The position numbers and the translations under genes were made by a program. Below, piece after piece: positions 1 to 64,000 of a DNA stretch of 64,000 nt. Position 1 is the stretch's first letter; every line of letters begins with the position of its first letter. The stretch spans positions 1 through 64,000 of the forward strand of contig JAAPAO010000063.1 in NCBI GenBank assembly GCA_013115145.1, written 5' to 3'. The notes below the pieces were generated by a model that was not told the DNA's origin, searched no databases, and worked only from the letters and a program-made list of their open reading frames with translations. This stretch comes from Perkinsus chesapeaki (Eukaryota > Perkinsozoa > Perkinsida > Perkinsidae).

Positions 1-231
1 TTAGTAAGGGAAGTGGGAAGAGAAGTACTGTGGTTGGAGCCCGGAACTCCGATTCTGAGATAGAATCCCTCCAATGTGTTATATACATGCATGGTAATAC
101 TTTTTCGGATATTAAATTATAACGCTTCATTCAATCACATTCCATTAGTTCGATTGCTAGTCCGTTGGGATAATCCGATCCGCAAATGTTAGGAATGTTG
201 GTTGTTGTTCCCTATCATTAAGTTATCAGTA

Positions 232-1755
232 GGTAATTGCAGTTCCCGACTAGAAGGTGTACAGGCCATACCTGTCCTCCTACCTCTCAATATCAGCTTA
301 TTTCTATTTGATTTTGCTGGTTCGGGAAGGTCTGATGGTGAATATGTGAGCTTAGGGTAAAATAGCTACTTTATATCAAGTTAATGGTGTACAAAAGGTA
401 CTATGAGAAGGATGACCTGGCTGCTGTTGTGGATTATCTAAGAAAGTCTAAATTAGTCAGTAGGTTAGCAGCTTACCCCATAGATGGTTGTAATTAAATA
501 TTTAAGGTACTATTGGTTTGTGGGGTAGAAGTATGGGGGCTGTAACAGCCTTATTACATGGTGATAGAGATCCTAGTATTGCAGGCATGGTGGTAATAAT
601 AATAATAAGGGGTAGATGGAAATCACAAATGGCTGTGGGACATCATATCCTCTCGGGGATATTTTTATCAATTTCGTGCGCTGTACACTGATAGATATCC
701 GTCCTTTAGATTGAGTATAGAGAGGTATTTTCAAGATTCACTTGTTGTTGTTGTTGTTACAGATAGACTCGGCATTTCAAGACATGCGGACATTGGCGAC
801 TGATTTAGCTCAAGAATTGGGTTTGAGAATACCAAGTATAATGATGAGTGGCGTGTTGGGCATGCTGAGGATATCAGTAAAAAGTAGAGCACATTTCGAT
901 ATATATGATCTTGAGCCCATAGCACATGTAATAGGGTGAAGTGGGTCTGTTTTGAGCTTCATTTCTAGGTTGATCGAACATATATCCCAGCGCTATTTAC
1001 CGCTGCCAGAGGAGATACATTCATTAATCCACGGAACACACAAGCTTTATTCGATAAATATGCAGGGGATAAGAATCTGGTAGTAAAATGGTGGTGATGT
1101 TTTCATAATGGAAGTACGTTAGGTTATGGTAGATGGTAATCATAATACTAATCGGCCCAAGTTCCTACTGCATTCTATCGCTATATTCTTCGTCAATACT
1201 CTTGGATGTGAGAAAAGTGCTGATGCAGTGTTGGGTAGAAATGTTGTAAAAGTATTGTCCTCTTTAGCTATTATGGCAGATTTAAATAACATTTCTCCTT
1301 CTGGTGAAGAGTCTGATAATGCAGAAAATGGCCAATGCGGCGGCACTACGACCATACGTGTATCGGTTAGCGAGGTATGAAGCAGTTGACTTGTTCGTCA
1401 ATTTAATTCCCTAAATTTTAACAGGATACCACTTCGTTACCCGAGCGAACTCCGAGCCCGCCACCACCGGAGCACGTTGAAGACTTCAGTCAGGGAATTC
1501 CTATGCCATCACCACCGCGGGACAATCTCAAGTTTGAGAACGATCGATTGATCGAAGCTGGTAAAATAAGCAATGGAACTTGGGAGCATTACTTACACTT
1601 CAGCGGTACCTTTTTCATCTTTTGAAGAAGATCGTATGGTTGCAAAGGCGATTGAAGAGAGTTTGAAGGACTCTTCGGGTGTGGACAGATCTCAAGGGAA
1701 TGTCGACGTCAATGAAGAGGCGCGGCGAAGTGAAGAAGAAAAATCGGCCTTATAG
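232..1755 (+). CDS. Alpha/beta serine hydrolase (BEM46/S33-like) with C-terminal ubiquitin-interacting motif
   Basis: Spliced from exons at about 232-356, 398-459, 507-592, 763-927, 969-1082, 1123-1374, 1425-1560 and 1604-1755, all with GT-AG introns. The product reads as an alpha/beta hydrolase: GNCSSRLE after the usual HG turn, DFAGSGRSDGEY, the nucleophile elbow GRSMGA (Ser in codons near 528), an acid strand ending PALFTAARGD, and VDGNHN with the catalytic His. This matches the BEM46/S33-like family of apicomplexans and plants. After the fold comes a Pro-rich stretch, then EEDRMVAKAIEESLK, which fits the UIM consensus (acidic run, Ala-x3-Ser). The exon before 232 is not cleanly resolved: a VVVPYH strand at about 202-219 is separated from GNCSS by 12 or so bases with no clear intron. 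The true start lies upstream, perhaps before base 1. The substrate cannot be told from sequence. Confidence 0.8.
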
Positions 1756-1935
1756 GTTTTTCGGTCGTGGTCCGTATGATTGGGTTTGTCTATGATAATA
1801 ATCTGCAGTGGATATCATCACCACTCGCAGCTTATTAATTTATATCAGAGATCATATAGCATCTCCTTACCTGGTCATATCGTGGTCGCGACCCTTAAGC
1901 ATATTCCTGCAATTCGTTTATTGTGTACATCTTGA

Positions 1936-2154
1936 TTAATTTAAAACAATTGGAAATTTTTCTACACTTTCTTCGACCCTTGCGTCGCTCACTGTGGTAC
2001 CGGTTTCGATACTCCCATCATCTCGTGTTTGTCCAAAAGGGGGGTAAACTGGAATTGGAATGAGGGGTTCAATCATTGGGCGGCGCGCGAAGCATGTCGT
2101 GGGAGGTCGCGCATACCGAGTTGGGGTCCAATCAAGGAGGGGTGTGAGCAACCA
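1936..2154 (-). CDS. Possible exon of an unrecognised small protein
   Basis: An open minus-strand stretch reads through PMIEPLIPIPVYPPFGQTRD and ends FPIVLN before a TAA at 1936-1938. The composition looks protein-like (Pro-rich, then acidic). No convincing start codon lies in frame; the upstream stretch to about 2280 is also open for 30 codons and may be a preceding exon. I do not recognise the family. It sits between the end of the hydrolase gene and tRNA-Ser, tail to tail with the hydrolase. It could be a short gene or a chance open frame. Confidence 0.3.
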   Translation of the reverse strand, partial: WLLTPLLDWTPTRYARPPTTCFARRPMIEPLIPIPVYPPFGQTRDDGSIETGTTVSDARVEESVEKFPIVLN

Positions 2155-2397
2155 TACTTGTTAGGCCACAGGCGGTAGACGCGGTTTTGATCGGATCAAC
2201 AAGGCAGTCGGAGACGCTACACAGTTGCTATTCGGTTCGGTAGGAAATCTTCCGTGTGGTATTTGCACTGAATTACGCCATCTATTTTATTGCCGGATGA
2301 AAAGAATTTTTCGGCCATGCAGGGGCCGTGGATGCTATCCAATAAGATCCCTGAAAACAGAGCGGTAACAAACGAGTTGTCCTGTACAGGGTAAAAT

Positions 2398-2479
2398 CGA
2401 CAGCGGCAGGATTCGAACCTGCGCGGGCAGAGCCCAGTGGATTTCTAGTCCACCTCCTTAACCACTCGGACACGCTGTC
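2398..2479 (-). tRNA. tRNA-Ser (anticodon AGA)
   Basis: The minus strand folds as a full cloverleaf of 82 nt. The acceptor stem GACAGCG pairs with CGCTGTC, the discriminator base is G73, the D arm has GTCCGAGTGG, the anticodon loop is CTAGAAA with anticodon AGA at 2444-2446, there is a long class II variable arm as expected for serine, and the T arm has GGTTCGAATCC. There is no intron. The GTCCGAGTGG and GGTTCGAATCC blocks are the Pol III A and B boxes. This is the only intact tRNA gene in the window and the reference for the T-arm-like elements listed below. Confidence 0.95.
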
Positions 2480-2521
2480 TTACTGATTATTGAAATCTCA
2501 TGCTAGCGTATATCACAATCA

Positions 2522-3096
2522 ATGGCTTCCTCCTCTATTGAAGATCATCATCCGGAACCACCAGCTTTGGAAAAATTTGATAATACAAAGGCAAGTCTCC
2601 TCGCTTCAATTGACGACAGTTATCGAGAGTTTCAGGAGCGAGAAGAAGACGTCACCAACGTGAGGCATTTGTTAAGGAAGGACAGCGGACTGCCGCCAAT
2701 GGAGGTATCATAGCAATCTAACATTAATGATAATAGTCCTATTTTAGATTGATGCACCGATCTCAGGAGAGCTTTACTGCAAAGTGTTTTACCGAAGGAC
2801 TAATCAAAGGTATATTGTTGTATAAAATATAACAAGTAGATGGTAATGTGATAGTTACGGCAGTCGAAGGCCGCCTACTCATACCCTATACGGCGAGAAG
2901 GCACCAAACCCTTCGGCAAAATACGGGCTCTCTAATAGATTCACAGATCATCTGGCAGCAGCTGAGATGTATAGGTAGGAATGGTTCGTCCTTGTTGGTA
3001 TCTTATGAAGATCTTGTCAGAAATAGAAGTTTGAATACAACAGTTGACCGAGGTCGATACATGGAAGGCACTCATGATTGGATGACAAAGTTGTGA
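2522..3096 (+). CDS. PIERCE1: PIERCE1-like microtubule inner protein
   Basis: Four exons (2522-2704, 2748-2809, 2864-2974, 3021-3096) give a protein of about 143 residues. The C-terminal two thirds reads CKVFYRRTNQ, then RRPPTHTLYG, SNRFTDHLAAAEMYRNRSLN and TTVDRGRY. This follows the order and spacing of Piercer of microtubule wall 1 (C9orf116), a protein on the lumenal wall of axonemal doublet microtubules. The N-terminal 60 residues are acidic and not conserved. The start is the first ATG after tRNA-Ser, 43 bp away. It implies a motile flagellum in the life cycle. The homology is by eye, and the second splice (2810-2863) could be split in two. Confidence 0.7.
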
Positions 3097-3214
3097 ATCG
3101 TTGCTATTGTATTAAAATGTTGTGTTTGATAAAACTGGAGAAACACAAGAGATAGAAATAAATAATGAAAAGTCGTCTTAGTTGTTGTCATCATCATAAT
3201 TACATAATTAATTG

Positions 3215-3628
3215 TTACATCTCTTGAGATTGAGTCATAGCCTTACTCTTACTCTTCTTCGGTAATAATGTGGTATGAATATTAGGTAATACACCACCAC
3301 TAGCTAAAGTAACACCAGCCAAGAACTTGTTAAGCTCCTCATCATTACGAACAGCTAGTTGAATGTGTCGTGGTATAATTCTGGATTTCTTGTGATCCCT
3401 GGCAGCATTTCCAGCCAATTCAAGGATCTCAGCCACAAGATACTCGAGTACAGCGGCCAGGTATACAGGAGCTCCAGAACCAATACGTTTGGCGTAGCGA
3501 CCCTTCTTTAAATAACGAGCAATTCTACCAACAGGGAATTGCAGTCCAGCCTTAGCTGAGCGAGACTTGGATCCAACAGCCTTCTTGCCAGATTTTCCGC
3601 CACGACCACCTTTACCTTTACCAGACAT
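3215..3628 (-). CDS. H2A: Histone H2A, H2A.X type
   Basis: A single-exon 137-residue core histone. The N-tail starts [11 protein letters not shown]; the fold carries [10 protein letters not shown], the acidic-patch helix and [13 protein letters not shown]. It ends [10 protein letters not shown], where SQEM fits the S/T-Q-E-hydrophobic motif phosphorylated in H2A.X at DNA breaks. It serves in nucleosomes and probably both as canonical and damage-marking H2A, as in many protists (inference). It is intronless, as is common for histones, and is head-to-head with CLN3, with 269 bp between the two start codons that must hold both promoters. Confidence 0.97.
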
Positions 3629-3897
3629 TTTACAGAATAAGGGTAACTAAAAGAAAACCACTAAGCACGCGAATTGAGTCTAAAATATTTGATCGCTGGA
3701 CGGTGATATGCGTGCCGAGAATATATCTGAGGAACTGTAAGAGAGCAAGATATATACTGTATGCCACGCTGTAGGAATGTTGAGTCTTCTTATAGCGCCG
3801 AATGCTAGTGATGGTATGGGTGGAATTGATTTGACCTTCTTCGTATCTTGCAGTATATGACCTGAAGATATTGTATGAGTAGGTCTTTTAATTAGTC

Positions 3898-5515
3898 ATG
3901 GCGGACAGGGACGAGTCGAAGGTTTCTGTGTTGGTGAAGTCGGTGGATCGACGGCAGTATAACGTACTCTTTATTGAGGAGATAATACTCGGATTATTAA
4001 ATAACTATGGTTATACATTAGTTATAGCTGGGGCACAGGTAATAGGAGGATCTTTAGGTTCACCATGCAAGATGCAAAACATCTCAATTTCAGGATATAG
4101 CACGTCTGTTCAACAAGACTAACCTGATGCCCCTTTTTACTACAGTTATGCTATTTGCTGCCTTTGCCACTGGTGCTCTTCATGCCCGACTAGCTGCCCC
4201 TTACTCATATCGTCAAAGGGTGGCTTTAGCTGTGATTATCCAGTCAATCGGATACCTTCTATTTGGCACAGCTTTCCTATTTGTTGGAGTTTTGCCAGAA
4301 GTTGGCTTTTGGATGGCACAGATCGCTACGTTCCTAGTTGGAGCTTTTCAGACAATCGGAGAAGTAATAATATTAGGAAGGGCTAGCAGCTCGTCATTCT
4401 ACTTTATTATTCAGATTAACAATCTTTCCATATTAAATTCACTTCCTAATGGCCTAGTAGGTGCTTGGGGTTTCGGCACAGGTGTATCTCAATTTGTTGG
4501 AAGTATAAGCTATGTTGTTGCTATTAACCTTGGTGTTTCATAGTAATATTAATACATGATGTTATTCATCACTTTGCCCATTCTCAGTTCGACATTCTTT
4601 CTAAGTCTTATACCGGTCTATTTGATCTATTGGACGCTTTTCGTACGTGTTGAGAAGTTAGCTCGACAAAATCAAGAAGTAATAAATACAACGTATGGAC
4701 TGCACTATCCCGATCTTTCCTATCATCAGGACTCAGCTAGTGAAGCTTTGCTTGGCGGCGATTGTGAGCAGCAGAGCTTGAAGCTTTCCGCAGAGACTTT
4801 TCCAAGTGAGTTACGTTACTCCATAGCTGTTTATAATCTACCTCTCCCAGACGTTATCCATATGGGCGGTTCTATTATATTTAATATGGCTACGACCTAT
4901 GCATTTAATTATCTTATAGAATCTGGCTTTGTAGACAGAGCTACACTTCACCCTGCACCATATACCCAATCTATTGCAGTTAACTCTTATGCCATTGGTG
5001 TATCAATATATGGTATTGGTACTATGCTTGCTCGATTAAGTGTTGCATGGTTCCCAACTAGAAGAATTGGACTTATTACATTCGTTCAACTTCTTAACTC
5101 GGTAAGCTCGGTGTGCCCACTTTTAAAAAGTTAGTGGCATTTGTATAATATGTATCATCATTATTTCTGTCAGGTGCTATGGGGTTTCGAGGCATACTAT
5201 CATACAATAAGATACTCATTTGGATTGTCTGCTTGGTGGTTCTATCAAGTGTGGATGTTCTTTGTCGGTTGGATAGCTGGTATGAGCTACTCTAACTGTC
5301 TGAATGTTATAAGTCTATCAAAAAAGGTAACAACAACACTCAAATCTACTAGGAGACCTCTTCCTTTATTTCAGATACCATTCCAGTACCGTGAGCTTGT
5401 TATGAATGTTGGCTTTATATTCTCCAATGTTGCAGTTGTAGCAGCAACTGGTTCATCTATAATAATGAACAATACGTTTATGAGTGAAGATATGCTATAT
5501 CATTCGACGTTTTAA
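3898..5515 (+). CDS. CLN3: CLN3/battenin-like lysosomal membrane protein
   Basis: Six exons (3898-4038, 4094-4363, 4415-4542, 4588-5101, 5174-5326, 5375-5515) sum to 448 residues, close to human CLN3 (438). Landmarks in order: LGLLNNYGYTLVIAGAQDI, a first TM bundle, LVGAFQTIGE, GAWGFGTGVSQF, a cytosolic loop, AFNYLIESGFVD, the helix MLARLSVAWFPTRRIGL, LQLLN-like FVQLLN, then WIAGMSYSNCLNV and a last TM before the stop. CLN3 family members are endolysosomal multi-pass proteins related to equilibrative nucleoside transporters and linked to glycerophosphodiester export. All splice sites are GT-AG. The usual C-terminal CaaX/dileucine tail is not obvious. Confidence 0.85.
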
Positions 5516-5658
5516 GAATAACTGTAACCTATTAATCATTATATTCTACTTTACTCTTGTACCGATTGTTACCATTCCTGTTATCTATTATCGACAAAAC
5601 ATTTCTACTTTACCGCCATCGGACTCGTTGACCCTTTTAAAATGATACGGTAGTTGAG

Positions 5659-5679
5659 GGTTCGATCCCCGGTTGAAGC
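5659..5679 (+). repeat. tRNA T-arm-like element (intergenic)
   Basis: The block GGTTCGATCCCC is followed by GGTTGAAGCA, which reads as the 3' acceptor strand plus discriminator A. Only three of the five T-stem pairs hold. The strand complementary to TTGAAGC is absent upstream. Confidence 0.5.
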
Positions 5680-5942
5680 ATCCTGTGTATTTCCTTCCTC
5701 TTTCTGTTGAAAAGCTCAGCAAGGCAAGTTCGTCATTTGACGCCCTGTTCTGTACCTGCTGGTCTTTCTCTCACACTATTTTAAATAACCTAATCCTCGA
5801 GGTCTAGTTTTTTCAACTCCCATGCTCATTGGTATGATGAGTAATTTGTGAGTTAGTCTTGTTTCTTGTATCAATAGTAATAACACTTGTTATTGTTATT
5901 CAATTCGTTAGAAAGGCTACCCCTTTCATTGTAAAGGTATGG

Positions 5943-5971
5943 GGTTCGAATCCTGTGTGTTGCATTTCTGT
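5943..5971 (+). repeat. tRNA T-arm-like element (intergenic)
   Basis: The block GGTTCGAATCC has the exact B-box core, then TGTGTGTTGCATTT: a seven-base acceptor-like strand, an A and a short T-run like a Pol III terminator. The T-stem is only partly paired and no 5' half is seen. Confidence 0.5.
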
Positions 5972-5994
5972 TAGCATCTATTGCTGAACAGAGC

Positions 5995-7329
5995 ATGCCT
6001 CCTTCTTCTTCTTCTTCTTGCCCGCCTCCAGTCGATATACCACCACCGAAGGGACCAATTACATCACCATTGTTGGACTTCGTAGAGGTTAATGGTAATA
6101 ATTAGTTAGATCATTCTTGGACACTTAGTTAAGATCAGATGATATCCTTTATGTCGATGAGCTCTCATTATGCTCGAATGCACCAACTGAAGAGTCGATC
6201 GAGCTGGAGGATACTGCCTGGGAGAATGTTGATCAACCCGAGGAGCCAGATATGGTTATGGTAACAGAGGAAGACGACGAAAAGGAAGACTTCACCATTC
6301 TTGAACCGTCAATTGACGTACCCGGCTCGAGAGCTGGATTTAAGAATCCGACAGTAGGAGGGTCTAGATGTGGCTTTAAATTAACTCCATTGTTTTAGTT
6401 GTTAACAGTAGCTTATATGGCAGCCATTGTACTTATTGTATTTGGCCGTATAACTGACAGTAATACTATCATCAACAATTGGTGCTCGTTATTATATTGT
6501 TTTAGTATCTACTAAGATCATTCCTCCCAGTATGTCGACTGAATTGGTTGTTCGATTACCGGTTTATAGACCAGCTTGTGAGGTGCTTCAAAGTCACCTT
6601 AACAATTCTGATATATTACGTGATGACAATGATGATGATGTGAATACTAATACTCGTTTAGTGTGGCATACAAAGCATCTTGGTCTAACAGGTTAGTATA
6701 ACATCTAGTGTTATATGCCGTTAATTATCTATCATTTAGGTGCATGGAAGTTGAAGTCCTTACTAGATGACGTGTTCACCTTCTCAAGTGATATTATTAA
6801 GTGGCAGTCCAAGCCTAGAGATGTAAGTCCCGTCTGAGGCTTTTTCAATGACTTTTCGCCGCTTGGTCGCTATTTCATAATAATAAGTAAGGGTTGCTGC
6901 TAGAAATATATCCCTGTTAGTGCTTTGTGGTTCATCAGATACGAAAATGGCGAGATAGTTGGAATCTTGAGTTTAATTGTAGCAACCTGGAAGAGCTTGT
7001 AAGGACCCCTTCTGAACTGTCATTCATTGAGCTTGGTAATAAAGCTGTCACCATCTGCCCTCAACTAATCTATCAGAGCAGGTCAATTGATGGCTGAAGT
7101 GGCTCGTATAGCGAGTGAGGCCAAAGCTGTCAGAAATTTGGTATCAAAATCATTGATTAAGCTTGCAGGGATGATATCACCCGAGTCGGAAATGCAGTGT
7201 ATGTGACGCTAACTATTCGAGTAAATATGATCACCTAACTCGTAGGTGGATATAATGAGAAAACAGAATCACTCAAGCTGGCAGCATTCGCCTGGAAAAG
7301 CAAGTATGGAAGTTGGAATACTTATAGTT

Positions 7330-7331
<2 letters not shown>
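5995..7331 (+). CDS. Unrecognised single-span membrane protein
   Basis: Reconstructed from about eight exons. It begins MPPSSSSSCPPPVDIPPPKG, then has an acidic Glu/Asp-rich region (codons at about 6137-6300), one hydrophobic segment reading TVAYMAAIVLIVFG (about 6405-6450), then a soluble part with VVRLPVYRPACEVLQSHLN, WKLKSLLDDVF, HQIRKWRDSWNLEFNC and MAEVARIASEAKAV. It ends WKSKYGSWNTYS with TAA at 7329-7331. The pattern suggests a cytosolic acidic tail, one TM span and a lumenal or cytosolic domain. I cannot assign a family. Exon joins near 6840-6930 and at the end are less certain than the rest. Confidence 0.55.

Positions 7332-7362
<31 letters not shown>
7328..7362 (+). repeat. (AAC)n microsatellite
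   Basis: Eleven or so AAC triplets directly after the stop codon of the preceding gene, in its 3' untranslated region. The rest of 7363-7827 shows no open frame or recognised element. Confidence 0.95.
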
Positions 7363-7363
<1 letters not shown>

Positions 7364-7827
7364 TGCCAACGTTCATTCTTCAATACGATATACATTATAG
7401 TTATGTCTTTAATATAATTCCGTCATATTAATAATACGCTAAATGTCCTGTTAACGACTTCTAAAGGTAAAACAACAACAAAGAAGAAGTTGAGTTTAAG
7501 TTAGCTACACAAACTCTTACTTGACAATAATGCCACCACTTATGGGGGGAGACACATGAAACGAGATTGAATGCAACACATGGTCCTCTTCGGTGGATGT
7601 AATCCACGAAAGAGTTCCGGCGAATTATTCGCGCCTTAGCCCTAAATGGAACGGGTGTACACCGGCGGTGGAAAGCCTGTTATATTTGAACGCTCTTAAT
7701 GTTAGTCATTCTGTTCCATAAACCAATTCTCAACCTTTTTGAATTCATTCCAATATAAGATAACGATCTGATCGATGAATATTCCAACGACGTTAGTAGT
7801 AATAAGTAACAGAATAGTTTTTGAATA

Positions 7828-9387
7828 ATGACATTTCACCCACATCATGCCATAACCTTGTTTTTCTTACTGGACACCATCGCATCAACGGGGAGGAAAC
7901 ACTCAGCAATCGTAGGAGATTGTGGCTCAACGGGAACTCGACTTTATTATTATGAAGTTTATGTTGAAGATGAAGGACATAAACTAACTCAATTAAATGT
8001 TACAAAAGTACCCTAAGCTCAAAGCAGCTCCTCTGGATCACATGATTCTCTAAAGGTTGCAACACTAACACCTGGAGCATCGACCCAGTGGCGATCGGGT
8101 ACATTGGAAGATATTCTGGCAGCGGATATAGTGGAGTCTGTGAAACCATTGCTTGATCGAGGAGCTAATGATGGAATTGCAGTCTGGCATGGTATAAGCC
8201 TTCAGCGTTCTTTACTTTCATCATTCAGTAGGCCTGTCTTTACTTGGTACCGGTGGGATCAGACGTATGAATTCAACTAGTAGAGAGGATCTTTGGAGTA
8301 GATTAGAGCGAGAGTTAACATCTAGGCTGCCTCAGAACGTACCCCTCCAGGTTGGTGATATACCTGGTAACATATACTCCTTTGTTTATACATTATTTCG
8401 ATTCTTAATTGAAGGTGAACTGGAAGCTCTGTATGCTCTAACTAGTGTATCCTATCTCTTCCAAGAGGCAGACGGTCGAGAGGTCGGAGTACTCGATCTT
8501 GGTGGTCGCAGTCTGGAGATTTCAAACCCGCCAATGCCTCCACTGTATCTGTCATGTGCTCGCCTTGCCTCATGGTTGGTGTTTTAGGAATTCACTTGAA
8601 GCCTTGGAATTAACTCGTGAACTCTCGAGTGAAGTTGAGCCCCTTGTTGAAGTTGTTAGTTTAGAAATAGGCGAGAGGAACTTAAAGAAGTGGATACATT
8701 TTGAAAGTAGATTCCCCCTTTCCAGTAGGGACCCCAATGGGTCAAATTGTTAGGGCCGTCGGAGGAGCATTTGTGTATTTTTAAAGAAGAAGGTTCGATA
8801 GGAAATGCTGATGGTTGTCGAGGCCTACTTCGAGAATATCTCGATGAGTATCTGAAGATTTGATTAAATCCATGACGTTGACCTTCATTCCTTCTCAGAC
8901 ATAGAGGCCCTGTTTTAGCTGATTATGTGGCGCGTGACACTGAGTATGTTGGAATTGGTCTACTTATATACGCTATTGACTTTGCCCATTGGATGAAGCG
9001 TGATAAGTGATCTCAACAAGTTACTCAACAATTAACCCATTCAGCGATTCCATCATATCCTCACGTAACAGTTAATGATCTTATAGAGCATGCTGCAGAA
9101 TCAGTATGCAACAGACCATTCAATCATACTCTGTAATAATACTTCATATATTAATACATCTTCTTAAACCCCCCACTCTATCGTAGTTTTACATCACATT
9201 CGGATACCAAACTGATGGTCGAGGCCAAAGGAAGATGTGCTGATATCTGTTATGCAGCTGAGTTACTTCAAGTGAGTCCTATTTAGATAGTGTGTATTCA
9301 GTTCCTTTATGTCAGGATATGAACCTTACATCGATGACAGTTGGACATCCTGTTGGTGATGTCGAGCTTGAATGGACTCTTGGGTGA
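7828..9387 (+). CDS. GDA1/CD39-family nucleoside phosphatase (apyrase)
   Basis: All apyrase conserved regions appear in order across about ten short exons. ACR1 is DCGSTGTRLYYYEV (near 7919), ACR2 is LLGTGGIRRM (near 8235), ACR3 is GELEALYALTSVSYLFQE (across the intron at about 8367-8413), ACR4 is VLDLGGRSLEI (near 8490), and the C-terminal block has CADICYAAELL then DVELEWTLG (9260-9387). The family hydrolyses nucleoside di- and triphosphates, usually in the secretory lumen or outside the cell. The N-terminus has a hydrophobic stretch ITLFFLLDTI that may be a signal peptide. Introns include 8003-8053, 8367-8413, about 8551-8588, 8854-8895 and 8999-9044. Exon joins between 8590 and 8870 are the least certain. 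Confidence 0.82.
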
Positions 9388-9616
9388 ACTTGACAATGTC
9401 GATGATGATGATGTTAAGAAGGTTTATTAATTGTTTAGATATTTCCTTCGAGAAGCTGCAACCATCGATATCGTGAAGAGCACGCCGAAAGATGAGCTAT
9501 GATTGTCAATTAATTCGGTTTCTCTCCCCTCGTTTTTGTGTTGAGAATATTCTTCCTATCAATTCGGATCCACGACTTAAACCCAAAAGATACAACAAGT
9601 GAGATATCTCAACACC

Positions 9617-10405
9617 CTATAGCTCGATTGCATCCAACATTCTAAAATAGGCTTTCAATCTTCCTTTTGAATCTCTGGCGTTATCAACCCATCTACTGTT
9701 ATTGTCGTTATTGGTAAGACTGTGATAGTATCTTTGCCAAAGGTGAAGTGAACTTTCAAAACCTTCGATGTCATTTGCCCGCTTTCTCTCGAGCTCATTT
9801 AAAACGCGGCGGAATCTATCCAGTGGCCTCTCATCAGTCTCGATGCATGAGGTGGGTTTCCAAGGCAGATGGGAACTGAATGGAAATCTGCGTAGTGCGC
9901 GAATCGAACCTTCGGCGAAGCCTTCGAGACGAACTTACTAAATATCATCATCGCAGTCGAAGGAACTCGCTGATTGTTGTTGCTCATCAATTCTGTCATC
10001 ATCAGCTCCTCCCATTATCTGTTCTGTTCTGTCTAACGCTCGGGAGTATGTTTGAAATAATATTCTTTCGACACCCTCCTCATCAAGTTTAACCACTCCT
10101 TCCGAAATCTGTGGTAAGTTGCCTTCTGCCCACGATGCTTCACCGATTGATTGTAATGATACCCTTGCTGGCTTCTCTAAGTCATCTTTAACGTCTTCCT
10201 TCCCCTCCAACTCCCCCGTAGATGTCGACGAATGTAAAGTGTATCGGTCAGATTGTCCAATCTTACGTGGCCCTATTGCAGTAGTTTGAGATACTTTCAC
10301 TGTATCTGGTATTAACCGTGATGGTTCTACTAGAGTAGGCATGACCGAATTTATGGTTTCACGTGTATCTTTCAATGTAGGAGGATCATTCAGGCACACC
10401 CACAT
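9617..10405 (-). CDS. Unrecognised two-exon protein
   Basis: Exon 1 (10405-9939) starts MWVCLNDPPTLKDTRE and is polar, with an acidic Gln-rich end (DEQQQ, CDDDI). The intron at 9938-9876 (63 nt) joins to an exon that reads SHLPWKPTSCIETDERPLDR, then a charged helical stretch with NELERKRANDIEGF and WQRYYHSLT, and ends FRMLDAIEL before TAG at 9617-9619. The total is about 240 residues with no signal peptide or TM segment. I do not recognise the family. The gene is head-to-head with RACK1, 131 bp between start codons. Its single intron carries a T-arm-like element. Confidence 0.7.
9901..9910 (-). repeat. T-arm-like element in intron, sense to host gene
   Basis: The minus strand reads GGTTCGATTC inside the only intron (9876-9938) of the 9617-10405 gene, and is followed by GCGCACTACGCAG. 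It lies about midway along the 63-nt intron. Confidence 0.55.
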
Positions 10406-10446
10406 AGTAAAAACATCAAAGATGGAAGCCGCGCCGCGCTAGGAGA

Positions 10447-10466
10447 AATCGATCACGTGATCGATT
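10447..10466. promoter_or_regulatory. 20-bp palindrome in divergent promoter
   Basis: The sequence AATCGATCACGTGATCGATT is a perfect palindrome with a central CACGTG E-box core. It lies 71 bp upstream of the RACK1 start codon and 42 bp upstream of the divergent gene's start. The same 9-bp arms recur at 49816-49835 and, with changes, at 29133-29152 and 20722-20741. A role as a transcription-factor site is inferred from position and recurrence. Confidence 0.6.
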
Positions 10467-10536
10467 TGCTCCAACCTTGGATACTTCGTCCACCCCCACT
10501 GAGAGCTCACCACTCCGTTTGGCTTATCACCTTAGA

Positions 10537-11552
10537 ATGGCTCAAGAGCACTTGCAGTTCCGCGGCGTCCTTCAGGGACACAGTGACTGGGTTACTTCTA
10601 TTGCTACCACTTATGAGGATCCCAAGATGGTTGTCTCTGGATCTCGCGATAAGAAGATTATGATTTGGGAGCTTACCAACGACTCCGAGTCTGCTGGTTT
10701 CCCTCGTCGTTCTTTGACTGGTCATAACCAGGCTGTATCTGATGTCACCCTCTCCTCTGATGCTCAGTACTGTCTATCTGCCTCTTGGGATAAGACTTTG
10801 AGACTTTGGGATGTCTCATCGGGTAAGACTGTGCAGACCTTCGTTGGTCATACTTCTGATGTCTTCTCTGTTGCCTTCTCTCCCGATAACAGACAGATTG
10901 TCTCTGGTGGCCGCGATAAGACTATCAAGATTTGGTAATAACAAATAAGGGCAATTTTGGGCATTTTATCGTTTTTGTCTGTTCTTTTGGGATTTTCTAT
11001 GTTTTCAGGAACACCATGGGTGAATGCCGTCACACCATCGTTGATGATCAGCACACCGACTGGGTCTCCTGCGTCCGCTTCTCTCCTTCCGCCAAGCAGC
11101 CTCTGATTGTCTCTTGCGGCTGGGATAAGCTCGTCAAGGTCTGGTCTCTTGACAACGGCAAGCTTCGTATTAACCTCGCTGGCCACACCGGTGTTCTCAA
11201 CAACGTTACTATCTCCCCTGATGGATCCCTTTGCGCTTCTGGTGGTAAAGATGGTGTTGCTATGCTCTGGGATGTTAACGAGGGCAAGCATCTTTACTCT
11301 CTTGACGCCAACAGTAGCATCAATGCTTTGTGCTTCTCCCCCAAGAACTACTGGCTTTGCGCTGCCACTGATGCTGGTGTTAAGGTCTGGGATTTGGAGA
11401 CTAAGAACGTCCTTGAAGAGATCACTCCCCCTGCTGAGTACAAGTCCCCTCTCCCTTGGGTTGTTTCCATCGCTTGGTCTGCTGATGGCAACACTCTCTT
11501 CGCTGGTAGCACTGATGGTAACATCTATGTCTACGAGATCGCCAGATCGTAA
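10537..11552 (+). CDS. RACK1: RACK1, small-ribosomal-subunit WD40 scaffold
   Basis: Two exons (10537-10934 and 11009-11552) give 313 residues, the usual RACK1 length, made of seven WD40 blades. Diagnostic pieces are [41 protein letters not shown] across the splice, [21 protein letters not shown] and, near the C-terminus, VYEIAR. The ATG at 10537 is chosen because [10 protein letters not shown] matches family N-termini; an in-frame ATG at 10477 would add 20 residues. RACK1 binds the 40S head and links signalling to translation. Codons are strongly biased to C-ending forms, unlike neighbours, which fits very high expression. Confidence 0.97.
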
Positions 11553-11826
11553 GAAGTAAATAACAATGATAAGTAAACCCAATACTTTGGTGGCAGTAAT
11601 AGTTGCATTATTCTTCATTTAATAATGTTAATCATAACTGTTATCTGAGGTGGTCCATAGGGCTATTTTGGGGTGGTCGGTTTCCAGTGAGCCAATGCTT
11701 CATTAGTAACTTGAGTTGTAATGGCTATCATTCAATCTGGATGGTTGGAGGGGGCTGATTTAATGGAACTAACACTCAACTGTTTTCAATATCAACAACT
11801 TAAGCACACGTCGGATATTAACACCA

Positions 11827-12710
11827 CTAACTTATAAGGTTGCCATTGTCCATGATGTAGTCACATATATATTTTGTTAAGTAGTAAGCCTTCTTCCCGT
11901 TTATAGAAATCTGTCCTTGTTTGTTTCTCCGGTTGCGATCCTTTTCGTCATATTGAAGTATGTTAGTTCCACTGATAGCATCTCTGAGATCTTTGCTTAT
12001 AGAGAGTGCCTTCTCCAGAATCTTTTCGAATACTTCTAAACAGGAAGCATCAGGTTTAGGGTGGATGCCAGCCAATAGATCGGCGAAGTCCTTTCCAGCC
12101 GGTCTAAGTTGGACGATGGATATCAGGGGAGCTCATTGTGTATTCTTACGTTTTCTCCACGTATCTTCGGTCGCAAGCAGAGTAGAGTGGTTTTAACATT
12201 TCAACAGTTTGCGATGATGATGATGAAGCATCTAAAATGTAACATCCTAGAATGCATCTTGCCGATTCAGATGTACAGGCTACAACATACCGTTATCGAT
12301 TGTACGACCTGTCGACATGTGCTCTTCATCCTCCTCCGTGACCCTCTTCACTGCAATTTGGTATCGACCCGGCTTTCCAGGGTTCCTGTCTTTGGGCTTC
12401 CACTCAATTTTACACCCCTTTGCGTACTTTAGCGCCTCTACGGTCCCAGCATGCATACAACAATAATGGACATGCTTTCTTATTTGCCTCGTACCTCCCA
12501 AAAATTCTCTTCGTCCCCTATTCCGTGCATCTCGATTCCCTCGTCCTCCACCAAGGGGGTTACCTCAGCCTTCGAGTGACTATTCGGAGGATTGTCTTGG
12601 TCTTGTCTTTGTCTTGCTCTTTGTCTTGGTCGTAGCCGTTTGAAGAAAGATGCTTCGCCATTAATCATCATCATGATCATGATCATGATGCTCGACAAGG
12701 AGTAATACAT
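11827..12710 (-). CDS. Unrecognised four-exon protein
   Basis: Minus-strand exons join as NPPNSHSKAEVTPLVEDEG, then ALKYAKGCKIEWKPKDRNPG and YQIAVKRVTEEDEE, then TVEMLKPLYSACDRRYVEK, and a final exon reading GKDFADLLAGIHPKP to DYIMDNGNLIS with TAG at 11827-11829. The intermediate introns are GT-AG (for example 12077-12122). The protein is basic and soluble with a GKPGRYQIAVKRVTE block. No family is recognised. The start at 12710 is only the first ATG in frame; a run of Met/Ile codons there comes from a GATCAT repeat, so a later start is possible. It is tail-to-tail with RACK1. Confidence 0.55.
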
Positions 12711-13019
12711 TGATCAGCGGTGTGGAGGGATAAATAATGGTAACACACTAATAATGCATCGACGCTCCCTCCTTGATACTCCTCGCCTCCTGTGACAGGC
12801 TTCATTCAGAGTACGTTACAGCAGTAAAGTGATCATGTCCAATGAGAGAAGCGTTTAACGCCTCTTATTATTGATATGGAACTGATATTTCGTGCACATT
12901 TCTGCGCGCGTCCAGTTTCGAGCTTTGCCCATCAGACTAACAGAATAACTCAAGACGAGTTTAAAGTGAAATTATCATGCATTGCCACTCTGAGTGTCCT
13001 CAACAGACTAAAATAACAC

Positions 13020-16000
13020 TTAATGGAAAAAGGTGTCATTGATAGTTACCGAGGATGAAGGTGGAGGCGGTGGACGAGACGGTCTTGGTATTGCTAGTGG
13101 AGACTCTTGTTGTTGAACAGTTACAGGAAAGTGTATTGCGGCGGTAGCAGGCAGAGCACTGAGGATTACATGTTAAGGAGTATATCATCGTCTTAACTAC
13201 TACCTATTATTCGGTCCACGCTGATCTGTAGGAAGATCAGCAGTTGACTGAGAATACACTTTCACTAGACTCTAATCCAATCTGTTAGCACTCACAAGAC
13301 GATAGAAAGTTGGAGCAAAAGGATCTGCAGGTCTAAAGACCCTTCCTGAACTCTGCTGTTGTTGTTGTTGTCTTGTTGATCCTGCAACAACTTCATCAGA
13401 TAAGTTGTTAAAGAATGATGTAGTTGCGACCTTGTGGAAGGAGTGGATCGGGCTCTTCTTCAAGGACCGAGTCCAATGTGCTGCTACCGAGACTCATTCG
13501 TTGTGGCTGCTGTTGATCATCACTTCCACCCTCCGCTAAAGAATGTCAAAGTAACTCCAAGAATTAGTCAAATGTTACATCTGCGATGTGATGATGATGA
13601 TAGACTCAATCGATTGGGGGGATCCATTGCTCCAGTCGAAGAAAGGCTGTTAAACCTGAGCCTTTGGTGTACCTGTAAAATAATGGTATTACCAAACGTG
13701 TCAAGTTGAAATTTACTGGAAAAGTAGGTGGACGATTCTCTTGAAGGTTGCTTGTTTCTAACAGAGTCTTTCGAATGCCACCGATAGAGGAGAGGTTATT
13801 CTGATAGAAGCTGTGGGTTTTTATTAACGGCAGGACGACTCGTCACAATAAGCTCTAGTATGCCTCTAATTCCATCATCACATCCTCCTCCTCCTTTTAT
13901 AGTCGATCCTTGTATTCCACCACAACTAGAATAATAAATACACCCAATCACTTTTACGAGTAGCTGCTACCCTGCTCGCTCAAGTGCAAGATTTAGATGA
14001 GTAAGAGCTTCGGTATTATTCTCTCCACCCCTAGCCAAAAGTTGACCAAGTAAGGCATGTCCAGCAGCCTAAAGACTATAGATGAGATATGCCAGTGGTT
14101 ATGTGGTTATCAAACTTCAGTAGGAAGAGCTTCGACAACTTTCCTGGCATCTTGAATGGCGTCATCAATCCTTCCAACATGTGCGAGTATTCTACTCCTC
14201 TCATACAAAGCATTTAGAAGGGATCCTGATGATGATAAAGGATGATGTTTCAGTGAAGAATGCAGGAATAATAATAACCATCTGTTGCAGTATTTCCATC
14301 ACACACCGAGTCGAGCACTGACAATGCCTCGTCTGCCCGTCCTCTAGATGATAATAAAGATCCCAATGCAACCTATTGACTGGCTAATTGAAGATGCTCT
14401 ACATAATGGTGCACTTGTGATATTGCGTTACCTTTAAAACTGGATGATACGGATTCATATCGATGGCTTTACGAACATGATATTCACAATCATCCAACCT
14501 ATCTTGTCTCCGGCAAATTTGACTTATACCAAACCTAAAAGTTGGTAAGTGTGATGATAGTGAAAGGACATAACTATTACCATGCCGCATAAGAGGTTGG
14601 ATCGAGTTTCAAGGATTGACTATAGGAGTAAGCAGCTTGATCAAATTGTTCTATACTAGATAATCTAAAGGCAGATAATGATCATGCTATTATGATGACT
14701 TATGATTAAAACTACTCATGTCCTATAAGACAGCATATATTGGCATCTCGATGATTTAAAAGCCGCTGAGAACAAGGACAGTATTAACAATGTCACAGCA
14801 GAAGCAGCAGAAGTGATTACAGCCTTCTCGAGCTTCATTCGTGCCTCAACATGATCCAAATCCAATGAATCAAGATTAGCAGCACATATCCATGATTCTG
14901 CACGTAATCTACCATATGTTAAAACCTGACAAGGTCTATCTTGTAACACTAGATCTAGAGGACTAGGTAACCCTTCTAGAAAGCTCAACGAGAGCTCTTT
15001 TCCTTTTCTGATGCCACAATAGTGTACTGTATTTACCAACACCATCAGTTATAAAAGGATAGGCTGTAAACATGTTACAGAATCTGACAGATCATTGTAT
15101 AACAGGATTAAGATTAGGATGTCTACATCTCTTCTGCTTCTTCATACTCACCGCGATCAAAGGTAACTTCAGCCAACTTAAGGAGTGCATATCTAATCAT
15201 CAGCAACAACAAACAGGTAACATAATGTTCTTCTTGTTGGTAAGACCTCGAATCAGCTTGTGTTGATGTCATATTCTCGGTGACTATCCTTTGTGCCTTT
15301 GGTAGATCGAGGCGAGTGGAGGCCTCAAAGAGATGTCCAAAGTTCTGAAGTATGATGATGATGAGTGGTTGATGGATAGATGATAACATGCCAACTACTT
15401 TAAGTATATTAGACAATAACTCAGTTGACTTGTTCTCAACCATAATCTCATCTGATGATGATGATGATGATGATATTTCATCTGCTTAAAAGGTGATGAA
15501 TGTTGAATTATTATTATTATTGTCGTCCCACTCCTTCCAGGTATTTCTCCATCCTTTACTCCATGTATGGGCTTTAATGTTACCTTTCATTACAATCCAA
15601 ACTGTAACTAATCTAAGGCCTCACATTTGCCTCCTCCTTAAGTGGTTTACGTAGAGATCGTTGTTCCTCTGTTAGGCTTCTTCCTTCACTAAAGGACCAA
15701 GAACTGTACCAAGCAGCCGGATGATTAACTCACATTCTGCCTTTAGGATTGGAAGTTTCAATGATAGGAATAACAGTAGCTGCCGGGGATACTGAAGTAG
15801 CTGTGTCGGTCAGAGCGTGCCTGACGGACGATCGACTAGCAGTAGCAGCATGCCATCATATGATCATACTGAAGACAACGTTAAAATAGATCGAAAGTGA
15901 AGCTACGTCCATCTCGCATATCTTTGTATGGCCATTATACAAATAACACCTCACCAGGTTGCTAAACGATCCATTGAAAAGCAATTGGCAGGATCCCATT

Positions 16001-16820
16001 CTGAGTCATCTGATGCCTGCTCCAAAACTTGCCCAAGAGAACGTCGTTTAAGGTAAGCTATTCGCTCATAGGCAGCGAACATAAACCTGCGGCCATGGTA
16101 AATGAGTGGGCATAATTCTCGTAGCTCCCTACGGTCCAGCTTCGAGACTTTTCTCGTATGCGGGGAGAGCTAACTCGTATTGGCTATTCTGAAGGTGACT
16201 ACTGTAATATTTATTATTATACACATTGTTCACCTTTTCGTATAACTGACCGAGCAAGAATGCTCCAGCAGGCCCATTGGCTATGACCTCTGGTATATAA
16301 GTATTATTATCATATGTTATTACTAATGCCTGAATAGTAAACTCAGTGCTGCTGTTGTTGTTGATGATGATGCTATTATTATATTACTCTGATACCCTCC
16401 TCATATCGACTGAGGAGTTCACAACATAGTGCTAAAAGATGTCGAGAAGGATGAGTCCATGTAGCTGGTGATGATACTAATAAAGATATAATACAGTTAT
16501 GATTTATGTTACGATTCCTACATGCATTCTGTAGTGTATAATAAGCTCTACCTATTTGATGATCGTGATATAAGGCTTGAGCAAGCAAATGATTCCTAAC
16601 ATCATCAAGGCATTGGATTGGTGTTCTTGTTCTTCTTGTTGTTGTTGGGTTACGTGTGTAATATTATGTCAGGTGTAGCATCTCTCTTCCCTTTAACTTC
16701 ATCAATAATCCTTTCAGCATAGAATATTGCTTGATTGTACAAACGATTATCCATAGAGTAATCATAACCAAAACGAAGAGATGATAGATGTGGGGGAGAT
16801 GGTGGGAAGTGAGTTGCCAT
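13020..16820 (-). CDS. CDC27: CDC27/APC3-like TPR subunit of the anaphase-promoting complex
   Basis: It starts MATHFPPSPPHLSSLRFGYD at 16820. The N-terminal TPR half contains NHLLAQALYHDHQIGRAYYT, as in APC3. A variable middle follows, then the C-terminal TPR array: AESWICAANLDSLDLDHVEA, FGISQICRRQDRLDDCEYHV with MNPYHPVLK, LYERSRILAHVGRIDDAIQD and HALLGQLLARGGENNTEALT. This order matches CDC27, which helps form the TPR scaffold of the APC/C ubiquitin ligase and binds the IR tail of activators. The open frame then seems to continue through a Pro/Gln/Ser-rich tail (GSTRQQQQQQSS, RPSRPPPPPSSS) to TAA at 13020-13022. That tail could instead be a separate gene, with CDC27 ending at 13796. Internal exon joins at 14600-16000 are approximate. 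Confidence 0.68.
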
Positions 16821-17049
16821 TATGATAGATAAACTACAACATACAAGAATACAGAATGGCAGATTAGTGAACAGAACAAGTATGCAAAGACATCACAAGA
16901 AATGCATGATAAGAAGATGCGTGAGTAGCATGGATGGGCGTATAGTGGGCGTTGGATGGCCTTCATCCGAAAGTTCACCTTCACCTCGTATTGTTGTTCT
17001 TAAGGCATGCACCTCTACACACATCTGATGACATGTTATCAGAAACTCG

Positions 17050-17875
17050 CTACGTTTCCATTGTTGATCCATAAATGATATGTAATATTGGCACTGATAA
17101 TAATAAATAAGCTGATAATATTATTATGATAGTTGCAATTACATCATCCATACATGTATCAACATTGATAGCTGCAGAGTTAAGGCAGATACAACATGTT
17201 CGAGAGGAGTTTGGATGATTACTCCACATGGCAGCATTCATAATATTACCATCTGAATCTTGTTTAGTGGATGCATAACACTTAAGCATAACAAGCGTCC
17301 GTATAACAGCTGATCCTAGCCTACTAGTACTGTCAAACGACAATGTCTCTCGCTCCATCCGAAGAAGCCATCAGCATTAAACATCCTGAAAGGATGTGTA
17401 GGGATGGACACTAATATTATAATACCCATGCTTATCCTCGGACCTATCACTGTTGCCAGAGTAAACTGAGTAACACAACTCAAGTAGGATGAGGAGGAGG
17501 AGGCCAGGGCTACCTTCCCCACCATCCTCATCAAATTTGACTTCTAATGGTGGCGGTCCATCATCTGAGATCAGCAATCATATAGCTGCTGCTGCTGCAC
17601 TGAAACTTATCACCATTGTCTTCTTCTGTAAACACAACGTCATCGTTTGGTTGCTCAGTTACTGAGAGATGACGAGAATCTTATTACATAGATAGGATAC
17701 TCTTACACCTTGTATGGGGCAGCATGTGATGATGATTGGATAGATCATCGGGTAACCTATGATGGGATTAAGTAGAGGGTAGAGTAGAAGCTCACCCCTT
17801 CAAAGCATCCTCTTCTAATCGAGTACCAGTAAGGCACAGCGGAGCGAAGTAGATGAATAACTGCCATAATATCAT
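17050..17875 (-). CDS. Unrecognised secretory-pathway protein with C-terminal membrane span
   Basis: It probably starts MILWQLFIYFAPLCLTGTRL at 17875, a good signal peptide. The next exons give PDDLSNHHHMLPHT and an acidic DDGPPPLEVKFDEDGGEG. The last exon is Cys-rich (SSRTCCICLNSA, VDTCMDD) and has one hydrophobic span (VIATIIIILSAYLLLSVP) before a short tail and TAG. The plan is a type I membrane protein. Frame across the introns near 17350 and 17640 is not settled; another frame there gives a second hydrophobic stretch. The family is not recognised. It is upstream of CDC27 on the same strand. Confidence 0.45.
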
Positions 17876-17932
17876 ACTTGATAAGGTAACTGATTATCCA
17901 CTGAACATAACAATATAACTTAACTGAAAGTA

Positions 17933-19577
17933 CTATTCATTCTCATCTAACATCACGACTGCATGCCTCAGGATACTCTCAACAGTTTTCCGATCAACTT
18001 CATCATCATCACCAAGGTAAATCTTTTGAAGGTCTTCCTTATGTGGGCCATCAGGCTGCCATTTATCTAGTATATGAGCGGCAGTAACTTTAAAGCTCAA
18101 GAGAGCGTTGTAATCTTCAGTATTAATAGCTGAGGGCTTCGCCTCGACCATAGTATGCCTAATCATGTCACATCGTGTGCTTGAAGTAGGGGGTTTGGTA
18201 ACGATCAACGGGACAGCTTGCTCAAAGTAAATACCCTCCTTCAGAGGTTTCAAGTGTAAACCTAATAACTGCATCGAATGCTGGAGGGCAAGGAACTCTC
18301 CATCCTCCCACCAAGATACTGAAGTCTTCGCTCGACCTTCTTCTTTACTTGTATATGTACCTAAGGATCTATTAATAAGGTGATTATGATAAGATGATAC
18401 CTTGCATATTAAATAACTCATCAAATACAACAATACTTCCTTCTCTTAATAAACAAGCAACTGTTGTGAGGATCTCCAAAGCTGATGAATATATATCACA
18501 ATCTATATGTAGGAAAGCAATGAATGATGTTGTATTGACTATATCCCAATCAAGTAGTGGTAACGTATCTCGGAAAAGACCGATGTTGAGCCTTGCGTTA
18601 TCGACCTTTAGTATCCTTTCGGGTATGATACCACCCATATCGAATAGACCTGGCGAATTGAACTTCGGGCCCCATGCTTCTGGCAACCCCCTGAAGGAGT
18701 CAAAACCCACCACGGTTCGATTCCAAGCTCGAGCATGGTGTGCAAGACGGAGAAGACTTCTTCCATGGGCAACACCAAATTCCAATATTTGCCCTCCTTC
18801 ATCGATAAGTGGTCGAGCTGCATTGAATGCCTCATCAAACATGTCCATCCAAGATTGGGTTTGATGGAGTAAACCAAAGTAGTTACCCCACCAATATGAC
18901 ACTTGATCTGAATAGTCCAACCAAAACTCTAACTGTCCTACTTCTACCACATCCTCAACTCTACTGGGAGTAATCTTGACAGTAGTGTTATAACCCTCAT
19001 ACTTATCAATAAAGTAGATGTTATCTTGTACGTTGGTAGAGTTGTTAATACTAACTTCTTCTTCTTCTCCTACCCATGCCTCTATATGATATTCCCCAGC
19101 ATTGAGAATTGGCACCTCTATCTCAGCTACACCTCGGGCATGAAGAACGGCGAAGCCTTCAAGACAGATTTCAGTGATATTAAAATGACCAATACAAGCA
19201 TCACGGAAATTGTCAACTGGTGGGAGGCCATTAAAGAAGTTATCGAATATGGTGGATAGTAGAAGGGGATAGTCCTTATTACTTGTACGACCCATCCAAT
19301 CATCGCTAACAACACGTATAGCTGATCGGGATACTTTAAAGATAGCGAGTGTTAGTTTATGTATAGGAGGAGCCGTTGGAGTATCGGATATATGTATTGT
19401 AAATGATATAACATTACTAGTAGGCCGATTGGTGTTAGGGACTGGTGAGGACAAACGAATACATTTCTGAGAAGAATGCTCATGATAGCAGGATTGATGG
19501 TTGTGATGAGGTGATGGTTCGATAATTAGGGTGGTAGCGGTAACCAATAGTGATAGTAAAACAATGGTCAACAACAT
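17933..19577 (-). CDS. Membrane-anchored class I methyltransferase (TylF/macrocin O-MT-like)
   Basis: The first exon runs from ATG 19577 (MLLTIVLLSLLVTATTLIIE, a signal anchor) to about 18409; an intron ends in CCTTAG near 18360 and joins to the C-terminal exon ending VVMLDENE. A longer frame starts at 19673. The catalytic part has the SAM motif ILEFGVAHGRSLL, GFDSFRGLPEAWG, the strand FLHIDCDIYSS and VVFDELFN, which match TylF-type O-methyltransferases. The 220 residues before it are a lumenal domain of unknown type with several NxS/T sites (NST, NNST, YNTTV). A lumenal sugar or glycan methyltransferase is the simplest reading, by inference. The substrate is unknown. Confidence 0.75.
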
Positions 19578-19802
19578 GGAGATAAAAGAAGAAGAAAGAA
19601 AGACTGTTGATGAGAGTGAGCTAGTGTAGTGAATGGGCCCCAACCATTCACACATGGCCAATGAAGGGTCCAAGTGAGAGGAGCTATTTGATTGAACAGT
19701 CTGTGAGGCAGTTGCAGCAGGTTACCAACTCTAAATATAGTAATAGTAGAAAACAACAACTGTTATAATCGCAACATGATAGCGCCGTCCTCCTCCTTAC
19801 AC

Positions 19803-22526
19803 TCAGTGAGCCTTCCTGGTCAGATTAATCAAGGATTCCTGGATGAGTTAGATAATGCATATAATAGTGGAATCCGACTCACCAAAGTTGAATCGATATT
19901 GGATGGCCCATCAGAATGATGATGATGACTGTTGCTGTTTGACTGTATGGCACTCAATGCCTTTATTGCTTTAATAACACATAACTTAGGGCTTTTATCA
20001 ATTGTTAAGGTTGATAGGATATTCCTAGTAAGGTCCGCCTAATCCATAAGTTGATAATGACATGAAACCTCATCACTTGACTATTATCATCATCATTAAC
20101 AACTCACCTCCATGAATATTGTACCGATATCTTGTGACAAATCGAAAGCAAATCCTTCCTCTTCTGCAAGTTGGAAAAGGTGTGAGTGTGATGATGAAAT
20201 TGAATAGTTCAAGTTGTTGCTAGGTCCTCGCTTCATCAGGATTGCTACTCGATCATAATCGTCCAAACTAATGTGTTTTATGAGTAAACCTTTGCAGACT
20301 GTATCTCTGTAGACGTACCTCTCCTTTTGTATGGTGCCTAGCTTACGACAATGACTAAGACGATTTGCCTTTATCAAGTTGAGGATTTGAATGGCGGAGG
20401 TCTAAAATAATGACAGTGAAGGCTCATATTATTATTAGTTACTATTAACTTCCTCAGCCACACCAAACTTCACTTTGGTTATCCATAATGCAAATTTATT
20501 GATAGGATCATTACCATCCAACTCAGCTAAACCATTACTATCACAACCATAATTATTTGGTATCTTAACCATATAACATCATAATAATCATCACAAAGCA
20601 TCTAAATGTCTTCCCCTTACCACCTGAGCCATACGCCGCAGGAAATACTCCTCAGCGGTTTCGACACAATTAACTTCTTTCCCTTCAGCAGGCAGCATTA
20701 CATTATCTTCATCTTTTACCAAATCGATCGTTTGATCGATATGTAGTATCTTAGCACTCTGTAAAGCTGCAAACATTCCATCTTCCAGACCCTCTGTTAA
20801 CAGACCACTAGGTTCCATCTCTACAGCAACTGCCTCCACTCGTTTAGTTAGGTCTTCATTAAAATTAGGATTAATAAATACTATTGTATCAACTGTTACA
20901 TTACATACCTTTATACCCCCTTCATCAGATAAAGCTTCACCAACTCGTTTACCAACATCTTCCATAAACCTTGAATCTCTTTCATATGGTAAAGTGCAAT
21001 GTGGTATGAGACAACATGATGATGTTGATGATGTATGTTGGTAATGGTTAGGTATACTCTCAGATGTCCCCAATATTTTAATAACATTATCACCATCATC
21101 TTTAATCTTCATCATCTTTAGATGTACAGATATCTTAGCCAATTGAACTGATGGTATACCTTGTATTATCCCTCCTCTACGAACTAACTCGTCGAAGATG
21201 CTATTACTCTGTGATGATGATGACCTATTGAGTAATGTTGGACAATAGAAGGCTTACGTATACTGTATGCTTACGAGGACATACTCTTGGTCTTGGCGGT
21301 AATCTCTTCCATAAGTCTATGACGGTATGAGCTCTGGATATAATAATAGTCCAGTCATTCTCATCCTTACTAAATGCCGCCGATCTTACCTTATCGGTAG
21401 TACCTGCTAAGCTGGTCAAATCGATGTACATTGATGATGAATCGGCATGCTCAACAGCTTTGCCATCAACGTCAATTATCCATTTACAGCAAGTCTGAAT
21501 TATAAAGTAATGAATGATAATATCTCATATAACTAGTACTTGATAACATTGTATACATAATTGAGCCCAATCATCAATAATATCATCAACATCATTCCAA
21601 GGTCCAGTAATATGTGGAGGTAGAAAAGGTCTGATCACTATTATAGTAAGTATCACCTTCTAAGTTTAATACTACTAACCTTAATCCTTCACTTTTTTCC
21701 ATCAACTTCATAATCCCTCGTGGAGAGTTATTATTAATATAATGATTAACGTTAATCGATAAAGGTACTCCAAGATACCCCGATAACTAGATATTTGCTA
21801 TAGGTAAATACAACCTGCTGCATCATTTAACCAACCTGTAGTAATCCATTAGTAATAGGCTTTATCATCCCATCTATCATTATAACAACATATCCACTAT
21901 AACCCTCAATTATCTTTTTAATACGTGATAGTATCTTTGGTGAGGATAAGAGACAAGACACAACATCACCCCCTCCTTCTCCAACGCCGCACGGTGAAGA
22001 TTTTAATGAAAGTATCTTTCAAGATAATTAAGGATAACAATACTGTTCCGAGTGGACAACTTACTTGTAGTCTACCCCATAGATTATATATTCCTCCCTT
22101 TAACTCTAGCAGCTTACTATAATACATTTTCATTTCAATAGGTAAATCATTTATTGTTAATAAAACCATATCAAGCTTGCTATCAATGATATCAAACATC
22201 CTTCCAACTCCACCATCCAAATGGATCTCCAGATGTCGTCTATCGGCTACCCTAAGACTACTATATCTAGTATTCGATAACATCATCATCCTGCAAGCCG
22301 CTAATGTCCTTCTCTCCATCAGATCTCTAATATGCTTTTGTGTCTTCCATAATATACACTTTGATCTCCAGAATGTCTGAATCTTCAAAGCAGCTAAAGT
22401 TATGAATACGAATAGTCTTCTGTAATCCCTTCGTCTTAGGGATATCCGCCAATGCCTTTGAATTAACTTTATCTTTTTTATAACATCGGGAGAGCTACCA
22501 GTTACTATTAGCTCATTTACAGTCAT
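19803..22526 (-). CDS. IQCH: IQCH-like IQ-motif protein
   Basis: Many-exon minus gene. The N-terminal exon (22526 to about 22064) has an IQ-type basic helix, TLAALKIQTFWRSKCILWK and EMKMYYSKLLELKGG. Next come SRIKKIIEGYSGYVVIMIDG and YLGVPLSINVNHYI, which align with the IKRIKNLIKG...VPGV...LDIPILG block of IQCH. Further exons carry CCKWIIDVDGKAVEH, ENDWTIIISRAHTVIDLWKR and FINPNFNEDLTKRVEAVAVE. It ends LINLTRKAH at 19803. IQCH binds calmodulin and RNA-binding proteins in sperm flagella, consistent with the PIERCE1-like gene here. The homology is judged by eye over divergent sequence; an unrelated IQ protein is possible. Confidence 0.55.
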
Positions 22527-22605
22527 TTAATACACCTTAATAATTATGTATACTTATTATTAACAACCCAATAAGTAGCATGATTGGTGGGGTAAATAAC
22601 GTTGT

Positions 22606-22607
<2 letters not shown>

Positions 22608-22643
<36 letters not shown>
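22608..22643. repeat. (GTA)n microsatellite
   Basis: Twelve GTA/TAG triplets in the spacer between the helicase stop codon and the IQCH-like start codon. Confidence 0.95.
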
Positions 22644-22644
<1 letters not shown>

Positions 22645-22717
22645 ACTAATGTATTATTATTGGACAGCAGTTGGTATACGTAATACGTTGGTATGATAAC
22701 ACCCAGTTATCACGTTA

Positions 22718-25691
22718 TCATCGTCGTTTCTTAGACTTCCTTCGTCCACCCCCAAGTACCTATAAAATTATTACATAACATCTTTATCTATCCCAGAAGT
22801 GTTGTTACATCCTTCCGTATCCGCTTTTTGGTTACAACATTCAATCCTCCTCCTCCCCCAGCAGAAGCAGCTACTTCATTATCATCTTCAACACTGGACG
22901 TTTCATCACTGACAATCTCATCATCATCATCATCATCATCATCGACACCACCATCCAACAGCTTCATTTCATGCTCAAACTGTTTCCTCGTTATCTTCCC
23001 TGAATAATATAGTCACTGCGCCACAAAACTATAGCCTAACTAAATACCTTTCTTAAGCTTCTTTACCAAAGCCTCCTCCTTTTGAAGGGAATCCAGTTCA
23101 TGTTGAGTTGTTGTACGACGACATTCTCTTTTCTCAGCCCTGGTACGTATAGCATCTAGCAATACAACAGTCATTCTGTCCCTGATTATGTGCATGCGTG
23201 CAGCAGCAACAACAACACTCTACCAGATTTCTGTGTAATCTTCTCCCTCTTCCTCCTTCGTTCTTCTCTATCTATCTCAACCTTCTTCAATCGTTCCTGT
23301 CGGGACGCTTCCTTTGTGGGATCAGAATAAGCAACAGAATCTGGAACGACCTGAAAGTTGTCGATGCTGGGGATCGAACCTACGACTTTAGTCAGAGTTC
23401 CTACTACTACTACCTCTGATTGAACAAAGTTATCAATCCGTCGGCCCATAATCTCTTTAACTCTTGGTAGCCTTAATAAGCTGAATGATGTTGCAACATC
23501 CCCCAAATCGAGCTCCTACATTTGAAGGAGAATAAGGTGGTCTCTGGTTCGATCCAAACACCATACACTCCTTTACCTTAATGTTAAAGACAAAACTCAA
23601 TTCGTGTTCGGAGTAACCTCGTACGAAAGATACGAAAGCCGCAACTGCCTTGTCCAAGAAGTCACCTACAATATTACGGCGCGCGATAATAGTTAATCTC
23701 TTCATAAATTGTCCGCTTACGTGATTTTTCATTATAGTTTTTACGTATATCTTCCAACATTCCGAGTGCGTGTTCTTCAACATATCTTTCACTTTCATCA
23801 TCATCTTCCCATTTTGATAAAGATACTCCACGACACTTCAAGAATGAGAGATATCCATCAACCTGCATGAATTACCGTCGACTATTACTCACCACGCTTC
23901 ACGACCACCATTATTACCTCACTCTCCAACATACATGCTACAGCTTGACCATCTCTACCAGCTCTTGCTGTCCTTCCTACACGATGGATAAAAAAGGAAG
24001 GTGATTGTGGAAGATCAAATTGAATAATCCAATCAACCTAATGATGATAACCCGGGTTCGATCCCCGGTAATGACATATATTACTTTAGGAATATCAACT
24101 CCACGTGCAACAAGATCAGTAGCAAGCATAACATCAGTGCAACTGTTGGAGGTAGTTCTAAATTATTAATATAACATCATGGATAATAATACATGTTATT
24201 ATTAATTACCCTTCACTAAATGCTTTATATGCTTTATGTCGAGCTGAAGGTGTCATATGACCATGTAATTTATGAAGGCTAATGGATGCTGCTGCTGCTT
24301 TATCTGAGTTTAAATAACCTTGCCGAGGATCGAACCTGTGCCAACCTCCTTCAGTCTCATTCTTCCAAAGCTCTTTTAATATAGCATAATGGTAATCAAC
24401 CGACGCACATGTTAAGAAGAAGACCAAGACCTTTGAACCTACGTACCATCGATACCACCTCTAAGTCGTTGACGTTAATTGTTGAAGTCATACCAGATGA
24501 TCTAGTTTCAACAAAGTGTTTCATCCATCCTAGCTTATGACGTTGATCTATAACTTTATAATAGTTTTCGAGACCTTTAGGTAAATCATAAGTTGCATTA
24601 TCAGTACAAGAAGTAGTAGTTGATGATGATGATGATGATGATGATGGACGTGATAGTTTAACCTAATATTCAACCATCACTCAAGTTCGATCCCCAGAGA
24701 TGGTCTTTTAATTACATGTACAGGATTCCTAAGACCAGCCTTCTTTACCAATTGTTTGATCTCAGCTCCTGCTAACGTAGCAGAGAACAGACAAGTACGT
24801 CGCTGAAAGCAAGGACTCAGGTTCAATTCCCGGTAAGGGTATTTTACTTGTTTAGGTAGGACCGCGAATATATCAGACATATCCTTTTCAAATCCCAAAG
24901 CCAATAATCTATCAGCTTCATCTAATACCAATACCTCTGTAGTTTTAAACCTTAATGGACTATCCATATCCTTTTCGCATAAGATATGTCTTACTCTACC
25001 AGGTGTACCTATTATATCACAGATACGGTTAAATGAGGCTATATGAAATCCTTCTCACCAACTAGTATCAATGATGATCCCTTTGCTCCTTCAATAACTG
25101 CACGATCAGCATGTATATCTCTACCACCGACAAAGCAGTAACATTTAAGGTGTGGTACAGGATCAGCTAAAGGATATTCGGCTTGGTTAGATTCCTCAAC
25201 TACTATTAGTACCATGAATATATTGCATTATTATATCATGAATTTGTGTAGCTAATTCTCTAGTAGGGGAAAGAATAACTGCTCCCACACTAGCAGCTTC
25301 AGGGATAATAAACTCCGAACACGCTTCCTAACATACTTTATATCTAACCAGCTTCAAGCTAAGATACCCTATTACCCCTTCATCTGATAATTGTTTACTC
25401 ATCATTTCCATAATAGGTAATACAAATGCTAAAGTCTTCCCACTACCAGTAGCAGCCTCACATGCCACATCTTTATGTTGAAGGAATAATGGTATAGCAA
25501 CTGATTGAACCTAATGATGAAGAGGAGGAGGATAATATAAATTATTAATAAGACGATGATGATGATAATATCACCGGAGTTGGATGCTGAAATTTAAGGG
25601 TATTATTGACAAAGTCGATAGACTTGTCATTTAATCCAAGACCATTCCAGCTTCGTGGATGACTAGAGGAGGATGAAGTATTGTTGGCCAT
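22718..25691 (-). CDS. DDX55: DDX55/Spb4-like DEAD-box RNA helicase
   Basis: It starts [20 protein letters not shown] at 25691 and ends [11 protein letters not shown] at 22718. Helicase motifs appear in order: [14 protein letters not shown] (motif I), [17 protein letters not shown] (II, DEAD), [15 protein letters not shown] (III, SAT), [10 protein letters not shown] (IV), [13 protein letters not shown] across a splice (V) and [14 protein letters not shown] (VI). The C-terminal part has [17 protein letters not shown], then [14 protein letters not shown], and ends in a basic tail, as in Spb4/DDX55, which acts in 60S ribosomal subunit assembly in the nucleolus. Of roughly fourteen introns, six (23351-23413, 23516-23576, 24038-24084, 24319-24345, 24663-24715, 24803-24847) carry a tRNA T-arm-like element, a far higher share than in any other gene here. 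Confidence 0.9.
23369..23380 (-). repeat. T-arm-like element in DDX55 intron, sense
   Basis: The minus strand reads GGTTCGATCCCC in the 63-nt intron 23351-23413. The intron length is a multiple of three and has no in-frame stop, so splicing is inferred from conserved protein on both sides (FVQSE joined to VVPDSVAY). Confidence 0.6.
23546..23555 (+). repeat. T-arm-like element in DDX55 intron, antisense
   Basis: The plus strand reads GGTTCGATCC in the 61-nt intron 23516-23576 of the minus-strand gene. The flanking exons join SFVFNIK to [10 protein letters not shown]. Confidence 0.6.
24052..24068 (+). repeat. Perfect T-arm hairpin in DDX55 intron, antisense
   Basis: CCGGG-TTCGATC-CCCGG is a canonical T arm: five perfect stem pairs and a seven-base loop. 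It is followed by TAATGAC and A, as in a tRNA 3' end. It fills the centre of the 47-nt intron 24038-24084, between ARGVDIPK and [11 protein letters not shown]. Confidence 0.75.
24328..24337 (-). repeat. T-arm-like element in DDX55, sense
   Basis: The minus strand reads GGTTCGATCC then TCGG. The smallest intron that fits is 24319-24345 (27 nt, GT-AG). The sequence is also open in frame, so it may be translated as part of an insert between motif IV and HKLHGHM. Confidence 0.5.
24684..24693 (+). repeat. T-arm-like element in DDX55 intron, antisense
   Basis: The plus strand reads AGTTCGATCC then CCAGAG in the 53-nt intron 24663-24715, between LRNPVH and VKLSRPSSS. Confidence 0.55.
24820..24845 (+). 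repeat. T-arm-like element in DDX55 intron, antisense
   Basis: GGTTCAATTCCCGG is followed by TAAGGGT, A and TTTT, matching T arm, acceptor strand, discriminator and Pol III terminator in order. It occupies the 45-nt intron 24803-24847, between VLPKQ and [10 protein letters not shown]. Confidence 0.65.
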
Positions 25692-25851
25692 AATGTACAA
25701 TGGCCTGTGGAGGAGGAGGAGGAGGAGGGGCCCTGCTACTAAACAGTACTATTAAAGTCAAACATAATGGATAAACAGAAACAATAAGACCATGATGAGA
25801 TGATGGTGAGGATTATTATTATTATTATGATGGTGCTGCTGCTGCTGTTCT

Positions 25852-26466
25852 TCATTCTTCTTTACTTCCTGTGTATTCGAGTAGCTTACGAAATACCGAA
25901 TTATTATCTATAAGCTCACTCGGTGCCACGGACTGAATTCATTCACTAGGGATCGAACCTGGAACCTTTTGTTGTTTCATCACCTGGGCCGATAACCATT
26001 TGTATAAATCAGGATTCTCTAAAGCTAACACTTCCTCAAACTCATCAACTTCTCCTTCTGGCATATCACGTAGGTAGCGATCTATCATTATGAATGATTG
26101 AGTGATGACATTATTACTACTACCTGCAAAACTACCAAGGATAACATCTAATTCAAGATAACCTCTTTGCCGGGCTCTGAGTTATCCATAACAAGAATAA
26201 TAATATTTATATCACTTAATATTTTACCTATATAATAAAACCTTCTTTCTACCGTCTAAATCGCCCGATGATAGCTCAGGTTTATATCCTCTTATTGGAT
26301 GTTCGGTGGTGGAGTATGAGCAATTCCTCATCATCAACCTACCACACTTCTCTATATATATCATAAACTTGATGACATACCTACCTAGCAGCAGCACGAC
26401 CAGTAACAACCAATTGCCTCTTAGTAACAAACGAAGTCATCATCAAACTAATCGAACGAAGAAGCA
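25852..26466 (-). CDS. SDHAF2: Succinate dehydrogenase assembly factor 2
   Basis: Five exons from ATG 26466 to TGA 25852. The N-terminus (MLLRSIS, FVTKRQLVVTGRAAAR) is Arg-rich and fits a mitochondrial targeting peptide. The core reads RKKVLLYRARQRGYLELDVI, LGSFAG, EGEVDEFEEVLALENPDLYK, WLSAQ, and ends VFRKLLEYTGSKEE. This is the SDHAF2/Sdh5/SdhE fold, which promotes covalent FAD attachment to SdhA in the mitochondrial matrix. Length after processing is close to family norm. The last intron (25933-25983) carries a T-arm-like element. Confidence 0.88.
25950..25959 (-). repeat. T-arm-like element in SDHAF2 intron, sense
   Basis: The minus strand reads CCAGG-TTCGATC-CCTAG, with four of five stem pairs, in the 51-nt intron 25933-25983, between KWLSAQ and SVAPSELID. 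Confidence 0.65.
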
Positions 26467-26607
26467 TTCTTTCGGACCTTACTAACTAATAAGAACTATA
26501 ACTAACTAATATTGTTCAACACAACTATTATTATAATGTCTTCTTGTTGGAATGATGATGATGATGATGCTGACATAATACGTTTACTGTATTTATCAAG
26601 TAGATAC

Positions 26608-28450
26608 TCATTTATCTTCTTTCTGGCTCCTCGATGATCGTTCCTCAGAGTTGCGTCGAGATACCCTACTTGTCTCAGAATCAGAACGTCGCCCAAAACT
26701 CAAAGACCTTCGCCTAATGGAAGTGATAATACCCGGGTTCAATTCCTAGTTGAGGCTATTTATTACTCATCTTTATTCCTATCACTTTTAGATCCTCTAT
26801 TACTCTTTCTAAAATCCCGACTCTGTGGAGGTGTCCTTGATCTATTATTATTATTGTTATTATAACCCTTATCATAGTATACTACTACCTTGATGCCTTC
26901 CTCCTTCTTGCTGTTTCAGGTCCTTCTTCTTCAGTATCATCTCTCCTAGTTTGTCTTCTTGGTCTCCCTATTGGTGTTCTATTCTCATTATCTTGTCTAA
27001 TTATTAATATTATTATATCTACCCTAACCTTTAGTTACACTAACCTTCTATCCCTTCTCTCTTCAGATACTCTCCGACTACTCCTCCTATCATCGCCATG
27101 TGACCTCCGATGATGATGATGGTCATGATGATGATGATAACGTCCCCGACGACTATCATCATCTCGATGCTGTATCGATCGACTATCTCCAATTGTGCAA
27201 TACCCTATCCCCCTTCTGTTATTCTTACCTTCGTCTCCTCCTTCCATCTCTACTATTTGGTTCATCTATATCTCTTGATCGTGATCTAGGTGAGGGAGAT
27301 CTCCTTCTATAATAACATTATCACTTTACCATCCACACCTTTATTACCCTACCTCCTCGATCTACTATCCTCATTATCTGCTTCTGATCCTCTCCTTTGC
27401 TTTATTCTTCTATCTGGTGTACGTGACCGCCTATAATACTACTATACATGAAGCCACCGATTAATATTACGATGATGATGATTTCCTGTGTAATGGTTCA
27501 TCATCACCATCAGTTCTTGTTGTTGTTCTTGTTGATGTACCTCCTACTGGAGCAGCATTATTCGGTGATGATCCAGGTGACGGTGGTCTAATAGGACCAC
27601 GGCGAACTATAACAATAAAATAATAATAATAATCATTTAGTAGTTATATTACTACTTCTGGTATCAAAAGCCGGAGCAGTTGGAATAAGTAATGGTCCAG
27701 GAGGGGGAGGAGGAAGATACGACTCTTCATTCTCCTGCAACATAATACTACTATAATAATATACAGTAATCCATTTATACTACCTTTTTAGCTGCGGCTT
27801 CAGCAGCAGCTTTTCTTTGTTCAATCTCTCTTTTAACCTTTTCAGCTTCCTCCTTCTTTCTCATCATCTCCCTCTTCTTTCGATCAACCAATTGAGCTGG
27901 TACACCAGCTGGTGAGTCCTACTTTAAAATGCATTGTTAAATGGATAATCATAACATCGTCTTCACTTGAGCGCTCAATAACATCTCCCATAACTCTTCA
28001 CAGAATGGCGCTGCGCCACGTTGAAGAAAGCCTGTTAAACTTAATTGCATCAATCTTGGATCAACCTATTTAATGATAATATAATCCGCACTTCTTGAAT
28101 TTGGTGAAGTGTGAAGTATTGCTGTCTTTGTTGTTTATTACCTCGGTATGATCCGGTGTTGCTGTTATCTGCTCTATTGCATAGTCAATAACAATATCAT
28201 CTTCTGTACCAATAATATCAGTTATTCTATCACTTATCCATGGACGTATAACATCCACATTTATACGGTTAAGATCAACTGGCCTACTTTAACTTACTAA
28301 GAGATGTCGACTGCTGTTGCTGAGGTAGTAGTATTACTTATCAAAAGACTTTGGGAATTTCATCTTAGCCAAAAGCTTCTGATCCCCAGTCTTCTTGAAG
28401 AATGGATCTTGATCTGATGCTGTCCCTCGGAAATAGGATCCACCTTCCAT
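26608..28450 (-). CDS. SRRM1: SRRM1-like PWI-domain splicing coactivator
   Basis: It starts MEGGSYFRGTASDQDPFFKK at 28450, which parallels the SRRM1 N-terminus, followed by the PWI domain: NRINVDVIRPWISDRITDII, GTEDDIVIDYAIEQI. A Lys/Glu-rich helix comes next, then a long Arg/Ser/Asp-rich region (RRSHGDDRRSSRRVSEERRD) and a C-terminal RS tail (RRSDSETSRVSRRNSEERSS) ending at TGA 26608. SRRM1 bridges splicing factors at exonic enhancers and binds nucleic acid through PWI. The gene has about nine short introns; that at 26714-26766 contains a T-arm-like element. Exon borders in the low-complexity middle are approximate. Confidence 0.85.
26733..26758 (+). repeat. T-arm-like element in SRRM1 intron, antisense
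   Basis: CCGGG-TTCAATT-CCTAG then TTGAGGC and an AT-rich run, in the 53-nt intron 26714-26766. Four of five stem positions pair if G-U is allowed. Confidence 0.6.
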
Positions 28451-28884
28451 CTTATTAATGATGATGATGAAGATACTAATAAGATATTAATTATTATGAT
28501 AACCCACTAACACAACAGATAGAGATAACAGAAGGAAACGACGATGATGAAATAGAACACCAACGATAACAACAACAGCAACATAAGCAACAACGGTAAG
28601 AATAGGCACTGGTGCGGTACTAACGCTACAAACGGTATTAACTGCTGTGGTTATTGCTGCTGCTGATGCTGATTGTGATAGTTATCATCGTAGAAAGGGT
28701 TATCTCCCATATCATTATAGCAGACAAACATGAGCAACAACAACATCAAGTGTTCATATTATAACCTATACAACATAATAGCTCTATGATGATGAGGGTA
28801 ATGTCAAACTAAGAGCGTGAACTTGTAGATATATCAAACAAGTTGGCTGAATAGACAAATATGAAGGTGGGAAGAGGAGGCGTG

Positions 28885-28908
28885 GGTTCTATCCCTGGTA
28901 ACTTCATT
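28885..28908 (+). repeat. T-arm-like element, host unclear
   Basis: GGTTCTATCCCTGG is followed by TAACTTC, A and TTTT, the same layout as the intronic elements. It lies in the unresolved spacer between SRRM1 and the hydrolase gene. Confidence 0.5.
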
Positions 28909-29132
28909 TTAAGAGGAGCGTGTAGTAGGAAATAATAGGAATGTAATAGAAAGTTAATAAATACACAACATGACCAATTTGACACAACAAGTAACATAAT
29001 CTTCATCATCATTATCCAACAATAGGGGAAGACAGTGTTATTAATAATACATGGTATATATTATTTATCAATGTACGATACCAAACGGTAGCTTAGTTAT
29101 GGATATATATATATATATATTCAAGGCCAAAT

Positions 29133-29152
29133 AATCGATCACATAATCGATT
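29133..29152. promoter_or_regulatory. Variant of the AATCGATCA palindrome
   Basis: AATCGATCACATAATCGATT keeps both arms of the RACK1 promoter palindrome with one base changed in the right arm. It lies in the spacer downstream of the 29290-32851 gene. Confidence 0.4.
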
Positions 29153-29289
29153 ATATTGATGATGATGATGATGATGATGAAATAAGTCCATGAAACGAGG
29201 TGAAGAAACAAGGTGTTATTATAATGGATGATGAGACTAATACAACAACATCATTATACTACTACTACTGCTACTGATGATGATGATGT

Positions 29290-32200
29290 TTAACATGACT
29301 TAACAAAGCTAGGTGGACTAAGGAATGTGAATACATTTCCATGACCTGTTCTCGTTAATCTAGTATAACGTTGTTCAGCTGGTGTACCAGTTCTAATAAT
29401 ATCAGCTATATCTGATACAACCTGTACGTTAAGGTTAAAGAAATTATGTCTTAGATCATGAACATTTTGATCCATATGTGTTGTATCCATAACATCTACA
29501 TAATCTTGACCATACTTCTTACCCGTTACTGGATCAACACAGCATATCTAATAATATTACATTGCTATTATTGTTAATAATCCCACTGATACTACTAGTA
29601 CCTCTTCTGGATGCTTTCCTAAGGCTTTCTCATTATTAAATAATTCAGCCCATATTAAAGCACCATCTTTAAGATCAGCATACACCGAAACCCGTTGACA
29701 ATATTCTAATAATGTTGGTAGTATCTATATTACTATACCGATAATTTATACTACTAAAATCTATATTACTTGTTCTTTGAAATGATCTAATGGATAATCA
29801 CCATTAACAAATATAACATTACATAAAAGCATCCGTCTAGCATCACAGCCCCCACCGGCCTCCAAATCACATAGTTCTTCATCATTATCATCATCTTCGA
29901 GAGATGGGGAACCAAAGTCAGTCTCTACAACGATTCAAAATAATGAACAACAGCAGCAACCCCGGCCGGGATTGAACCCACAACCTCCCGCTATATAAAC
30001 CACCAACATAACCTTTTAACCATTACTACCTTTCCGTTCCATAACTGGTATTTCCTGCTCTCTTCGTTCATGTATTTGTGATGATTGAATAACATCATCA
30101 ATACAAGTAGTTGATCCTGGTACACGTGTTCTTATCCTTAAAAAGGATCGACGCTCCATCTCTGGTAAAGCCTCACAGAATAACCTAATAATACCAATAA
30201 TAATATCTACCACTTTTAGTTATTATTGTTACTACTACTACCTAGCGCCCATTGAGTGTACTAAGAAATGCACTCTAAGGAATCCAGCTTTTCGTAATTC
30301 AAAGACAAAGTCAGATAAATCACCAGCAAATACTGGCAATGACCACATTGCCCAATGATATGTTAAAGCCATACCAGTACCTAAATCATCATCATCATCA
30401 TTGAATGCATAATGGTGCTGCTCAATACAACAATCCTTTACTATTCTTACTCTGTGAGAATATGAATGGTTTAATATATAGTGGGAACTGTCCTAATGCC
30501 AATAATTGGCCCAATCTTTCCATAGCACTTGACATCTTGCAATTATAACCATGAAGGTATACCAAAGCTTCCGGAGCTGGATCAGCTAGCTCCTTCAATA
30601 GAGGAGCTGGTAATGAACTCTGTGCCACCAAAGGTTGACCACCTATCATATATGTTATAACCTATTAATCTCTATGTTATAGAATATTACCAACAATATG
30701 AACTGGTAATGATACAGGTGGACAATCCTGAGATAGGCTACGCCTAGGTACTTGTTTTTTACCAAGATCTGCGTATCCAGTTTTCGAATGACGCACTGAA
30801 TATAAATATATTATTTAAATAACAATAATATGCTCATCATTACTCCTCAATCCAGCCGCAGCAGTAACAGCTGACATCACCTTATTAGATTCACTACCAT
30901 TAAATCCATTATCATTATCATTATCATCACTGGCACAACCACCAATCAACTCTCTTGATACATGATCACGCTTTAAAGCTTCACTTATTCGCCACATATC
31001 CGAATCTCGTGCCTATATTAAAATAATAATATCCAACCATACCGCCTTTTATCCTTGATATTATTATTATTACAACTCGTATATTTAAATGTGGCGCCAA
31101 TCCAGGGGATTCCATACCATTCAATGCTTCAGCACTAAGCTCGCGGAAATCAGGATCACTAAATAAAGATCATCTTGTTATTATTAATATATAATATAGT
31201 ATTACTCTCCTTTATATTTCCTAACCATATCTTGTACATAATAACTAGCACCAACCAATGGTCTAACTCTTGGTAAATGAGAAAAGAAGCTCCCAGATGC
31301 CGATGCCTCTACATTAGCTATACCACATCTTAGACCTTGAGGATCTCTATCAGGAAACCATAATTTATCATGAAGACCTAATACATCATTAATATCAACA
31401 ACAACAACACCACTAATTACTACCTTTCTCTTTCCTAGTTGTGGCCCAGAATATCTTACGGCTCATAAACATAGATCCACTACCAAACTCTCTTGATACA
31501 AAAGGGCTTGTTGGTCGACCTGGAATTCGATTATGATTACTAGTTAATATAATCTTATACACGGGGGGTTACTACCTCTTATCCACATTCCTCTTAATAG
31601 CTCACCATGTGCTGAATCATCCATCCACATACCCAGACCATTAGGTAACCCATCTTCATCAACATGACCAGTAAATCTACATTTATTACGAGCAATGGAG
31701 AATGGACCATAACGCTTATAACAGAAACTAACAACAGCAATGATGGTAGATGGTAGTATTGAATATATTATTACTAGTTTGAATCTTGGTCATCTCGCCT
31801 CATTTTAAACCAATGTACTAATAACCAATCTGGCCTCATATGACCAATCATGAAGGGGTATCCAAAATGTACAATCAACTGTGAGTAATAATGAACAGTA
31901 GTAGTATTGTTCTTTATTACATATGCCAGAAAAAGGGCAACTTCTATACATATAATAACCGCTACAATAGTAGTCTCACGGTTTGATAACCCATCCCACT
32001 AACCAATATAACTTATTATTATTATTCTCGTTGTTGTTATTACCCTTGTTGATTCCTCTGGATCATATGCCCATACCCCCCAAACAATACCACAAAAGAA
32101 TGTTGTAAGTGCCATAGTATGAATAACTGGTTTAAGGAATGCCGCAATACATATAATCATCCAAACTACTGCCACAAACTAATGATAAATAATAACATAA

Positions 32201-32851
32201 TCATCATCTGCTGGTGGTGGTACTGGGTATATTACACTAACAATAGCTGGAATGAATGAGGTCTTAGCAAATCGCTCATCTGGAGTTAGATCAGCTAAAC
32301 CAGGCCAAAGGATCAGTATCAGACTCTTACTCATGAGATTTGATATCCATATAAAAACAACCTGTATTAATGGATAGTGATTTATAATAATAGTTCTATT
32401 ACCAATGCTACAACAATCTCAACCCATGTTCGTAATGAACCTGAATCTCGTTTATAACCCTGTAAAGACCTAGTCAGCCTTCGCCTCTCCATTACAAAGA
32501 ATACACCTATTACATAATCATAATAATAATATATATTATTATTACGTTTCATTTCATGTTCTTCAAGTGTTTCTACAAAATCAGGTCTTGTTGACGCCGA
32601 TGTAGAAGGTGACAAACTTTTAGATGACCTATATTAATATATATAAAAGTTAATAATAATATATATTACCCTAATAATGAACCATCACCACCACCACCCA
32701 TATCATCTTGTATACTACATATTAATTCCCTATTTCCTGATGTTGATGTGGTGGTTGATGTATTCATTGATTTTATGGTTGGTCCAATTTGTGAATTGGT
32801 TATACCACAACCACCAACAATAGGATAATTAGCTAATTCGCAGACCGACAA
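29290..32851 (-). CDS. Multi-pass membrane protein with MORN repeats and a C-terminal DUF900-type alpha/beta hydrolase
   Basis: It starts MSVCELANYPIVGGCGITNS at 32851. The N-terminal third has several membrane spans (for example WVEIVVALVIELLL and VWMIICIAAFLKPVIHTMAL) on charged loops. A MORN-like unit follows (FTGHVDEDGLPNGLGMWMDD, GELLRG). The C-terminal part is a hydrolase: EALVYLHGYNCKMSSAMERL, YHWAMWSLPVFAGDLS and the nucleophile elbow VHFLVHSMGAR, then FVNGDYPLDHF, QRVSVYADLKDGALIWAELF and a late HNFFNLNVQVV. It ends PPSFVKSC at 29290. The HGYN...HSMG pair is typical of DUF900/esterase-lipase proteins. A membrane-bound lipid or ester hydrolase is inferred; the substrate is unknown. 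Exon joins at 31000-32400 are approximate. Confidence 0.65.
29968..29979 (-). repeat. T-arm-like element in hydrolase intron, sense
   Basis: The minus strand reads GTGGG-TTCAATC-CCGGC in the intron 29925-30029. This intron is 105 nt, about twice the local norm. Confidence 0.6.
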
Positions 32852-33237
32852 GGTGAATAAAGGAAAGTATGATTACAGACAAAGGTAATAATAGAGAAAC
32901 CTGCACTATCATTCATTATCCTGTATCATGCGTGCATCAACCTAAGATTCATTTTACATTCCCCTTCCACACCCCTGCTACACCTTCCGCTGACTATGCA
33001 AGCTCTAGTACGGTAAATTATTCGGAGGTCGCAGTGCAGCTGAATCACTGCAAGCTCATTTATTCGGGAATCTTCAATAGAGGTAGTATCTTAATAGCGG
33101 GCCATGTGCAATCACGACGATTATACAAAGGGCCAAGATTTCATTTACCGGAACGTATCGCCCACTTCTTAAATCGTCCGCGACATGTTATCGGTGTCCC
33201 CTTATTATAGTTGTCGTTTTGTACTATTTTTTATTGA
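32852..33237. other. Divergent promoter spacer
   Basis: An open frame of 113 codons on the plus strand (32869-33210) has no recognisable domain and overlaps the expected 5' regions of both flanking genes. I treat the stretch as the shared promoter of the hydrolase gene (minus) and the PP2C gene (plus). Confidence 0.5.
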
Positions 33238-36017
33238 ATGGGTGCAAGCCTTACTTTTTTAGATAAAGCTAATACTGATGTTACCACTGAATGTGGTGAT
33301 TGGGTAGTAATAATAATATTAATAAGCGTATTTATTATTAGGGACCATTATCATATTCGGTATCGGGTATGCAGGGATGGAGAAGGTCAATGGAAGATGA
33401 TCATATTGCTCATTGGGATAAAAATAAAAGGTATTAACTAGTCTTTGATATGAAAATATAATATTATTAGAGTTGGATTATTTGGGGTATTTGATGGTCA
33501 TGGTGGAAGAGGGGCTTCGCAATATGTAGCAAAGAAAATTATAAAAACAATATTAAATACGGAAGCGTAATAATCAATTATAATTATAATATATAATAAG
33601 ATTATAGTTATAAAAAGAATGATTATGCAAGAGCATTACATGAAGCATTTATGGAAGTTGATAAGGAAATGGCTACTTCAGAGGGAGCTAAAGAGGTTAT
33701 ACTAATAATAAATATTAATACATACCACAATTGGATATAGATAATGCAACTTCATAATGAAGGATTAAAAGAAGATCAACAAAAGATATTACTACGACCA
33801 TCTCAATTACCAAAAGTATTACAACATATGCTTGGGGTGCAGGGAGTAGATGATGGGGAGGAAGGGGACGAAGACAATAATTCGGATTTAAGTGATGTTG
33901 ATTCATCTTGTCAAAAAGAAGTAATATTGTTATTATATATGTAATATAATGATACATTTTATTAGGATGATGATGTGCAAATGGATGTTGCTGAAGGTGA
34001 TAATATTATTAATATAGTATTATAATATATTCAACAGATGATACCATAGAAGATAATGATACATCAAAGGCTCTTGTGGATAATGCTGAAGATGCAGCAG
34101 CAGGAGCATCAACCGCGCCTCATACTGCTACGTCATCACCAACAAACTCACCATTGGTAAATATTATAATTGGGTAATGAATATGATTGTATATTAGGAG
34201 GGAGTCGATGAAGAAGAAGTTGAAGAAGAAATAGATTTAGAGACACTCCCTCGTGAGAATCAACACAATGAGAAGCACGAGGAGGGGGAGGCATCATCCA
34301 CTGGACAGCAGCAGCAGGAGGAGGATCAGCAGCAGCAGCAGCAGGTACTGTTAATACCTAATAACATTGGTAATATGTGGTGTTAGATGGTGTGGGTTAG
34401 ATTTGTTGGTGAATGTGGTGGTAGGTGATATTATTAAATTAAATGATGATGGATTATTAGAAATACCAGAGAATGAGTTTTGGAAAATGTTAGGTCGTCA
34501 AATAACAGCAGATGTTCAAGTAGTAGTTGAAGAAGTTGTAAATATAATAATATATTATTAGGGATGTACTGCAGTTGTATGTGCATTAATATTAGGGGAC
34601 GGATCTAGTCCACCACAGCTTATATGTGCTAATACTGGTGATTCTCGGTAACCATTAATAAACCATTATTATTAATATCATCTAACATTATTATTAGTTG
34701 CATTCTAGCAAGAAGAAATAAAGCTTATGCATTATCAGATGACCATAAACCATCACAAGTAATAATATTATAAATCCGTATTATTATTAATTATATATCA
34801 GGATACTGAAATGGAAAGGATAATAGCAGCAGGTGGACAGGTGGAAGAATGTATGGGACAATATAGAGTACAAGGTATTGAATATTATTATTATTAAAGT
34901 AGTATCTAATTGTTATTATTAGGAGATCTGAACTTATCGCGTGCACTTGGTGATCATCGATATAAACACGATACTACATTGCCTCCTGAATGTCAGATTA
35001 TATCTCCTATGCCGGATTTAAGGTAGTATTATTATATATTATAATTATTGAAGGGTATTATTATATAAATAGGATAAGACAATTATCAAAAGATGATACA
35101 CATGTTATACTAGGTTGTGATGGTATATGGGAAGTAATAATAATATAATGTCATAGTAATAATATAATTATTATTTATATAGATACATTCAAATCAATCA
35201 GCAGTTGATTATGTTTTATCATATGAGAAAGCTGCACTTCGATTGATTCATAGTAAACCACATACTGTTGGACAATGGCGCGAGTTAATAATATATCCAT
35301 TTATTATTAATAATAATTATATCATGTTTCAGTAAAGGGAAGAAGCGTAAAGGATCTCCTGTTAAAGCCGGACGATCAGCAGCAGAAGCAGCAGCACCTG
35401 AAGTTGGATCATTTAAGCAACCGCGTCTGAATGATGTATGAACCTTCGTCGTCTTCTTCTCTTCTTTCTACTTGTTGTTATTATTAGGTTATACTTCATC
35501 CAGGCTCAGAAGGTAGTGATTCAGCATTCTCATTAGCGGCACTTTCAGGAGCTGTATGTCAAGCAACAGTCTGTCCACAGTAATTGTTATTATTAGCAAA
35601 TGATAATATTATTATTATTGGCAGATTACATTTAGATAACCCCAACTTTGAAGGAAATGGATGTGATAATTTAACATTTATGATTATTAAAATACCCGAT
35701 AATATACGTAAAGTAATAATAAGCCATTGTTATACTACTAGCCATAATATCTTAATTAGGCATTACCAGCTCCTAACCCAGAAGAAACACCTGAACCTGG
35801 CCCACCTATTGTATATGGTCAACGACCTAGAAAACGACGCAATTTAACAGATACCAAGTCCGGAGTTGAAGACGAAGAAGAAGGCAAAGAAAACACTTGT
35901 ACCGAACGTAACGCTAAACGGTTAAAGGTTGCTGATACGGCTCCCCCCACCGCCCCCACCGCCGGCACCGACGAGTCTGTTGTTAATCCTTTAGCTGGAA
36001 CTGGGGAGGGGAAGTGA
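33238..36017 (+). CDS. PPM1G: PP2C-family Ser/Thr phosphatase with acidic insert (PPM1G-like)
   Basis: It starts [20 protein letters not shown] (a Gly-2 that could be myristoylated). PP2C motifs in order: [32 protein letters not shown], then after an insert [53 protein letters not shown] and DNLTFMIIK. The metal-binding aspartates (MEDD, DGHGG, CDGIWE, DN) are all present. Between motifs lies an acidic, Gln-rich insert of about 180 residues ([36 protein letters not shown]), as in PPM1G. The C-terminus has basic clusters QRPRKRRNL and NAKRLK that fit nuclear localisation. About fifteen AT-rich introns interrupt it. Confidence 0.88.
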
Positions 36018-36151
36018 AATATAAAAATGCATTTGCTACGTAGTTTGATCATAAATTATAGCTTGTTTGAGTTATCCTCTTATATACTTTATATTTTTAG
36101 AATCACTTTATTATTATATTATCTCATCCTCATCCTTCTAAGCCGGCAATT

Positions 36152-37144
36152 ATGTCTGATATTATTATGAATGCATCTTGTCCTTATCAACAACAACAAC
36201 AAGAACAAGAACAAGAACTCCCTCATCCGACAACAGACAGAGTCCGTCGTAATTCAATTATGAGAATACGGCTTAAGAATTCATCATTTCATTTTGAAGA
36301 AGATGATCATGATATTAATAATAACTATGATGAATCAAATCATTCAGATTCTACAAAATCTGGTATAGTTAGGACTAGAAGTCGTAGTGAAAATGATATA
36401 TCAAATATCGGTCGTCATGGTCATTTTATATCTAGATCTCCACTTGTCGCCGAGTTCTATCCTGAAACCGGTATGTTGTCATATTCAATGGATATAAATA
36501 ACAACAACAACAACGGTTATCATCATGGTCAACTCGTGAAGAATCCATTCTCGGGTCAAGAAGATTTATTTCAAGAATCTATTAATGATTATTGTAGTAT
36601 GAATTATGATGATCCTATAAATACCTCTGGTAGTAGTCCAAGATTAAATTGGGAAGGTGTAACTACTATAATGCTTCGCAATATACCTAGTCGGTACTGT
36701 CCAAAATCATTGAGAAGACTAATTGGTAATTTAGGATTTGCTAATTCTATGGATTTCTTTTATATGCCTATGGATTCTGTTAACTATAAGAATCTAGGTT
36801 ATGCCTTCATCAATTTGATAACTGTACATGAAGTTGCTCGTTTTATGGAGGTGTTTGTTGGATATAGATTTGATCCTTCACGTGGATCTGAAAAAGTATG
36901 CGAAGTTTGTCCAGCTAGAGTTCAAGGATTTTATCACAATGTGAGTCATTTCCAGAATTCGGCGACTCGAGTAAGTATACCCGATGAATTCAAACCTATC
37001 GCTATTAAGAATGGTGAAGAGATTGTTATTCATAGTAATCTAAGAAGAGGAAGATCAAACAGCTCGTATAATAGTAAAAGTAAATATAATAATAGGCATA
37101 CAGGTTATATAGATAATAATAAGTTAAGGTCCAGTCATTATTGA
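36152..37144 (+). CDS. Mei2-like RNA-binding protein
   Basis: A single-exon 330-residue protein. Residues 1-165 are low complexity with a Gln run and Asn/Asp-rich stretches. Residues 170-270 form the Mei2 C-terminal RRM: TTIMLRNIPSRYCPKSLRRL, FFYMPMDSVNYKNLGYAFIN, and CEVCPARVQGFYHNVSHFQN. This RRM type binds RNA, and family members control meiosis or development in fungi, plants and protists. The tail is basic (NLRRGRSNSS). It lacks introns, unlike PP2C 135 bp upstream, which has many. Confidence 0.88.
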   Translation: MSDIIMNASCPYQQQQQEQEQELPHPTTDRVRRNSIMRIRLKNSSFHFEEDDHDINNNYDESNHSDSTKSGIVRTRSRSENDISNIGRHGHFISRSPLVAEFYPETGMLSYSMDINNNNNNGYHHGQLVKNPFSGQEDLFQESINDYCSMNYDDPINTSGSSPRLNWEGVTTIMLRNIPSRYCPKSLRRLIGNLGFANSMDFFYMPMDSVNYKNLGYAFINLITVHEVARFMEVFVGYRFDPSRGSEKVCEVCPARVQGFYHNVSHFQNSATRVSIPDEFKPIAIKNGEEIVIHSNLRRGRSNSSYNSKSKYNNRHTGYIDNNKLRSSHY

Positions 37145-37450
37145 TTGGCATTTTATATAAAGCTTTAGGCGGCTTTAAGCCAAATAAGCCCTATTATTCA
37201 TTATATATTACAAAATATTAATATCTATAGGTTATTAATATAATTGTTGCGTTAATAAATGTGTTGCATTAACCAATATCATTATTAAACACCCTTTTAC
37301 TCTATGCAATACTATAAAAGGTACTTCGCGAAGGATGCACGACAACTTAAACTAAACATTGGTATTATTATTCAAAGTAGCTTCTAAACGATGAAAAGAT
37401 GGGCCTTATGAAACATTGACAACCCACAAATGAAAGCACAGTTACAGAAT

Positions 37451-38926
37451 CTATAATTGTGATTTAGTTTTGGGTAATTTAGTATGAAGAACCGATTCAT
37501 AAAGATGATCTAAAGTAACAGATTTTGGACGCTCAATAGGCATTTGCATTATTCTTGCCCAAACAAGTTGAGCCATAACTCCCATAGATCTTGATACAGC
37601 AAATACAACTGTATAGAAATCAGGCTCAACAAGACCATAATGTTTTAACATAACACCAGAGTGAGCATCAACATTGGGATTAGGATTACGAACTTTACCA
37701 GTTTTAGCTAATACAGGTGGTACTGCTTCATATGCTATTGAACATAATTGCACCATAGGATCATCATTTAAATATTTTAAACAGAATTCTCTTTCTAAAA
37801 GATAACGTGGATCAGCTACTTTTAATACAGCATGACCATATCCAGGAATAACTTTACCATTTTTTAATGTGTTTTCAGCATATTTACGAACACTTTTAAC
37901 AGTTGGTATAGTTTTATTAATATTATGCTCATCCATACATCCTTCTAACCATTTAAGAGATTCTTGATTGGCTATACCATGTAGTGGACCAGCTAAACCA
38001 CATATACCAGCAGCAAATGAATAATAAGGATCAGCAAGTGCTGAACCAACAAGATGTGTTGTATGAGCTGATACATTACCACCTTCATGATCAGCATGTA
38101 ATAACATATAAAGTCTCATCATATCAGCAAACATAGGATCATTACTACTTACTCCCAACATATGACTAAAATTAGCAGCCCAATCAAGATTAGGATCACT
38201 ATTAATTTGATCATCATTATGAAATGTTCTTCTATAAATTCTAGCAGCTAATTGTGGTACACGTGCTACCAATGTTATGGCATCTTCTAGGATACTTTCC
38301 CAATAATCACTTTTTTTAATATCACCATTATAATAACCTTTAGAGAATGCTGAATAAGGCTGCAATGCCAATACACCAATACTCAATTGTGTCATTGGAT
38401 GCATATCTTTAGGTAAATTATTAATGGTATTAATAACATCATCTGGTAGTTGTCCTCTTTTATATAATTCCATATTAAATTCATCGATTGTATCTTTATT
38501 AGGTATATTACCAGTAAGTAATAACCAAAAAGCACCTTCAGGTAAACCAACAGTACTATCATTAGTAGATTTAGGTAATGCTGAATTAACCTCTCTCAGT
38601 GTCATCTTTCTATATCTTATACCACCGTGAGGATCTAAATCAGATGTATCAGTTAGCATAGTTTTCATACCACGTTCACCACCAAGTACATTAGCAACAG
38701 TTATATCACCAATAACATCATGACTATGACCATATTTTAATTCAACAAGTCTAGCGAACTCTGATTTCGCCAATGTTCGTATTTCTTCTTTTAAAGTATC
38801 CATAACTGGTCGGCTAATATTATTCGATTTATCATCATTGTGATATTCAGTAGATGACAATGAAGGTGATGATGAGATACTCATCTTAATGAGGAGGACA
38901 AACTGTGTGTGATTAACAAACTTCAA
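37451..38926 (-). CDS. Citrate synthase
   Basis: An intronless 491-residue protein; a start at 38884 (MSISSSPSLSSTEYHNDDKS) would give 477. Key family blocks are GGIRYRKMTLREVNSALPKS, PEGAFWLLLTGNIP, the first catalytic His in HADHEGGNVSAH, GPLHGIANQESLKWL, the second His in VIPGYGHAVLK, and the catalytic Asp in NVDAHSGVMLKHYG. It condenses acetyl-CoA with oxaloacetate. The length and spacing are of the eukaryotic mitochondrial/peroxisomal type. The N-terminus is not a clear mitochondrial presequence (few Arg, acidic DD run), and the protein ends KSQL, a weak PTS1-like end, so its compartment is open. Confidence 0.95.
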   Translation of the reverse strand: MKFVNHTQFVLLIKMSISSSPSLSSTEYHNDDKSNNISRPVMDTLKEEIRTLAKSEFARLVELKYGHSHDVIGDITVANVLGGERGMKTMLTDTSDLDPHGGIRYRKMTLREVNSALPKSTNDSTVGLPEGAFWLLLTGNIPNKDTIDEFNMELYKRGQLPDDVINTINNLPKDMHPMTQLSIGVLALQPYSAFSKGYYNGDIKKSDYWESILEDAITLVARVPQLAARIYRRTFHNDDQINSDPNLDWAANFSHMLGVSSNDPMFADMMRLYMLLHADHEGGNVSAHTTHLVGSALADPYYSFAAGICGLAGPLHGIANQESLKWLEGCMDEHNINKTIPTVKSVRKYAENTLKNGKVIPGYGHAVLKVADPRYLLEREFCLKYLNDDPMVQLCSIAYEAVPPVLAKTGKVRNPNPNVDAHSGVMLKHYGLVEPDFYTVVFAVSRSMGVMAQLVWARIMQMPIERPKSVTLDHLYESVLHTKLPKTKSQL

Positions 38927-39179
38927 GTCACTTCACAAACGAAAATGTCACAATGTAAGTTACGCTCGCCCAGCTGATCGATTATGAAGAAAATTCCGTG
39001 TAGGGGTTGTTGAGATGAGGAAACTATGCGGCAAGCCGCCAGTAACTCAATACCACAGACGGGTGGTTAAAAAGGCTTATATACTGATGAATGTGTACGC
39101 AAGCACGCTGCGACGTCACTTGCTATCTTAACTGTTTCTCAACGCCTTGGCTTTCAGTACTGAACACTGAATTAGAACG

Positions 39180-40322
39180 TCAGAGAAAATGCGGTAGAAC
39201 GTCACTGGCTGGTTTACCAAGAAAACTATAAGTTGCCAAAGGACTTAAAGGAGTTGATTCGAGGTTAACTTCAATAACCTAATGAAGGGAGGGAACATAA
39301 TACGGTGGGAATACTAGACACTTGTTACTGGAATGTTACGATTTATGGCAATGTTAGCAAAGCCTGCTGCTGGATACACTATACTAGATGTACCAATTAT
39401 TATTAATATATCACATGACTCTCTAAAATACATATTATAAATATATAATGTATCATTAATTTACATTGCATTATTAGCATGTTTTAAAGTATTATCATCT
39501 AAAGCCTCACCAAACCATACGACACTTGGTCGTAATAATCTGAATAATAATAATACAATATAACTTTATAGTAGATGGGGTAATACTTCCCATTCCTATG
39601 AGGTAATTTATCAACTGGGATTATTGCTGATTTTAATGGTTTACTTGGATCAACATCATCATATAGTGCGGGAACAATGGGAATAGTACGATCCTCCCAT
39701 ACCTACATTAACATATTACTAAACATAATCTAATAATATTAGTAAGCCAGTACATGAATATTGTCCTGTATGAAAGGAATGGTATCTAACTCCTTTACAA
39801 GCCATAATGATCCGTGTAATTCTATAACGTGTTGGCTACCAGCAAGTTGATGAAGTCCATCAACATTTTGCTAAGGAACGATGATTGAAGTGATGTGAAT
39901 TATTATGATGTTGTTGATGATGTTAAGCTGCTCACTGTTATAAGTGTGAATTGCAGACCATCTTTCTTTTTCATTTCCTCTAATTCGGTACACCATTTAT
40001 GACACGTGTTTGGCTTTGATTTGGCAACTATCTGTCTTCGATACTCATAAAATTGCCAAACTAATGATGGATCAGATCTGAAAGCCTGTGAAGTTGCTAA
40101 ACCTAAAAGGAAAGGGCTCTTCATACAATTGAACAATAAGGTGTTTTTGTTGTTAATATTATCATCACGTGTTGGATCATTGTTTCTCCATAACCCTTGT
40201 GGCCCTCTAAATGTTGGTATACCACTTTCAGCACTAACTCCAGCCCCAGTGATAATTACTGTATACTTTGATTGTTTTATAAGTGAACGAACCTTTTCTG
40301 TTATACAGCAACAATTAGACAT
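39180..40322 (-). CDS. SIRT5: SIRT5-like class III sirtuin
   Basis: It starts [23 protein letters not shown]-binding motifs: [20 protein letters not shown] with GLWR, then [12 protein letters not shown] after an intron, [60 protein letters not shown] and a last exon [10 protein letters not shown] to DVLPHFL. WFGE and GTSSxVYPA match SIRT5/CobB deacylases, as does YEYRRQIV near the acyl-lysine pocket. The first zinc-binding cysteine pair after HGSLW is not in the main frame: [16 protein letters not shown] reads in the adjacent frame over the same bases (39755-39805). This may be a sequence error, a small unrecognised intron or real loss. Five exons. Confidence 0.85.
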
Positions 40323-40453
40323 AATAATAAATACCAGAATAATAGTTATTAAAACTTAACACCGACACAGTAATAAAATATATAACAGAAACTAGTAAAG
40401 TGTTTTATTATGATGACAAATGATGAAGTAGATATAACTAATATGATAATAAT

Positions 40454-40848
40454 TTATTGTGTTTTCTTTGTATCTTTAGTCTTCTTTGAGGTTTTATCAT
40501 CATGTGTAACATCATCATCATCATCACCAGCAGCAGCAGCATTTGATGCATTATTGTTATGATTCCCCTCATCCTCCTTAGTATCATCATCATCAGGGCC
40601 AGACTCAACCCGTATCATAGGCATACGAGTAGTTAACCACCATATCAATGCGATGAATCTGAATACGAATAGTAAAAAACCCTCCCTCCTCCTCCTCCTC
40701 CCCCCACCAATAGCTCCTACCCAATGGTTAATATTGCATAATCTACCCAATCTGCTTCATCTAAATGATCAATACCAGTAAGATCAATAAGTTGCTTTGG
40801 GAATATATATGGTAAACCAGATTTAACAATTGTAACGTTTTCAGACAT
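40454..40848 (-). CDS. Small acidic single-span membrane protein
   Basis: Two exons. It starts MSENVTIVKSGLPYIFPKQL at 40848 and continues DEADWVDYAILTIG, which after a GT-AG intron (about 40674-40731) joins FIALIWWLTTRMPMIRVESG. One membrane span (YAILTIGFIALIWWL) is followed by a tail of Asp/Lys/Ala-rich sequence (DDDDTKEDEGNHNNN, TSKKTKDTKKTQ). About 110 residues. The family is not recognised. A tail-anchored or type III topology is plausible. Confidence 0.55.
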
Positions 40849-41370
40849 TATGAATTATTATTAAGTGATAACACTGATATAAGTACTGACATTAGTAGTC
40901 TTTGAATTAATAATACATTAGCAATATAATCTATATAACGTCAATTAGACATTTGCGCCGTGGAGGAGTCAATAAATGATAAACCCTAGCGAAGAGATGC
41001 TAACACAAAAACTGTCCCCTTGAACCCCCTTTAATAAACTGTCGAATAAGGTCATAAGATGGTCAGGTTCCTTATGATGATCCGAATGTGTCATGGTTAA
41101 CCACGTATTATGATTATGATACGAGGATACTTAAATTATTATCCAAATCATCAAATAACCGAGCCATGATGACACTCACAGACTCTCCCGTACGCGTACG
41201 GTGTAGATGCTGTTGCAGCAGCAACAGCAACAGCAGGAACGTTGAACTACAGTCCAGGACTGTCCGACCTCCAAAGTAACTTAGAACACACACCTTAATT
41301 TTGGACCAGAAATCACGATCTTTCTTAGGGAAGTACCTCTAGATAGAAAAGTCCGATTATAACTCTTTTT

Positions 41371-41433
<63 letters not shown>

Positions 41434-41958
41434 TTTATAACCTAGCGTATATACAGTACTAATCCCTATAAGTTTCATTGATCATCAGCAGTCTGAAGAA
41501 GTAGTTGAGGGGAAGTCGCAGAGTCAAGCTTGACACTGCGAATTTCGCGATGCACACGGTGCAACATGCACCAATTATAGCGATCTTTTCTTTTCGCTAA
41601 TTTGGCAACATTTTCCATGCCGATCCATATAATAAGGAGATTCTCTGAGCTTGGGGCACAGAGGCACAAATCCGGCAGAGAATGCTGCAGGTGACAAAAA
41701 CGTGATATTCTACTGTGAGTTAATTTGGAGGTCTGTACTCTAACTGGGAAGCAGCATTGAAGAAAGAGAAGCATTATATTAAGCGGATGTATACTAAGTG
41801 ATACACTGTACTAGTATGACAATTCATATTTTATTAGATTAGTCATGTGTCATTATTAACCTTTATTAATGGTATTGTTGTTACTTATGATGTGACACAA
41901 GTAACAAAAGTCATGTACTACGGATCAGGTTGTTCATTGATATGCTTGATTAATAATG
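40849..41958. other. Gene-poor spacer with (GTA)21 microsatellite
   Basis: No convincing gene was found. A (GTA)21 tract spans 41371-41433; the apparent poly-Tyr frame across it is a repeat artefact. A 99-codon minus frame at 41475-41774 has no domain. A Gln/Ser-rich plus stretch at 41205-41245 comes from a GCAGCAACA repeat. Confidence 0.6.
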
Positions 41959-41960
41959 TA

Positions 41961-42265
41961 CAGGGTGATGCGAAAAAAAGGGTCCATGCCTCATATTTTT
42001 TGGCGCGTGAGAGTCACGAGTGAAGTAAGGTACCAGCTTGAAGCTCTTGGTGAGCCCTTTCTAATGCCTTATCAACCATTGCGATACTCGAATAAGGCTC
42101 TGAGTTATAGCTCAACAAAAAAACTGTTACATAGAGAAATGCGCTCATCATTAGAAAGGCATTAGAAAGGGCTCACCAAGAGCTTCAAGCTGGTACCTTA
42201 CTTCATTCGTAACTCTCACGCGCCAAAAAAATATGAGGCATGGACCCTTTTTTCGCATCACCCTG
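41961..42265. mobile_element. Foldback MITE, Tc1/mariner-like, with TA target duplication
   Basis: A 305-bp element made almost wholly of inverted arms. The left arm, 41961-42069, begins CAGGGTGATGCG and is matched in reverse complement by 42157-42265, ending CGCATCACCCTG, with only two or so mismatches in 109 bp. The spacer is 87 bp. The dinucleotide TA flanks both ends (41959-41960 and 42266-42267), the target preferred by Tc1/mariner transposases; CAGGGTG termini are also common in that superfamily. It encodes no protein and would need a transposase in trans. High arm identity suggests recent insertion. Confidence 0.9.
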
Positions 42266-42694
42266 TATAATATTAATGAACCCTATGAACATAACGATGT
42301 ACGACTTCAACGTTATCAGGCACTAACTGTTATTATCAGCCACTTTATTATGGATACAAGTAAGGATGGATTTAGTTATATCCTAGGATTTACATAATAA
42401 GGTATAACAATTGTATTAAAATCCACCACTTTAAGAGCCGCTGGTATTGTCCTTTCTATTCTCTCACTTGTCTCAAAGTGTGTATCGATTCTAGTATTAC
42501 ATTCTATGTTTTATAAAATACATTCTACTTGTTATAGCATTCAGCAAGCATTCAGTTAGAGTAATTAATCAAATGACATCATCATTACAAGAACCCGAAC
42601 AGGAACAAGAGTCTGACATACATCACTTTCAACACAATAAGTCTATTATTATTATTAACAGAAACATTAACACCATGCATTATCATCTTAATCA

Positions 42695-45113
42695 TCATGA
42701 ATACAACAACAGCTGCTGTTGTTGTTGCTGCTCATCTGACATAGATGGTACTGGTAACCAAGGACGATATAGATATGTTCCAATAACATTTGCAAGATAA
42801 CCAAACTTAAATAATATCTAATAATATCATATGTTGGGTAATAATAATGTCATCTACATTACTTTCCTTTGTATATTAGTTATACCAGGTGCTTCATGTC
42901 CTTCAAAATCATACCGGAACACTAACATAGTACCTATTAATAATAATAACAAATATAATACTAATATTACTACCGGGTTTAAATACAACACTGTGATCAC
43001 CTCTATATAGTGTACGACTATCTAATACTAATGCATCACCAGATCTCCAACATCCATCTGGGTATCTTTTATACATATATTAATAAGTATTATTCAATTG
43101 TTGATTATTATTACAATTCATGAACCTTCAATACACCTCCAGACATCATAAACCTTTTCGAATATGTACATAATCTATCTATCATCGATATTATCGATGA
43201 TGATTGATAATCTCCTATTGATAATATATGGCTTCCTGGTAATATACTTTGTGTACCTTATATAACAATCTCTATTATAACATAACCTCCTTTATAACTA
43301 TTATTATTATTACCAACAACCTACCTATTTTATCATCACGATCTGTTAATGGTAATAATACTGTAAATCCTGCTGCACCATTATCAGCATGAAAATGTCT
43401 CTCTGGTGGTGAGCCATGATCGATAGTAATCAATCTAACATCTGCTAAATACCTATTTAAACTAGTATTAGTATTAATGATGATATTATCTTATTATTAT
43501 CATCATCATCACATTCTTTTCCTTTCACCAGTGCCATCATCTAATTCAGCTGCCATATCCTCCGCAACTGAATGTAATATACCCATCCATGACCTATTAC
43601 AATGTGTAGTTGCTCCTTCCATAGTGGTACCTAATAACAATCACACCTTGATAATAACATGTATACTACTATTACCACGTAATAACATATGAAGTCTAGA
43701 ATGAGCAAATCTTCCAAATTTAATATTACCATCATGTGCTAATACTTGTACTCCAATATGGCTGGCATTATCACCATAAGTCTAATAACAACAACAAATA
43801 ATAATATTGTCGATGTTAATACTAACATGAAATGTTTCTTGTAGTTTCTTAATATCCTCAGGTGTTACTGCTTCTCTCAATAAAGCTACTCCCCATTGAC
43901 GGAGGGATGATGCTATCTTTTGTGAATCATATCTTGGTGATAGTACTGATGCTTCTGCTACTAACCTACTACTACTCTTTCCTATGGCGGCGGAGGCGGT
44001 GAGATATGGCTTAACTTTACCTATTAATACTTATTTAATAAATATTGTCCTTTATATTACTTCCTATATTATAACCAAAAGCTCTATCACTATGTCTTCG
44101 ACCAAATGCTTTATCATCATAATAAGTTCTATTATCAAAATACCTATTATTGCTATTATTAAAGTAATGAATATAATGTCCCTCCTCTTTACTGTCTATT
44201 ATTCCATTCTTTTACCAATCCTTCATAGATACCTTCTCTAAATGCTTCTATATTCTTCCATAAATCAACACCTTTATCAGATCTATCAATCTGATAATAT
44301 CTAATAATAATGATTAATAATTTATTATATCACTTTCCGGCATGCTGTGTTAACTATCTCAGTTAGATATTCAGGTATATCACCTATATCACCTGTATGT
44401 AACTGATATCTTGCAGCATCCCATAACTCAGATCCTAGTAGTAATAAATAATAATACTACCACTATTATTCAACCATTCTAGTACTACTATTATTACTAC
44501 CTCCAGGATTAATATTATTGTTAGTTTCATTAATAACTGCTCTCAAATATCTTTCAGAAATCTCTAACATAGGTTCTACTGGTAAACATCTACAAGCTGC
44601 TTCTTGAAATTGTTCAAGTGTAAATCTAATAATAATAATATTCACCCATGTAGTCGTAATACATTGTATCATTACTACCCATGACGTTGCCCAATTTCTG
44701 TTATTAATTTCTCCCAATTAGTATCATTAATTCCTGATATATCCTGATCACGTGAATCATAAACCAGTTCCTGTTTTAGATATTTCCAAGGTATAAACCT
44801 ATTATCCCATTACTATTATCTAATAATAATTAGAAGCAATATAATATTATTACATATTATTTGCAGCAGTATTCTTCAAATATATATGAGTAATAAGTCC
44901 AGTTGATGATATACCAGCAAGGCACCATAAAGTGAAGTTAATTGATTTATCAATATGACGTTTCTTAGGAAAATCTTTTATTAGCTCCCCTGGTATCCAT
45001 TCCTTTTTATATAACCTTTTTATCAACCTCAATGTTCTAACTGTAATAATATCAGCAACAGCAGCAATCTTATATGATGATGAGGTAGTAGGATGAGGAG
45101 GAGGGATACTCAT
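42695..45113 (-). CDS. PhyH-like 2-oxoglutarate/Fe(II) dioxygenase
   Basis: It starts MSIPPPHPTTSSSYKIAAVA at 45113. The first 250 residues are helical and poorly conserved (KKEWIPGELIKDFPKKRHID, FQEAACRCLPVEPMLEISER, IGDIPEYLTEIVNTAC). The C-terminal half reads RQWGVALLREAVTPEDIKKL, then RLITIDHGSPPERHFHADNG with the iron-binding H-x-D (HAD), FTVLLPLTDR, TQSILPGSH and DALVLDSRTLYRGDHS with the distal His, followed by a strand with Arg. These fit phytanoyl-CoA dioxygenase-like oxygenases. The substrate is unknown. The last exon carries a Gln run and ends at TGA 42695; its frame at the final splice is less sure. About ten introns, all AT-rich. Confidence 0.72.
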
Positions 45114-45250
45114 TAAATTAATAATGATAACTATTGATAATAATAATAGACACTACGTAAGAACACAAAATACTTATATATGATGATAATGGTTATCCGA
45201 CAGTTTCACGTAACTTAAATGGATAATCATATCTAGTGTAGAGTAATGTT

Positions 45251-45252
<2 letters not shown>

Positions 45253-45282
<30 letters not shown>

Positions 45283-45309
45283 AAAGAAGAAGAAGAAGAA
45301 GAAGAAGAA
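45253..45309. repeat. (GTA)n and (AGA)n microsatellites
   Basis: About nine GTA triplets directly followed by about nine AGA triplets in the spacer 45114-45515, which otherwise shows no gene. Confidence 0.95.
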
Positions 45310-45515
45310 CTACGATAATGGTGAATGATGAAATCGTACAATAATAGTTTGGAGGGTTTGGAGGGGTTACCAAGCTTGAGAGAAGTTATTGAATAATACT
45401 AGTCATATTAGTTATGTACCATTTACAACAACACTAATAATCATAGAGTAAGAATAATATTATTAAATCACATGAATCACAAAAATATAATATATCATCT
45501 AAATGATTATTATTA

Positions 45516-46289
45516 CTATACATATAATAGTATATACAAGAGACATGCGATAAAATACATTATCCGTCCAATAGGCCCATAATTCATTCTATCTAATATC
45601 ACTATTGCTGCAGTTATTGATGAATATGATGATGATGAGGTTGAGGAGGAAGATGGGATATCTCCATGGTTAGATGATGATGATCCAGGTGTACTTGTAG
45701 TTGTACTTGCATATGGAGTACCTGTATAATCACATACTTGTGCATTAGTCCATCCTTCTGGTGATGTATATCCTAATCTAGCTTGAATTACACTAAGATA
45801 TGTACACTGACATAATACTTTATTATTATTATGGCATACTCTACCACCACCATTATTCCATGACATACAATATTCATCAAATAAATTATCACAATAATTA
45901 TCCCAACAACTTATCATATTTTCAGGTAACATATTAATACATGTTCGATTATCATGCATTTCTACATCAAGACAATAACCCTGTGGACAATATAGATTAA
46001 TAGGAGGAGTAGTAGTAGTAGAAGTAGTAGTAGTTGTAGCAGCGCCGGCAGCTGGTGATGTTGTTGTTGTTGTTGCATTACTTGTATTAGATACAATATT
46101 ATCAGTTGTTATTGTTATATCATTAATATTACTATTATTATTACTACCTTCAACAGCTTGTACATGATCATCATCATAATAATAACCATCTAATGAATAG
46201 TTATTGTTATGTAATGTTGTTGTTGTTGCTGCTGATACTGTTGATGTAGTTATCAAATATATAAATATAGATAACATTATAAAAGGCAT
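45516..46289 (-). CDS. Thr/Ser-rich, Cys-rich surface-type protein
   Basis: A single-exon protein of about 257 residues from ATG 46289 (MPFIMLSIFIYLITTSTVSA, a clear signal peptide); an earlier in-frame ATG at 46403 is less likely. An Asn/Thr-rich mucin-like region (NATTTTTSPAAGAATTTTTS) is followed by a compact domain with ten or so cysteines (YCPQGYCLDVEMHDNRTCIN, CWDNYCDNLFDEYCMSW, VCHNNNKVLCQCTYL). A second Ser/Thr-rich stalk leads to a C-terminal hydrophobic stretch (IMYFIACLLYILLYV) that could signal a GPI anchor. No family recognised. A secreted or cell-surface glycoprotein is inferred. It lacks introns, unlike its neighbours. Confidence 0.75.
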   Translation of the reverse strand: MPFIMLSIFIYLITTSTVSAATTTTLHNNNYSLDGYYYDDDHVQAVEGSNNNSNINDITITTDNIVSNTSNATTTTTSPAAGAATTTTTSTTTTPPINLYCPQGYCLDVEMHDNRTCINMLPENMISCWDNYCDNLFDEYCMSWNNGGGRVCHNNNKVLCQCTYLSVIQARLGYTSPEGWTNAQVCDYTGTPYASTTTSTPGSSSSNHGDIPSSSSTSSSSYSSITAAIVILDRMNYGPIGRIMYFIACLLYILLYV

Positions 46290-46641
46290 CAGTCTTATAT
46301 TATCCCCAAAAGCAAAAGAATGATACTCTCTTCCTGATTCTTCATTCTTAGTCCTTCTTAGTCGTGTTATCATTTGTAGTAATATATCTATATTATTAAT
46401 CAAGTAACCAAGACCCCAACAACCCCCTTATAATACTAATACTACTACTAACTTAACACAATAGAACGCATCATTATTATAATACTAATGGTCTTAACGA
46501 AGGTGTTTATATTAATATGTATTATCAGATGAAGAGGCAATACTATTATTAATAATAGTAATAACTAGACAATGCTCTTCTTCTTCTTCTTCTTCTTTTT
46601 TTTTATTATTAATAGGCTTATGATAATGCTTCTTCTTATTA

Positions 46642-48114
46642 TTAAAGTGTCCTCCTTAATATATCCTTTTGTTGTGGAGACAGTGTTTTAGGGAAAGATA
46701 TATCAAAAGTAACAACTAAGTCACCACGTTGACCTGGATGCTTAGAGACAGGCATACCAGCTCCTCGTATAACTCTGGTGAATCCAGGAGTTACTACTTG
46801 ATCAATACGAACCCTAACAATGATTATTATTATTATTATACTTATTTATATTAATATATATCTTCTACTTCTATATCTGTTATATTACCTAATAGCTTTA
46901 TCACCTTCTATTGATGGTACATTAAGTTCGAAGCCGCATAACGCCTCCTTTAAGGTTATAGTGGCGTTAAATAACAAATTAGATCTGAAATAATAATAAT
47001 AATATTCTTGTTACTTGTTTATATGTACTACCCATCTCGGGTGAATAATGGATGCTTCTTTTCACGAATGATAAATACAATATCTTGACATCTACCAGAG
47101 TTACCAATTTCATCGCCTTCACCGGCAAATGTTATACGAGTACCTTAACGGTAATATATAATTATTATTAATATTGTTATTATTATAATCCTCCTCCTTC
47201 TCCTCTTACCAGGCTTCCATCCAGGCTTTATTGGGACCTCTAGTGTTTTCTCAGCAGGTCTCTGTATAGTCCTACTTACACGACGAACCTTCATCTTCTT
47301 AACTGTACCATGGAATAGGTCTTCAAGGGAACAGTTAAGATCGAATTCAACAGCACCTATTATTATTATCGATAATATAATCGATTATATAATTATCATT
47401 TATTACGTTGTTTCCCCATTGTACTAGAAGCATCGTGGCCACCATGACCAAAACCAGCAGCACTAGCAGCCGACCTACGGCCACCACCACCACCGAGACC
47501 TATAAAGAGATAAAGATATTATATTAATTGATATTATTAATATATCATTATTACCAGCAAAGAGTTGTGCGAAGCTATCATCACCAAATGGTGTCTCACC
47601 AAAACTATTTGTCCGATGTACTGTATCCTTGAAGAATTGGGCAAACATATCATTAGGATCTCGTGAGAAGGTATAATGGAAACCATGTGGTGCACCTTGG
47701 AAGCTAAAGACAATAAGACAATGAAGAAGATGAATAATAATATTGGTAGTAATGATAATAATACTACTTACTTTCCAGTAGTATAATAACCTTGAGCATC
47801 AGGACCAGATGGGCCAGGTCCACCAGGTGCTCCACCTTTAAGACCTTCTTCACCATATTGATCATATACTGCCTTCTTTTGTGGATCACTCAATACATCA
47901 TAAGCTTCAGCAACCTCTTTAAACTTCTCAGCAGCAGCATCTCTATTATTAGGATTCTTATCAGGATGCCATTTTAAAGCCATTCTTCGATATCTAAATA
48001 ATAAATAAATTACGAGACGTACAAGTTAACTTCTTTTTCTCCTTACGCTTTCTTAATTTCATCTTGTCCAGCATCCTTATTAACTCCTAATATACCATAA
48101 TAATCTTTTCCCAT
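46642..48114 (-). CDS. DNAJB1: DNAJB1/Sis1-like class B Hsp40
   Basis: It starts [20 protein letters not shown] at 48114. The J domain contains [15 protein letters not shown] with the HPD that triggers Hsp70 ATPase. A Gly/Phe-rich linker follows ([27 protein letters not shown]). The C-terminal domains read [59 protein letters not shown] and [20 protein letters not shown], ending DILRRTL at 46642. There is no zinc-finger region, so it is class B. Cytosol or nucleus. Six AT-rich introns. Confidence 0.93.
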
Positions 48115-48261
48115 ATAGGTGTTTTATTAATAATAATAAATAATAATAATTTAAACAATAACTAATAATAATAACAACAACAACCAATACTAATAACAAT
48201 AATCCTCAATCTTAACGAATGAAACATCAGTCAATGGTGATGATGATGATAAACAATAGTA

Positions 48262-49636
48262 TTATCGATGTCCTCCTCCTCCTCCACCACCTCTACGTCT
48301 ACTACTATTATTGTTATCCTGAAACACGAAATGAAGGTAAACCCTTTTGGACCCCTTAAACCCATTTAAGCTACTACTATATTCAATTATACTTATACAC
48401 TATAAATATATTCATTAATAATAATATACACCATATTCTTATACTACATAAACGTACTACTTAACCATATTAAATAACCGATAATTACTATTCATTAGCC
48501 TTATTGTTGTATCAACAACATTATAAGCTACATTCAACAACAACACAGCGGCAGCAGCAGCCCTTTCACGTGACTATTAGCGTGTGCGCACGCGTGCAGA
48601 ATTATTGTGTGCTTGTCCCTATTTAATATTTCGGACCTTCTTGTTATTGTTGTTCTTTGGCATTGTTGTTGTTGTCTCTGTTGTTGTTGTTGCACTACCA
48701 GTCATTGCTCTCATTAATCCTCCAGTAATACCATCATCATTGGCAGCAACTAACAGTGTATTATTAATTGTTGCTATTACTATTATTATTGTTAAGTTGT
48801 ATGTTACCTTCTTTCATTTCATTCATAGTTTCTTCATCCATCATACTTTGTTGTAATCTTGGTAAACATAACATAAGCCCACACATAACAAGTGCCATGA
48901 TAGCCATTGGTGATTTTAATACATGAACCAGGTTAAAACTCTAACAACAACATCATCATCATCATAAACGTAGTAGTAATTATTATTATAGTTATCACCT
49001 ACCTCTCTTTGAGTAAAGTATTGTATCTCATTTATTGCTGATATAACCAATGGTAATCCTGATGTAACCATTTTACCATGTGAATGTAAAGGGTCAAAGT
49101 GATGAACAATCACTTTATTATCCGGTAATACATCAATAGTAAACTAATATAAAATAATACCGCAATCAGGCATCGAACTTGTGCCCTCTGTTGCTGATGC
49201 TCGAGCTGTTTACCTCTTCAAAATCTATATCTTTATTAACTACTTGTAATACATATGTCCCCAAGTCAACATCAGCACTGTCCATAATAAAATCTTTCCG
49301 CACTAGCAAGAATATTCTACTCACATTCTAAAGATTCCTCTTTGGTCAACATTTGCACCATACTCTCGTCCATCTTCAAGTATAACCCTTGAATTAGCAA
49401 ATATACTTGACAAACCTCCACTGCTACTACTGCTACCACCATCATCATGCTCAACATATATCTTATGCTCTACTTTACCTAGAATATTATTATTAAACAT
49501 ACTATTATCATCAGCATTAATAATAATGAGCACTACCGTTATTACTTGGTATTTGTAATACACCAGTAATATCAACAGCTTCAATAGGAAGGATACTACT
49601 CAATATTGAAGCTAGTACCATAAAGTAGTTAACCAT
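48262..49636 (-). CDS. EMC7: ER membrane protein complex subunit 7
   Basis: The signal peptide is MVNYFMVLASILSSILPIEA, followed by a lumenal beta-sandwich (NSRVILEDGREYGANVDQRG, DLGTYVLQVVNKDIDFEE, FTIDVLPDNKVIVHHFDP), then NEIQYFTQRE, the TM segment HVLKSPMAIMALVMCGLMLC with LPRL, and a cytosolic tail with Asn and RRRGGGGGGHR. The order signal-sandwich-TM-polar tail and the RExxxxxxxLxSPMxxM pattern match EMC7, part of the EMC insertase. About 220 residues. The intron at 49144-49213 carries a T-arm-like element. Confidence 0.82.
49169..49179 (-). repeat. T-arm-like element in EMC7 intron, sense
   Basis: The minus strand reads AGTTCGATGCC then TGATTGCGG in the 70-nt intron 49144-49213, between KDIDFEE and FTIDVLPD. 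It has no TAATAAT tract, unlike other introns nearby. Confidence 0.5.
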
Positions 49637-49815
49637 AGTGAGAAGAAGAACAACAACAACAACAACAAGCACTAGTAATAGTTATACTATTTATAAAAAT
49701 ATTGTATTACTAAACACAATATTAATAATATATTCTGATAACATGCTACTACCACGAGTTAGCAAATGTACATCATCATGTGATGTAAAAGTGTATATAA
49801 CAACAGTAATGTCCA

Positions 49816-49835
49816 AATCGATCAAATGATCGATT
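49816..49835. promoter_or_regulatory. AATCGATCA palindrome upstream of EMC7
   Basis: AATCGATCAAATGATCGATT has exactly the same 9-bp arms as the RACK1 promoter palindrome, with AA in place of the central CG. It is 180 bp upstream of the EMC7 start codon and just downstream of the next gene's stop. Confidence 0.55.
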
Positions 49836-49901
49836 ATGTTTACAAATATTACGAGTATTTATGTACTTTTACCTGCTGCTGCTGCTCATGCTCTTTATTA
49901 T

Positions 49902-52131
49902 CTACACATTATACTCTGTATTAAATGATATCTAATAATTAAATATAATAATAATAACAACAAGATATACTACCCAATAGCTGATGGTATTATTATATGA
50001 AGTAAAATAGTATTTTTAATACTTGACCAACTTTGACCAAATAAAGCATTACCCATTTGCCATAGTGCATCTTGTCGACATTCTCCAATCTAATTATATA
50101 AGACATTGCAAGTAGTAGTAGTAGTAGTAATAATGATATATTACAATAAAGAGATGTATCAACGATCCTATAATAGAAATGATAAGACATACTATTGTAT
50201 TATGTATTATGATAGACTCCTGATTAGATTGATTAGATTCTCGTAAAGTAAGATCAGATATTATAAGGTAAATACCTAATAGGCTCCTCATTATATAGTA
50301 TAATAATATGTATTATTTATAGTATTATACCTGATATTGATATTGATACTGCATACATTAATATATTATCAAATATAAGCATAGGTAATGAAGCTCTAGA
50401 TGATAATATCTAATATATAAATATATAGTATAATAATTATATTATTAATACCGTATCATTATTATCATGTAATGACCAATTATCAATATCATCATCAATA
50501 AAATACCCATCCCCAGCAGCTACTCTATCAACAATTGTTATTATATCTATACAAGTACCTGATAATAATAGATATAGACTATGTATAAGAATGAAGATAA
50601 GTAAACTATTAATACTACTACTACTACTACCTTTAAAACCTGTAGTGTATGATGATAAAAAGAATAATTCCCTCAATAATAATATCTGTATGGCTATTTC
50701 ACATGTTATGTTTGTATTAATATCCAATATTAATAATCCTATTATATTACTCGGTATCATTATTGAATACTAATACAAGAATTACTATATTATACTACTA
50801 ATAATAATATAGTATAGTTATTACTACCATAATGAATATAATAAAATATCTAACCAGTAAAGGATGTAAAGATACCGCTTTACACACTCTATATGTTAGA
50901 TGTATAAATAATGATTGTATCTAATAATAATATTAACAACAAGATTATATAATAGTATGATCGATATTGTTGTTGTTTGTATTATTACAAGTAATGGTAA
51001 AGACATTCTTATTATTAAACCATATCCCATAGTAATATTACCATTAATTATACTACTTATTATATATTTATTAAATATTATTATAAATGATGTACTCAAA
51101 ATAATAATACTTAATAAACATTTCCTAAGATGTTTTATTATCTTGCATAAACATAAGGCCATCATTATTAATATCTATTAACATCAATAATATTTAATAA
51201 TATATATTATTACCATTCCTATAATGTATTCTATAATATTATCTATCCATCCTATATTCCATATCACTTTATTATAATTATCAATACCAACAAGTATCAT
51301 AATAATACTATTTAATATCATCATTTGTCTTTTAACATATCTATTGTAATTGTTGAGTACTATTCTCCTTATGGTTATGGTATTAGAAGGATCATTAAAA
51401 ATAATATTATTTATTGGATATATTATTAAAGCTATAATACTACCAGCCCATAAAGCATACCTATTAATACATTATAAAATATATTAATACTTAATATTAC
51501 TACTACCCAATATAATCCGCTATACAAAGTCTAATAACATTACCAAATGACGATGATGATAATGCGATATTTATATTATCTTTTATTATATTTAATTTTA
51601 ATATTTTAAGTATACCTATTAATATTATTAATATTATATTATTACCATTTATTACTTATTAATATTATTGTTATAATAATACTTAATATAACTATTAATG
51701 AAGAGTCTAATATAATACGTATACGTAATAATCTAACACTTCTTCGTATTCTTCTTCTTCCTACTTCTTCTTTTTTCTGTTCTTGTCTAATAAACACACT
51801 CCCCTTTTATATATCCACTCCTATTATATTACATGTTCTCTATTTCTCCCTTTATGAATACTTCACCATTACTATAAACATTGTTATCTTCTTCTTTGTC
51901 TGTCGTATATTGTAATATAATATTGTTTATTATTAAATGATTATTATTGTAGATTGGTGCTGTTCTTGGTACTGGTGATAATATAATGTATTCTTCAATA
52001 TTATCCCTTCTTTCAACTTCAGAAGGTGACAATGTTGACGCGACTGTTGACAATGACGATGATACAGATGATGGAGTAGGGCTGTGAATGGATGTGGCGG
52101 AGTAAGCCTCCAAAAAATAACTTAATAACAA
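49902..52131 (-). CDS. Unrecognised polytopic membrane protein
   Basis: It starts MLLSYFLEAYSATSIHSPTP at 52131. A Ser-rich N-tail leads to a basic stretch (KKEEVGRRRIRRSVRLLRIR). Then come many hydrophobic segments across AT-rich exons: YALWAGSIIALIIYPINNII, MMILNSIIMILVGI, GYGLIIRMSLPLLVIIQTTT, INSLLIFILIHSLYLLLSG, ASLPMLIFDNILMYAVSIS, IIIHNTIVCLIISIIGSLIH. The last exons have GECRQDALWQMGNALFGQSW and LLHIIIPSAI, ending EYNV. Eight or more membrane spans are likely. A transporter or channel is possible; no family is recognised. Because exons and introns are both AT-rich, exon borders are uncertain. Confidence 0.5.
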
Positions 52132-52302
52132 TTAACCTATTATCTATCTTGCATGCATCAAGATTAGATACCGGTCAACAACACAACTCCACGATACTTC
52201 AATAACTAATAAATGGTAACAAAGCCTTCTATTAGCAATGATGAATCCTTAAATATCTTAGGTTAAATTATGCAAGATATAAAATGAGTCAAGTCAAGCA
52301 CC

Positions 52303-53764
52303 TTACATTATAGTACAACCACAACACTTGGTTATCCTTTTACGTCTATTAACAGTATGCATACTTCCCATCCTTCTCAATGGCCCTGATGATATATTAT
52401 CATCATCTAAGCTGCTGTCTTCATCTATTATATCATCATTTATAGACCCTATTGTTGATGGAATGTGTCCGCTATCACTTTCTTTACAATCTCCTTCCAA
52501 TACTTCCCCTTTTAACAGTACATCCCCTTCCCCTTTTAACAGTACATCCCCTTCCCCTTTTAACAGTACATCCCCTTCCCCTTTTAACAGTACATCCCCN
52601 NNNNNNNNNNNNNNNNNNNNNNNNNNNNNNNNNNNNNNNNNNNNNNNNNNNNNNNNNNNNNNNNNNNNNNNNNNNNNNNNNNNNNNNNNNNNNNNNCAGT
52701 TCTCCTTTTAACAGTACATCCCCTTCCCCTTTTAACAGTACATCCCCTTCTCCTTTTAATACTACTTCTGCCCTTTGTTCATATTGTGTATGTATTCTAG
52801 ATGTATCTGCTTGTGACCAATCATCAACTTGTATTAATTTTTCTAATATTTTTGTAATATCATTAAACTTGGGTCGTTTATTGATATCCTTATCAATACA
52901 CAACATCCCAACATTTACTAGTTCCCCTACTATATAATTAGGCCATCCTGCTTTATTATCAATCAATGACCATATATCAATGCATGTTGTTTTACCCATT
53001 ATAAAATTATATTTTATATTATTGTTATTATCATAATAAGCTGGTGATAATGATGTTAAAGTTTCTAATATAACCATACCAAATGAGTATACTTCTGATA
53101 ATTGATTATATATATTATTATTAATATAATATGGGCATATATAACCAGGTGTACCACTTATATTATTACTTATAATATTATTTGGTATGAAAGCATTGCC
53201 CAATAATGATAAACCAAAATCAGCTAATTTACCTTCATTATTATATTGTAATAATATATTTTGGCTTTTAATATCCCTATGATAGGCCTCTGGTATCCTA
53301 TTATGTAAATAACCTAATGCTTTTGATATTGATAATAATACTTTAATACGATCACGATAATTAAATAATGTATGTTTATTAATATGTAATTTATCATATA
53401 ATGTACCATTGCCTATATATTCATATATTAATATTCTTATATTATTATATCTAGCAAAACCAATTAATATAACTAGATTAGGATGCCTATATTTAGATAA
53501 TATATTAATTTCTTGTATAAATCCATATTGTGGATTATTTAATAATTTAACAGCTATATTAGTACCATCCGGCAATATACCTTTATAAACAGTACCATAA
53601 CTTCCTATACCAATTATATTATTAAAACCATTAGTTGCCTTATATATTATATTATACGGGAATTCAAGTGATACATCATTAATTAATGTAGCATCGTGAC
53701 GATCATCAATCAGGGAGAAAGGATTATTATTCATGCTACTAATCAAGTAATCACCAATGCCCAT
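52303..53764 (-). CDS. TKL/Pelle-like protein kinase with 8-residue C-terminal repeats
   Basis: The kinase domain reads IIGIGSYGTVYKGILPDGTN, IAVKLL (Lys), FIQEINILSKYRHPNLV, LIYEYIGNGTLYDKL, YHRDIKSQNILLQY (HRD), KLADFGLSLLG (DFG), ISGTPGYICPYY and SEVYSFGMVILETLTS. All catalytic residues are there, but the usual APE Glu is replaced (ICPYY). The style resembles plant RLK/Pelle kinases. A tandem array of KGEGDVLL follows, interrupted by 97 Ns (52600-52696) that shift the frame, then CKESDSGHIPSTIGSINDD, DSSLDDD and a basic tail KRITKCCGCTIM at 52303. The frame mismatch across the Ns reflects an estimated gap length, not necessarily a broken gene. The start may be the second ATG (MNNNPFSLIDDRH). 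Confidence 0.82.
52502..52760. repeat. 24-bp coding minisatellite with assembly gap
   Basis: Units of CCCCTTTTAACAGTACATCC type, 24 bp each, at least four on one side and two on the other side of an N run (52600-52696, 97 Ns). On the minus strand they encode the 8-residue repeat KGEGDVLL. Copy number is unknown because the array broke the assembly. Confidence 0.95.
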
Positions 53765-53880
53765 AATTTGTCTAAAATGGATTTGATTTCGAAGGTTAAG
53801 CGCGCGCCCCAGGCCTGCTATCCTCTTCTAATCATTGTTTGGGGGCACATTATCTTATTGCTAGTTGTTGTTGTTGTTTA

Positions 53881-56800
53881 ATGTCATCTTGTAGTAGCAG
53901 TGGTGTTAGCAGTGGTGATATACCATCTGATGTTAAAAAGGATACATCAGAGAATGCATCCTCTTCTGATAGTGCATCTCTTGGGTCATTATTAAGATTA
54001 TTTAAATCCGAGGTAATAATGGGTATTATTATTAATATTTAAAGATATAATAGGTATTTGATGCTTATTATCATATGCACTATTTACATACAATGACATC
54101 ACAAGGTGTTAATGATTATCTAGTTAATGAATTGTAATAATAATATTATATATATCTATTATAATTATTATTAGATACAAAGTTAATGACAAATATATTG
54201 ATTTTTATTTACCGCAACTAGTATATTCATCATTGAAGAGGATCAATACAGTAATATTATATAATAATATATTAATATCGACTTGCAGTCATCACTGCAT
54301 ACATTCCTACTTGATAAAGCAGCCCAAAGGATGGGATTTGCTCTTAAACTTCATTGGCTGTAATAATAATAGATATATCGTAATTATATATGTATTTACT
54401 AATAGTTATCAAGCAGTAGTTGAAGATGGTCCTAAAGTTACTGGCACGGAAATGCATGAAGCTGCATTAAGATTATGTCAAGAAAGTGAAATGGCAATAG
54501 TTAATTGTGGTTTAGCTCAAAGTGTTGGTAATAACTTATATGGTGTGTATATAATAAATATATATATTATATAGCAACGGCTAGAAAGAAACAATCAAAT
54601 GCTGCATTAACAAGAGGTGATACTAGATTACAAAAACATCAATTAAAACATAAAGATAGTATTAATAAAAGGACATCAACATCACAGGTAATTTTTAGGT
54701 ATATTAGGATTTAATAAGGTAATATTAGGTCATGGCAAGGGCCGGTGGATTAGCTGGAAATTGTGGTTATAATAAAGATGATAATAAAGATAGAAATAAA
54801 GGAGATGATGATAGCGCTGAATCTATGGATGATAGTGCATCAATAAATATGTAATAATATATATATAATAGGAATATATTATATATATTAGTGGTGATAA
54901 TAATATAACAAGGAGTAACTCTAATCCAGAACTAGTTAATAGAATAAATAACACACAAGATGGTAATAATAACAATTATTAATATTGGATGATATAAATA
55001 GATGATAATGCTGATGTTATAGATGATAAAAAAACTGTTAAGGATGATAAAGATGTAATATAAGGATGGGAATTTAATAATATAGTATTATAGGTTGTAT
55101 CATTACAAGAATCATTAGAAGATTTAAGAAAGGCTTCCAGAAGTGCTAGAGCACAAGCAAGTCCATATCTTAATAGGATAAGTAATAATATATGTTATAA
55201 TAATATTAATAACTTGTATTATATGATGATAAGGTACAATGTCAATATATGGTGAATTGGGTGATCCAGAAACATCTATTGATCGTTATATAGCTGTAGC
55301 TGGTATTGATCTACCTAAAGCAACATCATCATCAACAGCAGCAGCAGCAATGCTTGAGAATAGTATCATGGATGATAAAGGAAATGAAAGTGATGAAGAT
55401 ATTAAACATTTAGATAATGAAATGGAAAAGTTCTTATTAAAACAATTAAGGTACTATTAACCTCAATAATAATAGGTAATCGAATGTTGTTGTTATTATT
55501 ATTAATATTGATAGGTGTGATTATTTTAATAATCAAAATACCTTTGTTGCAGCATTATGTAGATTATCCTGTTTATTAGTAAATCATTCAGAAAGAAAAG
55601 AATGCCTATCAGCAGCTATGTCACAATTAAATGAATGGTTATTTGAAAGTAATAATAATAATAATATACTAACTCATATCATCATCAATATTCATTCCAT
55701 TATTTATTATATAGGGAGAGCAGCAGTAGCAATGACTACTGGATCATTTCAATTAACTGGTTTATCATTACCACAAGGTATGCCTGCTTGTAATAATAGA
55801 AAGGATAGTGTACAAACTCATATTATATCTGTAATAATAATAACAAGCATTATTAATAAAGAGGTAGTAATAGGTTCATATCGATGATTGTAAAGTGTTT
55901 AAAACACGTACAAGGGCACCATATATGTTAACATTAGAAGTTGCTGATCTAGATGAAATATTTGATAAAGCATCACCAAAGCCCAGAACATCACGAGAAC
56001 GGTGTAATGAGGTTAGCAAGTAATAATAAAAGTATCTTAGCTTAAAGCTTGCATTATTGAATAGATATGTACTTGGTGAAATGGATACTAAAGTTGTTGT
56101 TGATGATGGGCATGGTGGTGTAGATACATTATTTAAAGAATCATTATATCCATATAGAGATGAATTACGTTATGCTGTGGCTCATACACCAACAATTGAA
56201 TGGTGTAATCATTTCTATGGTAACATTATTAAAGATTGTATGAGAACATTTCAAGTTGGTACTATAGTAGATCCGTATGATAATAATAATACGGATACTA
56301 CTTCAGGTAGTAATAATAATAACTAATAATGTATATTAACTATAATAGGTATGGCTACCGCCGCTGCCGACTCTACGGTATCAATAACAGCATTAGAAGC
56401 ATCAGCTTTAGCAAGTAGTGATGATACGGAAGGTAATTAATGCTGGCAGCAGCAGCAACAGCATGGGTTCGATTCTTGGTAGAAGCATTTTATTTAGTAA
56501 ATAATAATGAGCAAGAAGAAGAAGCACAACAACAAGAACAGCAGCAGGTAACACCTCATCAAAAACGGAAGCAGAAGAGGCAAGAAGAAGCTGAGAAGGT
56601 TATAATAAATAATATTATTAACTATAATAGTTAATATTAGTAGTAGGTTAGGAGATCAATATGGGGTGAACCATTCAAAGATAAGAAAGCACGTATAAGA
56701 AAGAATAGTGTATATGGTAATCTAGAATCATGGAATGTTGTACAAGTATTAATAATAATATATTATGTTATAAGGATTATTATTATTAGGTTATGGTTAA

Positions 56801-57670
56801 AGGAGGTGATGATGTTAGACAAGAGGTATTAGCTGGTCAATTGGTTAGGTAATAATAATGACTATTATTAATATTGTTGATAAGTTATTGTTATTATTAG
56901 AGTATTACAATCAATATTTGATGAAGCTAGATTACCATTATGGTTAAAACCATATGAAACAGTTGTAATTGATGCTAATTCTGGGTTAATGGAAATGGTA
57001 ATAATACTTACGTTATATTTAATATTATATAACCTATTATTAGTTAACTGATACAATATCAATTGATGCATTAAAGAAGGAGTTTCCTGATAAATCATTA
57101 GATGATATATTTAAAATGGCATTTAGTGAATCAAGAGATACACTTGATAGAGCAAGGAATAACTTTATTGAAAGTTTAGCAGCATATTCATTATTTTCAT
57201 ATTTTCTAGCAGTACGTGATAGACATAATGGTAATCTATTATTAGATAGAGAAGGTCATCTTATACATATTGATTTTGGTTATATGTTATCAAATGCACC
57301 TGGTAACTTTGTATTTGAAACAGCACCATTCAAGCTCACTCAAGAATATATTGATGTCATTGGTGGTGAAGATAGTGATAAATTTGAATATTTCCGAACA
57401 TTGGTGATACGTGGATTCCTTGAAGCCCGTAAACACCGTGATAGGTTAATATTATTAGTTAGAATGTTAGCTGAATCTGGATGTAAAATGGATTGTTTAA
57501 CAGCTGGTGGTACACAGAATACAATTAAACAAATGGATGATAGGTTCTTTGGACATTTAACAGAGGAAGCATGTATAGAAAAGATAGTTATATTGATAGA
57601 TAATAGTGTTAATAATTGGAGGACAATACAATATGATAATTTTCAAAGGATAACCAATGGTATACTCTAG
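53881..57670 (+). CDS. PI4KB: Phosphatidylinositol 4-kinase beta-like
   Basis: It starts MSSCSSSGVSSGDIPSDVKK at 53881. The N-terminal helical (LKU) region has ASLGSLLRLFKSEVFDAYYH, GVNDYLVNEL, IDFYLPQLV and LDKAAQRMGFALKLHWL. The C-terminal kinase has PFKDKKARIRKNSVYGNLES, MVKGGDDVRQEVLAGQLVR, LPLWLKPYETVVIDANSGLM, AVRDRHNGNLLLDREGHLIH with IDFGYML (catalytic and metal-binding loops), and APFKLTQEYIDVIGG. It ends RITNGIL. It makes PI4P at the Golgi. It has twelve or more AT-rich introns; that at 56433-56497 carries a T-arm-like element. A Gln/Glu-rich insert lies before the kinase. Confidence 0.9.
56466..56491 (+). repeat. T-arm-like element in PI4KB intron, sense
   Basis: GGTTCGATTCTTGG is followed by TAGAAGC, A and TTTT in the 65-nt intron 56433-56497. 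It ends just before the 3' splice site TTTAG. Confidence 0.6.
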
Positions 57671-57828
57671 TGAAGATGATCCAATAACAAGTGTATCAAC
57701 AACAGCAACAACTGTAACAATAATAATAATAAGTATTTTATTCAGTCATTATTATTCTTACTATCGTTGTTATGGTTGTTGTTATAAATTCATATTATCA
57801 TTGTTCAGTATTATTATTAATAAACAAC

Positions 57829-60651
57829 ATGTCCCTTGACGATACTTTACCCCAACCCGAACAACAAAAAAAAGAAGAAGTAGGAGGAGGAGTATCCATG
57901 TCGTTGGATATCTCAGATGACAAAGCAGCAGCAGAAGACACACAAGAAGAGCAGCAAGAGCTGCTAATTGTTGAACAAACACCAGTTGTATTACTAATTG
58001 ATTTTGATAAAGATATTGATGTTACTAAACAAGTTGAACCATTATTAGATGGTATTGGTTTGAGAACAGTATATGTTACAGAAAGTAGTAATTAATAATA
58101 ATAATAATTTAATAATATATTCATATAGAACCATATAATAATAAAATAACAGTTGGTATAGCAGTTGAAGATTATAAACCATTATTAAATATGGCTGAAG
58201 ATAGGTAATATAACACCACCACCTGCTACTACTACTACCGTATCATATTATTATTAATAATAATTAGGAAAGTTGTTAAGCCGTTTATTGGTGATGATGA
58301 TAATGGTAATCATTTATCACCCGAAGATATCTATTTTCGTAATGAATTGCCATTAAGTAGATATATTGGTAGTGATAATATGGCAACATTTTTAACAAAA
58401 ACTGGTAGTAATAGTAATAATAATGAGGATATATTATAATAATAAATTATAGAACAATTACAACTTATGTATTCATTAATGGAAGAAGTATTTAATAAAA
58501 AGGATAGGCCAGAAATGAAAGGTGTTTGGACATTAAAACAAGATGATAATAATAATAAAGATAAGCAGCAGCAGCAACAGCCTAAATGGTGGGGTGTAAG
58601 TTGTTGTTAATAAGATGTTTAATAAGATTTATATTAATTATTGTATTTGATATTTAGGTATTTGATACCCCTTATGATAATTATATTGTACCCAATTATG
58701 GCACAGATGTTGCACAATATTATAAATTGTTACAACAATATAGTAAATGGTTAATACCATTAGCAATAATATCAATATTCTTACAATTGTAATAATAATA
58801 ATAATAATAACGTATATTAAACAAAATAGTAATATTGATAATATTAATAGATGTGATTATCTGATTACTGGTGAAGGATATGTAATAGCATGTATAGCTT
58901 GTGTAATAAGAATTATTGTACAAGTTAATAATTATTAACATTATTATTGTAGGTTATAATATCTGTATGGGCAACATTCTTTGTTGAATCCTGGAAACGT
59001 TTATTAGCAACATGTCGTTTCAATTGGCATGCATTGCAATGTGAAGATGAATCGACATTAATTGATAATAATAATACAGAAGTAGAAGAAGAAACAGCAC
59101 CTTCAAATGATATAGTAATATTACAATTACTTCATTATTATTAATCTTGTTGTTATTATTATTAGTATATAAGAGCTGCAATATCAATGCTTGGTTTTGG
59201 TATTATGTTTGCTATTACTATTTCTATTATTATTGCTTTATTATTATTACAAGTAATAATATTATATACAATTATTCTATTACTTTAACATGTTATTATT
59301 AGGATTTATCAGAAGAAGTATCAGATTCAATAATTATACAATCCTTACCAACTATTGCATGGGTTATTGTATTAAGTGGTGGATGGCAAAAAGCATATTA
59401 TAAATTAGCTGATTATCTTACAAATAAAGAAAAACATAAGTAGTACAGTAGTAATAATTAATCAGTATTATTATTATCCATATTCTTAAAAGGTTCCGTG
59501 TAGCAAGATTTGAATCGTTATCATTGAAATTAGTTTTATTCCAATTATGTAACTATCTTGGTTGGTTCTATTATGTTGCATTTTACCGTCGTGATATTAA
59601 TTATTTAAAAAACCAGTTATTAATATTTATGACAGTTAAACAGGTAATACTATCATCATCATTTAATAATAATAATAATAATAATTTATTATTATTATTG
59701 ACAAGAAGCAGTGTTCATAATAATACGTAGGTATTTGGTAACTTTCAAGAATTAGGATTACCAATGATAATGCATTATCTCTCATCTGCTCATCATTATC
59801 ATAATGATAATAATGATAACATCATAGTTGATATTGCAATGTTACATTCGGATGATGTTTACATGGAAACGCATCATAAAGATGATAAAGGAAGAAGAGA
59901 TCATCCAACATTAGAAGATGATATTAATAAACAAAGAACAGAAGAAGAATATAATTTATTTGATGATTGGTAGTTATTATTAATTGATTGTATTATTATT
60001 ATTAGGTTTGAAATGATTGTAGATTTTGCAATTTGTGTATGTTTTGGCGCTGTTTATCCAATAGTCATACCATTATCATTGATACATACATTAACGGAAG
60101 CATATAATGATTCATATAAATTACAAAAAGTTATGAGAGGAATTGTTAATACAGACGAAATGCAAATGCAGACAACTCGTGATAATAATAATAATTAGTA
60201 CTATATTATACTTATTATTAATAGGTACATGGATAGATACATTAGAAATAATATCAATACTCGGTGTTATAACTAATGTTTGCCTTCTTTATGTAATAAT
60301 ACAATATTATTACATATAATAATAGCTACTATGTTAGATACAATTCACTAATGATAATGCAAATATAGTTGATAATAATAATAATAATACTACTTGTAGT
60401 ACCTCACTTTGGATATGTGTTATTATTGAACATGCTCTAATTGCATTAAAACTATATTTATCATGGAGCATACCAGATGTATTAATATTATTAATTATTA
60501 TATTATTAATTATTATTAGATACCAGAGGATATAGCAATTAAAGAGAGTAAAAGGAATAAAACACCTATTGTTAAGGATCCAACTATACAAGAAATGAGT
60601 ATACCAAATGAAGTACCAGCAATTCTTATAACAGGAAATAAATTACATTAA
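57829..60651 (+). CDS. Anoctamin/TMEM16-family protein
   Basis: It starts MSLDDTLPQPEQQKKEEVGG. After a soluble N-terminal domain (VVLLIDFDKDIDVTKQVEPL) come WGVFDTPYDNYIVPNYGTDV and a series of TM helices: LIPLAIISIF, VWATFFVESWKRLLATCRFN with WHALQCEDE (typical anoctamin loop), IRAAISMLGFGIMFAITISI, LKLVLFQLCNYLGWFYYVAF, LLIFMTVKQVFGNFQELGLP and FEMIVDFAICVCFGAVYPIV with IPLSLIHTLTEAYNDSYKLQ. TMEM16 proteins are Ca-activated lipid scramblases or anion channels. It ends ITGNKLH. Which activity applies here cannot be said; the calcium site on helices 6-8 was not checked residue by residue. Confidence 0.83.
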
Positions 60652-60718
60652 TGTTTAGCGTTTCTTATTATTGTTAATTGTATTTCGTTATCAAACCCAA
60701 TAATAAATATTGATAAAT

Positions 60719-61924
60719 TTATGAATTCTTGATATAATCAACTGTTGTGGTAGTAGTAGTAGTAGGAGCTGATGGCGGTGATGACGATGCTTTACAAAGG
60801 TTGGTATTATTTATTATATTATTATTATCCCAATTAATATTACTATAAAAAGTTGGATTTGCATTTAATATTAATGATGCATTACCAATATCAGGTGTTG
60901 AATGGACATCAACATGTCTATTAGTGAACATAGTTTGTGACTAAATATTAATAAATATTATGCATAATATATAATGATAGCTTACCCTATTATTAGCCAA
61001 TGTTATTATAATAGTGGCTATATTAGTAGCATCATCAATACCACTATGTTGACGTCCTTGAAATGATAAACCTAGTATTTCAAGCATATAACTTATACTA
61101 CACCATTTCTCTAATCTAAGTGCATACCTAATAATTATTATTATAATAATATATATTATTATTACTATTACTGAAAATGTCTTCTAACATCAGCATAATG
61201 TAATGCCCATTGTGGTATAGTTATCCTTTTACGTAGACATTCTGGTACTAAGAATTTGAATATATCCCATGGACCATCAGTACCTACTATCATCAGTACT
61301 ACCACAACAACATATATAATAATAATGTACATTTATTATTATTACATATAACAAATTGATTATGCTCTCCAATTGATGATATCCTCATATTATTATTATT
61401 ACTGCATTTACTCTTTGATGATGATGATGATGATGATATAAGACGTTGTTGTGTAATAATACTTTGTGCTTGTTTTTTAGATAATCTCCCAATTGGTTTT
61501 AAACCATGATCATCCAAGAAGTTTTGGAACATATCCAATACCTTGATAATAGTATTATAAACATTATTATTAATAATATTATTATTACATCACATAATGC
61601 TGGAGCAGGATCTACTTCATCTTGAATGATACCTGTTAATTGTGTACAGAAATTAGTGAGAATACCTGATACGTGATACATAATAATATAGTAATAAGTA
61701 TTATTATTACTACTTTGTTCAGTTGGCCTAACATATGAATGAAATGTATAATCTATATTTAATGTACAAGAATTAACAAATACAACTGGGAATTCAATTA
61801 TCTCATTTAACCATTCTGTTTGTGGTGTTTGGTCACAACAAGTACCTTATAATAATAATTATAATAATAATTAATTAGTACTATTATTACATTCGAAATC
61901 TAATGCTGCGTAATAGAGTACCAT
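60719..61924 (-). CDS. ERI1: ERI1-like DEDDh 3'-5' exonuclease
   Basis: It starts MVLYYAALDFECTCCDQTPQ at 61924; DFEC is the first DEDD pair (D-x-E). Next come EIIEFPVVFVNSCTLNIDYT, FHSYVRPTE, CTQLTGIIQDEVDPAPALCD and MFQNFLDDHGL, then GTDGPWDIFKFLVPE (second Asp), IPQWALHYADVRRHF, and GRQHSGIDDATNIATIII with the catalytic His and last Asp. This order and spacing match ERI1/3'hExo, which trims histone mRNA ends, 5.8S rRNA and small RNAs. The C-terminal tail is Thr-rich. A Ser run lies between the motifs. Confidence 0.88.
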
Positions 61925-62029
61925 AAATACCAATATAAATACTAAAAAACAACATTGATTCTACTAATAATAAACATTATAATATATAACAGAAACAACA
62001 TCAACAACAGGGATCATCATCATAGTGTT

Positions 62030-62909
62030 GTATTATCATTAATAAATGGTGTTTTAAATATATTGTCCAATTCATTACGATCGAAGCCTTTAGTAACAAC
62101 ATTAACATCATCATTATCATCAATAATAATATTACCCCATCTAATTAAATAATTATTATTATGTTTAGTAATTATTCTCATTATAGATATTATTACTACC
62201 TTCCTTTATTATATGATATATGTTGTTTTGCTAATTTAACAGAAGTTTGACTATATTTCAAATGTAACACTGATGCATTGTTATCACCATCTTTATGAAA
62301 CCATTTTAATGCTACCAATGCACCTATAACCACTTACAGTTCTTAATATTATTTATTATACCAACACAACCATCACCATCACCACCACTAAGACCACGAT
62401 CATCAGCTACTACCTTATTACCTTCTGCTGATGGTTGCCATAAACCTTGTATACTACGCCGTTCTGTCCATATTCTTGGACCACCATGACGTAAAAATAA
62501 ATTAGGCCCCTCACTATTACGGTATAAATTCATTAAATCTTCAATCTAACATAGTAATAAGAATATTAACTTATTATTACTACTACCTGCCAAGGCCTTA
62601 ATTTCCTCATATTAGTTGTATATGTATCACCATTCAACCATTCACCGGTTAATTGTGGATGCTCATATTGACTATGTGTTGTTATTATTTCAACCTACTA
62701 CTACTAATAATAAATTATATAATATTATATTTTACCTGAGGATTTCTATCTTTCCATGATTGCAATAGATGTCTAAAAAAGAATCTAACTCCCAAACTCG
62801 ATCCACCAGTTTCACTAAGTTGATGATAATAATATTTTTATTATTATTACTACTACCTATAACGTATTATAAGCTTCTTTAAATGCCATGCACCAGTATG
62901 AGCATTCAT
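62030..62909 (-). CDS. MRPL43: Mitochondrial large ribosomal subunit protein mL43
   Basis: It starts MNAHTGAWHLKKLIIRYSET at 62909. It continues GGSSLGVRFFFRHLLQSWKD, RNPQVEIITTHSQYEHPQLT, GEWLNGDTYTTNMRKLRPWQ, FLRHGGPRIWTERRSIQGLW and QPS. This follows the L51/S25/CI-B8 thioredoxin-like fold of mL43, including the RxxSIQGxW block. Past the usual C-terminus it runs on for about 90 residues (GALVALKWFHKD, HLKYSQTSVKLAKQHIS, DDNDDVNVVTKGFDRNELDN) to TGA 62030. The extension is not seen in human mL43. Six short introns. It works in mitochondrial translation. Confidence 0.8.
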
Positions 62910-63065
62910 TATAACAATAATGATAATAAATATATATTTATTAACACAATATTGAATTATTATAATGTATCATTACATAGTATACAGTAAAACAAGTATG
63001 ACATATATTATTATTATCACAACAACAACAAGAAGAAGAAGAAGACAACAAGAGGTTACATATTA

Positions 63066-64000
63066 TTATGTATTATTGTTAGTGGTATTATTATCATTTG
63101 ATCCATAACTTATAAAATGACTGCTATTTGTAGGTGATGATGTTGATGATTGTATTAGTGGATTATTATGTATCTGTTCTTGTTGTTCTTGTTGTCCTTG
63201 TTGTTGTTGTGTTGTTGTTGATGATGATTGTATAGGATTATCAACTTGGGATACAGATACACCAACACCTGATATTCATAAATATATAACAAATGAAAAT
63301 CATTATTATTACTTTCAGCAAGTGATTCTAAATCCATTGAAGATCTTCTTAATCCATCAAATACATGATGATGATGATAAGGTGGTAGTGGTGGTGTGGA
63401 TGTTGTACCATCTATATTATTTACCTATTATACTAATATAATACTATATTTATTATATATTATTACATCTGTATTATTATATGGTAAATTACCAACGCCT
63501 ATGCCACTTGATCCTAACCTTTCCCTATTAAATATTGATGATGATGACGATGACCGCGGCAGCGGCGGCGGCGGTCTTGTTATATGTATATGACTCGATG
63601 ATGATGATGATGAATGAATACTCCTATTCTGGGTATTTATTCCTTCTTCTTGTCGTTGTTGAGTATGTTGTTGTTTTTTATTTCTTCTTCCAATTATAAA
63701 TCTATTAATAATAGAGATTAATATATCCATTATTGTTTTTGTATATTACTATTATTACTCATATGTTGTTAGTCCAGATATCCTTAGATATATATGGAAT
63801 GCTGCTAAATGTGATGCACCAATAAAGAATAATGCATTTATAACCAATGGTATAATCTGCTGATAATAATAAATATGTATAATATATTATTATTATTACT
63901 ACCTGTAATGGATAATATGAACCTTTGTCACCCCAACCGTATAAGTTAGTCCATTTATTAATATTATTAAATGATAATATTATTATACAACAAGTAATAT
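63066..64000 (-). CDS. DHHC-type palmitoyltransferase, C-terminal part (runs off window)
   Basis: Only the C-terminal exons lie in the window. They read WTNLYGWGDKGSYYPLQ, a TM helix IPLVINALFFIGASHLAAFH, then IYLRISGLTTYE and FIIGRRNKKQQ. The H-x-YLxxxGLTTYE pattern (TTxE motif) after the last TM is diagnostic for DHHC acyltransferases. A low-complexity tail follows (His, Ser and Gln runs; SMDLESLAE; QQQQGQQEQQEQ), ending NNTTNNNT at 63066. The DHHC-CRD itself should lie beyond base 64000. It attaches palmitate to membrane proteins. Confidence 0.75.

Follow-up and report, generated by a model that had tools for sequence, protein, structure and literature searches.

Where spliceosomal introns come from is still an open question. 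The 64,000-nucleotide stretch of DNA analysed here (the window) poses it in a particular form: why should so many short introns carry GGTTCRANYCC, the core shared by the tRNA T arm and the Pol III B box? An earlier note had listed fifteen such sites outside the tRNA gene, placed twelve of them in introns, and proposed that these introns were made from, or invaded by, 3′ fragments of tRNAs. Here we examine this proposal in the window and in the eukaryotic assembly that contains it (35.4 Mb, 884 contigs).

Motif sites in the window

With up to one mismatch allowed, both strands of the window hold 22 matches to the core, with the tRNA gene itself counted in and near-palindromic sites counted twice; 6.25 are expected from dinucleotide shuffles, and none of 100 such shuffles reaches 22. 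The earlier estimate of one or fewer chance matches in 128 kb of strand was too low for a motif that admits one-base variants. Fourteen of the fifteen listed sites were recovered within 0-3 bases, and the sense and antisense labels of the listed sites are correct. The site at 49169 (AGTTCGATGCC, minus strand) departs from the list in having two mismatches, not one; it scores 24.3 bits with a position matrix that was trained on elements from other parts of the genome and then used to score window sites. Missing from the list were an exact match at 18714, in predicted coding sequence, along with three sites, at 32, 9315 and 25185, that have one mismatch. Some exonic exact matches, such as that at 18714, look like chance.

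The genuine tRNA in the window is a tRNA-Ser(AGA) gene at 2398..2479 on the minus strand, identified by ARAGORN and Rfam. Full-length or intron-bearing tRNA genes were rejected for the remaining sites, since at normal thresholds Rfam and ARAGORN, the latter also run with introns allowed, return nothing in the window but this tRNA-Ser; the 331 calls made by ARAGORN at a halved threshold were taken as noise. Motif scan, gene finder and matrix place two plus-strand copies outside predicted introns, at 5649..5684 (core 5659-5669) and 5933..5968 (core 5943-5953). A third, at 28875..28910 on the plus strand (core 28885-28895, one mismatch), lies outside predicted genes and has ATTTT at the standard distance.

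Element introns in the window

The placement of twelve of the fifteen sites in introns is supported throughout, on unequal evidence. For eight, a self-trained gene finder predicts an intron around the site; four (9876-9938, 24304-24345, 24803-24847 and 26714-26766), which it did not call, come from reading by eye and continuation of the frame. Eleven of the introns are on the minus strand. The probable 63-nt intron at 9876..9938 carries a sense element (core 9900-9910, one mismatch, 13.8 bits); spliced, the frame gains about 86 codons, and retained, it meets an immediate stop. At 23351..23413 the gene finder predicts a 63-nt intron, in which the matrix finds a sense element (core 23370-23380). 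Two antisense introns called by the gene finder interrupt recognizable domains. At 23516..23561 (46 nt, core 23546-23556 on the plus strand), within the CTE_SPB4 domain, the domain fragments score 55.5 bits spliced versus 33.8 retained; at 24038..24084 (47 nt, core 24055-24065 on the plus strand), within the helicase C domain, that domain scores 80.6 bits when the complete protein is spliced versus 47.9 in the intron-retaining fragment.

For two introns read by eye, the gene finder calls exon. The sense intron at 24304..24345 (42 nt, core 24326-24336) stays in frame if retained, so that homology does not discriminate (80.6 bits for the spliced whole protein versus 79.5 for the retained fragment). 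The antisense intron at 24803..24847 (45 nt, core 24820-24830 on the plus strand) is likewise in frame when retained, with DEAD at 127.9 bits spliced versus 122.2 retained; read on the opposite strand, its donor GTAAAAT is ATTTTAC. The antisense intron at 24663..24715 (53 nt, core 24684-24694 on the plus strand) is called by the gene finder, and its retention would shift the frame. In an Sdh5-family gene, a match to Sdh5 residues 32-105 crosses the junction of a 51-nt sense intron at 25933..25983 (core 25949-25959) after residue 85; on this homology we substituted 25933-25983 for the 226-nt intron of the gene finder, the constrained model lying 4.3 units below the optimum. The gene finder treats the antisense intron at 26714..26766 (53 nt, core 26736-26746 on the plus strand) as intergenic; once it is spliced, a PWI-domain protein continues in its RS-rich tail.

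The remaining three carry sense elements and were called by the gene finder: a 105-nt intron at 29925..30029 (core 29968-29978) in a DUF900 hydrolase-like gene; a 70-nt predicted intron at 49144..49213 (core 49169-49179, two mismatches), also found by the matrix; and, on the plus strand upstream of a PI3/PI4-kinase domain, an intron at 56433..56497 (core 56466-56476), whose 3′ end is 56482 according to the gene finder or 56497 by eye, the frame being open with either.

A genome-wide family enriched in short introns

Across the assembly, GGTTCRANYCC occurs 2155 times, real tRNAs counted in, versus 285 for the reversed control. Requiring ATTTT exactly ten bases further on leaves 419 versus 0, and allowing one mismatch gives 1260 versus 10; a genome-wide family therefore exists. 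Predicted short introns hold 21 of 68 exact copies, compared with 19 of 215 control positions (p = 2.8e-5), and the short-intron placements are 13 sense and 12 antisense, one palindrome being counted on both sides. In 144 kb, 22 sites match the position matrix at 20 bits or more, versus 0.0 in simulated sequence. After hand correction, 14 of these lie in introns, 5 in intergenic DNA and 3 in exons. If the hits are counted as insertions, those into coding DNA (86.7 kb) and those into intergenic DNA (30.9 kb) each come to about 0.16 per kb, which, on these small numbers, is what random insertion predicts.

Protein homology backs antisense element introns in genes for an SPB4-like helicase, CCT4, a uridine kinase and a K+ channel, and a sense element intron in Sdh5. 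Eight element introns combine GT/GC..AG borders with protein continuity over the junction; two more, being in frame, do not discriminate. In a list of 27 element introns, compiled by hand while seeking short introns, the median length is 51 nt, compared with 47 nt for 520 predicted introns, and 26 of the 27 measure 40-65 nt, the usual intron length in this genome; among placements within 4 units of the gene-model optimum, 7 of 32 exceed 75 nt. Element introns thus roughly match ordinary ones in length, which suggests that the element makes up the intron and does not sit inside an older one. At the boundaries of element introns, no target duplication is clearly seen beyond the usual intron boundary bases, and boundary identity is much like that of control introns (0.78 versus 0.54 at position -2).

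Anatomy and likeness of the copies

The consensus of 49 elements is a module of about 36 nt, consisting of a variable-loop-like AGGTC, the B box, an acceptor-like strand, a discriminator A and T4. The position corresponding to tRNA position 48 is C in 42 of 49 elements and position 73 is A in 37 of 49, with T at +22 to +25 in 37-43 of 49. Upstream of about -10 and downstream of the T run, nothing is clearly conserved among the copies, which have no common body or 5′ end. The outer T-stem positions pair at chance (23, 24 and 23 of 49 versus 25.6, 27.2 and 22.0 expected), and no other pair stands out among 708 in covariation, the largest value being 3.5 sd. In the 27 copies that carry the 3′ signature, A-box sites are not in excess (4 versus 3.0 expected). 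Among the other 41 exact copies there are 9 versus 4.4 expected, four of them exactly at -44, and these A-box-bearing sites are probably degenerate tRNA-like genes. All told, 7 of the 68 exact copies have an A-box-like site at tRNA spacing (-42 to -45), and so some may keep a longer tRNA-like body. A 5′ acceptor partner upstream of the copies has no preferred position. As to mature CCA ends, ACC stands at +21 in 4 of 68 copies and ACCA in 1 of 68. A fixed antisense donor at the terminator was not found: 4 of the 419 elements continue as ATTTTACCT, versus 1 as the permuted control.

Similarity among copies hardly extends beyond the motif. An 85-nt query around one copy matches only itself in the whole genome, and the best pairs among the 68 copies are 79-92% identical over the 23-49 nt that surround the motif. 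Blastn at E < 1e-5 finds three distinct pairs, plus one palindrome against itself, in the small 68-copy database; these pairs would not reach that threshold in a database of genome size. Sequences nearly identical in the ten bases between core and ATTTT are few: 26 pairs among 100 sequences differ there by at most one base, versus 5.7 in column shuffles. These ten bases show linked positions indicative of subfamily structure. Decayed copies are few in the 144-kb matrix scan (none at 16-20 bits, four at 13-16 bits), with a small excess at 7-10 bits (10 versus 5.5). The idea that most introns are decayed elements was rejected, as scores are bimodal.

Discussion

The earlier proposal that these introns derive from 3′ tRNA fragments stands in part. 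The family, its enrichment in short introns, both orientations and element-sized introns all agree with it; direct copying of tRNAs is not supported, given an outer T stem at chance, no A-box excess in 3′-signature copies, no 5′ acceptor partner at a preferred place and similarity hardly beyond the motif. The data are better explained by a tRNA-like Pol III module than by tRNAs copied as such. We consider it close to an even call that such a module, resembling a tRNA 3′ end, inserts widely and is spliced out of exons as an introner-like element of tRNA-like origin. Dispersed copies would land at many places in either orientation, and one landing in a coding exon would survive because the spliceosome takes it out as an intron of about 40-65 nt. 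A sense copy would have its donor in or before the variable-loop part, and its T run would lead into the AG; an antisense copy would have its donor within or close to the stretch complementary to the acceptor strand or the T run, with the acceptor AG falling past the variable-loop complement. Insertion may proceed by 5′-truncated, tailless retroposition of RNAs ending in U4, and the intron may be created at the moment of insertion. Several results weigh against insertion: outer T-stem pairing at chance and no other covarying pair, likeness of the copies hardly beyond the motif, few near-identical 10-mers, the scarcity of decayed copies, a donor at no fixed place and no clear target duplication. 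A more far-reaching version strikes us as possible, though doubtful: probably more than 1000 sites would have taken tRNA-3′-end-like Pol III transcripts, and insertions in coding exons would have turned straight into introns whichever way they faced, as the variable-loop/T-arm/terminator segment carries usable splice signals on both strands, making this a tRNA-derived route of intron gain largely missed by similarity-based introner searches.

The main rival to insertion is selection in place, by which a TFIIIC/Pol III site of B box and terminator, similar to extra-TFIIIC sites and functional in either orientation, would be kept in old copies whose flanks have turned over, introns being where such a site fits inside genes. 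The strong linear motif with diverse flanks, the scarcity of decayed and sibling copies, the indifference to orientation and the lack of RNA-structure covariation all suit this explanation. We nonetheless judge it rather unlikely, because many 36-nt motifs would have to arise without insertion in existing introns of about 46 nt, and a bare B box, which works without C48 or A73, does not need the preference seen for both. Unlikely too is another mobile element acting as an introner, whose 3′ end resembles a B box and T run through old SINE descent and not directly through tRNA; the linked 10-mer positions, absent T-stem pairing and lack of A-box excess in 3′-signature copies are consistent with it, against which the copies share no body or 5′ end, clear conservation stopping at about -10 on the upstream side and at the T run downstream. 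Insertion into introns already present would explain why elements lie in introns, but adding about 36 nt to a usual 46-nt intron should give at least 80 nt, whereas 26 of 27 in the hand-made list, which sought short introns, measure 40-65 nt; it is disfavoured and in our view very improbable. Chance matches or wrong gene models, suggested by the random look of exonic matches such as 18714 and by 4 of 12 window introns that the gene finder did not call, are just as hard to credit in the face of 419 versus 0, 22 versus 0.0 and homology across junctions.

The inserting module that we favour differs from each known system that it recalls. The elements lack the cloverleaf with A and B boxes of a tRNA gene. 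tRNA-derived SINEs have an internal B box, which the elements share; the SINE arrangement of A box, B box and unrelated body and tail is absent, 3′-signature copies showing no A-box excess and no common body, with the T run right after the discriminator position. Extra-TFIIIC (ETC) sites, which are defined by TFIIIC occupancy, share the B box outside tRNA genes; the elements here are defined by sequence and, in addition, carry a T run at tRNA spacing and form introns. As sections of PMC5322556 describe them, tailless (tRNA) retropseudogenes of therian mammals are likewise dispersed, truncated small-RNA copies without an A tail; the elements here keep the 3′ end with its T run, many form introns, no target duplications are clearly seen at the intron boundaries, and the T-stem pairing that retropseudogenes have intact at insertion is at chance. 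Introners and introner-like elements offer a further comparison: according to parts of PMC9860276 and PMC12768974, many introns of one genome are there too a repeated element that was seemingly inserted, and in our hand-made list of 27 introns (median 51 nt) element and intron roughly coincide. Introner groups are defined in a portion of PMC12768974 as introns of one genome with high similarity (blastn E < 1e-5), a similarity that the one 85-nt genome query did not reveal and that, in the small 68-copy database, three distinct pairs reached. Because the likeness of the copies here is confined to some 26-36 nt of motif, grouping as in that portion of PMC12768974 would leave most of them undetected across the genome. 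PMC9860276 uses none of the words tRNA, SINE or Pol III in its main text.

In a full-text search with subscription papers mostly outside its scope, no title or abstract opening among the matches listed describes a tRNA-like intron-forming element. Short introns built almost wholly of tRNA-tail-like sequence hint at an undescribed route of intron gain. If the motif is instead selected in place, the introns of this genome would harbour an uncommonly large number of B-box/terminator sites. If the tRNA-like Pol III module does give rise to introns whichever way it lies, a sequence found in every cell becomes available for intron gain, and similarity searches would largely overlook the introns so made.

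The T-arm core is abundant across the genome

In the 35.39-Mb assembly (884 contigs; the window is C589 1-64000), the tRNA T-arm/B-box core GGTTCRANYCC occurs exactly 1074 + 1081 times compared with 158 + 127 for the reversed pattern, totals that include real tRNAs (the listed core lay inside an ARAGORN tRNA in 7 of 40 sampled one-kb loci). The window itself holds 22 matches with at most one mismatch, where 6.25 are expected. Requiring ATTTT exactly ten bases beyond the core leaves 205 + 214 = 419 matches against a control of 0, and tolerating one mismatch gives 599 + 661 = 1260 against 10. These totals also include some tRNAs; one 26-mer found twice among the first 100 matches comes from the 3′ terminus of a genuine tRNA-Arg. 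The commonest tRNA type in the sampled loci is tRNA-Arg(TCT), and contig C440 of the genome (loci L037-L039, L047 and L049), like other contigs, carries several near-identical tRNA genes near each other.

Outside ARAGORN tRNAs, the window and sampled sequence contain 51 core-N10-ATTTT sites when up to two mismatches are allowed (14 perfect, 18 with one and 19 with two; reversed control 0, 0 and 2), of which 49 were kept for a consensus, window 18714 and the L073 site being left out as likely chance. Since most loci were chosen for an exact core, part of the core's conservation here follows from that selection. On its 5′ side, A or G is preferred at -9, G at -6 (34 of 49), C at -4 (42) and C at -2 (31). 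On its 3′ side the preferences are C at +11 (31), a purine at +12 (46) and G or C at +13 (45). Positions +14 to +17 are free, and they are followed by G at both +18 (34) and +19 (28), a pyrimidine at +20 (45), A at +21 (37) and T from +22 through +25 (42, 42, 43, 37). We take position -4 to be tRNA position 48, and +21 the discriminator. Further out, neither side of the 49-element consensus is clearly conserved.

A position matrix derived from 32 elements of other loci and run on the window and eight stretches of contig C1 (144 kb) found 22 sites scoring at least 20 bits, compared with a mean of 0.0 in ten simulations. No site scored 16-20 bits, four scored 13-16 (0.2 simulated), one 10-13 (1.9) and ten 7-10 (5.5). 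Because the window was reader-chosen and the C1 stretches were picked with known hits in view, these densities are not genome averages. G+C drops along the window from about 0.44 to 0.27 and is 0.46-0.52 in the C1 stretches, a strong compositional heterogeneity within the assembly.

Elements are enriched in short predicted introns

A purpose-written, two-strand gene finder trained on the sequence itself predicted 520 introns (median 47 nt) in genes of 300 or more coding bases. The preferred donor was GTAATA in the window versus GTAAG in C1/C2 loci, and many window introns contain runs of GTA, TAA or ATT trinucleotides (22606-22652, 41371-41441, 45244-45314). By its labels, the 22 matrix hits were 11 intronic, 5 exonic and 6 intergenic, with introns covering 18.4% of bases (p = 7.5e-4); reassigning 24820, 24326 and 26736 to introns by reading gave 14, 3 and 5. 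In a constrained test, we forced each exact-core site outside tRNAs to be intronic and measured what the gene model lost; the 68 sites include chance matches and a palindrome that counts once per strand. For 21/68 sites a short intron (75 nt or less) cost nothing, versus 19/215 control positions drawn from the same stretches (odds ratio 4.6, p = 2.8e-5), which bears out the intron enrichment proposed in the earlier note. Placements within 4 units of the optimum fell into short introns in 25 cases (13 sense, 12 antisense) and into longer introns in 7, so the claim that both orientations occur also holds.

Clustering is strong at window 22718-30029, where neighbouring genes hold nine element introns and a single SPB4-like helicase gene accounts for six; some regions may be hot spots. 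Elsewhere in the window, a 24-nt tandem repeat interrupted by a run of N lies in or beside a protein kinase gene (52480-52792). A near-perfect inverted repeat at 41937-42289, which resembles a MITE-type element, has 75-nt arms that are 97% complementary and separated by 85 nt, plus a second, outer pair of 45 nt; a MIR1023 hairpin model matched both its strands below cut-off.

Protein homology spans several junctions. For antisense elements, removing window 24038-24084 gives a Helicase_C score of 80.6 bits versus 47.9 in the intron-retained fragment, and removing 23516-23561 gives CTE_SPB4 55.5 versus 33.8, both fragments. Further antisense cases are L062 (CCT4, whose alignment runs across the junction, beside which sit two extra residues), L071 (uridine-cytidine kinase, no gap), L084 (ankyrin repeats, GC-AG intron) and L082 (voltage-gated K+ channel). 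In sense orientation, 25933-25983 falls after residue 85 of an Sdh5 Pfam match (residues 32-105), and 29925-30029 at residue 260 of a DUF900 match (119-397). Homology does not discriminate for 24803-24847 (127.9 spliced, 122.2 retained) and 24304-24345 (80.6, 79.5), since both are in frame if retained. In one set of nine proteins only two had a Pfam match, one weak (SRI), and a weak DUF218 match at L067 3647-3689 stops short of the junction. Where no Pfam match crosses the junction in these proteins, the intron is a gene-finder prediction.

Origin of the element introns

In a hand-made list of 27 element introns the median length is 51 nt, and all but one (105 nt) fall between 40 and 65 nt. 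Given a motif of about 36 nt, this leaves little room for an older intron of usual size around the element. The list was built by seeking short introns around the core, which favours such coincidence; in the less biased constrained test, 25/32 placements were at most 75 nt.

The earlier note proposed that 3′ tRNA fragments made or invaded these introns. The 3′ anatomy is tRNA-like (C at -4, discriminator A, T run), but several results argue against fresh copies of tRNAs. The outer T stem is at chance: of the 49 elements, 23, 24 and 23 form its three pairs, versus 25.6, 27.2 and 22.0 with partners re-dealt. Copies that carry the 3′ signature have no excess of A boxes. Nearly every listed copy has its own ten bases between core and ATTTT, with weak subfamilies. 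An 85-nt query around one copy matched only itself genome-wide, and among 68 copies of 120 nt compared all against all, the best alignments other than the palindrome cover 23-49 nt around the motif. The L017 element shares 49 nt with the L106 element intron; at 80% identity this pair aligns as far as 34 bases upstream of the core, a hint of a possible longer shared body. By eye, L017 1501, L025 1501 and L088 496 resemble degenerate full-length tRNAs, with an A box near tRNA spacing and no ARAGORN call; they are possible links between tRNA genes and the family. One published definition of introners is introns that group together at blastn E < 1e-5 (PMC12768974), the main text of one introner paper does not mention tRNA, SINE or Pol III (PMC9860276), and tailless tRNA retropseudogenes of therian mammals are the subject of PMC5322556.

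Across 456 introns of at most 80 nt, matrix scores are bimodal, although the matrix was trained on these elements too: 13 reach 15 bits, and the range from 5 to 15 bits holds one intron at 5.3 plus two near-palindromic copies scored on their second strand. These results could be reconciled by diverse sources or by selection in place on a TFIIIC/Pol III site. We favour origin by insertion. Orientation is even. With intronic copies taken as insertions into coding DNA, the densities are 14 copies per 86.7 kb coding versus 5 per 30.9 kb intergenic, which, albeit on small numbers, is what random insertion predicts. Splice sites vary in place between element introns, the antisense donor falling within the T-run complement in 24803-24847, L081 and L095 and within the acceptor-strand complement in L098 and L084. 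The candidate ATTTTACCT gave 4 matches versus 1 for its permutation, indicating that the antisense donor is not fixed. The 3′ end is sharp at the T run and the 5′ end vague, which suggests that the element may have arisen from an RNA copied from its 3′ end.
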